DNA from: Odontocerum albicorne
Taxonomy: Eukaryota > Arthropoda > Insecta > Trichoptera > Odontoceridae
Assembly (NCBI GenBank): GCA_949825065.1
Contig: OX463859.1
Span: 26,491,847 to 26,555,846, forward strand
Length of the DNA: 64,000 bases
Direction of reading: 5' to 3'
Of the stretch, positions 1-64,000 are shown piece by piece (the first letter of the stretch is position 1; every line of letters begins with the position of its first letter). The position numbers and the translations under genes are program-made. The notes under the pieces were generated by a model. That model was given only the letters and a program-made list of their open reading frames with translations. It ran no database searches and had not been told where the DNA came from.

Positions 1-690
1 AAGTTGTATGTCTGTTAAATGATTATAATATGAATAAATCATCTTTTAAAATTTATTTATTTCCCTTTATAATTTATTCTGTACGGTCAGTACCTTTCAA
101 TACATTCGAATTGAAAACTCTGACATATTGATGAGAAACAAAAATGTCTCCGGCGAGTCACAGAAATTGCCGTTCTTCGTTGTGCATATTAATAATCAAT
201 AATTAATATTGGTTTATCAATAGTAATATAGTATTTGGTTTATCAGTAATATAGTATTTACATATACACATATATTCTGAAATTGCATATATACCATATA
301 CTCGTACCTCAGGATAATGTCGAAGAAAATATGACGAGAATTATAAGAGAAGTTATAAAAGGGTCTGGACTGATCTCATAATATACCCCCAGTCAAGATA
401 CAAGCCCGGCCGCAAGGACGGTAGATGTTTTTCAGCACGCACTCTCATTTTCATTACACTACTGCACATGAAGAAATAACAATATTCGCATACGTTTTTA
501 GCAAGCGCGATTATAGTTACCAGACTAATACTTTTACCAGAATGAAACCCTTTTTTGTACCATCGGGGACCGATATTGTAGCACCCCCGGTCAAAGAAAA
601 CGTTTTATCTACTAGGTCACGGAGGTCAACTTTATTTTTTAAATGTATTTTATTTATTTCGACGGTCAAACACCTTTTCGATGCAAAGAT
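1..690. other. AT-rich flank, no gene seen
   Basis: No coding region is supported here. Short open frames exist on both strands but carry no recognisable domain. A TACTCGTA octamer lies at 299-306 (see findings). The stretch ends where the 22-bp minisatellite begins. Confidence 0.5.
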
Positions 691-691
691 T

Positions 692-836
692 AATAACATA
701 AAGATAAATAAAAAATAACATAAAGATAAATAAACAATAACATAAAGATTAATAAACAATATCATAAAGATAAATAAACAATAACATGAAGATAAATAAA
801 CAATAACATAAAGATAAATAAACAATAACATAAAGA
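692..836. repeat. 22-bp minisatellite, about 6.5 copies
   Basis: A 22-bp unit (aataacataaagataaataa plus ac) is repeated head to tail with few substitutions. The low divergence suggests recent slippage or unequal exchange. Open frames across it are periodic artefacts. Confidence 0.9.
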
Positions 837-1163
837 ACATTGATATGTAAGTAGTGTTACACATATGTTACAACAGAAAAAACAGCATAAATCGAACACT
901 ACAAAGCAAATCCAGACAATTAATCCTGATAAAAACAACTTCTTCACTTAACTTCTGCAAGTTATCAAAGTCATATGAAAATCCATACAATGCCCATATT
1001 GACTACCCAATCTGCTCGGTATGTTATGTTATGTTATGCAAGAGTTGTACACATAATTAGTTGCAATCCCTTCACTATGAAACAAAATATTTAGCCGAGT
1101 GGGCCTATAAGGAACGTGTACCATGACAAGCTGAGTTAGTGCCGAGCTCTTTAAATACGAACT

Positions 1164-1598
1164 TCTTCTTCTCCCTGGCTCCATCCCAACTCATTGTCTG
1201 CGAAGACTGTTGGGGTCAGCTCTCCTCATCCTCAGGTTGTATGCTCTTCCTTCCCGGACTACGCCCCCCAGGCCGTGCCTCTGCATCAGGTTATCGTTTT
1301 GCACCACCCACGAATTCTTTGGTCTTCCTCTGGTTGTTATTCGAGGTAGATCCATCGAGATGGCCTGGTTCACAATGTGATCGGGTGCTCTGGGTCCAAC
1401 GTGCCCATACCATCTCAATCGCCTCTCCTCCATCTTGCTGTTGATGTCTGTAACACCTAGGCTTCCACGAATGCGTCAGCTTTTTATTTTGTCTCTTAGG
1501 GACACACCAGCTGACCATCTTAGCATGCGCATTTCAGCAGTATCTAGTTGCCTAGAGTAAGAGTTATACATCGTCCAGCATTCGGAGCCATAGAGGAA
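1164..1598 (-). mobile_element. 5'-truncated non-LTR retrotransposon (LINE family A)
   Basis: The minus strand encodes the extreme C-terminus of a non-LTR reverse transcriptase polyprotein. Visible pieces include RQLDTAEMRMLRW-type residues, then RRLRWYGHV, then GRPKNSW. The same protein end and the same 3' tail rich in GAA triplets recur at 56482-57077. The insertion is bounded by a 14-bp direct repeat, tttaaatacgaact, at 1150-1163 and 1599-1612. This is a clean target-site duplication of the kind made by target-primed reverse transcription. Frameshifts and stops break the frame, so this is a dead copy. Clade not assigned. Confidence 0.85.
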
Positions 1599-1612
1599 TT
1601 TAAATACGAACT

Positions 1613-2033
1613 GACAGTCACAAATAATGTTGTAAGGTCAAATATCTTTCTTCTATCTTACAAAATTTTAAGCCTTGGTACTAAAATACTGTAGGCATAT
1701 ATTAATGCCTTAATTTTTTAGCTTACAGCTTAAGCTTTAAAATTTTTATTTTCATGTGAGATGTTGTTTTTTAAGAATTTTAAAATGGTGCAAGGAAGTC
1801 ATGTTATAATATAGGTGGGTGGTTTCATACAATTATGCTATGACCTGGTTAGGAAACTTTGAAGTGTTTGAAGAATAGAAAAATAAGTAGGTTATCGAGT
1901 ATATGCTGCATTTTTCCTGTTTTATATCACCAATAAAAAAAATATAAAACCAATTTCATACGTAAAGAATCTTCCTTTATATTTTATAAAATATTATATT
2001 AAAGTCATTCTATATTAGATATTAATATACATC
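1613..2033. other. AT-rich spacer, nothing recognised
   Basis: No open frame of note, no repeat and no recognised element between the LINE copy and the SINE. Confidence 0.4.
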
Positions 2034-2245
2034 TGACCTCCGTGACCTAGTTAGTGAGACGCCTGTCTTTTAACCCGGGGGTTATGAGATATATTCCCGT
2101 TGGAACCCGAATAATTTTATAAAAGGGTTTCAGTACGTTAGGTCCCTTTAAATTCCTTCTTGTTAGTTAGAAAATATTAACATGGCAATAAATCCGCTAG
2201 GTTTTACTTTAAACAACAAAAGTGTATAATACAATACAATATAAA
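2034..2245 (+). mobile_element. tRNA-derived SINE, copy 1
   Basis: The head carries an A-box-like tgacctagttagtg and a decayed B-box region ending in cccgttggaaccc. The body is shared with the copies at 14382, 19671, 38368, 39361 and 40054. The tail has the family ending caacaaaagtgt followed by atacaatacaat. It is diverged and ends in a tandem duplication. Confidence 0.8.
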
Positions 2246-2358
2246 AATGAATTCTTGTCGATTTACCTGGGTACAAAATCCGCTAGGTTTTACTTTAAAC
2301 AACAAAAGTGTATGATTACAATATAAGAGTGAATTCTTGTTGATTTACCTGGGTATAA
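2190..2358. repeat. 86-bp tandem duplication covering a SINE tail
   Basis: Two copies start at 2190 and 2276, each beginning aaatccgctaggttttac. The duplication spans the last part of the SINE plus about 35 bp of its flank, so it arose after the SINE inserted. Confidence 0.85.
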
Positions 2359-2359
2359 A

Positions 2360-2985
2360 ATCATATTTCGTTAATAAAATATTTTTCCACACATTATAAT
2401 TATTCATAAAACTACCCTTTTCAATTACCATGACTAGAACGAGAAATATTGTTATAATTAATATGTAGGAAATAAAGAAAATTTTGCAACAAGTGAGCAA
2501 GTAGGCCCATGTTTATGAGGCGATGTAAGTTCATTACAGAGTTATATGGGGTAGAATAATTCCCCATGAAATAAACAGCCTGAATTTCGTATCCTGAGAT
2601 AACCTTTTTTAGGGATGGATTATAAGAGTGACGTTTGAGGGATGCTTTTGACATGTTGAGAAATATACGCGAAATGCTCTTAAGGCTTGTGATAAAGAGG
2701 TTTAATTTATTGGTTGTCAAAACATTTATCAGCAGAATGAGTATATTGACATATCGGTTACTGTTTTCTGATTACGAAATTGAGCAACAATATTAGGATT
2801 TATGCAGTGTTGACTGTATATTGGTATTATTGAATTAAAATTGTTTTTTTTTTAACAAACTTTTGCACTGAAGCAATTTTTTTGGAGATTGAAAGTTGCG
2901 CATAAAAATATGTGTTACAGTAGGAAATAGAAAATGTTTATTACTGTACCTACACGCATAGCTTCACGCTACTCCCTGTTAGCTG
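2360..2985. other. AT-rich stretch, no gene supported
   Basis: A 99-codon minus-strand frame at 2421-2720 has no recognisable motif and low-complexity composition, and I do not call it a gene. Confidence 0.35.
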
Positions 2986-2989
2986 AGAT

Positions 2990-3160
2990 GATCGAGCTCT
3001 AAACTTTCTTATAACAACATGCATCCTTCACTTCCTTCACATACAAACATCTAATATAATTTCTTCTAAGCCATACCTTCCCTTTTTTTTAAATTCCATG
3101 CATTTGGTCCAACCACATTTTTTTCGATAATTATCTATCATGATTTCTATGTATGCTTCT
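2990..3160 (-). mobile_element. LINE family B 3' fragment
   Basis: The minus strand reads RKKCGWTKCMEFKKKGRYGL, the degenerate tail of a non-LTR reverse transcriptase (RxRKKW region). The same DNA recurs at 3729-3840 on the other side of the mariner copy, so the two pieces flank that insertion. Related pieces lie at 4900-5330, 20000-20335 and 33050-33415. Confidence 0.6.
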
Positions 3161-3161
3161 A

Positions 3162-3726
3162 AATGGTCTTTCAAATTAAGCGGCTTTTTAAATTTTTGGA
3201 TGAAACACAGATGGCGTCGCAAACTTGTCTGGGTCTTGTGACATTTGAGAAGTGTAATGTAGGACATTTATAAAACTGGAGTCGTATACGAGTACAATAC
3301 AACAACGTGTTCAAATTGTTGAATTATTTTATGTATTGTAATCTCCGGAAACGGTGATGTGAATTAGCCACCAAAATCATGTGAACTGACACCGTTGGAC
3401 TATTTTCTCTGAGGTTACGTGAAAAGTCAGGTCTATAAGAATGAGCCCGAATCAATTCCTGAGCTAAAAGACGAAATTATTTGCGTTATTGGTGAGTTAG
3501 AACCGCAATTATGCCAACATGTCATCAATAATTTTGACAAAAGAGTGGGCATCTGTGGAGCTGCAAGACGGAGACATTTGGCGGATATTGTTTTTTGTGT
3601 TTAAATGTCATACATTATACTTCAATGACCAATAAAAAGTGTTTTGAAACCAAAGCGAATTGTGTGTTTTTTTTTCAAGAATTAAAAAAAGAAGAATAAA
3701 AAAACCGTTCAATTTGAAAGACCCTT
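3162..3726 (+). mobile_element. mariner-type deletion element (MITE), copy 1
   Basis: Ends match terminal inverted repeats of the form AAGGGTCTTTCAAATTGAGC, flanked by TA at 3160-3161 and 3727-3728. Inside is the first stretch of a transposase (MxSYTxQQRVQIV) joined directly to its C-terminal part, at codons that read NGDVNWPPRSCDLTPLDYF in the related copies. The final stretch is ELEPQLCQHVI...HLADIVFCV, ending at 3604. The DNA-binding domain and most of the DDD core are missing, so it cannot encode a working transposase. A TACGAGTA octamer at 3287-3294 is a 6-bp insertion relative to copies 2-4. Confidence 0.9.
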
Positions 3727-3728
3727 TA

Positions 3729-4020
3729 CATACTCGTACATCTCATACAATTTCTTCTAAGCCATACCTTCCCTTCTTTTAAAATTGCATACGTACATCG
3801 ATGATTATCTATCATGATTTCCATGCATGCTTCTATTGTATATACATTTGTTCAACGTGCTCTTTTTCACTCTACTTACCAGTTTTGAACTCATATTCCT
3901 CCTTAATAATGTAATTTCTTATTCTACTACATTGACACACCACATATTTCTCACATCGTCTGTTGACCGCATTCACACAGATTTCTATCTTAATTTTCCT
4001 TGTTCATATTTGAATGGTTG
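3729..4020 (-). mobile_element. LINE family B fragment, second flank
   Basis: The first 110 bp repeat the sequence at 3049-3160 (ccataccttccctt, then gattatctatcatgattt). This places the mariner MITE between two pieces of the same LINE tail. The rest is an uninformative AT-rich run. Confidence 0.5.
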
Positions 4021-4032
4021 AATCAAAATAGG

Positions 4033-4139
4033 CACTAAGTACCAAAAAAAAAACAAAAAAAACTAAGTATGCAGTTTCATTATATATAACATATAGAATG
4101 TAACTGCATACTTAGTTTTTTTTTTTTTTGTACTTAGTG
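4033..4139. repeat. foldback element with about 45-bp arms
   Basis: cactaagtac (4033-4042) and aactaagtatgcagtt (from 4060) are mirrored by aactgcatacttagtt (4102-4117) and gtacttagtg (4130-4139). The two arms are joined by poly-A/poly-T runs and a short AT spacer. This is a possible MITE. No target duplication was clear. Confidence 0.7.
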
Positions 4140-4383
4140 TACATCAATATTGATGTTAATACGCTGTCCTGTACCATCATTTTGTCCTGTACAAGTCTCT
4201 TAATAATGTGTTTTTGACTCCCATCAACCATTTTTTTTCTTCAAACGATTCGCTATGAATACATTTTCTGTAGTGCGAGCGATATGTTTGTTGAAAATAT
4301 AATAAGATACATTCATGGGAAGTCTGAATACGACATAGCATTCCACAGTACTGAATAAAAAATGTAATTATAAAAGTTATATG

Positions 4384-4612
4384 TTATTTATAGTTAAGGC
4401 ATTAACATTGTGGAGGTTTAAAGACATTTTATTTATTTATTTTACACATGACAAGAAATATACATAATTTGAGAAAAAAACAACAGGTAATTTAATTAGG
4501 ACACACAATTTAATGGATCTGGGTTTGTTGCCTTTCATTTGTCGTGTTTGTTTTTATCAAACACTGTTTATTCCACGGTGGAATAAACAGTGTTTGATAA
4601 AAACAAATTACA
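4384..4612. mobile_element. Penelope-like element ends in inverted arrangement
   Basis: The left side carries the minus-oriented terminal motif tatagttaaggcattaac with following family sequence. The right side has the plus-oriented end gtggaataaacagtgtttga. Both are shared with 9530, 30600 and 53700. About 100 bp of unrelated sequence interrupts the left part. The right part contains a perfect inverted repeat with 30-bp arms (4547-4576 and 4578-4607) around one base. Confidence 0.65.
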
Positions 4613-4899
4613 AAGCTATATGTGTCTCTCCGGCATTAGCTAAAGAAAATTGTTTTTTTTTTTTGGATAAGTTTTTTTGGTAGCATGAAAAACGGCTCCT
4701 TTACACACTAAAGGAGAATCTAGTTTCAAATATTTAAAAAAATTAGTTTTTTGTATCTTTATCATAAATAATGATTAATTTAAGTTAACATGGAATATAT
4801 AAATATATTTTTTTGTTGTTTTACAGTATTGTGCTAGATTTCGGTCTATTTTGATAAATAACGTCTTGGATATCATTGCGCTGAAATAAAATTATTATC

Positions 4900-5330
4900 T
4901 ATATGCATACACGCAAGCAAACCATCACGCTGTCTCCCTGTCAGGGTAAGCAGAGAGGAGAGAGTGCAAGATTTTCCTATCACGACCTTTATATTTTACA
5001 TCCATTTATCTTCTTATACAGCACCTTTGATTTCTATCACTTTTAACTTTCCTTCTTTCAAAATACAATACACTTGTTCCAACTACATTTTTTCTTGGTT
5101 TTCCTCTATCACAGCTTTCATTCATATTTGCACCGTAAATTTGTTTTGTTAGTATTTCCTCATTCATTAATCCACATGCCCAAACCATCACAGAGTGCTC
5201 TTCATCATGTTACTCAACAACTCAGCCTTAAGTTCACATTCATCCCTAATCATTTCATTACTTTTTTCGGTTATACATTGTCAGCCCGTGTATTCTTTAA
5301 AAACTTTTGTGAACTATCATTTTAACAGAT
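4900..5330 (-). mobile_element. LINE family B fragment (reverse transcriptase C-terminus)
   Basis: The minus strand reads LWWFGHVD-like, then LTKQIYGANMNESCDRGKPR. This corresponds to the WFGHV...RGRPRK region near the C-terminus of non-LTR reverse transcriptases. The 3' end ctccctgtcagggtaagcag at 4930-4955 is a typical tail for this group. Stops and frameshifts are present. Confidence 0.75.
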
Positions 5331-5447
5331 TCTGAAACTGACCAGTTCGAGTGTTCATGTTTTAGTGCCCAAATGCCTTTGTTTTTTTATTTCACGCCGT
5401 CAAATATCCACTTGTAATTAATTATAACATCATCTGAGAAAATACTA

Positions 5448-5989
5448 AAGGGTCTTTCAAATCGAGCGGTTTTTTTAATTCTTAGATAAAACACAGATGG
5501 CGTCACAAATTTGCCTGGGTCTTGTGACATTTGAGAAATGTCATGTATGAAATTTATAAAAATGAAGTCATATACAATGCGACAACGCATTCAACTTATT
5601 TAATTATTTTATGTATTGTTATATCCGGAAACGGTGATGTTAATTGGCCACCAAGATCGTGTGATCTGACACCGTTGGACTTTTTTTCTAGAGTTGCGTG
5701 AAAAACCAGGTCTATTAGAATGAGCCCCAATGAATTATTTAGCTGAAGGACGAAATTATTCGCGTTATTGGTGAACTAGAACCGCAATTATGCCAAAATG
5801 TCATCGAAAATGTTGACAAAAGAGTGAACATCTGTGGAGCTGCAAGAGGTGGACATTTGGTAGATATTTTTGTTTGTGTTTAAATATCATACATTATACT
5901 TTAATGACCAATAAAAAGTTTTTTTAAATCAAAGCAAATTGTGTATTTTATTCAAGATTTAAAAAAACCGCTCAATTTGAAAGACCCTT
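5448..5989 (+). mobile_element. mariner MITE, copy 2 (542 bp)
   Basis: The element starts AAGGGTCTTTCAAATCGAGC and ends with the inverted match, flanked by TA at 5446-5447 and 5990-5991. It has the same internal junction as copies 1, 3 and 4: a transposase N-terminal stub fused to the PPRSCDLTPLD region and the C-terminus ending near 5880. Its length equals that of copy 4 (542 bp), which suggests a fixed deletion derivative moved by an active transposase elsewhere. Confidence 0.9.
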
Positions 5990-5991
5990 TA

Positions 5992-6535
5992 CATGATTAT
6001 TACACACCTATCTATCACATTTACTTCTCCTTTCACACTTTTATATCACCATGACTTTGGATTTTGCCTAAGTCAAAGTGATATTAACGTGTAAAACGAA
6101 ACATCGCCATATTCATTCTCAGGTCTTTCTTTTTTCACATCTCATACAATTTAGTCATTACATTCATTCACTGTAATTCATTCTTGTTCTCTGCATGCTT
6201 ACATGTTCCATAAAATATGTCAAAGGACATTATGTTTTGTTCCAAACATGTCCATTCTTTTTCTTTCGTTAATTTTCCTTCAAAATATCGGAGTTCTTAA
6301 TGCGGACATATGAAAGAGCGTAGCAAACTAATTTAGTACCGTTACAATATTTTTGTATTTACGGGAGTCCAACTCAGGCTGTCGAGAGTCGAATAATAAT
6401 ATTTCAGTGTCTCATTCTCTCATTACTTGATTACGGTGACTTTTAGATATCAACGAGGAGACATTAAATAAATAAGAGATACTTCAAAAAGTTGTTATCT
6501 AAATTATATTTCATGTAACGAAGTATTCCAGATTT
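5992..6535. other. AT-rich spacer with a possible LINE scrap
   Basis: A short piece near 6140 (catctcatacaattt) resembles the LINE B tail at 3738. A small stem is formed by tatcaccatgacttt and its partner at about 6050-6090. No gene is supported. Confidence 0.3.
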
Positions 6536-6539
6536 TGAA

Positions 6540-6925
6540 AACAGACTTCTAATAAGAGAGCGAAGGAATCTTCACATTCTATCGACATTATTTTGCGTGC
6601 TTAACAATCCCAATTCTTTTCATTTCCTCGTGAAAAATTCCACTTTATTTTAGAACGCATACGTGCTCTTTGATCGAGCGAAGAGAGATTCCTTTACATA
6701 CCAACACACCTCATTTTACACATAATCTGCGGTCCAATCGGCGTGACTATGGAACGAACTTTATCGAGTTTTAGGAATGCTACATTCTTAATAAAGTTCT
6801 GGAGAGATTCGAAAAAATATTACATTACTGAGAAAACCCTTTCTTCCTAATTTTCTTTTATTCCCTTTCTTTATCCTTGAACGAATTCCTTTCTTGTAGT
6901 TCAATGATTCCCAAACTTCCAACAA
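6540..6925 (+). mobile_element. LINE family C tail fragment
   Basis: Translated pieces include FDRARRDSFTYQHTS and LWNEL, the late C-terminal region of a non-LTR reverse transcriptase (xRLWNELP motif). It then continues with a segment ending tatccttgaacgaattcctt. The segment 45540-45900 is a second diverged copy, with matching ttcgatcaagcgatgagaga and tatccttgaacaaattt. Both are broken. Confidence 0.6.
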
Positions 6926-6929
6926 GCTC

Positions 6930-7335
6930 GTATCCTATTTAAAATATCAATTTTACCGGTATACCTCTCTTTTGACTAAATAATTAGTGATTTTAACGCC
7001 AGAGGAAGGGGTCGTAAAACAATAAAAAATATGACTTGTAATCTTAGAAAAAAAGGTTTAAAATAAATAAAATAATAAGGTCATTTTGTAAAATGTTTTT
7101 CATATTTTTATAAATACAGAAACAAATAATATTATAAATACAAATAAAATTAATGAAAACTGTATAATTTGTGAGCCTTTCTGTAGAAGGAACCTGTGTT
7201 TGTAAAAAATGTTGTACTTAAGCAAGTACACATTATTGGTAGATAAAACACATTGAATCAATGGAAAGAAAATCAAAAGTCCATGACGATTGGCCAAGTT
7301 TATTCTTATTAAAGCCCTTCGTTTTTTTATAGATT
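6930..7335. other. AT-rich spacer, nothing recognised
   Basis: No coding or repeat signal beyond simple A/T runs. Confidence 0.3.
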
Positions 7336-7339
7336 TATA

Positions 7340-8028
7340 AAGGGTCTTTCAAATTGAGCGTTTTTTAAATTCTTAAATAAAACACACAATTGGCTTTGAT
7401 TTAAAAAAACTTTTTATTGGTCATTGAAGTATAATGTATGACATTTAAACACAATAAACAATATCCGCCAAATGTCTACCTCTTGCTGCTCCACAGATCC
7501 CTACCCTTTTGTCAAAATTTTCGATGACATGTTGGCATAATTGCGGTTCTAACTCACCAATAACGCGAATAATTTCGACCTTCAGCTCAGGAATTGATTG
7601 GGGTGCATTCTTATAGTTTGGGTGCATTCTTTTCACGTATCCCCAGAGAAAATAGTCCAACGGCGTCAGATCACATGATTTTGGTGGCCAATTAATAGCG
7701 GTTCTAGCTCACCAATAACGTGAACAATTTCATCCTCGATTGGGGGTCATTCTTGTAGATCTGGGTTTTCACGTAACCCTAGAGAAAAAAAAACTAATTG
7801 TATCAGATCACACGATCTTGGTGGCCAATTAACATCACCGTTTCCGGAGATTACAATACATGAAATAATTCAACAATTTGAACGCGTTGTTGTATTGTAT
7901 ACGACTCCATTTTTATAAATGTCATACATTACACTTCTCAAATGTCACAAGACTCAGGCAAATTCATGACGCCATCTGTGTTTTATCTAACAATAAATAA
8001 AAAACCGCTCAAATTTAATGACATGTTT
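7340..8028 (-). mobile_element. mariner MITE, copy 3, with internal duplication
   Basis: It has the same family ends (AAGGGTCTTTC at 7340) and a TA flank at 7338-7339. The minus strand encodes MDYFLWGYVKRMHPNYKNAP followed by ELEPQLCQHVIENFDKRVG and HLADIVYCV. This is the transposase C-terminus after the third catalytic aspartate. About 140 bp of this region (around 7665-7830) is repeated in tandem, which makes this copy longer than the 542-bp norm. The right end (8005-8028) has lost the exact inverted-repeat match. Confidence 0.85.
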
Positions 8029-8180
8029 TATCACTGTATCTGCTAAATATTGATACCTGCTTAAATACAGTTTATATGTATCTTTAAGCATATGCCAATA
8101 TTTAATAGAGACACGTTTATAAATAAATCAGCAACACATTTATTCAGATTTATTATGCACTTAAAGTAAAATAAAACTGC

Positions 8181-8275
8181 AAGTGAATCCGCTAGGAATT
8201 GAACCTGAAGCGCTCGATTCCTTAGCGTGAATGCTGATAATAAAACCACGACCGCTGACCCATAGGATAACAGTT
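8181..8275 (-). mobile_element. tRNA-like SINE head, second type
   Basis: The minus strand has an A-box-like GGTCAGCGGTCGTGG and a B-box GGTTCAATTCC about 40 bp apart, as in a tRNA promoter. The acceptor arm does not pair properly. It differs from the SINE family at 2034. A diverged tRNA pseudogene is the alternative. Confidence 0.45.
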
Positions 8276-8279
8276 ACAG

Positions 8280-9085
8280 TGGCATAAAAACTCGTTCAAT
8301 TAAACTTAATTGAACCAATTGAAAATAAAAAAAAAACACAAAATCCACGTGCTTCCAAATCATTAATGTATTTAAATGGTACCCTTCAACATACCTAAAT
8401 CGATTACGCTGACTTGTTCACGAGCGTGTCTGAGAGACAATATTGTCTTTAGTCCAAGTATATAATTGAGCTTTCGAGTGAATAACCCCTGTGGCTGGTA
8501 AGTAACTCAAAGTTTTCCATCGCACCTATTGAAAATAATATGGCACGTGGACTAGAAACAACAGCCGCACACTTCTAGCATGTATTTTTATTAGACGAAC
8601 TCTTTTTTATTATTTTTATTTTTATTAGATGAACTCTTTAACCTGACTTAGCTACTAAATCACTGAAGTCCTTCCATTTACAAAAAAAAAATACATTACA
8701 TAAAAATACAATACATTTTCACGTTTTACCTTCCACAGCACGAGTTCCACCATACTCTTCACGTCACGACCAGAAAGTTTGAGTGTTGTCAGATTTCACG
8801 TAAGTACTTTGTTGTGAAATTCCGTGGAGGTGGATACAAAAACAATTATTCGGTTAACATTATTTCTTGAGCGTAAATTTAATTATTTTCATACAAGCTG
8901 ATTTCTCATTATTTTCTGATAATTAATAAAACAATTATTTGTATAATATTTCGTTGATGCTGCAATGTTCTTTTCTAAGAATATTAAGACGGTTTTTGAT
9001 ATAATGTGTCTATCAAGTATTTTGACCTTCTGGATTGATTTCTTGTGAGATTTGAACTTCTTTAACTTTCATATTTTACATGAAT
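8280..9085. other. AT-rich spacer, no gene supported
   Basis: A small direct repeat (ttattagacgaactctt and ttattagatgaactctt) lies at 8590-8640. Otherwise nothing is recognised. Confidence 0.3.
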
Positions 9086-9099
9086 ACTTTTATGTGCTG

Positions 9100-9422
9100 A
9101 CTGTGATAACTTCTATATAGGAAAGACAGGAAGATCGTTTGAAAAGAGATTTCGTGAACACAAATCCGCCTTAACAAATCCTCTAATTTATTCTGAAATG
9201 GCTTATCATTGTCACCGTGAAAACAATACTTTTTCTATCGATGATGCCAAATTCTTACATATCAGTAGTAATGGAAATAAATTGGACAGATTAGAGGTCC
9301 TAGAAATTTCTAAGTCAGTACATCGATCCGAACATCTGGTGGGCAGTTATATCCCAAAAATCTCTCCGCTCTTGGCCGAAATCGTCCCATGCCTCCCTCA
9401 CCCCTCAGCCCCCAACCGTTGA
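9100..9422 (+). pseudogene. GIY-YIG endonuclease domain of a Penelope-like element
   Basis: The frame reads CDNFYIGKTGRSFEKRFREH, then MAYHCHRENNTFS, LEVLEISKSVHRSEHL and YIPKISPLL, and stops at 9420. YIGKTGRSF is the second half of the GIY-YIG nuclease signature, and this arrangement matches the C-terminal endonuclease of Penelope-like retroelements. In those elements the domain nicks DNA for target-primed reverse transcription. The reverse transcriptase that should precede it is absent, so this is a 5'-truncated copy. The GIY half is not visible. A hammerhead-like motif and the element's 3' tail follow within 60 bp. Confidence 0.8.
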
Positions 9423-9560
9423 AGCGTGTATATCGGTACCAGTTCGAAAATAATTTAGTCTTGTTTGTGCTCCCCTGAAGATGAGGTGAAAACCTTGAAA
9501 CCGGTAGGGTTATGCCGTTTCAAAAAAGTGGAATAAACAGTGTTTGATAAAAATAAATTA
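9423..9560 (+). mobile_element. 3' end of Penelope-like element
   Basis: Directly downstream of the endonuclease frame lies the tail with gatgaggtgaaaaccttgaa, accggta and gtggaataaacagtgtttga. The same tail recurs at 4578, 30530, 31603 (minus), 53770 (minus) and 53925, which ties those orphan pieces to this element family. Confidence 0.8.
9472..9509 (+). ncRNA. hammerhead-ribozyme-like motif, Penelope family
   Basis: The type I order is visible: CCC (stem I, 9472-9474), core CTGAAGA (9475-9481), stem II with a GAAA-like loop (TGAGGT/ACCTT), GAA (9497-9499), the self-complementary ACCGGT (9500-9505) as a helix III that could pair between two copies, A at the cleavage position (9506), then GGG pairing back to CCC. 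Penelope-like elements are known to carry minimal hammerheads. Activity is inferred, not shown. Confidence 0.55.
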
Positions 9561-9564
9561 CAAT

Positions 9565-10255
9565 CAGTACTTTTATTTGAGTATAACTTGCAAAAAAAAT
9601 CCTAAATCAACATGTACAAAGGTGTGGGCTGAAAAAATGTGGTATCTTCGCGGCTTAGCTCACCCTATATTGGTGGTGTGTATCTTGGCCGGAGGATGTT
9701 ATGAGATGAAATAGCTTCCTTTTTGGTAGCTTTTCTTTTTAATGTATTTTCTACTACGTATCTTGAGATAGACACGCGATTTTTTAATATATTTAAACAT
9801 GTACGTACTAGGTTTCTATCAATACCTACACCTACCATATATTTATAATTATTATCTTTGTTTTTTTTTTTTTATATCCGATGAAAGTGTACTTCTTCAT
9901 CTCAAGATACATTCTCTTATCAGAAATTGCTAACTACCATGGTAATACCAATACCAGAACAACTGTTGCCTACCACAACCAAAACAACTCGGTAGAACGT
10001 CACCCAAACTATTCACGCAAGTTATTAAGCTAAAAGATGCAGTGTAACTAGAAACTACTATAAAGTAACTGCTTTAAATACGTTTCAGTAGATTGCAGTG
10101 AACTGAGCTTGCCTTTTAGTCTAACAACGTATTTCCGTCTAAAATCAGGTTGTATTTGTCTGCTTGTTGCTGAATATCGACCAAATGAAAAAAAACAAGC
10201 AGTAAAAAACATAGACATGATTGAATGATATATATTTTTTACAATCGCCGATTAT
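9565..10255. other. AT-rich spacer, nothing recognised
   Basis: No supported gene or repeat. It contains short poly-T runs only. Confidence 0.3.
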
Positions 10256-10259
10256 ACAT

Positions 10260-10460
10260 CATCACACCACGTCCCTTTTGAACTAGATAGAGAGGACATA
10301 ACTCTATGCACAAAGCTCTCTCTTCATACTCATTCATGAACCTGTTATTTTTCTGCACTTCATACTTCTTACCTTTCACATATACTTACAACTTATAACA
10401 ACCATCCCTCATAAACCATTATCGTCTATCCGATAGTTTTTTTTTACTCTATCAAAGAAT
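10260..10460 (-). mobile_element. probable LINE family B 3' remnant
   Basis: The composition and phrases such as gaactagatagagaggacat resemble the decayed minus-strand tails of LINE B. Evidence is weak because no protein motif survives. Confidence 0.3.
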
Positions 10461-10529
10461 GTTGTACCAGATATCCAAAAACAATCAACAAATTAAACTG
10501 TCTGATTCACTTGAAAATATATATTTATC

Positions 10530-10575
10530 TCAACTACTTTCAAATCATATTTGACTCATCTTCAGGAATATTCCG
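10530..10575 (-). ncRNA. decayed hammerhead-like core
   Basis: The minus strand has CCTGAAGA, a 4-bp stem II (AGTC/GATT) and GAAA, preceded by CGGAATATT. The same lead-in precedes the motif at 13080-13121. Helix III and stem I are not preserved, so it is probably inactive. Confidence 0.3.
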
Positions 10576-10614
10576 AATTAACCTACGCAAATGATTTGAA
10601 ACTTGTTGAGTCAA

Positions 10615-10735
10615 TATAATTTTCAAAGGAATTACACAGTCTTGTATAAATTTCAAGGTAATTACACAGTCTTGAAAATGTTTACTATTGTATATAATTT
10701 TCAAGGGAATTACATAGTCTTGTATTTTTTTACTA
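10615..10735. repeat. short degenerate repeat, about 3 copies
   Basis: Three variants of tttcaagggaattacacagt followed by cttg occur in a row at about 10620, 10655 and 10700. The divergence shows it is old. Confidence 0.6.
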
Positions 10736-11069
10736 TATGTAAATAAACGTGAATTTCCACAGTAATAACTTTTAAATTCTATTCTACCATATATAATATG
10801 CTTCAAAATCCATCTTTTATGTTTGAGTTCCCTTACCATCCAACAATATGAGCGTGTACCATAACGTGCGATCTACACTGAAATGTGTAGTTTACTTTTT
10901 CACAACGTAAATAATCTAAATGTGTTCCTTCTCTGCTGTCATCGCACAAAAAAAAGAATTGGATTGCTACAACGGAGACAGAAAGTTATCTGTTTGGTTA
11001 GAGAACATTCAAGATATGTGGTAAATCTGCCCACAATCACTGTGATTAGTTATATTTTTTTTAATTACA

Positions 11070-11500
11070 TTTATGAACATTCAAAGCAAGGTGAGGATAT
11101 ACAAGACCTGTGTCCGTCCCATAATGGCATACAGCATAGAGTCCAGAGCCGACACTGTCAGAACCAAAAATCTCCTTCGAACCAGCGAAATGAAGGTACT
11201 CAGGAGTATCGCTGGAAAAACCCTTCGTGAAAGAGAACGAAACACAGAAATCCGAAGGATGTGCGAAGTTGAATATATTGTCAGATGGGGACGACAGAGA
11301 AGGTTCTGGAACGAACATGTATCCAGAATGGAGGAACCAAGAGCCCTAAGAATGGCCAGGGACAGTATCTCTCAAGCAAGTAGACGTCCAGGATGACCTC
11401 CCAAAATATGGAAAGACAGCTGGCAGTCGACGTCACAAGAGGGAAACAATGATGCAGGACCATAACAGGGCAACATGCCTAAAAGAAGAAGACGAAGAAC
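11070..11500 (+). mobile_element. LINE family D fragment (reverse transcriptase C-terminus)
   Basis: The reading frame 11073-11396 contains YKTCVRPIMAYSIESRAD, LLRTSEMKVLRSIAG and IVRWGRQRRFWNEHVSRM. After one stop codon the frame continues with PPKIWKDSW. This is the C-terminal end typical of insect endonuclease/reverse-transcriptase LINEs. The 3' end is rich in GAAGAAGA. The same family occurs at 33990-34640. The segment is 5'-truncated and carries a stop in GRPPKRW, so it is dead. Confidence 0.85.
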
Positions 11501-11619
11501 ATTTATATAGTATACAGTGCATGCTGCCTGGTGTATTGCTATTGGTAATCTCTTCTAGCCATGTTTTTTTTAAAAACAATTTAAAATAATACGAGCATAA
11601 CGCTGTACATTCACTTACC

Positions 11620-13075
11620 AAGAAGGAGTTGCCTCAAATCAGCAATGTGGAACTGGAATGAAAGAGCTGACAACCTGAAAGTAATAAAAAAACAACGCGT
11701 ATAGTAAGAAGTGTATTTTATATAAAAAGGAAACTGTAAATCTATTTTGAATATTTTCAACCTTTAAGAATTCAAAGCGTGTGTTTCTGAAAACATTTCA
11801 ATAAATCGTTATTCTATTTTCTTTCTTCCACGGAAGACTTCTACTTCTAGCAAATTTCCAATACTGTATATTTAGAGTATAATTTTACATCGTACCTCAA
11901 AAGTGTGTAGAAAAAAATGCGATTTTTTTATCCTTAAACTGAAGAACTATATATCCTAAAACTAGAGAACTCATTCAAAAGAATCAAAGATATATAAAAA
12001 ATCTGGCAATCCCCTTTTCTGTCACGATTTTTTTTATATAAAACACAAATAAGAGATTCGTTTTAAAAAATATGTCAATAATCTAAAAATGGAATTTGTT
12101 TTGCAAGACAAAAAATAACTGTTTTTCTTTCAAAACCAATATATTCTTTGAAGTGGTGAAACAAGACGTATAAATATACCGAAAATTCTATTTACTTTTG
12201 CATCGTCTATATACGCATTTTCCTTACCTTAGGATTTGACTGGTTTTTTATTGAAAGTTTTTTTTTGTAATTGCCCTATTATTGTTTTTGTTTACCTTAA
12301 GAAAAATATTTTTTTTCCTCCTGTATTATTGATTGAGTTCTATTATTTGAATTTCATTAGTTTTTTAAATTGGATGTTATACTGAACATTGATATTTTCA
12401 TGATCCATATTATGAAATATATATGGTTTGAAAGACACGTAATAATTGTTACTTTAATATGCAAACGTCACTTAAGTGTTCATCGTTTTTTACAATTAAG
12501 GCTATATATGTAGATATATTTTAAGGCTAGATTTTTTTAAAAAGGCTTTGAACTTTTATGGGTTTGTGAATAATAATCTTTGAGTGTAATCGAATCCCTT
12601 CACTTCAGTATTTCAATTAGAATGAAATACACTGCGAATTTCATCAAAATATATTTATGTCACTCTTTGTTGCCAAGAATTATTTATCAAGTTTAAGGTA
12701 ATGTCAACTTTAAATTCTTTAGCAATAAAAATTTAAAAAAAATCATCTTAATAGTCATTTAAAAATTAAAATATGTCCGTACTTAAATACATAATGTAAA
12801 CAAATATGGATATACCACGAAACAAGGCTTCATGCGCTGTTTTTCAAGACTAATTTTTTTGTGAAATGGTAGTCATTGAGTAAATAAATAACATACATGT
12901 ATAAAACTTAAAGGTGTTAATTTATTATTCTCATTATTAAAAAGGGAGTTATTGAAATTAAAAATCAACATCAACAATACACTAAGTATCATTTATTCTG
13001 TCAATAAATAAATTCGAGTAATTCAACGAAATGTTCTCAAATCAACTGTTTAATCTATTCAAAATAGCTACATAT
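11620..13075. other. AT-rich region, no gene or repeat recognised
   Basis: About 1.45 kb of very AT-rich DNA with frequent homopolymer runs, no frame above background and no repeat shared with the rest of the window. Confidence 0.4.
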
Positions 13076-13079
13076 TGAA

Positions 13080-13121
13080 ACCCAGCATGTTTCAAGTCAT
13101 ATGCAACTTTTCTTCAGGGGT
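13080..13121 (-). ncRNA. hammerhead-like motif, orphan
   Basis: On the minus strand: ACCC, CTGAAGA, a 5-bp stem II (AAGTT/GACTT), GAA, ACATGC (one base from the palindrome ACATGT), T at the cleavage position, then GGGT pairing with ACCC. Position 16.1 appears to be C instead of U, which would impair cleavage. Lead-in sequence is shared with 10530-10575. Confidence 0.4.
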
Positions 13122-13332
13122 ATTCCGAACTTACTAAATTTGAGACTAAAGAGTGCTTTAATTTTTTATTATATTTGAATAAACTTGACTTTCCAGTGTT
13201 AACGATAAACCTCGACAAAAATTATAATAAATAATCTTTTGACAAAAAAAAATCCTCTTTCTTTATTTTATGTGTATTTCACACTGAATATTTACGAGTA
13301 TTTCATTGAAATATATTATTTTTTCTTTATAG

Positions 13333-13359
13333 GACTTAACCCAAGCGGCTTAGTTCAAG
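13333..13359 (+). CDS. candidate 27-nt internal exon (host gene?)
   Basis: A pyrimidine-rich acceptor (tttctttatag) and a strong donor (gtaagt at 13360) bracket 27 nt that encode LNPSGLVQ with a split final glycine codon. The open frame runs through the exon and its phase matches the downstream candidate exon. No family is recognised and no upstream exon is visible. Chance co-occurrence of splice signals in AT-rich DNA is a real alternative. Confidence 0.3.
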
Positions 13360-13799
13360 GTAAGTGTAAATATAATGGTTCCTTGTCCATCATACAATGG
13401 TATAAAGTAAAACGATTTGATAAGTGTATGATACTCGAGATCTTAGATGTTGAAATGTCTTCGCAAATGATTTTATCTCATAAAACGGATATCGCTCATT
13501 TAAGTCAAACAACGTTTCATCAAGAAATTAATGAGAGAAATTTCGTAATGTTTGCCGACAGTGTGAAGTTATCAAAGGATATTGTCTGCTAAGTGGAGAT
13601 TCTGGTAGCTTTGAAAGCGTAATATCTCAAACCTGAGGGCAGTATTAAAATTATTCGCTAGATTTATCAAAATTTAAACTTGATTTAAAATTATTTCGTA
13701 AAAATAATTTTTTTTGCACAAACAGATTTATGTACAGTACATATTTTTTTGGTTTACATCACCAAATTTTTAACTTCTAATAAATAAATGTTTTCACAG

Positions 13800-13900
13800 G
13801 ATCTGAACAGGATTTGGCAGAACCAAGAACAACATGTCAAAATGGGGAATTTCGCATGATGGGTCGAATCTCTGCATCTGTGGGGAGGAGAAGTCTATGA
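13800..13900 (+). CDS. candidate terminal exon (host gene?)
   Basis: It begins after the acceptor ttttcacag. Joined to the 27-nt exon it continues open as GSEQDLAEPRTTCQNGEFR and stops at 13898-13900. In another frame the DNA reads SHDGSNLCICGEEKS, and CxNGEF plus DGxNxCxC together would resemble a small cysteine-rich protein domain if one base had been gained or lost. This may be a decayed exon. Function unassigned. Confidence 0.3.
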
Positions 13901-14381
13901 GATATTTGCTATCTCCTGATGACTTGAGGACGAGATCCAATACATTTGATATACTACTACATAATTATAAAAAAATGTTATCGCTTCGATATTTGACATA
14001 CTTAACCACTTGGAAATAAGATACAAACAATATTTGTATGTTTTAACGCATTTTATCCTTGTTTTAACCTCAGTATTAAATTAAATATTATTCACATTTG
14101 TGCGATAAAAAAATTAAATAATTATTTATGACCAGTAACCGAGCAAAATTATTCAATTAAAATAAAATTCAGTGCTGCGTGAATGTTCAGTGTTGACAAA
14201 AAAAACATGAATTAAATACAACATACGAATTGTAAGGATTCAAGGAAGCCCTGATTTGTGCAATGCATCGTGCTATCCAGGTGGCAGAACTTTTGACGAA
14301 AACCTTAAGCAGCTTTGACACCATAGTAAAAATGATGTTAAATGAATCAAAATGATATGAAATATTTATTTCATTATTGAC

Positions 14382-14571
14382 AACCTCCGTTGCCTAGTTG
14401 GTAAGACACTTGTCTCCCCACGCGGAGGTTACAGATTCAAATCTCGCTGGAACCCAGTATTTTTCAAATTATTCTAGTCTGGTGTTCACTTAAAGCATCT
14501 TTAACATATTTTTGGTTACTTGGAAGACATGACCACATGGCAATACCACGTGGCAATATATGGCCAGGTTG
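14382..14571 (+). mobile_element. SINE copy 2, 5' part (interrupted)
   Basis: Head with A-box-like tgcctagttggta and the arm cgcggaggttacagattcaa leading to tctcgctggaaccc, then the family body to ggccaggttgta. It is split at a TA by mariner MITE copy 4. The SINE tail resumes at 15118. Confidence 0.9.
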
Positions 14572-14573
14572 TA

Positions 14574-15115
14574 AAGGGTTTTTCAAATTGAGTGTTTTTT
14601 TTAATTCTTGAATAAAACACACAATTTGCTTTGATTTCAAAAAACTTTTTATTGGTCATTGAAGTATAATATATGAAATTTAAACACAAAAACAATATCT
14701 GCCAAATGTCTACTTCTTGCAGCTCTACAGCTTTCCACTCTTTTGTCAACATTTTCGATGGCATTTTGACATAATTGCGGTTCTAATTCACCAATAACGC
14801 GAATAATTTCGTCCTTCCGCTCAGAAATTGATTGGAGGTTATTCTTATAGACCTGGCTTCTCACGTGATCCCAGAGAAAATAGTCCAACGGTGTCAGATC
14901 ACATGATCTTGGTGGCCCATTAACATCACCGTTTCCGGAGATTACAATACATGAAATAATTCAACAATTTGAACGCGTTGTTGTGTTGTATACGACTCCA
15001 TTTTTATGAATGTCATACATTACACTTCTCAAATGTCACAAGACACAACCAAGTTCGAGACGCAATCTGTGTTTTATCCTACACTTAAAAAAACCGCTCA
15101 ATTTGAAAGACCCTT
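14574..15115 (-). mobile_element. mariner MITE, copy 4 (542 bp), nested in a SINE
   Basis: Family ends with TA at 14572-14573 and 15116-15117. The minus strand encodes PRSCDxTPLDYFLWDHV, then VIGELEPQLCQNAIENVDKR and RHLADIVFVF, the transposase C-terminus. The internal junction and length match copy 2. The surrounding SINE shows that the MITE moved after SINE insertion. Confidence 0.9.
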
Positions 15116-15117
15116 TA

Positions 15118-15165
15118 TTATATACGAGTATAACAAAATTGTAAGAACAATAAATTCAGTTTTTG
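15118..15165 (+). mobile_element. SINE copy 2, 3' part
   Basis: The tail resumes after the MITE and, compared with the consensus tgtatacaacgaaagtg, carries CGAGTA inserted at the TA (15123-15130 reads TACGAGTA). Confidence 0.7.
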
Positions 15166-15169
15166 TTCA

Positions 15170-15870
15170 TGTGGTACTTCTTAACTTATTCACATTGGTA
15201 AAGCATATTTGTTGAAGATCGTGACCGAGAAACAACATTGTCTTCGATCCCATTTATCAGACCTTTATTTTTTTAGAACCACTGGATTAAACACTTAACC
15301 TGTTATACGTTATTGTACATGTTGACAATACTATCGCACAATTTTAAACATATGCAAGTAATGTAACCAAACTGTTAATGAGCGGTTAATAAGTATTTTA
15401 GTAATATGGTAACACTAACCATAAAATCCTTTATGTGTATCCATTCATAACCAAGTTTAAACGTAAAAGCTTTCCTATTTTACAAATTTTATTGTAAAAC
15501 TTCAACAGTGATTTTAGACGGCAAAAGTAATTCAACTTCAGTTGAAGGGTAAACGTTATTTTAAACGACCCTTTGAACTAAATGACCATTCTGATAGATG
15601 AAACAATAAAAGTCCCTTTTATTGAATCCTTTCCGAGAAAGCATTAATGGGGTTCTCGTTTCGGTTACTTTTGAATTGGCATCAAATCGAATATATTTTT
15701 ATGTCCCGACAATATCTCAGTTAAATGAAGATCCTCAAGGAATAATCTTATCTTCAAAGAAATATCCATTTTTAAAAGGCACAAAATTATATTGGTCTGA
15801 ATTTTATCTATCATAATACAATTTTTTGGCCTCTATAACGTCCATATACCTTTTAATAAGATTTTGTTTA
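15170..15870. other. AT-rich spacer with one unassigned frame
   Basis: A 64-codon plus-strand frame (15622-15816) reads VSVTFELASNRIYFYVPTIS early on. It lacks an ATG at its start, and no family is recognised. Nothing else is seen. Confidence 0.3.
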
Positions 15871-15876
15871 TTTTTA

Positions 15877-16480
15877 ACCCTTCCTTCCCTGTGATATGTA
15901 ACTAGTACATATTGCTTCTAAAAACTTTAATATCTCTATAAATATAATAAATGCTGGGTTCAGATTTTAGGTAGTCCTGCGTCATACATTTACGCATTGA
16001 ATGAAAAAAATAATTTTAGTAATAATTAGCATTTATCTGCCACATCAGAGATATTTTGTAAAAATCGGGAATAAATTCACCAATACAATCAAACGTGTGC
16101 CAATGTGTGACGTAGGTATATTCATTCTCAAAAAACACTATGGGTGAGAAAGCGACGCTATTCACGTCTCACTCTACTTCAGTATATGGGAACGCAAGAA
16201 ATAGAATCTCAGTTCGCACGCTTCTCTCGCTTCAGTAGCTCGCGGGCAGCCATTTGAAGTGGTCTCTTCGCCCGTTTTGTGAACGTCAGCCAATGTTTTT
16301 TTTCATGTTTTCAGCAATTAAATTTTAATTATTATCACTTTTGACTTTAAATTTAATTAATTTAAGCGATTGGCTATGAATATTCCTATTTTTCCGATTT
16401 TAAATCGCTCATTTTTTATGTGTATTGAATAAACAGCACAGGAACGTGCGGATTTTTTTAAGCACAGAAAGGGAAAGGTT
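15877..16480 (+). mobile_element. piggyBac-type MITE, copy 1
   Basis: TTAA (15874-15877 region) is followed by CCCTTCCTTCCCTGTG. The far end reads CACAGAAAGGGAAAGG followed by TTAA (16479-16482). TTAA target duplications and C-rich inverted termini are characteristic of piggyBac elements. It has no coding capacity. A second copy in the opposite orientation lies at 40318-40916. Confidence 0.8.
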
Positions 16481-16489
16481 AACATTACC

Positions 16490-17125
16490 TTCTATCAAAA
16501 TGTCATTAATGTGTTTACTAACCACTCTACTGGATTCAATAGCACGCCGAAATAATACAATTAGAGCGTTATTACAAGGTTTTTTTACAACGTAAATATT
16601 ATTTTCACGTGAGTGTGAAGAGAATAGTAGCGATGTGGAACTTGAGGTCCAATGTTGAAGAATAAAGAAAGCAAATTGTAGCGTAGTAAGTACAATTCTA
16701 AAGCGGTTTAAGGCCTGAAGTTCAAGCAGACTACACCGTTTGCAGATCTTTCACAGTAAATTTTAAATACAGCAAAACTTTCTTTTGACGTCAATAGAAC
16801 GATCTTCCGAAGATGAACCGATAAACGGCTAAGTGGAGAACCATTACAAAATATTGTTTCTATTATCATTAGAATACTTTGAAACGTGATCAGAAAACTA
16901 ATCCAGGTGGCCGCAAAATTACAAGGCAAAAATACATGATCAAAGCTTAAAAACATTAAAGCCTTCATGACCAGAAATAATAAGGATAGCATATATATGT
17001 TTAATACACCCACGGGAAGCAGAGGTTTACCCTGATGCAAAGAAATAATTGAATTATTTGTCTTCCCGCATCTTCTTAACAACATCCAGAAGGCATTGAA
17101 CTGGTTGAACGTTAGAAATATACAC
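16490..17125. other. no gene assigned; one 125-codon frame
   Basis: A minus-strand frame (16708-17085, ATG start) has hydrophobic runs but no motif I recognise. It could be a chance frame or a decayed retroelement end. Confidence 0.25.
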
Positions 17126-17129
17126 TAAA

Positions 17130-17405
17130 TTTACGTACAGTCTCTATTGTATGGTATCTTTTACTGTTCCGCTGCCCCCTCTTATCTCGCCGAAATTTTT
17201 CAGCGTCTTACCGATAATGGACTAGTGTAACGCTCAAACATAGATTATTTATTAGCCTTTCCAGTTTATCGCTCTTCTTTTTTACGTCGTCCTTAACTGT
17301 CCATACAGTGAGGCTCTGGAATCATTTACAAACCAATGTTAGACTCGCTATATTCTTGGCACGCTTTAAGAAGCGACTGAAAAAACGTTTAATTTCTAGT
17401 CAGTA
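17130..17405 (+). mobile_element. LINE tail fragment E
   Basis: The frame near 17281-17405 reads FFTSSLTVHTVRLWNHLQTN followed by VRLAIFLARFKKRLKK and a stop. This is the terminal xRLWNxLP...xFKxxLK pattern of jockey/CR1-type reverse transcriptases. Only the end survives. Confidence 0.6.
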
Positions 17406-17607
17406 ACATAACGCGTTTCATTCTGATTTTTTCCTTTCTTCTCCACCATCCCTTACTTTTCCTTTGATTGATCGTATCTCATTTTATATGAAAATGAATG
17501 TTCAGGTGATTGTCCGTCTTTGTGGGCACGTATGTGTTCATGGATTTTATGGGGATGGATAATCATTTGAATATTTTTGCAACTATGTGACTTGCTTCAT
17601 TTACTTT

Positions 17608-17692
17608 TATCTGGTTGGCTGGAAGAAATTGGCGCCTGGCAATTATCCCGCCAGGTTGTATTTGCAATAAAACTGTTAAATAAATAACAACC
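17608..17692 (+). mobile_element. SINE tail fragment
   Basis: Matches the last 85 bp of the SINE family (ctggttggctggaagaaatt, then cccgccaggttgtatttgc and aataaaactgttaaa). The tRNA-like head is absent. Confidence 0.75.
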
Positions 17693-17744
17693 AAAAACAT
17701 GTGAAAATGCGTATTTAGGGGAGAATGGTGTTCGAAGTAATCGT

Positions 17745-17850
17745 TTATGAATTATCTCCTCGTAATATTTTTTGCTTTGACAAGAGAGTGGCACTCTCTC
17801 CTCTCTGTCTATCTCGAAAGGGAGATAGGGAGAAGACATATGATGTATTA
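17745..17850 (-). mobile_element. LINE 3' tail scrap
   Basis: The phrase ctctctcctctctgtctatc followed by tcgaaagggagatagg resembles the terminal hairpin of the family B group. No protein is left. Confidence 0.35.
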
Positions 17851-18229
17851 TAATTATTTATTAAATTGTGTACATGACAGATCTGATGGGCTTATAAATA
17901 ATAATTTCTTCCAATAAACTCCTGGAAATGTCAAATTGTGTTGTGAATCCGTGACAGATTTTCCGAAGAAAGTATTCATTTAATTCTAAAAAACACGAAT
18001 ATTTGAACAATGATTTAGGAACAAAAGGAAAATATTTTGTTCAAAGATAATGAAGAGAGATAATTGAAAATTAGGATAAAAGGGTATAATGTAACAATTT
18101 TTAATTCTCTCTTGAACGTGTACGTACACATCTAAAAATTCTTGGAAACTTATAACAAAGCTGCGTTGAATGTATTGCAAACAATATGAAAAAAAGTACG
18201 GTGTATTACGCAAAAGAATATCTTCTCAC

Positions 18230-18835
18230 ATGATCAAAAAAACCCTATCTCGTGTTTGATATCGGACTGTTACAAACTACCCGGTTTTGCAATGAGAACA
18301 TCAAGAGAATTTAACATTACCGATATCCTTTGAAATTTATATAATTATCTAATAGAAAACAAAATAGAATATGCATTAATAGTTTGGGCTCTTCATCAGC
18401 TCAAATATAAAAACAATATAGAACAAATACAAAAAAAATCCTCAGACATCTATGGTACAGAACAAAGGGCGATTACCCAAAATATGCTCACCATGTCGAA
18501 CTTCTCACGGTGTGTAACTATAGAAGCCTCGAAACAAGAAGGCAAGAATCCATTGCGATATTCCTACTAAAGGTATTTCAAGGTTGTTTTTACTCTCCTG
18601 CGGTTCTTAAAGCACTAAGTTTATATGTACCTAATAAATATAGCCGCGCAAGGAATCATCCTCTGTTCCACATACCAACTTACAGGACGAATATCATGGC
18701 TAAACACTCAGTCACGCGTGGTATAGAGATGTTGAACCGACTAAATGACACTATGAATATGTTCTCGACACCGCCTAGCAGTATGAGAAGAATCCTGGCT
18801 GATATTTTTCCTAACAAATAGGCTAACTCTAGAAG
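18230..18835 (+). mobile_element. jockey-like LINE fragment (reverse transcriptase C-terminus)
   Basis: Pieces read LIENKIEYALIVW (the thumb region IExxLxYAxxVW), then NYRSLETRRQESIAIFLLK, PLFHIPTYRTN and MRRILADIFPNK before a stop at 18819. This corresponds to the C-terminus of jockey-type polyproteins. The last 103 codons are open. The upstream part has frameshifts. Confidence 0.7.
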
Positions 18836-18839
18836 CACA

Positions 18840-19665
18840 CCCTGTTTGTGTAACAGAAGAAATCCGTGCATAGTGGATAAACAAATTCCTTGTTTTGATA
18901 GAAAGGGTATGAAGGAGAATTGGGATTAGGAAGTAAAAAAAAATAATGTCGACAGGACATGAAGGTTCTTTCATTATACTTTTTAAGCCATTTAGGTATG
19001 CGTCGAAAGTCTATGTTTCTCTGTTATGAAATTTTATTCAAATATTTATGAAATTAAAATATTAAATGTCTACCGAACAATAAAGTACAAAATCTGGTAC
19101 CAAATAGATGGTAACAAACACCTATCAATCTTAAATTATTTTTCATTGTTATGCTCAAAAAAGATTGATTAAAACTCCGACATATACTTTTTAAGGGTTT
19201 TAATACATTCCTGGTATCAAAAGTTTAGTTAATAGTCAATTTTCTTATTGAAATATCACTTTTAAGCTTATTTCTAGGCACCAATCTACCGAAATTTATG
19301 AAGTGTCAAATGAGAGCTTCTTTTCATGACGTGTTATTTTTTCGAGTACCTGAAAATTATTTTAGTGCTAGAAAAAAACAAATTTTGGTGATAGAAAAGT
19401 GTGTAAGGAATATTGGTGATAGAAATTTTGGTGATAGAAAAGTGTGTAAGTAAATGAGATAAATGAGAGAACAGTGAAAGATCGCAACAAGTTGAAGAAT
19501 TGCTATCTGGATATTATTTTTTCTGGTGATGAACAAGTCAAGAGGGAAATTATTTTTTCTTCTTGAATAATGTCCGTGAACTTGTGTGTTGAACGGCGTG
19601 TGGTGTCAGGAAACAGTGTTAATAGGGCATTAAACTTGTAAACTTGAACCAAACAAGTAATAAAA
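18840..19665. other. AT-rich spacer with small tandem duplication
   Basis: ttttggtgatagaaaagtgt is repeated at 19383 and 19428. Otherwise nothing is recognised. Confidence 0.35.
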
Positions 19666-19670
19666 AAAAA

Positions 19671-19867
19671 GACGAACTGTCTCCCAGCCCGGAGGTTGCG
19701 GGTTCACTCCCGCTGGAACCCAGATTTTTTAAAAAGGATTCCAGTCTAGTTTTCACTTAAGGCTACTTTAACATCTTTCTGGTTGGACGGAAGAAATTGC
19801 CACATGAAAATAGGCCCACCAGGTTGTACTGTATACAATAAAAATGTTATAAAATACAATACAACAA
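19671..19867 (+). mobile_element. SINE copy 3 (head truncated)
   Basis: Begins inside the tRNA-like head (cccggaggttgcgggttcac, B-box region). The body and tail match the family closely, with ttaacatctttctggttgga and caccaggttgtactgtatac. It is one of the best-preserved copies. Confidence 0.85.
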
Positions 19868-19999
19868 TAATCCACAGTTATATTTTAGTATTATCTTGAA
19901 TGCATGGGAGTTCAGCGTGAACGTGGAAATATGAATAGATCAAAATAAATGCTTTTGAAATGCGTGGACTTAGAAGACTATGTTATGTTATATTGGGTT

Positions 20000-20335
20000 A
20001 AATTATAAGATACAACATGGAATATAGCAACAAGAGATTAATGCGAACTTAAGGCTGTTGCATCCAGTAAGACAAGGAAGAGCACTCTATGATAATTTGG
20101 GGAAGTTAATGAATGAAGAAAGATAAAATTAATTTACAATGAAAATGCGAATTTAAGACCAAGAAAAGTATAGTTGGATAAAATAAATGGTATTTTGAAT
20201 AAATGAAACGTAGAATTTAAGAGAAATCGTAGGAGTTTTATGAAAATATGAATGGGTAAGGGCAAGGCGAAAAACGTTTGTCGAGACAGGAAAATTGGGC
20301 TATTTGCCTACCTAAACAGGGAAATGGCTTAAGGG
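20000..20335 (+). mobile_element. LINE family B remnant
   Basis: A degenerate plus-strand copy related to 33050-33415. It contains atttaagagaaatcgtagga and a tail with tatttgcctacctaaacagg. No open frame remains. Confidence 0.5.
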
Positions 20336-20507
20336 TTTATTTATATGCTTTTCTTAAAAAATTACCAAGTTCTTCGAAGTACTCAACTTTGCGTAAAAAA
20401 ACAACGAGGTAGAACTCAACTATGAGACATTTAACATTTTTTTTGGTTCCTTACTGTTAATTAACAATTCCACTAAAGATTAATTAGTCATTCAAATGTT
20501 CAGAAAC

Positions 20508-21368
20508 TGTCACACCTTTTGCTAAATTTAAGAAACAAGAATTATATGTACACAATTGATTACATAAATCAATTCACCAAATATCAATCTTACCAAGGTG
20601 ACAGGGCCGGACAGGTCAGTCGGCTTCTTAACGAGACAAGTACTCTTTAGGTCTCTGGGGTATTGTTGGGTTCTCTTAACTCTGAATAAGTCTCTCTAGT
20701 TTCTCGCTGGGACAGGCGACACAATTAAACAAGAACAATTTGTAATGAAACAGTTTATTGTATTGTAAAAAAAAAGAAAAAAGAAAAAAAATATATAAAA
20801 AAAAACTAGACGAATGTCTAGAAAAAAAGTTTTAAAATTGGCAACAAATATAAAAACGTGTTGTATTTAGCAAGGGAGATTCCAATAACAATTTAGAGTT
20901 AAACTTGAGCGATGGTTAAAATGTGCGGACGAAATTCACATTAAAAATAGGAGGAAATATTCACCCGTAATCAAAATGGCGTCCTGGAGTTCCGTGATAT
21001 ATGAGGGAGAGCAGTGTCGGACCCAAACGTCTGAATCTCACCACGTTCTGCACGGAATGGCGCGAGCCAGCTAGCGCCCGCTCCCCCCTGGCCAGGAAGT
21101 ACGACGAGGCAGGGGTGCCAAATCTCGACCTCGGTCCCCCGTGACAATGTTGTCATTGAATAAAAATGTACCTGACTGCAAGGGTAGTTACCTTTATCTT
21201 ATTGTCTTTAGTATTTTAAAATATTCAAGTATTTCATAATATTTTAATCTTCCTGTTTTCAAGGCAAGCACATGGTCTCGACACCACAAGTTTCATAAAT
21301 TATGACATGTCGCGAATTAAAAATTTCGAGGACGTGAAGTATGCAATTTAACAAATATAGTCCTAACA
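20508..21368 (-). repeat. 3' LTR (861 bp) of the Gypsy element
   Basis: On the element's strand it runs TGTTAGGACTA to GGTGTGACA. It holds an AATAAA near 20751-20760 (minus) and a small CTAGAC/GTCTAG hairpin at 20805-20821. It differs from the 5' LTR by one A at about 21120. Confidence 0.95.
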
Positions 21369-21377
21369 CCCCACCCT
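21369..21377 (-). promoter_or_regulatory. polypurine tract
   Basis: AGGGTGGGG abuts the 3' LTR on the element's strand, where plus-strand DNA priming occurs. Its position fixes the element's orientation. Confidence 0.7.
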
Positions 21378-22045
21378 AAGTTATTGAAAGAACAAAAAAA
21401 AAAAACAAACAAAAAAAAAAAATTATCCTCCGTATATCACAGACGCATCAGTCCGAGGGATGTTTCTAAGGAGCGAGGGGTGTATGTACCCCTCACCGGA
21501 TACGGTTTCGTGGCCGATTTATCTCTAGTCAGCATTTGCCATAGGTGTAGTCTTAATTGGTGTAAGACCGACCACGAGGAAGGGAACCACGTAAACCTTT
21601 CCTTAACTAGGCTCCTAAACAATTTAACTTCAACACATAGCCGGTTACACAGGAGCGGGAAACAATCCTTCCCAACTCCTTACACAAAAAAAAAATACAC
21701 AAAGGTACAAGATTACAAGAATTGATACAAAACAAAACAATGCACAATGGTACACGATTACAGGAAATCGATACAATATTATTAAAATCAAATCACACAA
21801 CAAGAAATTAAAATAATACTATACAATCGGGTAATATAATTAATAAAATATTAAACTGCAAGGTCAACTAACAATCAAATGTTGACCAAGAGGGAAACAA
21901 ATCAGTTAAGCCATTCTCTCATTACAATATTCTGAGAAATGGACACAGCTTAACCAAAATAATAAAACAAATCTGCAGTCTTCTCCCAAAGGCTGACTTT
22001 AGTGGGTTCACTGTAGGTCACGGGCCAACCTATGAACCAGCTGCT

Positions 22046-22135
22046 CTTCAAAGGTGATTCCTGAAATTCTCCCCTTTCAATGTGGATTATCTTCAAAGGT
22101 GATTCCTGAAATTCTCCCCTTTCAATGTGGATTCC
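22046..22135. repeat. 45-bp tandem duplication
   Basis: Two near-identical copies begin cttcaaaggtgattcctgaa at 22046 and 22091. The unit is 15 codons long and preserves a minus-strand frame reading HIERGEFQESPLK twice. Confidence 0.9.
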
Positions 22136-22429
22136 GTCCAACCAACCACCCACATGGCTCAACACAAAATTAGAATCCCACCTCCCTTGATACACCAAAG
22201 ACAACACTTTACAACACATTCCTTTCCTCGCCCTTCCCTATACTGCACAGTCGGGAACCGATAAATTTTAAAGCGGCCCCATATCACGGGCGCTTTCCAC
22301 AATACGACCGCCCCTGGCACACAGCACAAGACGGTCCAAACTTCCGGCCACTACCGGGCGTAGTGATAACAACAATGATAACAATAAATTTCGCAATTGC
22401 CAATATCTATCATTTAAAAATTTCAAGAG

Positions 22430-22695
22430 GTTCACACAGAACCTTATACGTCAAATTACAAATATCCTATGGTTCACACAGAGCCACTTTCGAGGACTTG
22501 TAACTCCTTAAGTTCAGACAGAACTTTATACATTGAATAGCAAATATCCTATGGTTCACACCGAACCATTTTCGAGGACTTATATCTCCTTAAGTTCAGA
22601 CAGAACTTTATACATTGAATAACAAATATCCTATGGTTCACACCGAACCATTTTCGAGGACTTATATCTCCTTAAGTTCACACAGAACTTTACAC
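22430..22695. repeat. 82-bp tandem repeat, 3 copies
   Basis: aatatcctatggttcacac recurs at 22461, 22543 and 22625, each followed by ttcgaggactt and ctccttaagttcaga. Copies 2 and 3 are closer to each other than to copy 1. Confidence 0.9.
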
Positions 22696-22807
22696 ATAAC
22701 TTGGGTTTCCTCAGACTCCAAGGTCTGGACAACCGTTGCAGTAACAATTCACCACCACACAGAATGGTAACTGTATAGGTGGAGCCTTAGTTCCTTAAAA
22801 AAAAAAA

Positions 22808-23200
22808 ACACAAAACATGATAGAAAATTGGCAAGTAGCCCCGGCTGACAGCAGGACGCGTCTACGGACCCCCAGAACAGAGCCAAGAATCACGTGATAC
22901 CATTTACACAACTTTGGTCATCTAGGATCCGAGCGACAGACACGCGACCCCCCCGAACCGAAGCCACCCTAGCCCGAAACATGTGCATGACAGAACACAT
23001 AAAAAACACAAAACATGATAGAAAATTGGCAAGTAGCCCCGGCTGACAGCAGGACGCGTCTACGGACCCCCAGAACAGAGCCAAGAATCACGTGATACCA
23101 CTTACACAACTTTGGTCATCTAGGATCCGAGCGACAGACACGCGACCCCCCCGAACCGAAGCTACCCTAGCCCGACACATGTGCATGACAGAACACATCT
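22808..23200. repeat. 198-bp tandem duplication
   Basis: The unit begins acacaaaacatgatagaaaa at 22808 and 23006 and ends gcatgacagaacacat. The copies differ at only a few bases. Confidence 0.9.
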
Positions 23201-23273
23201 GTAATCGCAATCGCTAATTTGGGTTCATGAGGCCCGTGATGGAGACACACAGCAATCCATCCCAGATGTATTC

Positions 23274-23927
23274 TCAGGCCATCTTCAAAACCTTTATCGG
23301 TTGGGAGGCTAGCTTCCCCCAACCCGGACTCTTAAGGCTGCCCAGGGCCTCTCGGTGATTCACACCGAGCCAAAGTAAGGAGACAATGATAAACAACAAC
23401 AACTGGGAATTCAATTTACCGAGCGAGACCCACCATACGTCCGACCACAAGGGCACGGGTTCGTTTCGAGATTTAACTATCCAAGAAACGCAGCCCCCAG
23501 TCATGACGCATGCTGCCAACACTACAGTAACCAGAGCTCTTATCCCAAAACTCAAAACAGAGCAAACTTTGGAATTCAATTTACCGAGCGAGACCCACCA
23601 TACGTCCGACCACAAGGGCACGGGTTCGTTTCGAGATTTAACTATCCAAGAAACGCAGCCCCCAGTCATGACGCATGCTGCCAACACTACAGTAACCAGA
23701 GCTCTTATCCCAAAACTCAAAACAGAGCAAACAATACAACGGTAATCACCGTAACAGTTACATAAAATCGGTACAAGTTCAAAACAAACAAAATTAGAAC
23801 GGCAATTACCGTAACAGTTACATAAATTTGGCACAAGTTCAAAACAAAACAAAAATAGAACGGCAATTACCGTAACAGTTACATAAAATCGGTACAAGTT
23901 CAAAACAAAACAAAAATAGAACGGCAA
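23274..23927 (-). CDS. 217-codon frame across the repeats, doubtful gene
   Basis: An ATG-started frame lies where an env gene would sit, downstream of integrase. It consists almost entirely of the tandem 165-bp and 60-bp units, with many Cys, Val and Leu residues. No signal peptide, fusion-peptide or known envelope feature is recognisable. The frame is open across both copies because the 165-bp unit is a multiple of three. Most likely it is a by-product of the duplications. Confidence 0.2.
   Translation of the reverse strand: MPFYFCFVLNLYRFYVTVTVIAVLFLFCFELVPNLCNCYGNCRSNFVCFELVPILCNCYGDYRCIVCSVLSFGIRALVTVVLAACVMTGGCVSWIVKSRNEPVPLWSDVWWVSLGKLNSKVCSVLSFGIRALVTVVLAACVMTGGCVSWIVKSRNEPVPLWSDVWWVSLGKLNSQLLLFIIVSLLWLGVNHREALGSLKSPGWGKLASQPIKVLKMA
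23406..23732. repeat. 165-bp tandem duplication
   Basis: Units begin ggaattcaatttaccgagcg at 23406 and 23571 and look identical. 165 bp is 55 codons, so a minus-strand frame (23274-23927) repeats a 55-residue block without shifting. Confidence 0.95.
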
Positions 23928-23965
23928 TTACCGTAACAGTTACATAAATTCTGTCAAAGTTCATT
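23739..23965. repeat. 60/61-bp tandem repeat, 4 copies
   Basis: ccgtaacagttacataaa recurs at a 60-61 bp period, with starts near 23740, 23800, 23861 and 23922. It directly follows the 165-bp duplication. Confidence 0.9.
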
Positions 23966-23969
23966 CGAG

Positions 23970-25890
23970 AACGCACCATACTCTTATCCTTATTCCTCCC
24001 AGCAGCACCACTACAACCTCCACATTTCCCATAAACCTTTCATCGCGCTGCCTAACAGACTACCATGCGACCCCGTACTCGGTGAGTGCTTTGACAGAAC
24101 AAAATATATTATAATATTTTACACAACAACAAAAAAATTAATCATTTTTATTTCAAATTATATACTCCACACTCAACAGGAGCCAATTCGTCAACAAGAT
24201 GAACTTACTTCAATACTATAGCCCTTCAACACCGTGGAATGCTACACCTCTCTAACAAGAAATTCCGAACACATCAGCGGTTATTATCATCATGGAACCC
24301 CGTCCAATAACTAACACTTGCTACGTGCAACTATCCGAAACGGATACTCCACTGTACCATCTGTACAATCTTTTCCAAATTCAACTCGGTGGAAAGCAAC
24401 ACCTACTCCATAGCATTACTGAACAATTCTACTGCTATTAAACTTGCGGACCACCGTCCAGCGATAGCATTTGTGCAAAGCAATTTTCCACGATGGATAC
24501 TCTACTGAATCCTCAGTACAATCTTTGGAACGCTACTCCCGGGGGAAGGGTACACCTCTCCGTCAAGAAGTTCGGAATACATCACGAATTCTTATCAGAT
24601 AAGACAACAATTAGGAAGACAATCCTTCCCTAATACGAAATTCTGAAGACTTCCAAGAATTTCTTCACTTAATGCCCTAACTTCTGCAGCCAATAATTCG
24701 ATAGGGAATCTAATGAGAAGGTAACAATTACCACTAAATAACCCACAACAGCTGTTAGGTAACCCAATACCTAAGCTCGCATTACACAAGAGCAATTTGA
24801 TCCTGAATGTAATACGTGTACCTTCTACAAACGGTACTAATCATCTATGTATTACATGAATTCTTACTTCAGAAGGACCTAAGTCCTTCGTTGAGATACA
24901 TATAATCCTACTCTAGGCTTTCAGCATTCCGCCACTCGTGGTCCAGGCTTAGGTTCATTGAACGCCAGGTATTCTTTGGTTAAGTCACCGGGTTGAATAC
25001 CAGCCCATACATAAAACATATGGAAATGAATCCATACGAGATTGCCCACGGCCAGCCCACTTATTCATTCACCCTTGTGCAATAATAAATTCGCACCGGT
25101 GACGTCACTTGACATACTAAACTGACATTCACCAAGGAATCGACAGTGTATACCTTCAAGGTATTATAACAAAATATTTAATTTAATTATTTTAAGAACC
25201 ATTTTCCTAACCATGAATGACTCCCAATTAGGCGCTGACGAACCCATCACTACACTGTCAACTATCAGCTTATCTATAATCCACCCGGGCACAGAAGCTG
25301 TGCTCAGGACCGGACCCATATCATATGTTTGCGTCCTTAACGCGTGACGACGGACTCACCGCATAAAGTCTATTCTAAGCTATACTGTATTCAATAGTCT
25401 ATTTATAGTATATATGCAACTACTAAACTTCTACCGTCTTTTTATAAGAGAATAACCCCTGTATTCCTTCCCTCTTACAAGACAAGAATGATACATTTAA
25501 TAATTTGACTCCAGGTCACGCTTTCTAGTTTCTAAAGAGAGAATACTCGACTACGATCTCCCTATTACGACGAGAAACAGTTCTATACTCAAATATTGGT
25601 CACTCGACCACGCTCTTTAGCTTCTAAAGAGTGATTACTCAAATAACTCTCTCGTTTTTTCAAAGACAAAAGAGTGCTATAATCGACTTCTGGTCTCCTG
25701 GCCACGTTCTCTAATTTCAAAAGAGAAAATACACAAATAACTCTACCGTTATTGTAACAACAAAGGGGCTATACTCTATTTAACACTTGGCCTTGCTCCT
25801 CTTATATGCCTCGACTACGAGAATCCGGACTAATTCTCACTTAGCTTTATGACATGGAGTGCTATATTCCTCTGTCGGTCACCCGATCGC
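23970..25890 (-). other. non-coding 3' interior of the Gypsy element
   Basis: No open frame of note. Degenerate duplications are visible, for example ggaatgctacacctctct near 24237 and ggaacgctactcc near 24528 about 300 bp apart, and related blocks ending in aaagag at 25530-25730. The region appears to have grown by repeated tandem duplication followed by decay. Confidence 0.6.
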
Positions 25891-25897
25891 GAGACTA

Positions 25898-26533
25898 TCA
25901 TTGGTCAACCTTTGCAATATCCTTCACGTGATATCTCCCTACCACTTTTCCACTAAGCTCCGACAGCTCGTAAACCGAATTGGAGATTTTCCTGCTAACC
26001 ACGCTCTTTATAAATCTCGGTGCCAGCTTGGCGCTGAAGTAACGACCTGCATTTGACTGTTTAAAGGACTTCCTCCATACCACCTGTCCAACGGACAGAC
26101 GTCTCTCTCTACGGCGTAGGTTATACCTAGCTGCGCTACGCTTAAACCCAGTCAATAGTTTAGCAGTGACGGTCTCGTACAATTTTTCCATTCTATTTAG
26201 CACTTGGAGATAATTAGGAGATCTCGTGGAAGAGACAATCTGATTCGAATCCAGTTGGTCGTGGAACGAAGCATGGGGAACCGGATGGAATCCGTGAAAC
26301 AGATAAAAAGGGGTGCTACCGGTGGTTATGCTCACAGTATTGTTTAAACAGGAACAGATCTTCCCTAAGAATTCGCACCAATCTCGTTGATTGTCCTGTA
26401 CCAAAATGGATAGACACGTCAGAATTGAAGAATTATATCTCTCGCTGGTATTGTTTTGCGGGTGATAATACGCGTTGTAAAAGAGGTCTCGTATCCCATA
26501 GGATTCCAGGAATCCTCTGAATTCCTTCATCAC
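25898..26533 (-). pseudogene. Gypsy integrase, C-terminal part
   Basis: The frame opens VMKEFRGFLESYGI and contains YYHPQNNTSERYNSSI, whose glutamate corresponds to the third catalytic residue of the DDE integrase core. It continues through LVQDNQRDWCEFL and a C-terminal RRRERRLSVGQVVWRKSF region to VVGRYHVKDIAKVDQ. The first two catalytic aspartates and the HHCC zinc-binding domain are missing. It follows the reverse transcriptase remnant in the same frame, separated only by one TAG. Confidence 0.85.
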
Positions 26534-26840
26534 CTAAATCTTTTCAGGGTCCGTTCTCAACCCTTCGCGGTCCACTATATGTCCCAAGTACCTAAGGCTT
26601 GACTTGCAAAATTCCGACTTGGCCAATTTTATAGTAAGATTGGACTCCTTCAACCGGCGCAACACCAAACGTAAGGTGGCGATGTGTGAATCGAAATCTG
26701 CGCTGCAGATTAAGATGTCATCTAGGTAGCAAAATACATGATCGCCCTGATCGGCAAACAGTTTATCCCTTAGCCTCTGCATTTCGGCAGGAATATTTTT
26801 TAGACCAAATGGGGTGACCACAAACTGGTACTGACCCCGG
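26534..26840 (-). pseudogene. Gypsy reverse transcriptase, central part
   Basis: The frame shows GQYQFVVTPFGLKNIPAEMQ, then HVFCYLDDILICS with the catalytic YLDD box, and ends SLRYLGHIVDREGLRTDPEK before a TAG at 26534-26536. The fingers before GQYQF and everything after DPEKI (RNase H and most of integrase) have been deleted. The surviving segment aligns with the palm of Ty3/Gypsy enzymes. Confidence 0.9.
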
Positions 26841-26844
26841 CCAC

Positions 26845-29565
26845 GCTCTTACGTAAAAGGAAGCGAGGCGAGACCTTTTATCTTCCTTAATTATTAGCTC
26901 GAAAACTGAGCAGAGTTTTCACAAATCCTCAACTAATCACGACTGGAAGCAGACAATCTCTGCGCCATCTTTATGCTATCACTTCTTACACCCGTGATAA
27001 TTCGTTATCTGCCAAGGGTGGCTCTAAAGAATGATTTTAAATTCTCTATTCTTGGAATATATTCTGTAAGGGACTCAACTGTTTCTATACATAAGCCTGT
27101 CTAGTCTGCAATTTATCCTAAAGTCTTCCGACCCATACCCTTCTAGGAAAACCCTATAGATTACATGGCAATCACTACCTTTTTAACCTTAATTCAGAGA
27201 AGGTTAATGTTGCATCTCACAGGAACTATAGCTAGTTGAAGGAAGTCTATTTACTTCTACTTCCAGGATAAACAAGCCATCTTCTTTGTACCCAATGCAC
27301 CGACACAAAACAAAAGAATTTATTCCAAAACGAAATTCTATTCGAATTTCGAAACCAACCGTGTTATCCAGATGTATTGTCAGAAACAAAGGAATCTAGC
27401 CAACCGAAATTCAATTCAGACCAGATAACAAACTTCTCTATCAAAAGACATTGATACGAGAACAAATGAATTTATCTAAAACGTAATTCCATTCAGTGTT
27501 TAAAAACAGCGCATGTAAGAAAACTCAGCATCGACTGACTGATTATCAATAAGATACAACAGCCCTTTCTAACAATCCCCGTGTCAACAAGAACAGCCAA
27601 TATTACCGAACGACAACAATTATGACGCAATACTTTCTACACAAACTCGCCATAACAACAGTAGCTCCGCGTAATAATTCGCAATATCCTATTATAAGAA
27701 TCCTTCTGGAACTTAATTCCAGTTCTCTCTATTCCAACATATTGTTTAATAACAGCCACTGCTAACACGAGAAAAAAAAAATTATAACTATGACGCAATA
27801 CTATTCACATCTAGAGCCTTCTTCTAGTTCTCACTCTTTTTCTTTTTCACAATATTACTGCCTGACCTGCTACACCGTTATCAAAATAAAGTATCCGTAA
27901 TTACGACGCAATTCGTCCTTTTGCCTTTGACTTTGAAAATTACCAAACCGAACACTGCGATTTTAACTATTACTTAGTCCTAAACAAAATCCGTAAACCG
28001 GGTCTCTAGCGCGATTGAAACATCATTTACGGAAGTTACCTTCCTTCCAGGTGAGATTGATCTCAATTAGCCAGGAACCAATTCTTATTCAACTGGAATA
28101 TTCTATGATTTCAAAACACTTGTCGTCATTCAATGACCACGCACTTCCTGTATTATTTAATCTGTTTCAAAACACGATACCATGCGAATCTATTTCCTCA
28201 AAGAAAAACATCGGACAGTATTTCCAGCCGCAAAACAAAATGGCGTCCGTCCATTATGCACGACCATTCCATAATTTAAATTTTCTAAACATTGAACTCC
28301 TATCCTTTATCTCCTTTTCAATCTATCACAATTCGCAAAAAATCACTAAACTGACCACTGAGATATTAATTATTATTTACTCCTAAACAAAATTCGTAAA
28401 CTGGATCATTTACGCGATTGGGATATTTCTTACGAAAGTAGGGCGCACATAACACTTTGCCCAGCCCATCTCCTTTCAAAGATGAACTGGAGCTTAATCC
28501 ACGTGGAATTTAATTCTTTTTAAGCCTGACTATCCACGAAATACCACACTAGTCCTTTTTACAATTCTCTGACCGCGCACTTTTTTTTGAAAACAGGGGA
28601 GCAGAATGAAGAGATCTTCCCTCGGCCTTAATTGGATACATTGCAACAATAAAACAATAGGACAAAAGTTCAACCGAAGCAAATCAAGACCTTAATAACA
28701 AAAACAACACTTCTAACTCGATCGTTCTGTTAAACCAACAAGATTTCTCCTAGCAACGCAGTTCAAATTTACAAACAACAACTTCCTACATCGTGTTTAC
28801 AATCAACCGCGAGGGACGAGGCTGACCAAAGCTCCATTTTAACAACAAACGACTATAGACCAAAATGTAATTCAATCTCTATAAACAATTATATCGTTTA
28901 TAGATCCATTACAGAAGAAACTATTCAACGCATGATTCGGCCATTGAACCAAGATCGAAACCAAAAATAACTTGCTCCAACGGAATCTTTTTAAGTAAAA
29001 GAGGAATCTAGCCTTGGTCGACTTCATTACGTCCCTAATTGGATCCATTGCCAACAACAACAAACAAAAAAAAATTAAAACAATAAACAAGGCCCAAAAG
29101 AAGAAAAGAAAAAACGCGATATCAGACCCCACTAACAAAAACACACTTCTAATTCAAACGATATGTTAAACAAACAAAGACTTCTCTCTGAAGCGTGGTA
29201 CAAATTTCTGAACACCCTAACTTTTAAATCGAGTTTAATAAGGAACACACGATTCTTAACAAGAAAATATTTGGAAAAAGTTAGCTAGAAATCTATTCCA
29301 AAAAGACTCGAAAAACGGCCTTTCCAACTCGGAGCCTGTATGCACGCGACAACAAGATGGCCGCGTGGTCGCGAACAGCGAAAACAAACGCGGGAGACAC
29401 GTGGTTCAAATTTGCAAACACGTGGGAACAAAAAATAGAGAAAACAAACGGTCGTACACAAAAAAATACATATAAAAACACTTTTCTGAAAATAAATTAT
29501 TATTTAAAACAAACAAATTATAAATAAAAGCCTTGTCTAGCGAGATATCAAGAGATACAGAGTTT
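26845..29565 (-). other. non-coding 5' interior of the Gypsy element
   Basis: Where gag and protease should lie there is no coherent frame. Diverged duplications can be seen, for example acttagtcctaaacaaaatc near 27978 and tactcctaaacaaaattcgt near 28379, about 400 bp apart, each followed by a gcgattg motif. This resembles a large retrotransposon derivative rather than a simple deletion. Confidence 0.6.
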
Positions 29566-29569
29566 TCTG

Positions 29570-29587
29570 CCCCGCGTTCGGGAGCCA
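29570..29587 (-). promoter_or_regulatory. tRNA primer-binding site
   Basis: On the element's strand, TGGCTCCCGAACGCGGGG begins 4 nt after the 5' LTR. It starts TGG as expected for pairing with a tRNA 3' CCA. I do not assign the tRNA. Confidence 0.65.
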
Positions 29588-29591
29588 ATTA

Positions 29592-30451
29592 TGTCACACC
29601 TTTTGCTAAATTTAAGAAACAAGAATTATATGTACACAATTGATTACATAAATCAATTCACCAAATATCAATCTTACCAAGGTGACAGGGCCGGACAGGT
29701 CAGTCGGCTTCTTAACGAGACAAGTACTCTTTAGGTCTCTGGGGTATTGTTGGGTTCTCTTAACTCTGAATAAGTCTCTCTAGTTTCTCGCTGGGACAGG
29801 CGACACAATTAAACAAGAACAATTTGTAATGAAACAGTTTATTGTATTGTAAAAAAAAAGAAAAAAGAAAAAAAATATATAAAAAAAAACTAGACGAATG
29901 TCTAGAAAAAAAGTTTTAAAATTGGCAACAAATATAAAAACGTGTTGTATTTAGCAAGGGAGATTCCAATAACAATTTAGAGTTAAACTTGAGCGATGGT
30001 TAAAATGTGCGGACGAAATTCACATTAAAAATAGGAGGAAATATTCACCCGTAATCAAAATGGCGTCCTGGAGTTCCGTGATATATGAGGGAGAGCAGTG
30101 TCGGACCCAAACGTCTGAATCTCACCACGTTCTGCACGGAATGGCGCGAGCCAGCTAGCGCCCGCTCCCCCCTGGCCAGGAAGTACGACGAGGCAGGGGT
30201 GCCAATCTCGACCTCGGTCCCCCGTGACAATGTTGTCATTGAATAAAAATGTACCTGACTGCAAGGGTAGTTACCTTTATCTTATTGTCTTTAGTATTTT
30301 AAAATATTCAAGTATTTCATAATATTTTAATCTTCCTGTTTTCAAGGCAAGCACATGGTCTCGACACCACAAGTTTCATAAATTATGACATGTCGCGAAT
30401 TAAAAATTTCGAGGACGTGAAGTATGCAATTTAACAAATATAGTCCTAACA
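29592..30451 (-). repeat. 5' LTR (860 bp) of the Gypsy element
   Basis: Identical to the 3' LTR apart from one missing A. It begins TGTTAGGACTA and ends GTGTGACA on the element's strand. It should hold the promoter, though no TATA box was singled out. Confidence 0.95.
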
Positions 30452-30500
30452 AAACACATGAAGTAATGTCATTCAAATGTTCAGAAACACATTCTTCAAA

Positions 30501-30636
30501 TATGTTGTTTATAGTTAAGGCATTAAAGTCTTGTTTACGCTCCCCTAAAGATGAGGTGAAAGCCTTGAAACCGGTAGGGTTATACCGTCATAAAAAAAGT
30601 GGAATAAACAGTGTTTGTTAAAAAAAATAAATTACA
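30501..30636 (+). mobile_element. short Penelope-like insertion with 13-bp target duplication
   Basis: It begins with the inverted terminal motif tatagttaaggcattaa and runs straight into the plus-oriented 3' tail (accggtagggttatacc, then gtggaataaacagtgtttg). The flanking acattcttcaaat occurs on both sides. A strongly truncated composite copy. Confidence 0.75.
30542..30579 (+). ncRNA. hammerhead-like motif, mutated core
   Basis: Same layout as 9472-9509 (CCC, core, stem II, GAA, ACCGGT, A, GGG), but the core reads CTAAAGA. The invariant G after CT is lost, so it is predicted inactive. Confidence 0.4.
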
Positions 30637-30699
30637 TTCTTCAAATGTTCAGAAACACATGAAGTAAATCACTAAAATACATGTACGAGTACATGGACA

Positions 30700-31595
30700 T
30701 TGAAACTCAAATGAGGCCAGGGTACAAATCATAAAAGCCTTGTGTAATTTTCTACAACGTTCACGTAATTAACAATTTGGGGTTATGTTAAAATTCTTCA
30801 GGTAAAATGTTTTAAAGGGAAGGAATTTGAGGGATTGTTGATTTTTCATTTCGTTTACGAAAGTGAACTTTATTTAATTACAACATTTCTTTGGAGAGTT
30901 GTTAATTTATTTAGAAGTACTTTGAAGACTTTTAATTAGAGATTCTTGACTTTTTGAAAAGATAAACAAAGTTTAGCACTTAATTGACAAATTTCGTTGA
31001 TCAAAGTTTGAAACATACGTTTTAAATTTTTAACGAAATGGTGATTTTTTTATAAAGTTTTTACTAAGTCTTATCATATACAAGAATATTATAAGTATTA
31101 AAAATAAATGAAATATGCTTTAAATTAAATATAAAAATAATTTTTTATTGATGTAGATCATATAAGCTAAGAGCGGACATTTTTTTAGCGACAATGGCTC
31201 TCTTTTTTAGTAGATTTAGATAGAAATACTAGTTATTGCAAAATATTTTATGCCGCTACTTTTAAAAACTTTCAGTGCATTTTTTTTCGATCATCTTGAT
31301 TCGATCCAGGAAACTCGAAAACCACCCCCAATTAAAAAGTTGATCAATATATTTATTTGTTACCGGTGTACAATAAATGTTTTCATTAAAATTCAACACA
31401 CAAATAAATTTTACCTCTTGAATATTATCTACCCCGAAAACCGTTAAGATTATATTTATACTAAATGTATGGCAGTCATTTCAAATTTAAAACAAATACT
31501 CAGAATGATAAGTAAAAAAAATAATTTTTAAATGAATGATAAACTGTTTTGTATCTCATTAAAATGAGGTTGTCACTGAGAAAAAAAATAAAAAT
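30700..31595. other. AT-rich spacer, nothing recognised
   Basis: Short frames only, with no repeat or domain. Confidence 0.3.
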
Positions 31596-31602
31596 ATGTT
31601 AT

Positions 31603-31735
31603 TGCTAGTTAAGGCATTAACATTTTTGAAGGTTTATAACGATATAACTCAAACCCTACCTGTTTCAAGGGTTTCACCTCATCATCAGGGGAGTATAAAC
31701 AAGACTGAATTTTGTTCGAACTGGTACCCACATAC
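31603..31735 (-). mobile_element. Penelope-like 3' end (minus)
   Basis: ctagttaaggcattaac at 31608 is the terminal motif, followed inward by the family tail and hammerhead-like core, and ending in sequence matching 9440-9470 (gttcgaactggtaccca). Confidence 0.75.
31654..31691 (-). ncRNA. hammerhead-like motif with canonical CTGATGA
   Basis: Minus strand: CCC, CTGATGA, stem II (TGAGGTGAAACCCTT), GAA, ACAGGT (one mismatch from the palindrome ACCGGT), A, GGG. All core residues are intact. Confidence 0.5.
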
Positions 31736-32154
31736 ATGTTTCCAACGGTAAAAAAATCGGGCTGGGGAAAGTTTCCTAGTTTCCATATCGAAATATTCGT
31801 ACTATTCTTTCAGGTGCCTTTCTGCACCGAAGTTCGTAGCTTATTAAAAAGCTTTACTCAAATCCACTGCCCGTTCAGCTCGACAAAAAATACATTTAAT
31901 CAATAACTCTGATTTTTAACCAGCTGTCGTTTCCGTCTTCTTATTATCCTTAAAATGTAATTGTTACATTTGTCATTAATATTTCGTATTGTTTTGATCG
32001 TATTTTTTCCTCATTCCTTCTTTCGTGTCAAATAAATAATGAATGTAATTTTTATTATCTTATTTAGTGATAATTGTAGTGTATGAAACATTTGTTGTAT
32101 AAAGTATAACCTTGCCGGTTTATTTTTATGTGACAATCTCTTTTAAAAATACAG

Positions 32155-32296
32155 AAAGATGTTTAAGAGTTCGTAAATGAAAACCAGAGTCGAACCTTTT
32201 GAAAAGTAAATTGGGCTCCAGCGAAAATTGAACTCGCAACCTCCGGGTCGAAAGACAGATGTTTCATCAACTAAGCCACAGAAGTTTTATTAACTA
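32155..32296 (-). mobile_element. SINE copy (minus)
   Basis: The minus strand shows tgtggcttagttgatgaaac (A-box region), tttcgacccggaggttgcga and gttcaattttcgctgg (B-box region), then the body to ttaaacatctttctg. The tail is missing. Confidence 0.8.
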
Positions 32297-32299
32297 AGC

Positions 32300-33045
32300 C
32301 AATCAGCATAGTTTTTTTTATGTTAAACAACTTGAAAGACAACTTGAAATACCTAACATTTTACAGTTCGTAAACAAAATGCTCAAAGTTTTCATTGAAT
32401 TAACTTTTGGCATGTCGTAAACCGACTCAAATTAAATTTCATTCGCTGTAGTCATATTCGTAAAAAAAATTCCTATGATTTATTTTAAACTTAAAATATT
32501 AACCGATTTCGCAATTTTTCTTTCATAGACACTTAAAGTTACAGAAGTTATTTATATTTAAATGTACCCGTTTTTCACTATTTCAAAGTACTTTAAAATA
32601 AAAGATTACGGATATATGTTTAATTTTTATTATCTGCTTAGTCTAAATTTTTTATTATTTTATTTAAATGGCAAATCGTAGAGCACAAGTAAATACTATT
32701 GTTGTAGCCCCTTTATTTTGTGGATATATTAAACCCCTTTACTAAGTAAAACTGTGACAAGTGATGTCATTCCTTGATCAAGAACGTAATATAAATATTT
32801 GCTCTAAATATATACACATTTAGCTAAAATATTTACACTCTGCATTCATATGTTTGCACACACTTATCACCAAGTTGTCAAATTCGGTAGGTTAAGTGCT
32901 ACGTAGCAAAATATTTCCATCACGTTAGTTTAACTTTATCGAAATGCATCTTAATCAATGCATTAATTGAATTGCTTTAATTTATTAACCTCTCTCACTC
33001 CAGGGCCGCATCCAATTCGTTTTTAAAAAGTTTTAAAGAACCTTA
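32300..33045. other. AT-rich spacer, nothing recognised
   Basis: No open frame above background and no shared repeat. Confidence 0.3.
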
Positions 33046-33049
33046 GGTT

Positions 33050-33415
33050 CAAATGTGTGTACTTACAATACATGGGGCGGCAATGCATGGTAGAATACGG
33101 AATGAAGTAACTGGGGATAAAAGTTAAATGAAGAAGGGCAATCTGAGATGGTTTGGGCACTTGAAAAGAATAAAAAAAATACCATCTAAACAAATATACG
33201 GTGCAAATCTGAGTGAAAGGCATGGTACAAAATGAACTAGAAAAGTTTGGTTGGGTTAAATGAATAATAGTTTGTATGAAAGGTAAACATTAAGAGAAAT
33301 TGTAGGTGCTGTATGAGATGTTTAAGATATAAAATATGTGTGCGAGATAGGAAAGTCTAGCATTTTGTCATTTCTGCCAATCCCAATGGGTAACGACATG
33401 ATGGTATGTATGTAT
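33050..33415 (+). mobile_element. LINE family B fragment
   Basis: Reads GNLRWFGHLKR-like (ctgagatggtttgggcactt), then IYGANLSERHG. The 3' tail gaaagtctagcattttgtca is followed by tgccaatcccaatgggtaac and short tatg repeats. Stops are frequent. Confidence 0.65.
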
Positions 33416-33419
33416 GTTA

Positions 33420-33805
33420 AGAAAAATATTATATACACAATAGGTTAACAATACGGTTTATATTTCCACAAGATAAATTCTTTCTCCAAGCATCATCTCC
33501 ACGATTTGAAAGTTGAAAGGTTAAAAATTTGAATTATTGTTAAGTTTGCCTTATAAAAAAACTTGCCATTCAAGTACTGGTTAAAAGATCACATAACACG
33601 ATTAAAACCATTTTTTTTCATAATTGTTATGGAGTTTCACAAAGTAAAGTCCAAAAAAATTAAAATGAAATGTTTTTTAAATCACCAAAGATTAATTTTC
33701 TTTATCAACATTTTTGGTTTTAATTTTGTGAACTCCATATTAAAATATTTAATAGTAAATTTATTTGTTCTTCCAATAAATTACATTAATTACCGCTTCA
33801 GACGT
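33420..33805. other. AT-rich spacer, nothing recognised
   Basis: An 81-codon frame at 33563 is lysine- and phenylalanine-rich without motif. It is not called. Confidence 0.3.
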
Positions 33806-33807
33806 TG

Positions 33808-33985
33808 AATTTATGAAAACGTTAGAGCTGATAGATTGACAGCAATGTGACGCATGAAACATCAAAACCAGGCGAAATAACGATGCGCTTTTTTATGAAT
33901 TTATGATAACGTAATACTTAAAAGATTGACAGCAATGTGACGCATAAAACATCAAAACCAGGGAAAGTGACAGTGATTTCCTTTT
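33808..33985. repeat. 90-bp tandem repeat, units 1 and 2
   Basis: attgacagcaatgtgacgca begins at 33835 and 33925, a 90-bp period, each followed by acatcaaaaccagg. Further units at about 34691 and 35731 are separated from these by LINE fragments. Confidence 0.85.
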
Positions 33986-33989
33986 TTAT

Positions 33990-34640
33990 GAATTAAGTGT
34001 ATGAGTTCCATCTTGCATCTGAGCTGTATAGGTTCCATCTTGCATCTGAGAGATATAACATGACGATATCCGTCGGCAAAACAAAATGTCTAACAATATC
34101 CAGACAGCCTCTTAGATGCAAATTGGTTGTGGACGATAAACCCATAGAACAGGTCATGAAGTTTAAATACCTGGGTGGGGTGATATTTAGCTGCAACGAT
34201 CTGTATAATGAAGTCCAAGAACATACCAATAAAGCAGCAGTTATCTCCGGATGCCTGAAGAACACTTTTGGAGCAATAAACACATGTTGGTGGAAAGCAA
34301 AGTCAGAATATACAAAACATGCATAAGACCTGTTATGACTTACGGAATCGAAGCAAGAGCAGACTCTGTAAGAACGAAACACCTCCTCAGAACAACATAA
34401 ATAAAAGCACTGCGGCTTATCGTAGGTAGAACCCTTAGATATAGGATACCTAATGAGGAAATCCACAGAAGTTGTAACATTGAGGACATCGTGAGATGGA
34501 GTAGGCGGAGAAGACGATTCTGGAGAGACCACATTGAAATGCACGAAATTCCAGAGGGTCGTCGACCACCGGGACGTCCACCAAAGAGATGGAGAGAAAG
34601 TTGGACATCTTCGTCACATGACCAAAACTGAAATCCTGTT
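33990..34640 (+). mobile_element. LINE family D fragment
   Basis: The frame 33997-34326 contains VGKTKCLTISRQPLRCK, VMKFKYLGGVIF and LKNTFGAINTCWW. After a frameshift near 34322 the protein continues with RPVMTYGIEARADSVRTK, DIVRWSRRRRRFWRDHI and GRPPKRWRESW, with one stop between. Same family as 11070-11500 but reaching further upstream. It begins with a 30-bp direct duplication (gttccatcttgcatctgag twice). The catalytic domain is absent. Confidence 0.85.
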
Positions 34641-34674
34641 TAAACAGATCGCAAGATCTAGAAGAGGAAGAAAA

Positions 34675-34775
34675 ACGTGAGAGATGAAAGATTGACAGCA
34701 ATGTTACGCATGTAAGATCAAAGACAGACGACGTGATGATGGCCTATATATTTTTTTATGGATTTATAATACCGT
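34675..34775. repeat. 90-bp repeat unit 3
   Basis: attgacagcaatgttacgca at 34691, then tgtaagatcaaagacag and a T-run. Same unit as 33835, isolated between two LINE fragments. Confidence 0.7.
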
Positions 34776-34780
34776 AAGAG

Positions 34781-35701
34781 TTGGCCAATATAAGACAAGG
34801 GGTAAGGCAGGGATGCTCTCTGTCACCTGTTCTTTTTAACGCCTATATACAGAGCGCGATTGACGACTTGAGAGAGAGAATGAGTCACAGAGAAGGTGTA
34901 AAGATACACGGGCAAAAGGTGGACATGATAAGGTTCGCGGACGATATTGCTATGGTTGCTGAAAGTGAAGAGGAACTACAAGAGGCCTTAACAACTATGG
35001 AAAGCATTCTTCAAAATAACTACAGTATGAAGATAAATAAAGACAAAACAAAGCTGCTGACTGTAGGCCGATCGCAGCACCAGATGAGAATAGTGATGTC
35101 GGGTAAACCACTAAAGAACACCAAGGAGTTTGTCTACCTCGGGAGCAAAATAACATGGGACGGTCGGTCCAAGAGCGAGGTCGACAGCCGTATACATCAG
35201 GCTAGACTTGCATTTAATAAAAGGTCGAAAATAATAGAATCAAATAATATAGACCTAAAACTGAGAATACTCCTCATCAAGACCTATGTATGGAGTATCT
35301 TGATGTACGGCTGCGAGACATGGTGCCTATCCGAAAGAGATAGACGAAGACTAGAGGCTTTTGAGATGTTGTCCTATAGAAGACTATTAGGAATTTCCTG
35401 GAGAGACCGCATCACAAATGAAGAGGTTCTCCAACGAATCGAAGGAGGAAGGCACCTGCTCAGGATCCTGTCCGAAAGGCGTGCAAGATGGATCGGTCAT
35501 ATAATACGACAAGAGGGCCTCTTGCATGCCAAAATGGAGGGCATGACCGAGGGGACAAACTCTAGGGGACGCCCACGCCGAGAGTACCTGGAGGACCTGT
35601 TGGTGGACGTGCGCTGCTCAACATACACAGACTTAAAAAGAGCCGCACAGGACAGGGGGGAATGGAGGAGAAGAGTTCAAATTGCTGCAAACCAGTCTTA
35701 G
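34781..35701 (+). CDS. non-LTR reverse transcriptase, C-terminal 306 codons, open
   Basis: The longest frame in the window. It starts inside the reverse transcriptase domain at IRQGVRQGCSLSPVLFNAYI (motif B) and holds MIRFADDIAMVAES, where FADD is the catalytic motif C. It continues with NKDKTKLLTVG and FVYLGSKITWDGRS (thumb), then LMYGCETWCLSERDRRRLE and RRARWIGHIIRQ, ending in RGRPRREYLEDLL. The endonuclease and the first reverse transcriptase motifs are missing upstream, so the ATG at the start is not a natural start. No stop or frameshift interrupts it, implying a relatively recent insertion. Clade not assigned. Confidence 0.85.
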   Translation: MANIRQGVRQGCSLSPVLFNAYIQSAIDDLRERMSHREGVKIHGQKVDMIRFADDIAMVAESEEELQEALTTMESILQNNYSMKINKDKTKLLTVGRSQHQMRIVMSGKPLKNTKEFVYLGSKITWDGRSKSEVDSRIHQARLAFNKRSKIIESNNIDLKLRILLIKTYVWSILMYGCETWCLSERDRRRLEAFEMLSYRRLLGISWRDRITNEEVLQRIEGGRHLLRILSERRARWIGHIIRQEGLLHAKMEGMTEGTNSRGRPRREYLEDLLVDVRCSTYTDLKRAAQDRGEWRRRVQIAANQS

Positions 35702-35724
35702 GACTGCAACCACGGAAAAAGAGT

Positions 35725-35780
35725 TGGAAGATGGACAGAGAGGTGACGCATGTAAGATCAAAACCAGGTGTGGTAAAAAA
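35725..35780. repeat. 90-bp repeat unit 4, partial
   Basis: gaggtgacgcatgtaagatc followed by aaaaccaggtgtgg resumes the repeat right after the reverse transcriptase fragment. Confidence 0.6.
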
Positions 35781-35784
35781 GTTA

Positions 35785-36210
35785 AAAGAAATCAAAATCA
35801 ATATCATTGATCTCAAGTTATCATCTCGATTCAAAATATTCAGTTTTGTATTTTTTTTTATTTTTGGCAATCAAGTTGAAATGTCAAAGTTGATTTATAT
35901 TAACTTTTTTTAAGATTTTTTTTTTATAGAACCGAAAAGCCACTTGAAACTATTTCAGAGAGAAGTTAGTTACTCGGGTAATAAACACCTGAGACTTTTT
36001 TAAAGAAACTTTGAAAAATCTAAAATATTTCTATATCAAACTTTCAGATAGCCTTTTTATATGTCCAAAACAGAAATATGTATCAAGAATACAAATGTCT
36101 AACTTACCACTTGAATATTAAAAATATATACAAACTTGTGTTTTGAAAAAATTCAGAACTTTCTAAAAGGTTTTTTCTTTATAAAAAATATTACTTTGAG
36201 ACGTACACTA
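35785..36210. other. AT-rich spacer, nothing recognised
   Basis: No coding or repeat signal. Confidence 0.3.
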
Positions 36211-36289
36211 CCTGTCCAATGCGAAAGGTGACTGACGGAAATGAAATACAAGACATTTTTTTATTTTTAGTTTACATTACCTTTTATTC

Positions 36290-36952
36290 AAAATACACTC
36301 CTTGTGAGTCAATATAATACAGGAAGCGTCTGTAAAATACACTCCTTGTGAGTCAATATAATACAGGAAGCGGCTGTAAAATACACTCCTTGTGAGTCAA
36401 TATAATACAGGAAGCGGCTGTAAAATACACTCCTTGTGAGTCAATATAATACAGGAAGCGGCTGTAAAATACACTCCTTGTGAGTCAATATAATACAGGA
36501 AGCGGCTGTAAAATACACTCCTTGTGAGTCAATATAATACAGGAAGCGGCTGTAAAATACACTCCTTGTGAGTCAATATAATACAGGAAGCGTCTGTAAA
36601 ATACACTCCTTGTGAGTCAATATAATACAGGAAGCGGCTGTAAAATACACTCCTTGTGAGTCAATATAATACAGGAAGCGGCTGTAAAATACACTCCTTG
36701 TGAGTCAATATAATACAGGAAGCGGCTGTAAAATACACTCCTTGTGAGTCAATATAATACAGGAAGCGGCTGTAAAATACACTCCTTGTGAGTCAATATA
36801 ATACAGGAAGCGGCTGTAAAATACACTCCTTGTGAGTCAATATAATACAGGAAGCGTCTGTAAAATACACTCCTTGTGAGTCAATATAATACAGGAAGCG
36901 GCTGTAAAATACACTCCTTGTGAGTCAATATAATACAGGAAGCGGCTGTAAA
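36290..36952. repeat. 44-bp minisatellite, 15 copies, born from transposase codons
   Basis: The unit contains aaaatacactccttgtgagt followed by caatataatacaggaagcgg. On the minus strand the last natural copy encodes YYIDSQGVYFTA, the usual C-terminal end of this mariner group. A T instead of G variant (gcgtc) occurs at 36329, 36593 and 36857, exactly 264 bp (6 units) apart, showing amplification of a hexamer. Confidence 0.95.
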
Positions 36953-36954
36953 AT

Positions 36955-37510
36955 TTTATGAAGCATTCCTGAAACCCATTTTTCGAAATTGCCTCCAAAA
37001 TCGCGCTCGAAGCATTTTGGATGTCTAAAACCGTGTCAAAACGTTTTTTTTTCATCGCCAATATCAGTTTTGAGGATAACCAAAAGTCGTTTGGAGCCAA
37101 ATCAGGTGAATACGGGGGGGTTAGTGATACTTTTTTGGGCCAAAAAATCGACAACATACTCGTATTTTGGCCACAATATCGAGAGAACCATGCCCCTTGT
37201 TCCCAGAATTCGGGAAGAACTCGAATAATCTTGGCCCATAAACGATTCAAAACACCCAAGTACACATCGGCGTTCACCATTTGATATTCTGGTGTGAATT
37301 CCTTATAGATAATTCCTTTGTAATCAAAGAAAACGGTGAGCAGTCTTGATTCGATTATTCTACATGCAAACTTTTTTCAGTTTCGGAGATTGTGAACACT
37401 TCCATTCCAAGTTCTGGCGCTTTGTAAGTAGCTTATACTGAAAACACCATGTTTCATCCCCTGTTACAATGCTTGACATGAAATCTGAATCCATATCAGC
37501 CGTTATTTTA
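36955..37510 (-). pseudogene. mariner transposase remnant
   Basis: Reading right to left, TADMDSDFMSSIVTGDETWC holds the first catalytic aspartate (GDETW). VFFDYKGIIYKEFTPEYQMV follows after a frameshift near 37350, then VLPEFWEQGAWF. The usual HDN with the second aspartate is replaced by CGQN. PPYSPDLAPNDF keeps the third aspartate, and AISKNGFQECFIKFYSRF follows. The loss of the second catalytic residue, the frameshift and the missing N-terminus make it dead. Confidence 0.85.
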
Positions 37511-37599
37511 ATGTATCTGTAGTGCTCTACTCATTGGAAACTTTTTAATCGTCAGTCAGTGCGTGACCTTTCGTTTGCCCAAATTTTCCGTTAAAATGA

Positions 37600-38360
37600 G
37601 ATGTACAGTGGATTTAGAATCGAAGTTCCTCGAAGGGTCTTACATACGCACAACGATAATTTCACATTTTCTTCAATTCAAATTCAACATTTTATTCAAT
37701 TCCAACTGACAATGATAGGCCAGGCGTGGATCATCTTCAATGGTCTCTCTACCATCACAAAATCTTACACAACACTTAAAAACGTTCTTACGACTCATTC
37801 CTTCACTACCATAAACATTTTGAACCATTTAAAAAAATTCTGTGGCACTTTAACCCAATTCAAAACAAAATTTAATATTGGCACGTTGCTCCATTGTTCC
37901 TTTTCCGACCGAGACTCAGACGGTACTGTCAATTGTTATGTTATTACAAATGAACCATCGATACCAGCACTTTGAAACGTTTACGGGAAATAATCGAAAA
38001 GTGTCACTAGTTAACCTTTCCCATAGGACAGACCGTGTAGATGCAAAGTTCATATTTTGTAACTAATGTATAATATCATTTATTTCTTATTTCACCCGCA
38101 CCATTTCTTATCTCACCATTGTGGCATTTTTTTCTGCCTTTGCATCTGAATTCATAACTTTCTTTGCTTATATTTACCATAAATTTTTAAAGCGCTGTTA
38201 AGCTATGTAACAAAACTCTGCCTAACGAAAAACTGCAACAGATTAAACATTCCGATCTCATGAAACTGCTATCCTTGCCATCAGATTGCTTCTACCAAGA
38301 CTGTGGGCTTGCTGAATTGCAACAGCTTGTACATAAAAAACATACTCGACTTTAAGGGAT
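37600..38360. other. no gene assigned
   Basis: A 124-codon plus frame at 37601 is Thr/Phe-rich without motif. It could be an antisense remnant but nothing is recognised. Confidence 0.3.
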
Positions 38361-38367
38361 TCCTATC

Positions 38368-38582
38368 AACGCCGTGGCATAGTTGGTAAGATGCTTGTCT
38401 CTTATCCTGGGAGCTGCAGCTTCGATCCCCATTGAAAACCAGATTTCAAAAATAATCCTGTCTAGTTTACTTAAGACCTGTCGAACATCTTTCTGGTTGA
38501 TTGTTAGAGATTGCCATATAACAATCAGCCCGACAGGTTGTCTTGTATACAACGAAAGTATGATATTATACAATACAATTAC
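38368..38582 (+). mobile_element. SINE copy 4, full length
   Basis: Head with A-box gtggcatagttggta and B-box-like cttcgatcccc, the family body (atctttctggttgattgtta), and tail caggttgtcttgtatacaac ending in an atacaatac repeat. Confidence 0.9.
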
Positions 38583-38589
38583 TTTGCAC

Positions 38590-39355
38590 TGTTTACTTAC
38601 TGAATAAAAAATAAAATATGTACAATTTATACTCGTACAATTCATTCATAGGGGTCTTACTGTATTACAATAAAGAAAATAAGTGAAATAAAAATATTTT
38701 GGAGTTGAAACAAAATCATTGCGTTTTGTTATAATTTCTACTGATAAAAATGTTATCTAACCACAGCATTAATTTCCTCAATTAGATATGAGGGCAGCTC
38801 TGCGTATTCATCACAGTAAAATAATCATTTCGCTCGTTTCGCAGTACTCCTGAGTGCCAAGTATTCTCTCGTTGTATAATTATGTCATAACTCATGTACC
38901 TTTGAGTAATCAGCAATGAAAGGGAACATTTATTAATTTAATTAGATTCTTTTGTGATTAGATGGAATTGAAAATACGATTTTTTTAAAACAATACCACA
39001 AAGAAATCGTTTTTTTAATGTTTTCAAACAAACTTGTAAAAAATACCATGAACCATACAACTAGATTTTTTAATGACTAAGCCTAGATTTTAAAGTTTCA
39101 CAAGAATGTATGTCCAAAGTATAAGGATGCTCAAAAAAATATGACATTCATTAAAGGGGTATTTAATTACCCAACAAGAAATTACTATGACTTTAGGCTT
39201 CCAAAAACCTAAATGATAAAAAGTGAAAATAACTTATAAAACAAAGGTTTCCATTTTTAACGAAATACCAATTCGCATAAACGAAGCTGAGACCTTTCGA
39301 ACTTTTCTTTATGTATGTGTTTTAAATGCTAAATATAAATGTATGTATCAAATCA
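38590..39355. other. AT-rich spacer, nothing recognised
   Basis: It holds a TACTCGTA octamer at 38630. No gene is supported. Confidence 0.3.
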
Positions 39356-39360
39356 GCATT

Positions 39361-39548
39361 GCAGCCTCCGTGGCCTAGTTGGTCTGTCTGTCAAACAAGA
39401 GGTCGTGTGTTCAATTCCCGTTGGAATCCAGATTTAAAAAAACAAGGATTCCAGTCTTGTTTTTACTTAAGACCTCATTAACATATTTGCTTCATTACAA
39501 TAAGCCCACCAGGTTGTACTTTATACAGCGAAAGTGTAATACAATATA
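39361..39548 (+). mobile_element. SINE copy 5, full length
   Basis: The clearest head of the family: cctccgtggcctagttggt (A box) and gtgttcaattcccgttggaa (B box), then body and tail caccaggttgtactttatac. The anticodon-loop region is shortened relative to copy 4. Confidence 0.9.
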
Positions 39549-39676
39549 TGGTAACCCATAGTCAAATCAAAGCGACAACCAAATGAAAATTAACTATAAA
39601 TTCAACATTTGTGAAAACCGCTCGCTTGTTCTTCCGTGATGGGACAGACCCATACGCTAACGTTTTTAATACTCAA

Positions 39677-39751
39677 TTGGCGTATTTGATTACACCCAAG
39701 CCCTGAAGATGAAAACTAAAATGTTTTCGAAACGTTGGCATCATACGCCAA
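39677..39751 (+). ncRNA. strong hammerhead-ribozyme candidate
   Basis: Type I layout. Stem I: TTGGCGTA (39677-39684) with TACGCCAA (39744-39751), TGAT (39687-39690) with ATCA (39740-39743), and GCC (39700-39702) with GGC (39737-39739), leaving a 9-nt internal loop on one side. Core CTGAAGA (39703-39709). Stem II: perfect GAAAAC/GTTTTC around a 6-nt loop. GAA (39729-39731). Helix III: palindromic ACGT (39732-39735), able to pair between two molecules. U at the cleavage position (39736). This fits the minimal hammerheads known from Penelope-like elements and other retroelements. No Penelope protein is visible next to it. Confidence 0.65.
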
Positions 39752-40053
39752 ACTATGCAGTACAACACTCTAAAATACCTTATAAAATGTTTAAACGGAA
39801 ATTCTTCTGTCTAAAAGGATAGATGTAAATTAATAATATCAAAATATGATTAAAATCTGTATTTACTTAATTAATGAATTAACAAAAAAACGAAGAGTAA
39901 AAATATTTTTAATTTTTATTCATATAAAATCAACTGAGTGGTACTGTGAATATGTTTTCGCGCAACGACTAGCAATACGAATACAATTCTAAATAATGTT
40001 CTTTTAACATATCTGAATAAAAATAATCACAACCACTTTGTGTTACAAGGCAA

Positions 40054-40280
40054 ATCTGACGCCTGTCTTTCGACTCAGTGGTTGCTTGTTCAATTCCCAT
40101 TGCTACCCATTTATTTTAAAAGGTTCCAATCTGGTTTTTATTATAGTTCCTTTTAACGCCTTTATGGTTCAATGAATAGATTTTTCAAAATCAATAAACC
40201 CATTGTTATTAACTGTTTAAGATTTTCAAATATCAATAAACCAAGTTGTATTGTTTACGAGGAAAGCGTTCTAGAAGTGA
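40054..40280 (+). mobile_element. SINE copy 6, head truncated
   Basis: gcctgtctttcgactcagtg and gcttgttcaattcccattgc mark the tRNA-like part. The body is diverged and carries a small internal duplication (caataaacccattg and caataaaccaagttg). Tail aggaaagcgttcta. Confidence 0.75.
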
Positions 40281-40317
40281 ATGGTTCGAGCAACAGTTGG
40301 AGACGATTTAACTTCCT

Positions 40318-40916
40318 ACTTTTCCCTTCCTGTGCTAAAAAAATCCGCCCGTTCCGGTGCTGTGTATTCAATACACATGTAAAAATGAGCGATTTAAAAT
40401 CGGAAAAATAAGAATATTCATAGCCAATCGCTTAAATTAATTAAATTTGAAGTCAAAAGGGATAATAAATAAAATGTAATTGTTAAAAACATGAAAATAA
40501 CCTTCGGACGACGTTCACAAAACGGGCGAAGTGACAAGCCCGCTGGTTACTGAGCGAGAGAAGCGAGCGAACTGAGATTCTATTTCTTGCGTTTCCATAT
40601 ACCGAAGTAGAGTGAGAGTGAGACGTGAATAGCGTCGCTTCCTCACCCATAGCGGTTTTTAAGAATTAATATACCTACGTCACACACTGGCACATGTTTG
40701 ATTGTATTGGTGAATTTATTCCCGATTTTCACAAAATATCTCTTATGTGGCCGATAAATGCTAATTATTATTAATATAATTTTTTTCATTCAGTGCGTTA
40801 ATATTTAACGGAGGAACACCTAAAATCTGAACCCAGTATTTATTATATTTATAGAGATATTGAAGTTTTTAGAAGCAATTTGTACTAGTTACACATCACA
40901 GGACAGGAAGGGTTAA
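40318..40916 (-). mobile_element. piggyBac-type MITE, copy 2
   Basis: Bounded by TTAA at 40318-40321 and 40913-40916, with termini ttcccttcctgtgc and gcacagg-like complements. In reverse orientation it matches 15877-16480 over its length, including aaaatcggaaaaataagaat and agagtgagacgtgaatagcg. Confidence 0.8.
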
Positions 40917-41159
40917 ACCCATTGTAGTAAACACGGAACTCGTTTTTCGTGGTTAAATGCGATTTTTAATATTTTAGCACTCCAAAAAGGTAAAATTACC
41001 TTATGAACAATTTTTGTACCATCTTTTTATTTTGGTGTCATCAAGAATCGAGTCGAAAACCCTAAGTTGGAAGGCAAGTGTTCAAAAAACATTTGTTTAC
41101 ACGTTCTTCAAAATATCAAATCTTTTAAGAAGTCTGAGAATCCGAATTATTTTCAAAAC

Positions 41160-41690
41160 CTTCAGAATTAAAACTATGTATCTCTTATGATAAGACAAGC
41201 GTCGAAAAGATCGAATAGGGCGGGGTATGATGACAGGGCATTTTCCGTTGCTGGTCCGTAACGTGGAATTGTGGACCTAAGTGGTAGAGACATGGGTGGC
41301 GTGTGCCGCTTTAGGAAGCACTTAAAGGGAACTGTTTTTCTACTTATCAAAATGCATGAATTTATATTTATATGAAAACTATACACATAATATACACTAC
41401 ACCTAAAGCTGAATGTGTTACTATCACATATCTAAAAATTTACAAAGGTTTCATTGTAGTTCGTCTTCTCTTGGTTAGTTTTCTGCAGTTTTCTTACTAA
41501 ATATGTTTTATAAACATATACAGAAGCGGGGATGCACCTTATAGCCGCAGCTATCACCTTTCTCTCTTTACACTCAGTTAACTGAGCTATTATTGTTATT
41601 TTAATCTGTTAATAATAGTGGGCTAATTTACAAAGTGAGAGCGCCCTATAAAAGGGTTTCTTCTCTAAACGGCGCTATTTCAAACGTCCT
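41160..41690 (+). mobile_element. L2/CR1-like LINE 3' end, copy A
   Basis: The frame shows RQASKRSNRAGYDDRAFSVA and, after frameshifts, CRFRKHLKGTVF. These are the last motifs of CR1/L2-type reverse transcriptases (GxRAFSVAGPRxWNxLP...FRKHLKTxLF). A 3' untranslated part follows, ending gagcgccctata...ctaaacggcgctat, the tail shared by the copies listed below. Confidence 0.8.
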
Positions 41691-41869
41691 TCCTTGTTGT
41701 TATTAATGATCTTTTGCCAATGAAGAATATATTGTTCACATTTTTTAATCTGATAAAGACAATTCCATGCGTATAAATACAGACTTACCTTCGGCTTCAA
41801 AGATATTGGGATATCATATTATATTATATTTTAAATCTGTCATTATATTATATTGCAAATCTGTCATTA

Positions 41870-41945
41870 AAAGTGAGTTCGAATCCTCAGTTAGAGCGCT
41901 CTTGAGGAGAGTTTGCTCCCCTAACGACTTTATATAAGTTGTAAT
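41870..41945 (+). mobile_element. L2/CR1-like LINE tail only, copy B
   Basis: Only the last 75 bp are present: tcctcagttagagcgctctt, gaggagagtttgctccccta and acgactttatataagttg. Confidence 0.7.
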
Positions 41946-41949
41946 TTTT

Positions 41950-42585
41950 AAATTCTTATTATTATTGGATTTTGTTTGCAAAACTTTCATGTACTAAAAA
42001 AATCTTTACGTTTAAAAAATAGGCTGGTTGGTTTAAATAAATTGATGTGTAAAAATAAGGCCGCCAGACGTACCATGAAGAACCATGTACACAAAATAAT
42101 AAATATAAAGTATTTGATTACTATTTTAAACGTTAAAAAAATAAGTTAATTGGTTCATGGAATGACTCACGGAGTTTTATCAATTCTTAGGAATCATGTT
42201 AATGGAATATGTAAATATTTTACAATATATAATCAGTCGGCTAAGGAGAAGAATTTCAGCAAAAAGGGTATTTGCATAATTCGTTGAAATTTTTTTAGAC
42301 CTTTCTGTGAATTATCTTGAGGATAAGACTCTGAATTGTGTTTTCTTTGTTTTTCCTACACATACAGACAAGATAAAAACAAAGAATTATTTATCTTCCA
42401 TAATGCTAGAGAGTTAGTCTTTTTTTGTTTATGTCTCCCAGCAAAATAAATAAAACACTTATTTACTTGTAGTATCACGTCTAGACCGGTGTAATTCTAT
42501 TTATTCGGATTTGCCTGATTCACAAATGTTTACCCTCTTGCCTGTCTTCAATATCAGCCCTTAAGTTGATGTGTGGTAGTTATAC
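41950..42585. other. AT-rich spacer, nothing recognised
   Basis: No gene supported. Confidence 0.3.
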
Positions 42586-42589
42586 ATAT

Positions 42590-43200
42590 TATCATACTAG
42601 CCTACTTCTAAAAAGTCTACATTGGCGGCGTATGGTTCTCAAACGGGTTTATTTTTAAATTTGTTTCATTATATTCAAGTATGTTTATGGAGCATCTTCA
42701 TTACACGAGTATCTTTCGAATCTTTATCTGACAGATGTTTCTTCGGAAAGCAGAAGTTGGTGGTCAATTTCATCTTCATCGATCAAATACTTCAATTCAA
42801 ATCGATCTAAAAGAGTGAGGAGTTATGACAAGGTTTTTGCCATTGATGATCCTGTGACATAGATTAGTCTGCCTCAAAATATTAGATATATAGATGGCGT
42901 GTGCAGTTTTAGAAAACACTTGAAGACAACCTTTTTGGGAGGTTTTAACAACTTTTATGATTATATATGAACACTACATATATGGACTATTCTAGATATA
43001 AAGTCGAAATGATTACTATACTAGGGTACGTATTTAATGGCAGAAGCTACTCCCTTCCTTTATTGCCATTTATATTGTTTTTTTGCTATATTTTTAATCT
43101 CTCAATGAAAGGGTGTTTGTACTCCGGTTTAGAACACCTTAAATGAGAATCTGATCTCTAAATGGCACTATATACTCGTAAATTGTCAGTTTATTATTAT
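42590..43200 (+). mobile_element. L2/CR1-like LINE 3' end, copy C
   Basis: Starts in cctacttctaaaaagtctac (matching copy F at 60885), runs through VCSFRKHLKTTF-type codons at 42900-42935, and ends in the family tail ctctaaatggcactata, into which CTCGTA is inserted at 43173-43180. Confidence 0.8.
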
Positions 43201-43204
43201 AAAA

Positions 43205-44370
43205 TTTTTATTTTTAGACATATTTCTCTCATTTTTGTTACATAAACTTTATAAAAGTTCAAAAGGAATATAGGAAAGTTCATCAAAGTTTATGTTTTCC
43301 CATTTATTTAGTAATGTTAAATTAATTACCCCCATCACTAGTCGAATAGGAATAGTTGAACGATGGTGTCCGTCCCAAGCCTGGATTAAGGAAGTGGGCT
43401 TCCCATCCCACTTCCTGTTCCCATCCTATAAACTTATTCCCTGTTTATCAAACGTTTCAGCTTAAACTTTTTGGCCTACATTTTAGAAGATTTAACAATA
43501 AATTACTTTGTTATCCCATTAATTACGTTATATCTATTATATTTCTAATAACGTTAAAGGTTTCGCACGTCTTGAATTTTTTTTGGCATTCATACTATCG
43601 AATTCATAAGAGATATAAATATAAAATATTTTATTTATTATATAAAAATTTCAATATTTTTTATGAATACACCACTCACACTTTTGGTGTAGGTGGTCCA
43701 TAGTTAAATGACACTAGTCTGATATAAGCACTGTTCTCGTAACAAACAGGATCTTCAGGAATCATTGACATACTGAAGATAGACATGCTAGACACAAATG
43801 TAGATATAACATACTTGACATGCTGAAGAGACATACTAGACACAAAGACAAACATACTGAAGATAGACCCCTAGATATATTCGAAATTGTTACTTACCCC
43901 TTTCACTGTAGCCTTTCCTTTCCATCCCTTTCCCATACTTTTTTGTTTCGTTAAAAAAATGTAAGGAAATAATTATATTGGCTTTTATTTTATATTTTAT
44001 TTAATCAACTTAACACAGAAACTTAATTATTGTAGACATATGATAATAGGGAAGAAAATAAATTAAACATACAACCGTATATAGAATACAAAAGGTCAAA
44101 TGTTAAATAGGTTAAAATTTAGACGTAGCGTCTATTTGGTTAATGCAAATAATTTAATAACAAGTGATTCCATTCGCAAATTAATGGCTGCTATTCGGAT
44201 GTGCTAATTTAGGATGTCAAAGATTGTCAATCTTTTCAGTCGTTGGAAAGTTTTTCTTTATTTCTTTCATAAACTTATTTTTTCAGCCTTTTGAAGGTAA
44301 CTTTAAAAAAGAAAAAAGAATATATACGCTTACAAAAATAAGTTATTTGTGAACTACATAAGTTTCTTAC
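43205..44370. other. AT-rich region, no gene assigned
   Basis: A 115-codon plus frame (43356-43703) has no motif. A short degenerate repeat (acatactgaagatagac) lies at 43770-43870. Confidence 0.35.
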
Positions 44371-44376
44371 ATAATT

Positions 44377-45386
44377 TGTCACACCTTTTCCTATTATTTA
44401 AACTTATTTAATTTACGCATTTAATTACGTTAATCAATTTTAGCACATTACAATCTTACCATGTGTGACGCGGCTCGGCTCAGCAGGTGCGAAAGGGGCA
44501 AGTCCTCATTGATCTCAGGAGTTTGTTGGATTATTCGAATTCTGAGTAACTCTCTCTCAAATCTTATACCAGCACAAGGGGGGCAATTAAAAAGATATAT
44601 AAGTTTATAAACAAAGAAGTTTATTATAATATAAATGGTTTAATTAAAAAAAACCTTGAGCGTAGCATAAGGGAAAAAAAACATGTTTAATTTAATAGTT
44701 CGGTTCCCGAATCAGTGGCTCGAAGGTTGTGATAATGCAAACAACGGGGTATAGAATAGCAATTTCCTAAGCAAGGACAGGGCAGAAGGTCCCGTCCACG
44801 AAATCAGCATTTAACACAAATAAAGGATATATTCACCCAAAATTGCAAGATAGAGTCCTAAAGCGTCTATATATGCGGCAGGGAAACGCAGCGAATAATT
44901 CTGGCAGCTATCAGCCTGATGAACAGCGCAGGTCGTATTCAGCGTGAGGAGCGTGAAGGAGATCCGTACAGCACAGCGTCCCGAATCGAAAAAGAACTGG
45001 GGAGCTCGTGCTCCCCCTTTTAAAGACAATCGCGAGGCAGGGGAGAAATATTCCCATCCCCATAGCAACGCACGTGGCGACAAACATGTCCAGAACGTGG
45101 AGATAACCCGCGCCAGGTATAACATTCCAGAAGGAAGCCTTCTCGGAATCATACCTAGGTGTTCCAGATAACAAACGGTGTTTTGAGACTTCGGCAGAAG
45201 GATTAAGAGATTTTATTACCCTACTTTTAACCGTTTGTATTTTATAATATTTTAGCTTCTATATTTTTAAAACAACACTTAGTGAGTCATCGGTCTAGAC
45301 TCGCGATTTTAAAAAAATAAAACATATCGAGAATTTACAGTACCGAGGATGTATACATATGCAATTTATCAAATATAGTCCTCACA
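44377..45386 (-). repeat. solo Gypsy LTR (1010 bp) with 4-bp target duplication
   Basis: Begins TGTCACACCTTTT and ends aatatagtcctcaca, the same termini as the LTRs at 20508 and 29592, but the interior is diverged and 150 bp longer. AATT flanks both sides (44373-44376 and 45387-45390). There is no internal domain, so it arose by LTR-LTR recombination of a related element on the minus strand. Confidence 0.9.
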
Positions 45387-45399
45387 AATTGGAAAGAGC

Positions 45400-45900
45400 T
45401 ATCGAGATGATGGTAACATCCGTTTAGCGAATATCTAACATAAATGAGCTTAAAATAATTCAAAAATTTCTAAAGCAAATAAGCAAAACTGCAATGGACT
45501 CAGCTCTGGCAGCAAAACAACTATCACGTTTGGTTTCTATTATGTTGCGTGCTAAACAATCTCAATTTTACTTCATGTCTTAGCGAATGATTCCTATTTC
45601 TTTCAGAAAGTTCGTTCTCTTCGATCAAGCGATGAGAGACTCCATTGCATACCAACACATAACATAATACCACATTTTTATTTGCGGCTCACTCAGTGAG
45701 AGTGTGGAATGAACATTAATCATAAATAAGGATAGTGCACAACTGATAAATCTAAGATTTATCAGATGTGCCCCACTCTTATAAATGTTTAAGAGAGAAT
45801 CGAAAAAATATAACATATGGAATATCCTTTCATCCTAACTTTCATTTGCACCCCTTTCTTATCCTTGAACAAATTTCTTTACTCTAGTTAATGTAAATTT
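45400..45900 (+). mobile_element. LINE family C tail fragment, copy 2
   Basis: Diverged relative of 6540-6925: caagcgatgagagactccat, tgcataccaacacataac and cttatccttgaacaaattt. Only the end of the coding region and the 3' part survive. Confidence 0.55.
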
Positions 45901-45967
45901 CCACCACTTTATGACTTTTAAATTATATTTTTAATTAAATACAGAGTGTTTAAGACTTTGAAATATT

Positions 45968-46135
45968 TATAGTTAAATCATTCACATTGTGAAGGTTTAA
46001 AAAACATTGTTTTTGTTAAGTTCAACACTGTTTATTTCATAATCCGTAGTTAGTAATCCTTATTGCACATATGTTAGACATATGTATGTGCAATAAGGAT
46101 TACTAACTACGGACTTTAACTAACTACGAACTAAC
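45968..46135. mobile_element. Penelope-like end holding a 28-bp inverted repeat
   Basis: tatagttaaatcattcacat is a diverged terminal motif (minus), followed by aacactgtttatttca. Next comes a near-perfect inverted repeat, arms 46043-46070 and 46086-46113, that interrupts or ends the family sequence. Confidence 0.6.
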
Positions 46136-46139
46136 TGTC

Positions 46140-47465
46140 CTTCAAGCTTGTTAAGTGTTTTATGTTGTCCAGTCCTTTGTTTAGATAAGCGTTGGCTTAT
46201 CCATAGTTCCTGAAACACTCCATTGTTCCCATGTTCTTATTCAAGACATTAGGAATACATAACTTATAACGTTAAATTTGGTGTTTATATTCATTGTCTT
46301 GATTTGCTTTTCAAGTCTGAGTCTGATAGCAAAATCTGGTAAGCAACAAAAACAGAATAAAAATCTATTTTGTATCGAGCCCAATATGAAGTGCGAAATA
46401 TATGGCATAGTCGTTAACGATGAAGAGGGTGTACTACATGCAGCAATGTTTATGACTTTCCATTAATCCATTTTTCAGTGACATTAGATAAATTACAAAA
46501 ATTTTAAAAAATTGAATCGCAAGGAGCAAAATAAAGTGGGATTTATTTTTAGCACAATGACAAGCGATGCTTCCAACAAAAATGAAATGTTTTTAAAACA
46601 TACATTGATTAAAAACTCAATGGCCTCTAAAATGAAGAAATGAATGAAATCAGAATATCTCACATTTTGAAAGCAATACATATAATGAAATTATCAAAAC
46701 ACTTGTAAAATAATGAAATTTTCTTAATAAACAGAAAATTTAAACTAAGAAAAACACAAAACGAGAAAATTATACATGACTAGCAAATTGGGAACAGAGG
46801 GCCATTAAGAACGAGATGAAAATTACTGTTATAACAAAATTTCTTGTTTTTTCTAAGCATACTTAAATAATAGTTCAAAATTTTAATGTTTACATTTCAA
46901 AATTCGAAATTTATTTTGACAAATTTAATTCGAAAAATATCCCCACAACAATGTTTAATAATTAAAAAAATTTACTGTAATGTATCTTTAAAGACATGAA
47001 GAATACTATATTACTAGATATCTGAAGGATAATTTTTTTTAAATTTAAGTAACAAAAAAATGCTTTCAAATGTTTCAAAAAGGGAAATTATAAAACTTCT
47101 CACTCATTCAAAGTATGAACCTTTAAAAATTGTATTTTACAAGCAATGTAAATCAAGAAAGAATTGTGCTTATATACAAAAATGTAAACACAAATGCAAT
47201 AAGTAATTATCGCCCAATCATTATTCTTAATGCACTCACAAACCAACAGTTAATCATTCAACTATAAGAAACCTCTTACCTGTAACTATATTTTTTTATG
47301 ATTGCCATGTATTTTTTCCTTGAACTTCTATCCATTTCTTTGGCTGATTTTACCATAGCCTTTACTTGTTTATTTTACTTACACATTTTATGTTTTCAAT
47401 GGCATTAAAATATATATACTTGAACCAGACAGTTCACAACATTATTTTAGTATCAACTTTGATTT
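46140..47465. other. AT-rich region, no gene or repeat recognised
   Basis: Only short, motif-less frames. Extremely A/T-rich after 46480. Confidence 0.35.
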
Positions 47466-47488
47466 GTAAGAGATATGACTTATCAAGG

Positions 47489-47520
47489 GATAATCTACAA
47501 AGAAATCTTTGTAGATTATC
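47489..47520. repeat. perfect 14-bp-arm palindrome
   Basis: gataatctacaaag (47489-47502), loop aaat, ctttgtagattatc (47507-47520). Confidence 0.85.
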
Positions 47521-47524
47521 CGAA

Positions 47525-47880
47525 ACATGCTAGTAACACACACGGTTTTAAGTGTAGTTTAGTTTATATCTGCAGTTTTCATACATTAACATTAATTTTG
47601 ATAAAACCTCTCAAAAAGAGTTGTCTTCAAATTATTCCGAAAGCTGCACACGAGTCCTATATATAATATCTAACAATAATAGGTATACCATTCTACACCA
47701 CAGAAACTGCAACAACAAAAGCTCTATAATTATGCCTCATCCTATTGGATCGATATGGAATAATTTATTTAGAAAATTAAAACGAAATCTACCTCAAACC
47801 TACTTTTCTCTGAATGAACATATGTCAAAAATTCGATAGATGCAACGGAGACACCCTATTACGAGACTTGAATAAAAGAA
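47525..47880 (+). mobile_element. possible LINE tail, weak
   Basis: The frame 47621-47839 reads MPHPIGSIWNNLFRKLKRNL near its end, vaguely like the SxWNxLPxxLK end of jockey-type polyproteins. No other motif, so it may be chance. Confidence 0.25.
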
Positions 47881-47884
47881 ACAA

Positions 47885-48790
47885 TGTTTAATATTAATCC
47901 GTTCCCGACGCTTGAGCTAATAAAGATTTTTTAGAAGTGGGCTAATATTAAAATATTTTTGACTATCATATATTTGATCACATAGCCTTTCAGCTGCATT
48001 AAAAACAAACTAGACTTGAAAACTTTGCGAATCAGACAGACCAGAATAAATAGAATTACAATTATCCAGACAAGATAAAACAAATTTAACAAAATTAATT
48101 TTTGTATCACTCGTTGAAAGACATTGACGTACAAATTTTAATTCTTTGAGACTTGAGAAGCCCGAAGAAATATTTGAACTTATTTGTTTATCGAAAAATA
48201 CCAAATTATTATTGTTTTCAGTGATTTGAGATCAATTAAAAAACATAGTGGTACTTAGAAACGTTTACTGTGATTTAAACTCATTTTCTCGTACACCGGA
48301 ACATAGAGGAAACACATCGCAAGATGATCTTAACCCAAAAGTAGTGGTTCAGAAAACAATGCTTAAACTTCGAAAAGAGACGTGTACCAACGGAATTTTC
48401 AACAAACATGATGTGTTTTAATTAAGCAGTTTTATTAAAAAAAACATTACTTCAACATGTGTGTTAAAATAGAAAAATATTGGCGGCATGCAAGGATACT
48501 AAAATCAGGTCTAGAAACATTTTTTGTGACTTGAATGGATTCCTGTTTCGCTTAAACAAACTCTAGTTACTTGGTACCCAAACTTTTTGATGAACTCCAT
48601 GAAGAAATAAAGAAGGCGAAAACCCTAGAAAGAATGTTAAATAAAGCTATAATCTGACGGAGAAATAACATTTTTGTTCCATTATTTTCTATTGTTTTAT
48701 GTTTTCTGTTATGTTATGACACGTGGGCAGGTTTGCAAGAGTTAGATAACTGTTATTTTTCTCTTTTGGTTTCTTTTGAATGTTTCTGTG
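47885..48790. other. AT-rich spacer, nothing recognised
   Basis: No gene or repeat supported. Confidence 0.3.
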
Positions 48791-48798
48791 TACAAATG

Positions 48799-48893
48799 AA
48801 TAAGTTGATACGAGATGTGTAAATAAGTTGATACGAGATGTGCAAATAAGTTAATACGAGATGTGTAAATAAGTTAATACGAGATGTGTAAAT
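48799..48893. repeat. 23-bp tandem repeat, 4 copies
   Basis: aataagttgatacgagatgt recurs four times at a 23-bp period with g/a and t/c variants. Confidence 0.9.
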
Positions 48894-49358
48894 ACACGGA
48901 TGGATGAGAATGTGAATATAATGTAAATATTATTATTTTTCATATCAAGTTCTTTTGAACTTTATTACTGACGGGGACTAGAATTGCAATTGCTGGAGAT
49001 AGGAAGTAAAGATATTTATTTTTTATTTGTGTAATTTTGAGCGGCATGAAACATTTAAAGTTAAAAAATTACAATTCAAATGGAGATATATTTGAGTCTT
49101 ACCCTTTGTACGTATTTGTATATGCATAAGTATATATTAATGTGTATATTTGTATGTACGTATATAAATATACATGTATATGCTTGTATATGTATTTTAA
49201 AATGTGTCAGAATGTATACAATTGAAATAAAAAACAAACTTCACCATTACATTTTCATTGGTCTCTTGTTGGTATTTAGAAAAAGTTATTGCTAACACAC
49301 TGTCACACTTTAAAGATAATATATTATTTTCAATAGAGAAGATACTGTGCAAAATTCT

Positions 49359-49613
49359 TTTCATGATAAGAACAACCTTCCTGAGCATCAATGGCGCCCT
49401 TATCAACGGAGCTGGACAATTTAAATATAAGGTTACCAAGGTTGTTAGGGATGAAAATGTCTCCCAATTGTAATAGGAGCTACGATTTTCATGATAAGGA
49501 CAACCTTTCTGAGCATCAATAGCGCCCTTATCAACGGAGCTGGACAATTTAAATATAAGGTTACCAAGGTTGTTTGGGATGAGAATGTCTCCCAATTGTA
49601 ATAGGAGCTACGA
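49359..49613. repeat. 128-bp tandem duplication
   Basis: Copies at 49362 and 49490 begin catgataag and end caattgtaataggagctacg. They differ at few bases. A minus-strand 132-codon frame here is produced by the duplication. Confidence 0.9.
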
Positions 49614-49624
49614 TATGGGGAAAC

Positions 49625-50930
49625 CATGGTGCCTTTAAACCACGTGGGAAAATAGGATACCGAATTCAATAAAGACAAAAGAGTAAGAAAAATGCAGGCA
49701 ATGGATTGTAGCGTTGTTGTTATTATGACAGGAGTTTGAATAGTTAAACTTGCAGAAAAGGAAATTTGTAAAATATTGTGCGTACTCTTAAATGAAGAGA
49801 TTTTTTTTAATGCTAGACATTGTCAGATGGACTTTTGCGTTTTATCTGAAATTATGACACTACCAAGAGTTGACGTGTGGTACCTACGCATAATTAAGGC
49901 TTTTATACTCGTAAATTGGTAAGAGTTTGTGACAAAGGTAATTAATAATTAATCAACAATCAGTAAAAAGCATCAGCTTACTATTCCATGGTTGCATGTC
50001 ATCAGTAAGGTACAGGCAAAGTTTAGTCAACTTGAGATATTTCAAATGAAAGGCAATAAATTTAGTTCCATATAAATTGAATGCTCACTTTGAATTGCCT
50101 TTTTTTATTTTGTTATTTGTCTTGTGTTTTACAAAATAAATAAATAAATAAACAAATCATATTTTTCGTGCCAGATATTATATTTGACTAATGTATTCTG
50201 TATATTTTCGTTGTATACAGTAAAACCAAACACGTTAATATCCATGTGGATGTACATTTCATTGTAAACAGCCAACCTATTAAAATAGTATGCATAAATA
50301 AACCAATGTAATTTACAACATGGAAAGTAAAAAAAGTATATAAAATTCATTCAACAATACAAAATTACAAAACATAACTTTATAATTAGTATAGCTCTCA
50401 AAGGGATATCATAGGACAAATTACAAAATGTCAAGAATAAAATAACAGTCTTCCAGTTAAAACCTTAAATTGAGGAAATCCTGGAAAGGGAATTCAATTT
50501 CATATATATTAAAACTATCTACAAAACCAGACCTGGAGTTATTCAATTATACTCGTAGCATTCTCACGATTAATAAGCTACTACGCTAGATTGAATTGCA
50601 TTTAAATTATACAAATATTCGTAGCCTAACGTGAAAGATGGAAGCATTTTGTGACATCCCTGTATCCCTAATGGACAGAAAAGGTTGTTTTGTTTGATTG
50701 ACTTAACACAAAAAGCTTTATATTTAGTTTTATTTGGTAATAAAAGAAAAGTGGAAGGTTATGTGCTCTACGTGTCTCAATTTGGCAAACACTGAATAAT
50801 ACTTTGTTTGTGATGATATTATGCCCATGGCGTATTTTCCTTTCTCTGAATTAGGGTATTTATACGAACTCCAAATTTATACTTAGAATAATGAATTGAT
50901 GGTCTTTATTTTTTGGTATATATTATTAAA
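49625..50930. other. AT-rich region, no gene assigned
   Basis: Holds TACTCGTA at 49906 and 50550. Otherwise nothing is recognised. Confidence 0.35.
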
Positions 50931-50939
50931 CTTTGTTTA

Positions 50940-51360
50940 TGATAAAGTGTTACAAATTGGGGAGCGTGTGCAGTTTTTGGAAGAACTTGAAGACAACCCC
51001 TGTTAAGAAAGTCTATTAAGGGTTGAGATTGTATATACTCGTAAATACTACACACTTACGAAATACTACACCGAAAGCCAAACGTGTGACACATATCTAA
51101 AGATTTACTAAAGTTTCTAGGTGATTAATATTCTCTTGGTAAATGTTTTACGGTTTTCTTAGTAAATGTGTTTTTTTTTAAACACATCCAGATGCGGTAA
51201 TGGACATAGCTTACACATGTACTCGTATATTCTTAAACTCAACTGGTTTATTAAAAATATTTTTAATTTGTCAATAATAGTGCTTTTGCATCACGAACTA
51301 GAGCGCCCTTGAGGATAATCTAATCTTTAAATGACACTTTATTAATTGTTCTTTAATTGC
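50940..51360 (+). mobile_element. L2/CR1-like LINE 3' end, copy D
   Basis: gtgcagtttttggaagaact with gaagacaac (VCSFxxxLKTT) is followed by the 3' part (tatctaaagatttactaaag, ttttacggttttcttagtaa) and the tail ctagagcgcccttgaggata. TACTCGTA octamers at 51036 and 51220 lie within it. Confidence 0.75.
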
Positions 51361-51631
51361 AATTATCATATAAAAATGTTTGAATTTAATTATAAATGTA
51401 TAAAAGTCGAAAGTAATGATTATTGAAAGAGTGATCGTATGAGTGATTAAATGAAAAACTGAGATGCTGAGAGAAATGAAGGATCCATGAAAACCTCAAT
51501 CTGAAACAGCGTTTCATTGGTTCGATTTATACATTACGATTTTTATTCCTTAACAAGACTATTCAAGCAGCTTTGGGACTACATTCAAATCAATAAAAAA
51601 AAGCTAAAAAGTTAAAAAAACATTGATTTTG

Positions 51632-51770
51632 TAATACAAGCAGTACATCCTTTCGATGCAAACAGTACAACTTACGGTTTTTTTTTTGCCATGTTAAAAA
51701 ATGAGTTTGTAATGCACTTTCGAAGCAAACAGTACAACTTACGGGTTTATTGCCATGTTAAAAAATAAAA
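51632..51770. repeat. imperfect tandem duplication, about 80 bp
   Basis: gcaaacagtacaacttacgg and gccatgttaaaaaat occur twice in the same order. Confidence 0.75.
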
Positions 51771-51819
51771 AAGCCATTTAAAATTAACTTAAGGGCATAA
51801 ATGTAAATTGAGTGTTCAT

Positions 51820-52140
51820 CAATGTAATAACACATGCCGATGATACAGTGATGTTGCGTACAACTTAGATGACCTTTAGTTTTTTACTGAATATAATCAA
51901 CACATAAGGTGTCGAGCGAGGACTGAATATCAATGTTCTGAAAACAAAGTTTATATTCTTAAGTTGATAATCTTATAGTAGTGTATCTATGTAGCTGACT
52001 GGGCAACCCATAGAGCAAGTCGACAGTTTCAAATATCTAGGAAACCTAACTTTTCGCTACCTTGACTCAGTTAAGGAAGGAATATGCTGAATTGAATTGA
52101 TACGTTCAGGAGTTTTTAAGATGAAATCAATTTTAACTTA
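51820..52140 (+). mobile_element. decayed LINE reverse transcriptase fragment
   Basis: Readable pieces are THADDTVMLRTT (a decayed xYADDT catalytic motif), LKTKF, then LTGQPIEQVDSFKYLGNLTF (thumb FKYLG motif). No open frame survives. Confidence 0.6.
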
Positions 52141-52144
52141 AATA

Positions 52145-52835
52145 TTAAACTTCGTTAAGCGCTATATATATGGTAAATTCTACTTTAATAATCTAATATA
52201 AAGACCATGAATGCTTAGTAATCTATAAAAAGAGGAAAGGGGGTAAAGAAATAATTTATTTTTATTTCCTTCTTAAAGCACGAGAGATAGAAAATCATAT
52301 TTAACGAAATGTACGAATGTGGAAAAAGGTATTTGTGTGCAAGAATAAAAACGCGTGAAGATCTGTCCTTTCCGCCTTCTCCAAAAGGGATATAGCGTGA
52401 TTGTACACATGTACGTCGAGGCGATTTCGCAGAATTCTTTGAATTGTCATGAATCGAAATAAACCGTTTGATAATCAAACAAATTAAAATGTCGAATCTT
52501 TTATTCCAATAGAAAAAAAAAACGTTTGTGTTTCTTGATGTATCCATGACAGCACATTCATAAAAACGACGTCGATAATAATACTCATCAAAATAGATCT
52601 GCGCGTGAAAATGGCGTGATGTTTTAATAACATCTGCTGTAGTGAGCGGTGAAAATCGTGTTGTTCTATATGCTTACTTTACTGTGATGGGATTAAGAAT
52701 AAACTTAAATTAAGGTGATTGGATACGGTCGGATTTTACTGTAAATGCCAAACGTGAATTGTTCTCATCTGTTTAAAAATTTCAAGTAAATTGAGGTTTA
52801 TTAGATTTTTGGGAAGAACTGAAACTGTGTTAATA
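52145..52835. other. AT-rich spacer, nothing recognised
   Basis: A 110-codon minus frame at 52215 lacks motifs. A LINE-tail-like phrase (cctttccgccttctcc) lies near 52370. Confidence 0.3.
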
Positions 52836-52839
52836 TTTT

Positions 52840-53000
52840 ATAATATTTATAATCTATTTCTTCATTGGTTTTAGTTGATAACAGTTATATTTCATAATAC
52901 TTATAATCTATTTCTTGATTGGTTTTAGTTGATAACAGTTATATTTCATAATATTTATATCCTATTTCTTGATTGGTTTTAGTTGAAAACAGTTGTAATG
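52840..53000. repeat. 54-bp tandem repeat, 3 copies
   Basis: atttcttgattggttttagt recurs with a 54-bp period (anchors 52851, 52905, 52959). The same unit returns at 53543-53659. Confidence 0.9.
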
Positions 53001-53542
53001 TATCCCTACCAATGTTATCTTATCATATACTCTTATCCACTTCCAATAAATAATATAAATTATCATGCAAACCAATGTTAAGCTTATCGATGTCAACCAT
53101 ATCTGTATTATGTAATCTAGATCCTATAAATATTAGTGTTATCACATGTATGTCAAACTTAACTCAATGTCTTATGTTTAAATTTATCTTGTTGGCGGTT
53201 ATCTGTCCAAATTCAATAAAGATTTGGTATCACTAAATGGAAGTAAACTGCGAACGAGATACATCACCTGATATCGATTTGACCTTAAGGGCATCGATAA
53301 TATACCCGAAAAATTCCTTCTTAATCTATCAAAGGGTCGTGCGTATGGTTATCTTTGCTTTAAATAGGACGTCATATCAGAGTTAGCAATCATTATTCTT
53401 AAAGCCACTACGATGTTAACATCATCGTTATTATTACTTCTATAATACTGTTAATATTATACTTCAATGTAATTCAACGATTATACAAATAAAATTACAC
53501 AGTTGAAATTGTAAAAGTGTTTTCGTTGCAAAAAGGCCATAA

Positions 53543-53659
53543 CACAGTTATATTTCATAATATTTATAATCTATTTCTTGATTGGTTTTAGTTAATAACA
53601 GTTATATTTCATAATATTTTAAGTCTATTTCTTGATTGGTTTAAGTTGATAACAGTGTA
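53543..53659. repeat. 54-bp repeat, second block, 2 copies
   Basis: Two further copies of the 52840 unit, 540 bp downstream, separated by apparently unique sequence. This suggests an insertion into, or partial loss of, a longer array. Confidence 0.85.
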
Positions 53660-53787
53660 TTATTTCTTGTGATTTTACCGTTTTTATTTTATGTTTTTAT
53701 AGTTAAGGCATTAACACAATGGATGTTTAAAGATATTGTAATTTGTTTAGTCCAAGATTCTTTATTTCACTTTTTATAACGGCATAA

Positions 53788-53825
53788 CCTTACCGGTTTC
53801 AAGGTTTTCGTCTCATCATCAGGAG
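53788..53825 (-). ncRNA. hammerhead-like motif, weak stem I
   Basis: Minus: CTGATGA core, TGAGACGAAAACCTT stem II region, GAA, palindromic ACCGGT, A. The first stem I pair is mismatched. Confidence 0.4.
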
Positions 53826-53935
53826 AGCACAAACAAAACTCAGAAGAACGGATCATTAGGAGAACACGCCTCATCATCACGGGAACACAAATAAGACTCA
53901 GAGGAGGGAAATGGAAGAACGTGTCTTGTTTGTGC

Positions 53936-53974
53936 TCCCTGATAATGAGGGGAGGACCTTGAAACCGGTAGAGT
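53936..53974 (+). ncRNA. hammerhead-like motif, broken core
   Basis: Core reads CTGATAA (invariant G lost). GAA and ACCGGTA are kept. Predicted inactive. Confidence 0.35.
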
Positions 53975-54129
53975 TATACCGTAATGGAAAGTAAAATATA
54001 CAGTGTTGGACTTTACAAATTACAATGTCTTTATTTTACTTATGCCAGTCATATTATGGATGGGCTTTATTTTTTTATTATTATTGGTTTTCCCAAGTAA
54101 TATTTCAATTGCATTGATCTGTGTCTGCC

Positions 54130-54905
54130 TCCAAGTATTGAGGTATAGGTGGTATGTGCAGCTTTAGGAATCACTTGAAGACAACCGTTTTTGGGAAATA
54201 TTTTTAAAATGTATGATTATATATGAGCATAACACACGTATATTTCACTTCGCCTAAAGTTAAATATTTTATTATTGTATCGGACGTATGCGTCACCTAA
54301 AATATATGATTTTATTTGTGTAATTTCTGTGTAAATATTGTATGGTTGGGTTGATATATGTACCTATTGTAATGAAATATTACTTATGCGTGGCCTTCGC
54401 AATAATCACTATAAATAATCGAACAGCCCATGCATGCAGAGAGAGCGCGGTGTACATGGTATTTAGCAAGTATCTAGTAAACCGTGACTTACGATGAGTG
54501 ATGGGCTGCACATAAGGAACGAAAAATGAACAAAATATATTGTCAGTTTCTGGAACGTCTTCCGTGTTTTATTTATGAGAACCTTCTACACGCCAAAGAT
54601 AAATCTATTCACCCTGCTACTTTTCACCGAAAACGCAAGAAGTAAACCGGAATCTACGAGTATTAAGCGGCAGCTATCCACCTATTTTAGTCTTTATACT
54701 AATGCTGTACAACTGTTTTTTAGTTTGGTAATTTATTGCCATTTTCTGACCAAATACAATTTTTTAAACATACACATATATGAGAAACTCCTGATCTAAT
54801 GAATGTGTTGCGTATTGCTATATTTTATTTAGTCAATTCCAGCGGGTTCATATCCCGAGTTTAAGCACCCTTGAAGAGTATATTTTCTAAACGAAATTGT
54901 GAAAA
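54130..54905 (+). mobile_element. L2/CR1-like LINE 3' end, copy E (interrupted)
   Basis: Coding end at 54150-54190 (gtgcagctttaggaatcact, tgaagacaacc) and 3' part to about 54290. The tail (ttaagcacccttgaagagta) resumes at 54840. The 540 bp between look foreign but were not identified. Confidence 0.6.
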
Positions 54906-55317
54906 TAATTCCTGAATTATTATTACCAACAATCAATATAAGAATTCTTGTTTTGATATACTCGTATATTTTAAAACTGCGATGAAACTGTAATTTTTTC
55001 ACTATTGTTTCACATGACTAGTTTCTGTGGTCGATGGCATCTCGGGCTGATTGAAATTCGTCGTTTGAGGATCTATTCATACGGATTCCTAATTTTCATC
55101 ATTTTTAATACATGTACGAGATGTTTTTTTTTTTCAGAATTACATTATTTATTATTTAATAAATCAATATTTAATATAACTTTTTTGGCAATCCCTTGCT
55201 ATTGAGGGTAATTGCTAGACATATTATGGATGGCGATGCACGTATATTTGTTATAGACATTCAATGTTTGTTGTATTCAATACAACATGATGGTATTATT
55301 TCCATGTGGTAATCTCG

Positions 55318-55390
55318 AAGAGATTTCCATCTGGCAATAAGCTCACCAGATTGCATTTGCAACAAAAGTGTTAAATTAATAAAAAGCAAT
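55318..55390 (+). mobile_element. SINE tail fragment
   Basis: agatttccatctggcaataa, gctcaccagattgcatttgc and aacaaaagtgttaaa match the SINE 3' end. Confidence 0.7.
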
Positions 55391-55482
55391 AATATGTTAC
55401 AAAATATTTGAAAGCTAAACAAGTCATTAGTAAAAACGAGTTTGTAACCTTTTTAAAAAAAATTATTTGAAATGGAATCAGC

Positions 55483-55537
55483 AGCCCCCGAGTTTAAAGA
55501 CAAACATCTAATTAATTAGACCACAAAGATCGCCTTT
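55483..55537 (-). mobile_element. SINE head fragment
   Basis: The minus strand shows tttgtggtctaattaattag and gtttgtctttaaactcgggg, a decayed SINE head. Confidence 0.5.
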
Positions 55538-55539
55538 AC

Positions 55540-56475
55540 ATGTTCTTGTGAATAAGCTGGCATACTCGTATATCACTAAACATATACTCTGGACAGATTA
55601 AACCTAAAGTTTACATTTGCAAAGAGATACATTTCTTAAACAAGAGGCAGTATTAATTTGCTACAACCTTATTTTAACAAATTAATGAATCTTATAATTT
55701 ATTGCGAGATTGTTAAAGGAACACAAAATTTCAGATATATTTCGATTTGTAAATAAAATCAACATTAAAAGGAATCCCTCGGAATCCGAACTTTGGAAGC
55801 TCTCTTGCCATCGTAAATTACGCCATTTTCTGTTATAAATAACGTTATAACATTAAGTTTCAAGTGCTTTTAACAAGTCATTTGTTTAAATAATTCTGGT
55901 GTTATTTTGCAGAAATCTTAACACGTATAATAGCTTAATTCTGTTAAAACTAAATCTATTCTCTTATCCACTTATCACTCTATTCCCATAAGAACAAACA
56001 CAACATGTATATAGTCACTTCTTACTGTATTCCCCATGTGACGATATACAATATTTAGTGTAAATTATTATGTAAGAAAGATGTAATTTAAATTTATTAC
56101 CTCACCCAAGCAAGAGAGTTTCAAATGAAATTGAAATGTAGATTGTAAAATATTAAAAAATAAAACGGAAGAAAACGAACTTGAGTGTTTTATTAATAAA
56201 TTATAGCTTTTTACAAGGTTTTGAACTTCGACGCTAGAAACTATTACAATATATTTTATTTTCGAAATATCACTTTGCATTCCTCTGACAAATATTTAGT
56301 TCTATGACTTCTAATCTTTATGCTGTGTTGTAAAATTATTGCTTTTTTCTGGTTTAAATTTGAATATTTAACAAAATCAATGTTTTTTTTTTAATCTGTA
56401 CCTGCCATTTGAATACCCAAATGAACTCCTTCAATGCAACTGAATGCGTAAATATTAGCCGGCTGTAACTCATTT
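55540..56475. other. AT-rich region, no gene assigned
   Basis: A TACTCGTA octamer at 55563 and motif-less short frames only. Confidence 0.35.
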
Positions 56476-56481
56476 AAGTAT

Positions 56482-57077
56482 ATGGACTCACTCATTCACA
56501 AAGACGGAGGGTGCGCCGCGGATGTTGACCATATAATAAGTGTGGTATGGATGAAATTCAGATCGGTAACAGGAATCTTGTGTGGCCCAAAAATGCCTAT
56601 AAAACTGAAAAGAAAGGTATACCAGACTGTCGTAAGACCCGCAATTATGTATGGCTCAGAATGTTGGACTATGTACATCTCCTACTCTAGGCAACTTGAA
56701 ACAGAAGAAATACGAATGCTTAGGTGGTCGGCTGTAGTATCAATGAAAGATAAAATAAAGAGCTCACACATTCGTGATAGCCTAGGGGTCACTGACATAA
56801 ATAGTAAACAGGAAGAGCGACAGCTGAGATGGTACGGGCACATAAGACGAAGACCACCAGACCATACTGTAAATCAGGCAATGTCTGTGGATCTTTCTCG
56901 ACAGCCGTCCAGAGGAAGACCAAAGAACTCCTGGATGACTCGATGCTCCAAAATCCTGCAGAGAAACGCCCTAGATTAAAGCTACACCCAGAACCAAAGA
57001 ATATGCAGCCTGAGAACATGAGGAGCCGACCCCATGAGCCTACCTAGGCAATGAGCTGGGACAGTGCCAGGAAGAAG
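56482..57077 (+). mobile_element. LINE family A fragment, 165 open codons
   Basis: An open frame to 56979 reads KFRSVTGILCGPKMPIKLK, KVYQTVVRPAIMYGSECWT, QLETEEIRMLRWSAVVSM, ERQLRWYGHIRRRPPDHTV and SRGRPKNSWM, the C-terminal 160 residues of a non-LTR polyprotein. After the stop, the 3' tail ends ccaggaagaagaagaatg, like the copy at 1164. The endonuclease and catalytic core are absent. Less decayed than the 1164 copy. Confidence 0.9.
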
Positions 57078-57214
57078 AAGAATGTTTTTTTAATCTTCTT
57101 TTTTTTTGTTAATTCTTTAATTTACCGAACCATTAATATATCTCGTGCGGCTTTTAATAAAATGAGAAGAGTATACTGTGATGATAATCTAAACTTGAAA
57201 CTTTGACAACGGTT

Positions 57215-57621
57215 AGTCAAATGCTACGTTTGATCATTGCAATTGCATGGAGTAAAATCATGGACTCTCAAAGTCGGTAGTATGAACCGACTGGAAGCAT
57301 TCGAAATGTGGATACACCGGAGAATGCTACGGATACCCTGGACGGATATGGTCGGCAACACGAGGGTTCTTCAAAGAGCCAAAGTTGATAGAGAGTTGCT
57401 GACTAATATTGAAATCCGAAAGGTCTCCTATTTGGGTCATGTACTTAGTGGAGCAAAGTACAAATTACTGCTCCTGATCATCCAAAGACGATCATGAAAT
57501 AAGGAAACTGAGAAAGTCAGAGAAGTCGAAAAAGACTTGTATGAGAAGGCGAATGGGTGGGGAAGAGATGAAATGTAAGTGTCTAGATAAGAAAGTCTAG
57601 TCTTCTGTCTTCTCCGCCTAT
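57215..57621 (+). mobile_element. LINE fragment J (reverse transcriptase C-terminus)
   Basis: Open from 57237: HGVKSWTLKVGSMNRLEAFE, WIHRRMLRIPWTDMVGNTRV, VSYLGHVLSGAKYKLL. The 3' end reads gaaagtctagtcttctgtct, then ctccgcctatccca. The solo LTR is inserted exactly there; after it, cccaacaggg continues the expected tail. Confidence 0.8.
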
Positions 57622-57625
57622 CCCA

Positions 57626-58543
57626 TGTGAGGACTATTTGATAAATTGCATACTTCACGTCCTCAAAATGGTTAATTCGCGACATATCATAATTTATGAA
57701 ACTTGTGATGTCGAGACCATGTGCTTGCCTTGAAAACAGGAAGATTAAAATATTATGAAATACTTGAATATTTTAAAATACTAAAGACAATAAAATAAGG
57801 GTAGCTACCCGGGCAGTCAGGTACATTTTTATTCAATGACAACATTGTCAAGTACGATTTTTGTCGAGGTTGGCTTCACTTTTTTTGGTATTTCCTTGCC
57901 AAGGGGAAGGAGGCGCTCGCAGGCTTCTCTTCCGTTCGGAACGTGGTGAGGTTCGGACGTTGCTCCGACGCAGGCTCTTCGCTACCAGACACTACGCTGA
58001 TAGGACGTCTCTCCAGAAACGGTGTTTGTATAGAAGACTGCCAGACTTGTTTTCCTCATATATCACAGAGCTTCAGGACGTACGATTCGCTGAATATTAT
58101 TCCTTTTATTTTTAATGTTGGATTTCGTCCGCACATTTTAACCATCGCTCAACTTTAATTCTAATTGTTATTGAAATCCCCTTTTGCTAATCGACAACAC
58201 GATCTTTCTAGCCAATTTTAAACTTTTTTTTCTCGACATTCGTTCGAGTTTTTTTTATATTTTTTTCTTTTTTCTTTTTCCATAATATAATAAACTGTTT
58301 CATTTAAAATTATACTTTGTTTAATTGTGTCACCTTGTCCAATTGAGAGGGAGAGAGAGTTACTCAGAGTTACAGGAATCTAACGAATCCCTGAGATCTA
58401 AAAGGTACTTGTCTCTTTAAGAAACCGGCGGAGCTGAACGGGCGTGTCACACCTCATATGATGGTAATGTATTATAACTGATTTATGTATTGAAATGTGT
58501 ACATCTTAATATTGTTTCTTAAATATAGCAAGTAGGCGTGACA
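57626..58543 (+). repeat. solo Gypsy LTR (918 bp) with 4-bp target duplication
   Basis: Begins TGTGAGGACTATTTGATAAA and ends ggcgtgaca, matching the element LTRs in reverse along its length, including tcatgaaacttgtg-type and attcaatgacaacattgtc segments, with moderate divergence. CCCA flanks both sides (57622-57625 and 58544-58547). No internal domain remains. Confidence 0.9.
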
Positions 58544-58549
58544 CCCAAC

Positions 58550-59785
58550 AGGGAATTGCATACGTAATTCTGCGTGTGCGAATATTACCACCCGATTGAA
58601 ACCTTTTTTGAAATTATTTTTGGTTCAGACCAAAATCTATCTAGAGTGGAAGTGAAGTATTCTACTTAAGATGCCACGGAGACCATCACATTATTAATAT
58701 ATATTTAGTCGTTTTTTTATTTAAAGAAAGTATAGTGGGATCAAGATAATGATAATTTTAAAGAAGGCGTATGGATATAGAAGAGGCAAAATATTTGCGT
58801 CGCGATAGACAAATCTACTGCTCTCTCTTTTCTGCCTACCCCGATATGAAGACGACGTGATATTATATATGTGTGAATATGCTGTTCATCAATAATTTCT
58901 ATAGTAATATTCTTTAATACCATAAATAGAGCTTTATTAAAAAAGTAAGCCTAAGGAACGTAGCAGCAAATAAACATGCTCATATTATTGAAAGTTGGAT
59001 TTCCTTTACATCAGGTTTGATCATTTATACTTACAGTTATACAACAGTTTACACACAATAAACTAGTATACACGCAAAAGTGTTTTCCGTTCCAAGGATC
59101 GTATCGTTTTGAAGTATTTGTTTAAAAAATGAACTTTAAAAAAAACACACGAAAGTAATAAGTATTTTTTCAATAAAGTAAAAAAATGTTAAATAAACCC
59201 CTACATACGTGATTCCGCTTTCCAAGCTTTATATATACTCGTATATATTTGAATTGGCTCAAATACAATCTGGTTCAAAACCGAGATACGAAATACATTG
59301 CGAAATTTTCCAAATTTCAAAATACCCGTGTGTACGCGAATCAACTCATATTTTTTTCAATGGTGGTTCGTGGAATTATGTTTTTCTAAAATATTTCTTC
59401 AAAGTATTTATCATTTTAAAGATCCCTTTTGAATCATATTTCCACGAAGGGTTTACCACAAACTTAACACACATTTAAGTGTTAAAAAACAAAATATCAG
59501 GAAATCTCTGAATTCAACATCGGCTTTGAAAACACAAATACGTCATAATCTTATTCAACATACTCTTATTTCACTTTGAACAATTCAAAGAGTAACATTT
59601 TCGTATGACAAGTACACTTTTGTCAGTCAGTTGAAACAATGTAGACATATTTGGCTTTCTCGTTTATGTAAGTATTCTTGTGATTACAGTGTTTCTTAAA
59701 TATTTTGGCAATAATAATAACTACAATTTTCGACGGGTCTAAAAAAAGTTGGATTTTAAAATTTGAACATAAAAACAATCTGCTA
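58550..59785. other. AT-rich region with a LINE-tail scrap
   Basis: ctactgctctctcttttctg with cctaccccgatatgaagac near 58815-58855 looks like a LINE B/J 3' end. An 89-codon frame at 59209 has no motif. Confidence 0.3.
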
Positions 59786-59791
59786 CAAGTA

Positions 59792-60601
59792 TTAGGTGTT
59801 AACATAAGTTGTGTTCGTTTTTTTTTCAAATTTAAAAATGAGCACCAAAAGTAAAACAAAATGGTAAAGGTTATACGTCATTCGAAAGAAAAATTTCTGA
59901 TCTATAAGATACTGTGCTTGCTTTTACGTTACCTATATTATTTTATTTGATTACAAGCCTTCAAAATGGAATGCCAAGTAGACGAAAGTGAGCATTTTCG
60001 ACACCTCCTTCTGTTCGCGTTCAATTGTCGAACGTTGATTTTTGTTGTTTTCACTCAAAACATGTGGAACCCAAGCGCCGAACTTCTGAACTTTTCCCAT
60101 CGATTTTTGGTGGTGTACAGTTATGTGACTACAATTCATCTGCTCAGCCAATTCTACGGTGGTTTGAAGGGGATCTTCATAAATAATATGGTTTAAGCGG
60201 TCCTCATCGAAGTCCACTGGTCGTTCAGAACGTTCCATGTCTTTCAGGTCGAAATTACCGTCTTTGAAACGCAAAAACCATCGACGAGTTGTCCTTTCAT
60301 TCATAACATCTTCACCGTACACTTCACAAATATCGCGAGCAGCTTTTGCAGCTTTATTCCCTCGATTGAACGCGAACAGAAGGAGGTGTCGAAAATGCTC
60401 CCTTTCGTCTACTTGACATTCCATTTTGAAGGCTTGTAATCAAATAAAATAATATATGTAACGTAAAAGCAAACGCAATATCTTGTAGAGCAGAAAATTT
60501 TCTTTCGAATGACGTATAACCTTTACCATTTTGTTTTACTTTTGGTGCTCATTTTTAAATTTGAAAAAAAAAATACAGACACAACTTATGTTAACACCCA
60601 A
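59792..60601. mobile_element. palindromic mariner element (810 bp)
   Basis: TTAGGTGTTAACATAAG at the left and TTGGGTGTTAACATAAG (complement) at the right are mariner termini, flanked by TA (59790-59791 and 60602-60603). The arms, about 59792-60025 and 60370-60601, are inverted copies of the transposon's 5' region including the start codon. So both ends are 5' ends. The centre keeps the first part of the transposase on the minus strand. The catalytic domain and true 3' end are gone. Confidence 0.9.
59951..60424 (-). pseudogene. mariner transposase N-terminal (HTH) domain
   Basis: Starts MECQVDEREHFRHLLLFAFN and continues AAKAARDICEVYGEDVMNER, RRWFLRFKDGNFDLKDMERS, VELAEQMNCSHITV and GAWVPHVLSENNKNQRSTIE. 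This is the paired helix-turn-helix DNA-binding region of a SETMAR-like mariner transposase, about 130 residues. It then runs into the opposite arm and becomes meaningless. The left arm repeats the first 20 codons on the plus strand at 59966. Confidence 0.9.
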
Positions 60602-60699
60602 TAGATAGCGTAATGAAGAATATGAATACATGGATATACCATATTATCAGACCTCAGTTGACTACATCAAGGAAAAGTTTAAATTTATTAGTCGATGTC

Positions 60700-61320
60700 T
60701 TCCAACAAGGGATATAAAAAACTTGTATCGATTCATTTATTGTGTCACGTCTGAATTATTGATATTTATTATAGTTTGATATTGCTTGCCTGATTTACGT
60801 ATTTCTAGACTACAGTCTGTTTTCAATGCACCTGCAAGACTGTTATATGTTAGTCTAAAATTTTGCTATATTAGCCCGCTTCTAAAAAGTCTACACCGAC
60901 TTAACTATCACTAACGGATTAGTTTATACGTTGTATTTTCGTATTCAAGCCCCTTATTCGAAAGTTTCTATTGTATTTTTTGAACCTGTGTCTAAGGTAC
61001 TAAATGTTCCTTCGGAGAGAATTAGAATTTCAAGATCGATTCGTTCTAAATAAAAATAAATTGGTTGTGCTAAATTGATGGAATAAACAGGTCTTATGAT
61101 AGACCTTTTCTATTGCTGGTTTTGTGGCATGGAATAGCCTGCCTCTTAGTATCAAATTTATGGGTAGTGTGTGCAGCTTTAGGTAACACTTAAAAAAAAT
61201 CCTTTTTGGAAGGTTATATCAAAATTTATGAATGAGTTTTCAGTCCAGAGTTGGAGCGCTCTTGAGAAGAGTTGGCTCTCTAAACGATGCTATATAAATT
61301 GTTATCTCATTGTTAATTTT
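60700..61320 (+). mobile_element. L2/CR1-like LINE 3' end, copy F (longest)
   Basis: Fragments in order: DRFIYCVTSELL, CLPDLRISRLQSVFNAPARL, YISPLLKSLHRL, then RSIRSK-like residues, a VAWNSLPLSIKFMGSVCSF-type end spread over frames (near 61120-61190), and the tail gttggagcgctcttgagaag ending acgatgctatataaattgtt. The order matches CR1/L2-type polyproteins after the catalytic motifs. Frameshifts and stops are common. Confidence 0.8.
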
Positions 61321-61329
61321 ATTAATCCA

Positions 61330-61945
61330 ACATCATGGAAGAAACGAATTATGAAACTAAAGGGAAACTCTATATAAAATCGTCAAAGGACCGATACTTT
61401 GCATTAAGCTGAGTACTGGGCAACAACTTAATCTCAAAAACAGAAATATCATATTGTCGAAATGTGTGTGCTGCAATATGTTTTGAGATCGAGCAAGTAA
61501 AATAGGGAATGAGTATGTGAGAGGTACTTTTCTCTTTTCCCGATCTCGTTGAAATTGAGAAACGCAAATCTTTAGTGGTATGTACTCGTATATGAACAAA
61601 AAAAAGCAGATACAAAGACGAAAACCAGATGAAAAGAATAAATATATACCTACTACGAATGGATTTTTTTTGAAATAGAGGAAGAGGTCATCCAAAGTAG
61701 CGATGGAAGTATGGCGTCATCCAAAATATTAGTGATCTGAACGTGACTCTGGACATGTCCATGGAAAGAACACGATGGAGGAAGGTGACTAGTCACGCAG
61801 ACCCCAAATCAATTATAAAGGCGAGGAGAACGCTATGATGATGACGACCGAATTTCATCTTCCTGTAGTAAAATTCTTTTTATTTTCGTGTCGAAAACGC
61901 TAGACTACCTCCACTCAGATTTCTGTCATCTAAATAGCACTGGGT
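61330..61945. other. AT-rich spacer, no gene assigned
   Basis: A possible LINE tail phrase (tcttttcccgatctcgttga) at 61530. The 112-codon minus frame there lacks motifs. Confidence 0.3.
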
Positions 61946-61948
61946 ATA

Positions 61949-62518
61949 CTATAAGCTAGCTGTTTTTAATAAACTTGCCAGCTGCTTTTAATTAACTATC
62001 TAATTGCCTTGAATAAAATATGAAATTGCCTTTAAAAAACTTGCTAGCCGCATTGAATAACCTAGATAACTATCTTGAATATTTAGCTAGCTTTCACTTT
62101 ATAATAAGCCAGCTACCTTTAATTAACTAGCTACCTGCCTTGTATAAAATTGTAAGTTGGCTTTAGAAAACTTGCTAACCATGTTATATTATATTATATA
62201 AACTAAACTAGCTGCTCGAATAAACCAGCTAGCAGCCCTTAATAACAAGTCAGCTGACCTGAATACCACTGTAAATTCCTTTTTTAAAAACTTGCCAGCC
62301 GATTTCAATAAATTATCTAGCCGCCTTGAATAAATTAGCTAGAAGCCATTAATATACTTCCAAGCTACCTTTAATTACCAAGCTAGCTGCCTTGAATAAA
62401 ATAGTACGTTACCTTTAAAAAAAATTGCTAGATGTGTTGAATAAACAAACTTGCTGTCTTGAATACACTAGCTAGTGATCTCTAATAAATTCACTTGCTC
62501 TTTTTAATAAAAGAAAAA
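61949..62518. repeat. 22-bp degenerate satellite, about 24 units, with higher-order pattern
   Basis: Nearly every unit is 22 bp and fits aataaactagctagctgcct followed by tg. A three-unit motif (a unit ending gccttg; an aataaaatxgtaaxttgccttt unit; an aaaaaacttgctagcc unit) recurs at units 2-4, 8-10, 13-15 and 19-21, a period of five to six units (about 110-130 bp). Many units carry AATAAA on the plus strand. Confidence 0.85.
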
Positions 62519-62524
62519 AAAACG

Positions 62525-63865
62525 GATGCGTAATTTAGAAAATTTTATTTTTAAACTGCGCTTGACACACATTTAATTTAAGCTGGGACGACCAAGGTCT
62601 GAGTGAATGTGATGGAATACATATAGCCTGAACGAGTGGACTTGTTTTTGCTCAATTATTAGTGTAAGAATTGTTATCTAGTTAAAAGTAGTATTTAGGT
62701 GTTAATTATTTCTAAGAAATCATATATATAGATTGAATTTTTTTTTTAAATAAAATGATATGTAGGAAAATAAAGTGAGGTAAGTTCATAAATTATAACA
62801 TATAATTAAGATAAGTTAAGTTATAAACTTGTATATAGGTTTAGCCTTGACAAATGTTTGTACAATAATTTACTTTTTTTAATAAAAAAAAAAGAAAAAC
62901 ATAAAATTTTAAATTCTTATCATCGTTAAAAATGAAAAACAGATAAATTTGTCTTATGTTGGATGTAGCCTTTTCTTCACCCACATATTTCGTATCTAAA
63001 AAATATCCAGCATATTTTTTTCGTCTTTCTTATATTTACATGATTCAACACTATTCCGAGTTATGCCTAGCTCGCAAATTTTGACTCGATGTGATCTTGT
63101 GTTGATATAACGTATTCACCTGTTCCTGACTGAAGAATTTCCACGCTATTCAAGTTAATTCTGCCAGAATAATCCCTAACCGTACTCAACAAAATCCCAG
63201 TTGCGATCAAATAGATGAAAGTGTATTCAATCTCAAAAGTGGATATTTCAATGATGAACAACAGACAAAGCAAATATATGTTGTTAACAAATGATGTGTT
63301 TAATACCGAATGATTTCTAATTAAACCCTCATAACAAAACTGTCAAGTCAAGTTAATTTTCTTTCGTTGCTGACAATCTTCTTACAGGCAACAGAACTGA
63401 ACAAATATATGGTACAGTGAACCCTCTTGTGTTAGTTCTTCAACTTCTCTTTATTAGTTCTGAATTTTACTCTGCAATATCAGTTGAATTATCTCATGTT
63501 TTTTCTTTGCATTACAAGTGCTCTATGTTTATCTTATTACTGGTGGATAATTCTCTTTATTCGTGCATTTTAAGATGCCATCATTTTGGCCATTGTCAAC
63601 CCATGAGACTTACAGCATTTTTCTATAGCATATCATTCACATATAAAAATATATAAATGTCTTTGTGGTGGCCTGAGTAAGTGTACATGTTCAAAACAAA
63701 GGTATAAAGAATATGGAATAACGCAAAATTCGGATATATAATTCAAGATTGTAATGCTTGTTACAGAGGAAATCCTTAAATTTGAAGAAGCAGCTTCTTG
63801 CAATTGTTCTGGTTGTTTGAGAATATTTTTATATAGTAATGGACTTGCACAGGTTGTATTACAGC
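62525..63865. other. AT-rich region, no gene assigned
   Basis: Two short frames (63067-63273 minus; 63417-63656 plus) are rich in hydrophobic residues but show no motif and poor start context. I could not assign them. Confidence 0.3.
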
Positions 63866-63870
63866 ATTAG

Positions 63871-63943
63871 AGGTGCATGGTCAAATGGTAACGCACTAGA
63901 CTTCCGTGCGAAAAGTCGCCGGTTCGGTATGCTACTCCCCTCC
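63871..63943 (+). mobile_element. tRNA-like SINE head at window edge
   Basis: gtgcatggtcaaatggtaac (A box) and gccggttcggtatgc (B-box-like) about 45 bp apart, with cactagacttccgtgcg between, resemble a tRNA-derived head different from the main SINE. The acceptor stem does not close, and the element probably continues past the window. Confidence 0.45.
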
Positions 63944-64000
63944 AAAAATACAGATTTTTCCGCCCAGTATTCGGGTTTATAAGAATACTTATGACTTCAG

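Follow-up and report, generated by a model that had tools for sequence, protein, structure and literature searches.

An over-represented TA-flanked octamer in the trichopteran Odontocerum albicorne: probable 6-bp excision footprints of a Tc1/mariner-type element

A stretch of 64,000 nucleotides from contig OX463859.1 of Odontocerum albicorne (here called the window) contains many copies of an octamer written TACGAGTA or TACTCGTA, with the core TA-CTCG-TA or TA-CGAG-TA, which raises the question whether these short words are scars of a mobile element. A first-pass annotation had counted 18 copies and read them as probable 6-bp footprints of an unnamed Tc1/mariner element. Excision footprints are known individually, from bench work, and no report of natural genome-wide footprints was found among open-access titles and the beginnings of abstracts.

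All 18 copies were recovered at the positions of that count (Table 1). The 2–3 copies it had predicted by chance compare with an expectation of 1.47 from 100 dinucleotide shuffles (maximum 6) and of 1.32, 1.39, 1.18 and 1.66 from Markov models of orders 1–4, which confirms the over-representation. Among the TA-NNNN-TA words of the window the octamer was the sole strong outlier (z 14, runner-up 2.8); its 24 one-mismatch neighbours were seen 22 times, with about 40 expected in sum, and thus showed no excess. In the whole genome (1.287 Gb), 381,502 octamers (190,749 + 190,753 copies, about one per 3.4 kb) were counted against 30,151 copies (15,070 + 15,081) of a control word, the octamer read backwards. 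The excess over expectation amounts to roughly 350,000 copies, from which fewer independent events follow, since the octamer is copied along with the tandem arrays and repeats in which it lies. In sampled DNA with near tandem repeats masked, 82 octamers were seen versus 5.7 expected, the next TA-NNNN-TA word reaching z 5.1; L020 and L024, both satellite loci, took no part in this comparison, nor in the word counts that included TACGATA, the background model with the sparse set, or the flank test. Sparse regions (234 kb, 53 octamers) contained 130 one-mismatch forms versus 155 expected, again without excess, a pattern not readily expected if the scars differ in age. Chance as the source of the octamers was ruled out by the shuffles, the Markov models and the genome count against the reversed control; 1–2 of the 18 copies in the window are expected by chance, so that not all of them are scars.

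Sister copies of the surrounding repeats allowed a direct comparison of filled and empty sites. At octamer 3287 all three sister MITE copies of the window lack exactly 6 bp, and once the sampled loci were added, five of five aligned stretches were empty. One diverged sister (61256–61320) lacks exactly 6 bp at the position of octamer 43173. These two of the three empty-site examples put forward in the first-pass annotation stood, and the third, a supposed SINE tail at 15123, was not reproduced: the octamer lies outside the MITE end and is spanned by no sister. Octamer 51036 shows a 6-bp gap only against 42936–43005, two further sisters aligning ambiguously, and for most of the 18 octamers no sister copy was found for comparison.

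Table 1. Octamer copies of the window and sister repeats with an empty TA site (positions within the window)
Feature	Position	Strand	Remark
Octamer TACTCGTA, putative footprint	299..306	+	no sister copy
Octamer TACTCGTA, best-supported footprint of the window	3287..3294	-	sister MITEs lack exactly 6 bp at TA
Octamer just beyond right end of the MITE copy carrying 3287	3731..3738	+	single spanning sister with 2-base gap, ambiguous
Octamer, putative footprint	13293..13300	-	no spanning sister
Octamer 5 bp outside MITE end	15123..15130	-	no sister spans octamer
Octamer, putative footprint, downstream of R2 repeat copy	30684..30691	-	
Octamer within mariner transposase remnant	37157..37164	+	possible ancestral coding (Thr-Ser)
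Octamer, putative footprint	38630..38637	+	no spanning sister
Octamer in dispersed-repeat tail, probable footprint	43173..43180	+	one empty sister, 61256–61320
Octamer, putative footprint	49906..49913	+	no spanning sister
Octamer, putative footprint	50550..50557	+	no sister copy
Octamer in copy of the repeat family of 43173	51036..51043	+	6-bp gap versus 42936–43005; weak empty-site support
Octamer, putative footprint	51220..51227	+	no spanning sister
Octamer, putative footprint	54655..54662	-	no sister copy
Octamer, putative footprint, ata..tat flanks	54959..54966	+	
Octamer, putative footprint	55563..55570	+	no spanning sister
Octamer, putative footprint, ata..tat flanks	59236..59243	+	
Octamer, putative footprint	61583..61590	+	no sister copy
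Sister MITE copy	5445..5773	+	TA site empty
Sister MITE copy	7738..8022	-	TA site empty
Sister MITE copy	14789..15117	-	TA site empty
Sister repeat	61256..61320	+	empty at position of 43173 (CTATA------TAAATTG)

A spanning sister existed for 61 of 119 octamer sites, 51 of which were left out because they lie inside mutually overlapping loci (L001–L008) and match only themselves. The remaining ten comprise four sites with a 6-bp gap, one of these (L021:1502) not cleanly at TA, two sites (L009:4580 and L009:4746) which sit in a tandem unit carrying the octamer, and four which aligned too poorly to tell. The site at L009:9453, which belongs to a tandem array, is empty in all 12 stretches aligned to it, and that at L028:1604 in its one sister (1/1, 71% identity). 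One of ten control words, TATGAATA, likewise showed 6-bp gaps (10 of 73 sites having a sister); for the other nine no 6-bp gaps were present among the 12 classes listed. Exact 6-bp insertions at TA, with TA repeated on both sides as in a Tc1/mariner footprint, thus occur in several unrelated repeats and in both orientations.

The spectrum of insertions was determined genome-wide at one TA site of the dispersed repeat R2, between GGGTTA and TACCG, from a listing that covered 100 of the 200 matches with an insertion. Among these listed matches were 16 insertions of 6 bp, eight of them yielding the exact octamer (TACGAG four times, TACTCG three times, CGAGTA once) and two more lying one base off it; ACA/TGT forms were also present. 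Ten R2 copies with such insertions, fetched from nine contigs, carry them at the same TA, and for three of them (L046, L050, L051) a nearby R2 copy on the opposite strand is empty. As R2 is a spreading repeat, its eight octamers need not represent eight events, and the three insertion forms imply at least three.

The octamers are flanked by a symmetric ATA-TA-TAT preference: the ATA half-site accounts for 18.2% of 198 half-sites at octamers versus 4.0% at all TA sites, and for a mean of 4.4% at 35 control TA-NNNN-TA words, the highest of which (TACATGTA) reached 14.3%. Among 93 sampled octamer sites there were 81 distinct flank pairs. The sampled sites show a preference for a symmetric, TA-centred, ATATAT-like target, as expected for Tc1/mariner elements. 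A preference for bendable TA sites is described for Tc1, Tc3, Himar1, Sleeping Beauty and Minos in the portion of the literature consulted (PMC3878927) and resembles the flanks found here, although the latter are those of scars and not of intact insertions.

Most of the excess octamers are, in our judgement, quite probably excision footprints of a CGAG-ended element of the Tc1/mariner superfamily. An element with the ends 5'-CGAG...CTCG-3' would insert at TA and duplicate it; later excision by a 4-nt staggered cut and end joining by the host would leave TA, CGAG (or CTCG from the other end) and TA, so that the site ends up 6 bp longer than before insertion. The earlier claim of 6-bp scars at TA is partly supported: where comparison was possible, the sister copies, the insertion spectrum at R2 and the target-like flanks speak well for it, but its example at 15123 does not hold up and the element itself was not found, and we infer excision as the cause and a Minos-type enzyme as the agent. 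The genome-wide excess would be explained like the tested sites, by activity that was prolonged or came in several waves and whose source copies would now be rare, decayed or gone.

Excerpts of the Minos literature describe a 6-bp excision footprint (PMC10992017), an end primer starting with TACGAGCCCC (PMC3680223) and an excision allele with 6 bp gained and Thr-Arg added (PMC6980720), which would fit ACT CGT. According to these excerpts the TACGAGCCCC end, the TA target and the 6-bp footprint lead one to expect TA+CGAG+TA or TA+CTCG+TA, and the octamer insertions have this form. The element left unnamed by the annotation may hence be narrowed to a Minos-type (4-nt) element, which appears to fit the scar best. 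Minos, a Tc1-like element of Drosophila hydei, shares the TA target and the 6-bp footprint, but is a laboratory tool in the excerpts, whereas hundreds of thousands of natural copies are found here. Moreover, its exact end TACGAGCCCCAACC had no place among the genome matches listed, which were ordered by mismatches. At up to 2 mismatches this end gave 3,433 matches in the genome versus 1,861 for a control, and at up to 3 mismatches the end pattern gave 15 matches in the window versus 11 expected. At three loci of the commonest near form (L058–L060) the match lies inside a longer repeat, and no inverted partner was present in the 1.8–2.2 kb fetched at each.

Within the window no CGAG...CTCG or CTCG...CGAG-ended element was found (best pairs matching at 9 of 20 bases), and scans of it with Rfam and tRNA models and, for a single query of 924 bases, against phage DNA gave no matches. 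A scan of 264 kb for paired CGAG ends yielded one element, a degenerate mariner (L021:3044–3999). Of 17,761 candidate transposase loci 150 were scored, and twelve of these (PF13358) were read; their ORFs point to putative mariners, Tc1-like copies and, in two cases, other DDE proteins. Paired CGAG ends were absent from all twelve, one mariner having the ends CTAGGTTAGTC and one Tc1-like copy the ends CACTGGCGG. Neither this set nor the 264 kb contained a CGAG-ended element with intact transposase. The mariner family with the ends TACGAGGC(G/A)TATCC is present at L021:3044–3999, L034:2633 and L042:825, as single ends in L034 and beside the ORF in L042; no element ends were seen in a piece upstream of L040.

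Although the L021 mariner shares the four bases CGAG with the scar, mariners of its type would be expected to leave 3 nt, giving TACGATA, and this word showed no excess in sampled DNA (34 versus 35.0 expected). A moderate excess of TA-CAG-TA, TA-ACA-TA and TA-CCA-TA, which we take to be footprint forms of other Tc1/mariner clades, was seen in the masked sample that gave the octamer excess. These words recall the TA-NNN-TA gain of mariner, Himar and Sleeping Beauty footprints, which comprise 3 nt rather than 4; their excess is much weaker than that of the octamer and equals that of the plain A/T words TAAATTA and TAAAATA. It is unlikely that the scars derive from the genome's own CGAG-ended mariners cutting 4 nt in, instead of from a Minos-like Tc1 element: the presence of the family at three loci and the missing exact Minos end favor this variant, but Tc1/mariner excision is described with overhangs of 2–3 nt in the part of the source consulted (PMC3878927), and the L021 copy is degenerate.

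We see little likelihood in an abortive insertion, in which the transposase would insert at TA no more than the four terminal bases of one element end, or else a very short element; the site would then gain 6 bp although no full element was ever there. We know of no precedent; scars vastly outnumbering the CGAG-ended elements seen and two octamers back to back (L009:973–988) would agree with it, but ordinary excision yields the same product, and TA-flanked R2 insertions of 2–5 bp resemble several ordinary footprint types. Still less credible is a functional motif such as a binding site that selection has maintained or spread. The octamer does form clusters (e.g., seven within about 480 bp at L035:1801–2276; regions chosen as dense, 26.6 kb in all, hold 44), and one-mismatch forms lack an excess in sparse regions, but a motif accounts poorly for the genome-wide density and for the fact that a MITE, a dispersed repeat and a tandem array have each gained exactly 6 bp at TA, with both orientations represented. 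Expansion of a (TACTCG)n microsatellite or of tandem arrays, suggested by arrays with 66-bp and 99-bp periods on C1 and by three overlapping octamers 6 bp apart (L036:2890–2909), is highly implausible as the explanation of the excess in view of the many distinct flank pairs and the excess persisting after masking. Tandem repeats were rejected as the main octamer source, as they account for a minority of sampled sites.

Returning to excision footprints, one may tentatively go further: a cut-and-paste element with Minos chemistry could have swept the genome so often that its scars outnumber surviving copies by orders of magnitude. If so, the family would be known almost only from its former sites, and the scars would form a dated, oriented record of excision, beside which other mariner clades would have left weaker records of 3 nt. 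A genome whose most aberrant TA-NNNN-TA word is a footprint would allow excision events to be counted, compared with re-insertion and dated from how old the repeat around them is; CGAG versus CTCG scars would give a readout of repair choice. Over-represented short words, it follows as a warning, can be transposon scars and not regulatory motifs. Since a length of 6 bp preserves the reading frame, scars could also add two amino acids to proteins. In the mariner transposase remnant at octamer 37157, the codons ACG AGT may be ancestral coding sequence and not a scar.

All 18 octamers (TA-CTCG-TA/TA-CGAG-TA, TACTCGTA/TACGAGTA as its two orientations) which the first-pass annotation had placed in the window were located at their positions, and their claimed over-representation was borne out, as shuffling predicts 1.47 and Markov models of order 1-4 predict 1.2-1.7. 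Throughout the genome (1,287,057,991 bases, 1,241 contigs) the octamer occurs 190,749 times in forward and 190,753 times in reverse orientation, about once per 3.4 kb, compared with 15,070 + 15,081 occurrences of a control word of the same letters read backwards, which leaves a surplus of about 350,000. The spread is uneven: judged from about 100 matches listed, all forward, contig C1 reaches about 4.5 times the genome mean over its initial 149 kb, and regions picked for density carry 44 octamers in 26.6 kb vs 0.65 expected. At one hotspot, L035:1801-2276 (C1:6801-7276), seven octamers plus near forms lie within about 480 bp. For word statistics, 252 kb of the loci sampled from the same genome remained once near tandem repeats were masked; under an order-3 model, TACGAGTA was observed 82 times vs 5.7 expected and the runner-up TA-NNNN-TA word by z, TACACATA, 37 times vs 16.3.

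The octamers had been proposed as probable scars of Tc1/mariner-type excision at TA. This reading is strong at the testable sites, which are sister copies of repeats and the dispersed repeat R2, and from these we infer its extension to the whole octamer excess. New here are the scale of the scars and their use as a record. For MITE copy 1 (octamer 3287), the claimed empty sisters were recovered: the 6 bp are missing from all three window sisters and, with the sample added, from five of five aligned stretches. The 6 bp carried at L009:9453 are likewise missing from all 12 stretches aligned from a tandem array, as are those of L028:1604 from its single sister (71% identity). Of the other empty sites claimed, the one for 43173 was found in one, diverged, sister, and none was obtained from sister copies for 15123; window alignment gave weak support for 51036. 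At L009:4580-4746 the octamer is a component of a tandem unit and was therefore copied along with the array. MITE copy 1 is flanked on both sides by a direct repeat of about 120 bp (window 3034-3161 and 3723-3835, 75% alike), which looks as if the target was duplicated around the insertion.

The strongest insertion test is the R2 site between GGGTTA and TACCG (surrounding sequence CGGTAGGGTTATACCGTTAC). A whole-genome query for 1-12 extra bases there returned 200 matches, the reversed control 0. Among the 100 matches listed, 16 were 6-bp insertions, and eight of these form the octamer (TACGAG 4, TACTCG 3, CGAGTA 1); TACGCG and TTCGAG are one base off, and CCAGTA, CAAAAA, TACCTA, AAGTCG, TATGTA and TTATTA occur once each. 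The other 84 listed comprise 1 bp (5), 2 bp (21), 3 bp (23), 4 bp (14), 5 bp (16), 7 bp (3) and 9 bp (2); eight 3-bp insertions (TAA) are clustered on contig C7, probably a single event that was copied. In all ten R2 copies fetched from nine contigs (eight octamers, two near forms) the same TA bears the insertion, and at L046, L050 and L051 a neighbouring opposite-strand copy is empty. In several fetched copies the flanking repeat sequence, to one side or to both, is also shared over a longer stretch, which means that a copy already carrying the octamer may have multiplied; given three octamer forms, a minimum of three events is implied, eight not being required.

In pooled half-sites of 99 octamers, positions -3, -2 and -1 favour A, T and A respectively, left and right flanks being concordant. 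ATA makes up 18.2% of them vs 4.0% at all TA sites (35 control words: mean 4.4%, maximum 14.3%). Bendable TA sites are preferred by Tc1/mariner elements, Minos included, according to PMC3878927. Published sources also give a 6-bp Minos footprint (PMC10992017) and an end primer starting TACGAGCCCC (PMC3680223); a scar TACGAGTA or TACTCGTA is therefore expected, which the octamer matches in form. PMC6980720 describes a Minos excision allele of +6 bp gaining Thr-Arg, which would fit ACT CGT, and alleles of 4 bp and 8 bp too. Beyond this fit of form, we infer a Minos-type agent; a mariner origin is disfavoured because TACGATA stands at expectation (34 seen, 35.0 expected).

The proposed search for CTCG/CGAG-ended elements, limited here to the window, the sample, 12 transposase loci and the Minos end pattern, yielded one degenerate CGAG-ended mariner and not the source element. 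Single ends of this mariner family lie at L034 and L042, and single CGAG-starting ends, terminal in appearance, at L014 and L025. The commonest near-Minos pattern, TACGAGCCCAAACC, is embedded in longer repeat at the three loci examined, with no inverted partner within the fetched stretch.

Features bearing the octamer or CGAG ends
Feature	Location	Sequence	Remark
Octamer-bearing MITE copy 1	window 3120-3780	CGAGTA between GTCGTA and TAC	sister alignment
Degenerate mariner	L021:3044-3999	CGAG ends	
48-bp inverted repeat	L009:6909-6956	TACGAGAGCAATA...TATTGCTCTCGTA	very short, CGAG-ended

One-mismatch neighbours of the octamer are in surplus in dense DNA (43 vs 17.6 expected) and show none in sparse DNA (130 vs 155). 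This confinement suggests scars of mixed age, decaying where they have longest accumulated; the absence of decay products from sparse DNA is poorly explained, recent activity being, as a guess, the simplest reading. In the same 252 kb, TACAGTA (70 seen, 39.8 expected), TAACATA (119, 77.3) and TACCATA (71, 42.3), which have the form of scars of other Tc1/mariner clades, show a moderate surplus, as if these were also readable; plain A/T words are likewise above expectation (TAAATTA 205, 145; TAAAATA 352, 278).

Elsewhere in the window, identical 300-base repeats (20508-20807 and 29592-29891, about 9.1 kb apart) enclose an ORF (25898-26533) that we take by resemblance to be integrase-like and that has no Pfam match; together they look like an LTR retroelement. 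An ORF at 9084-9422 is GIY-YIG-like, just below the Pfam cut-off (20.4 vs 22.6 bits), and suggestive of a Penelope-like element. At 36158-37073 an array of 44-bp units extends into an ORF that matches mariner transposase.
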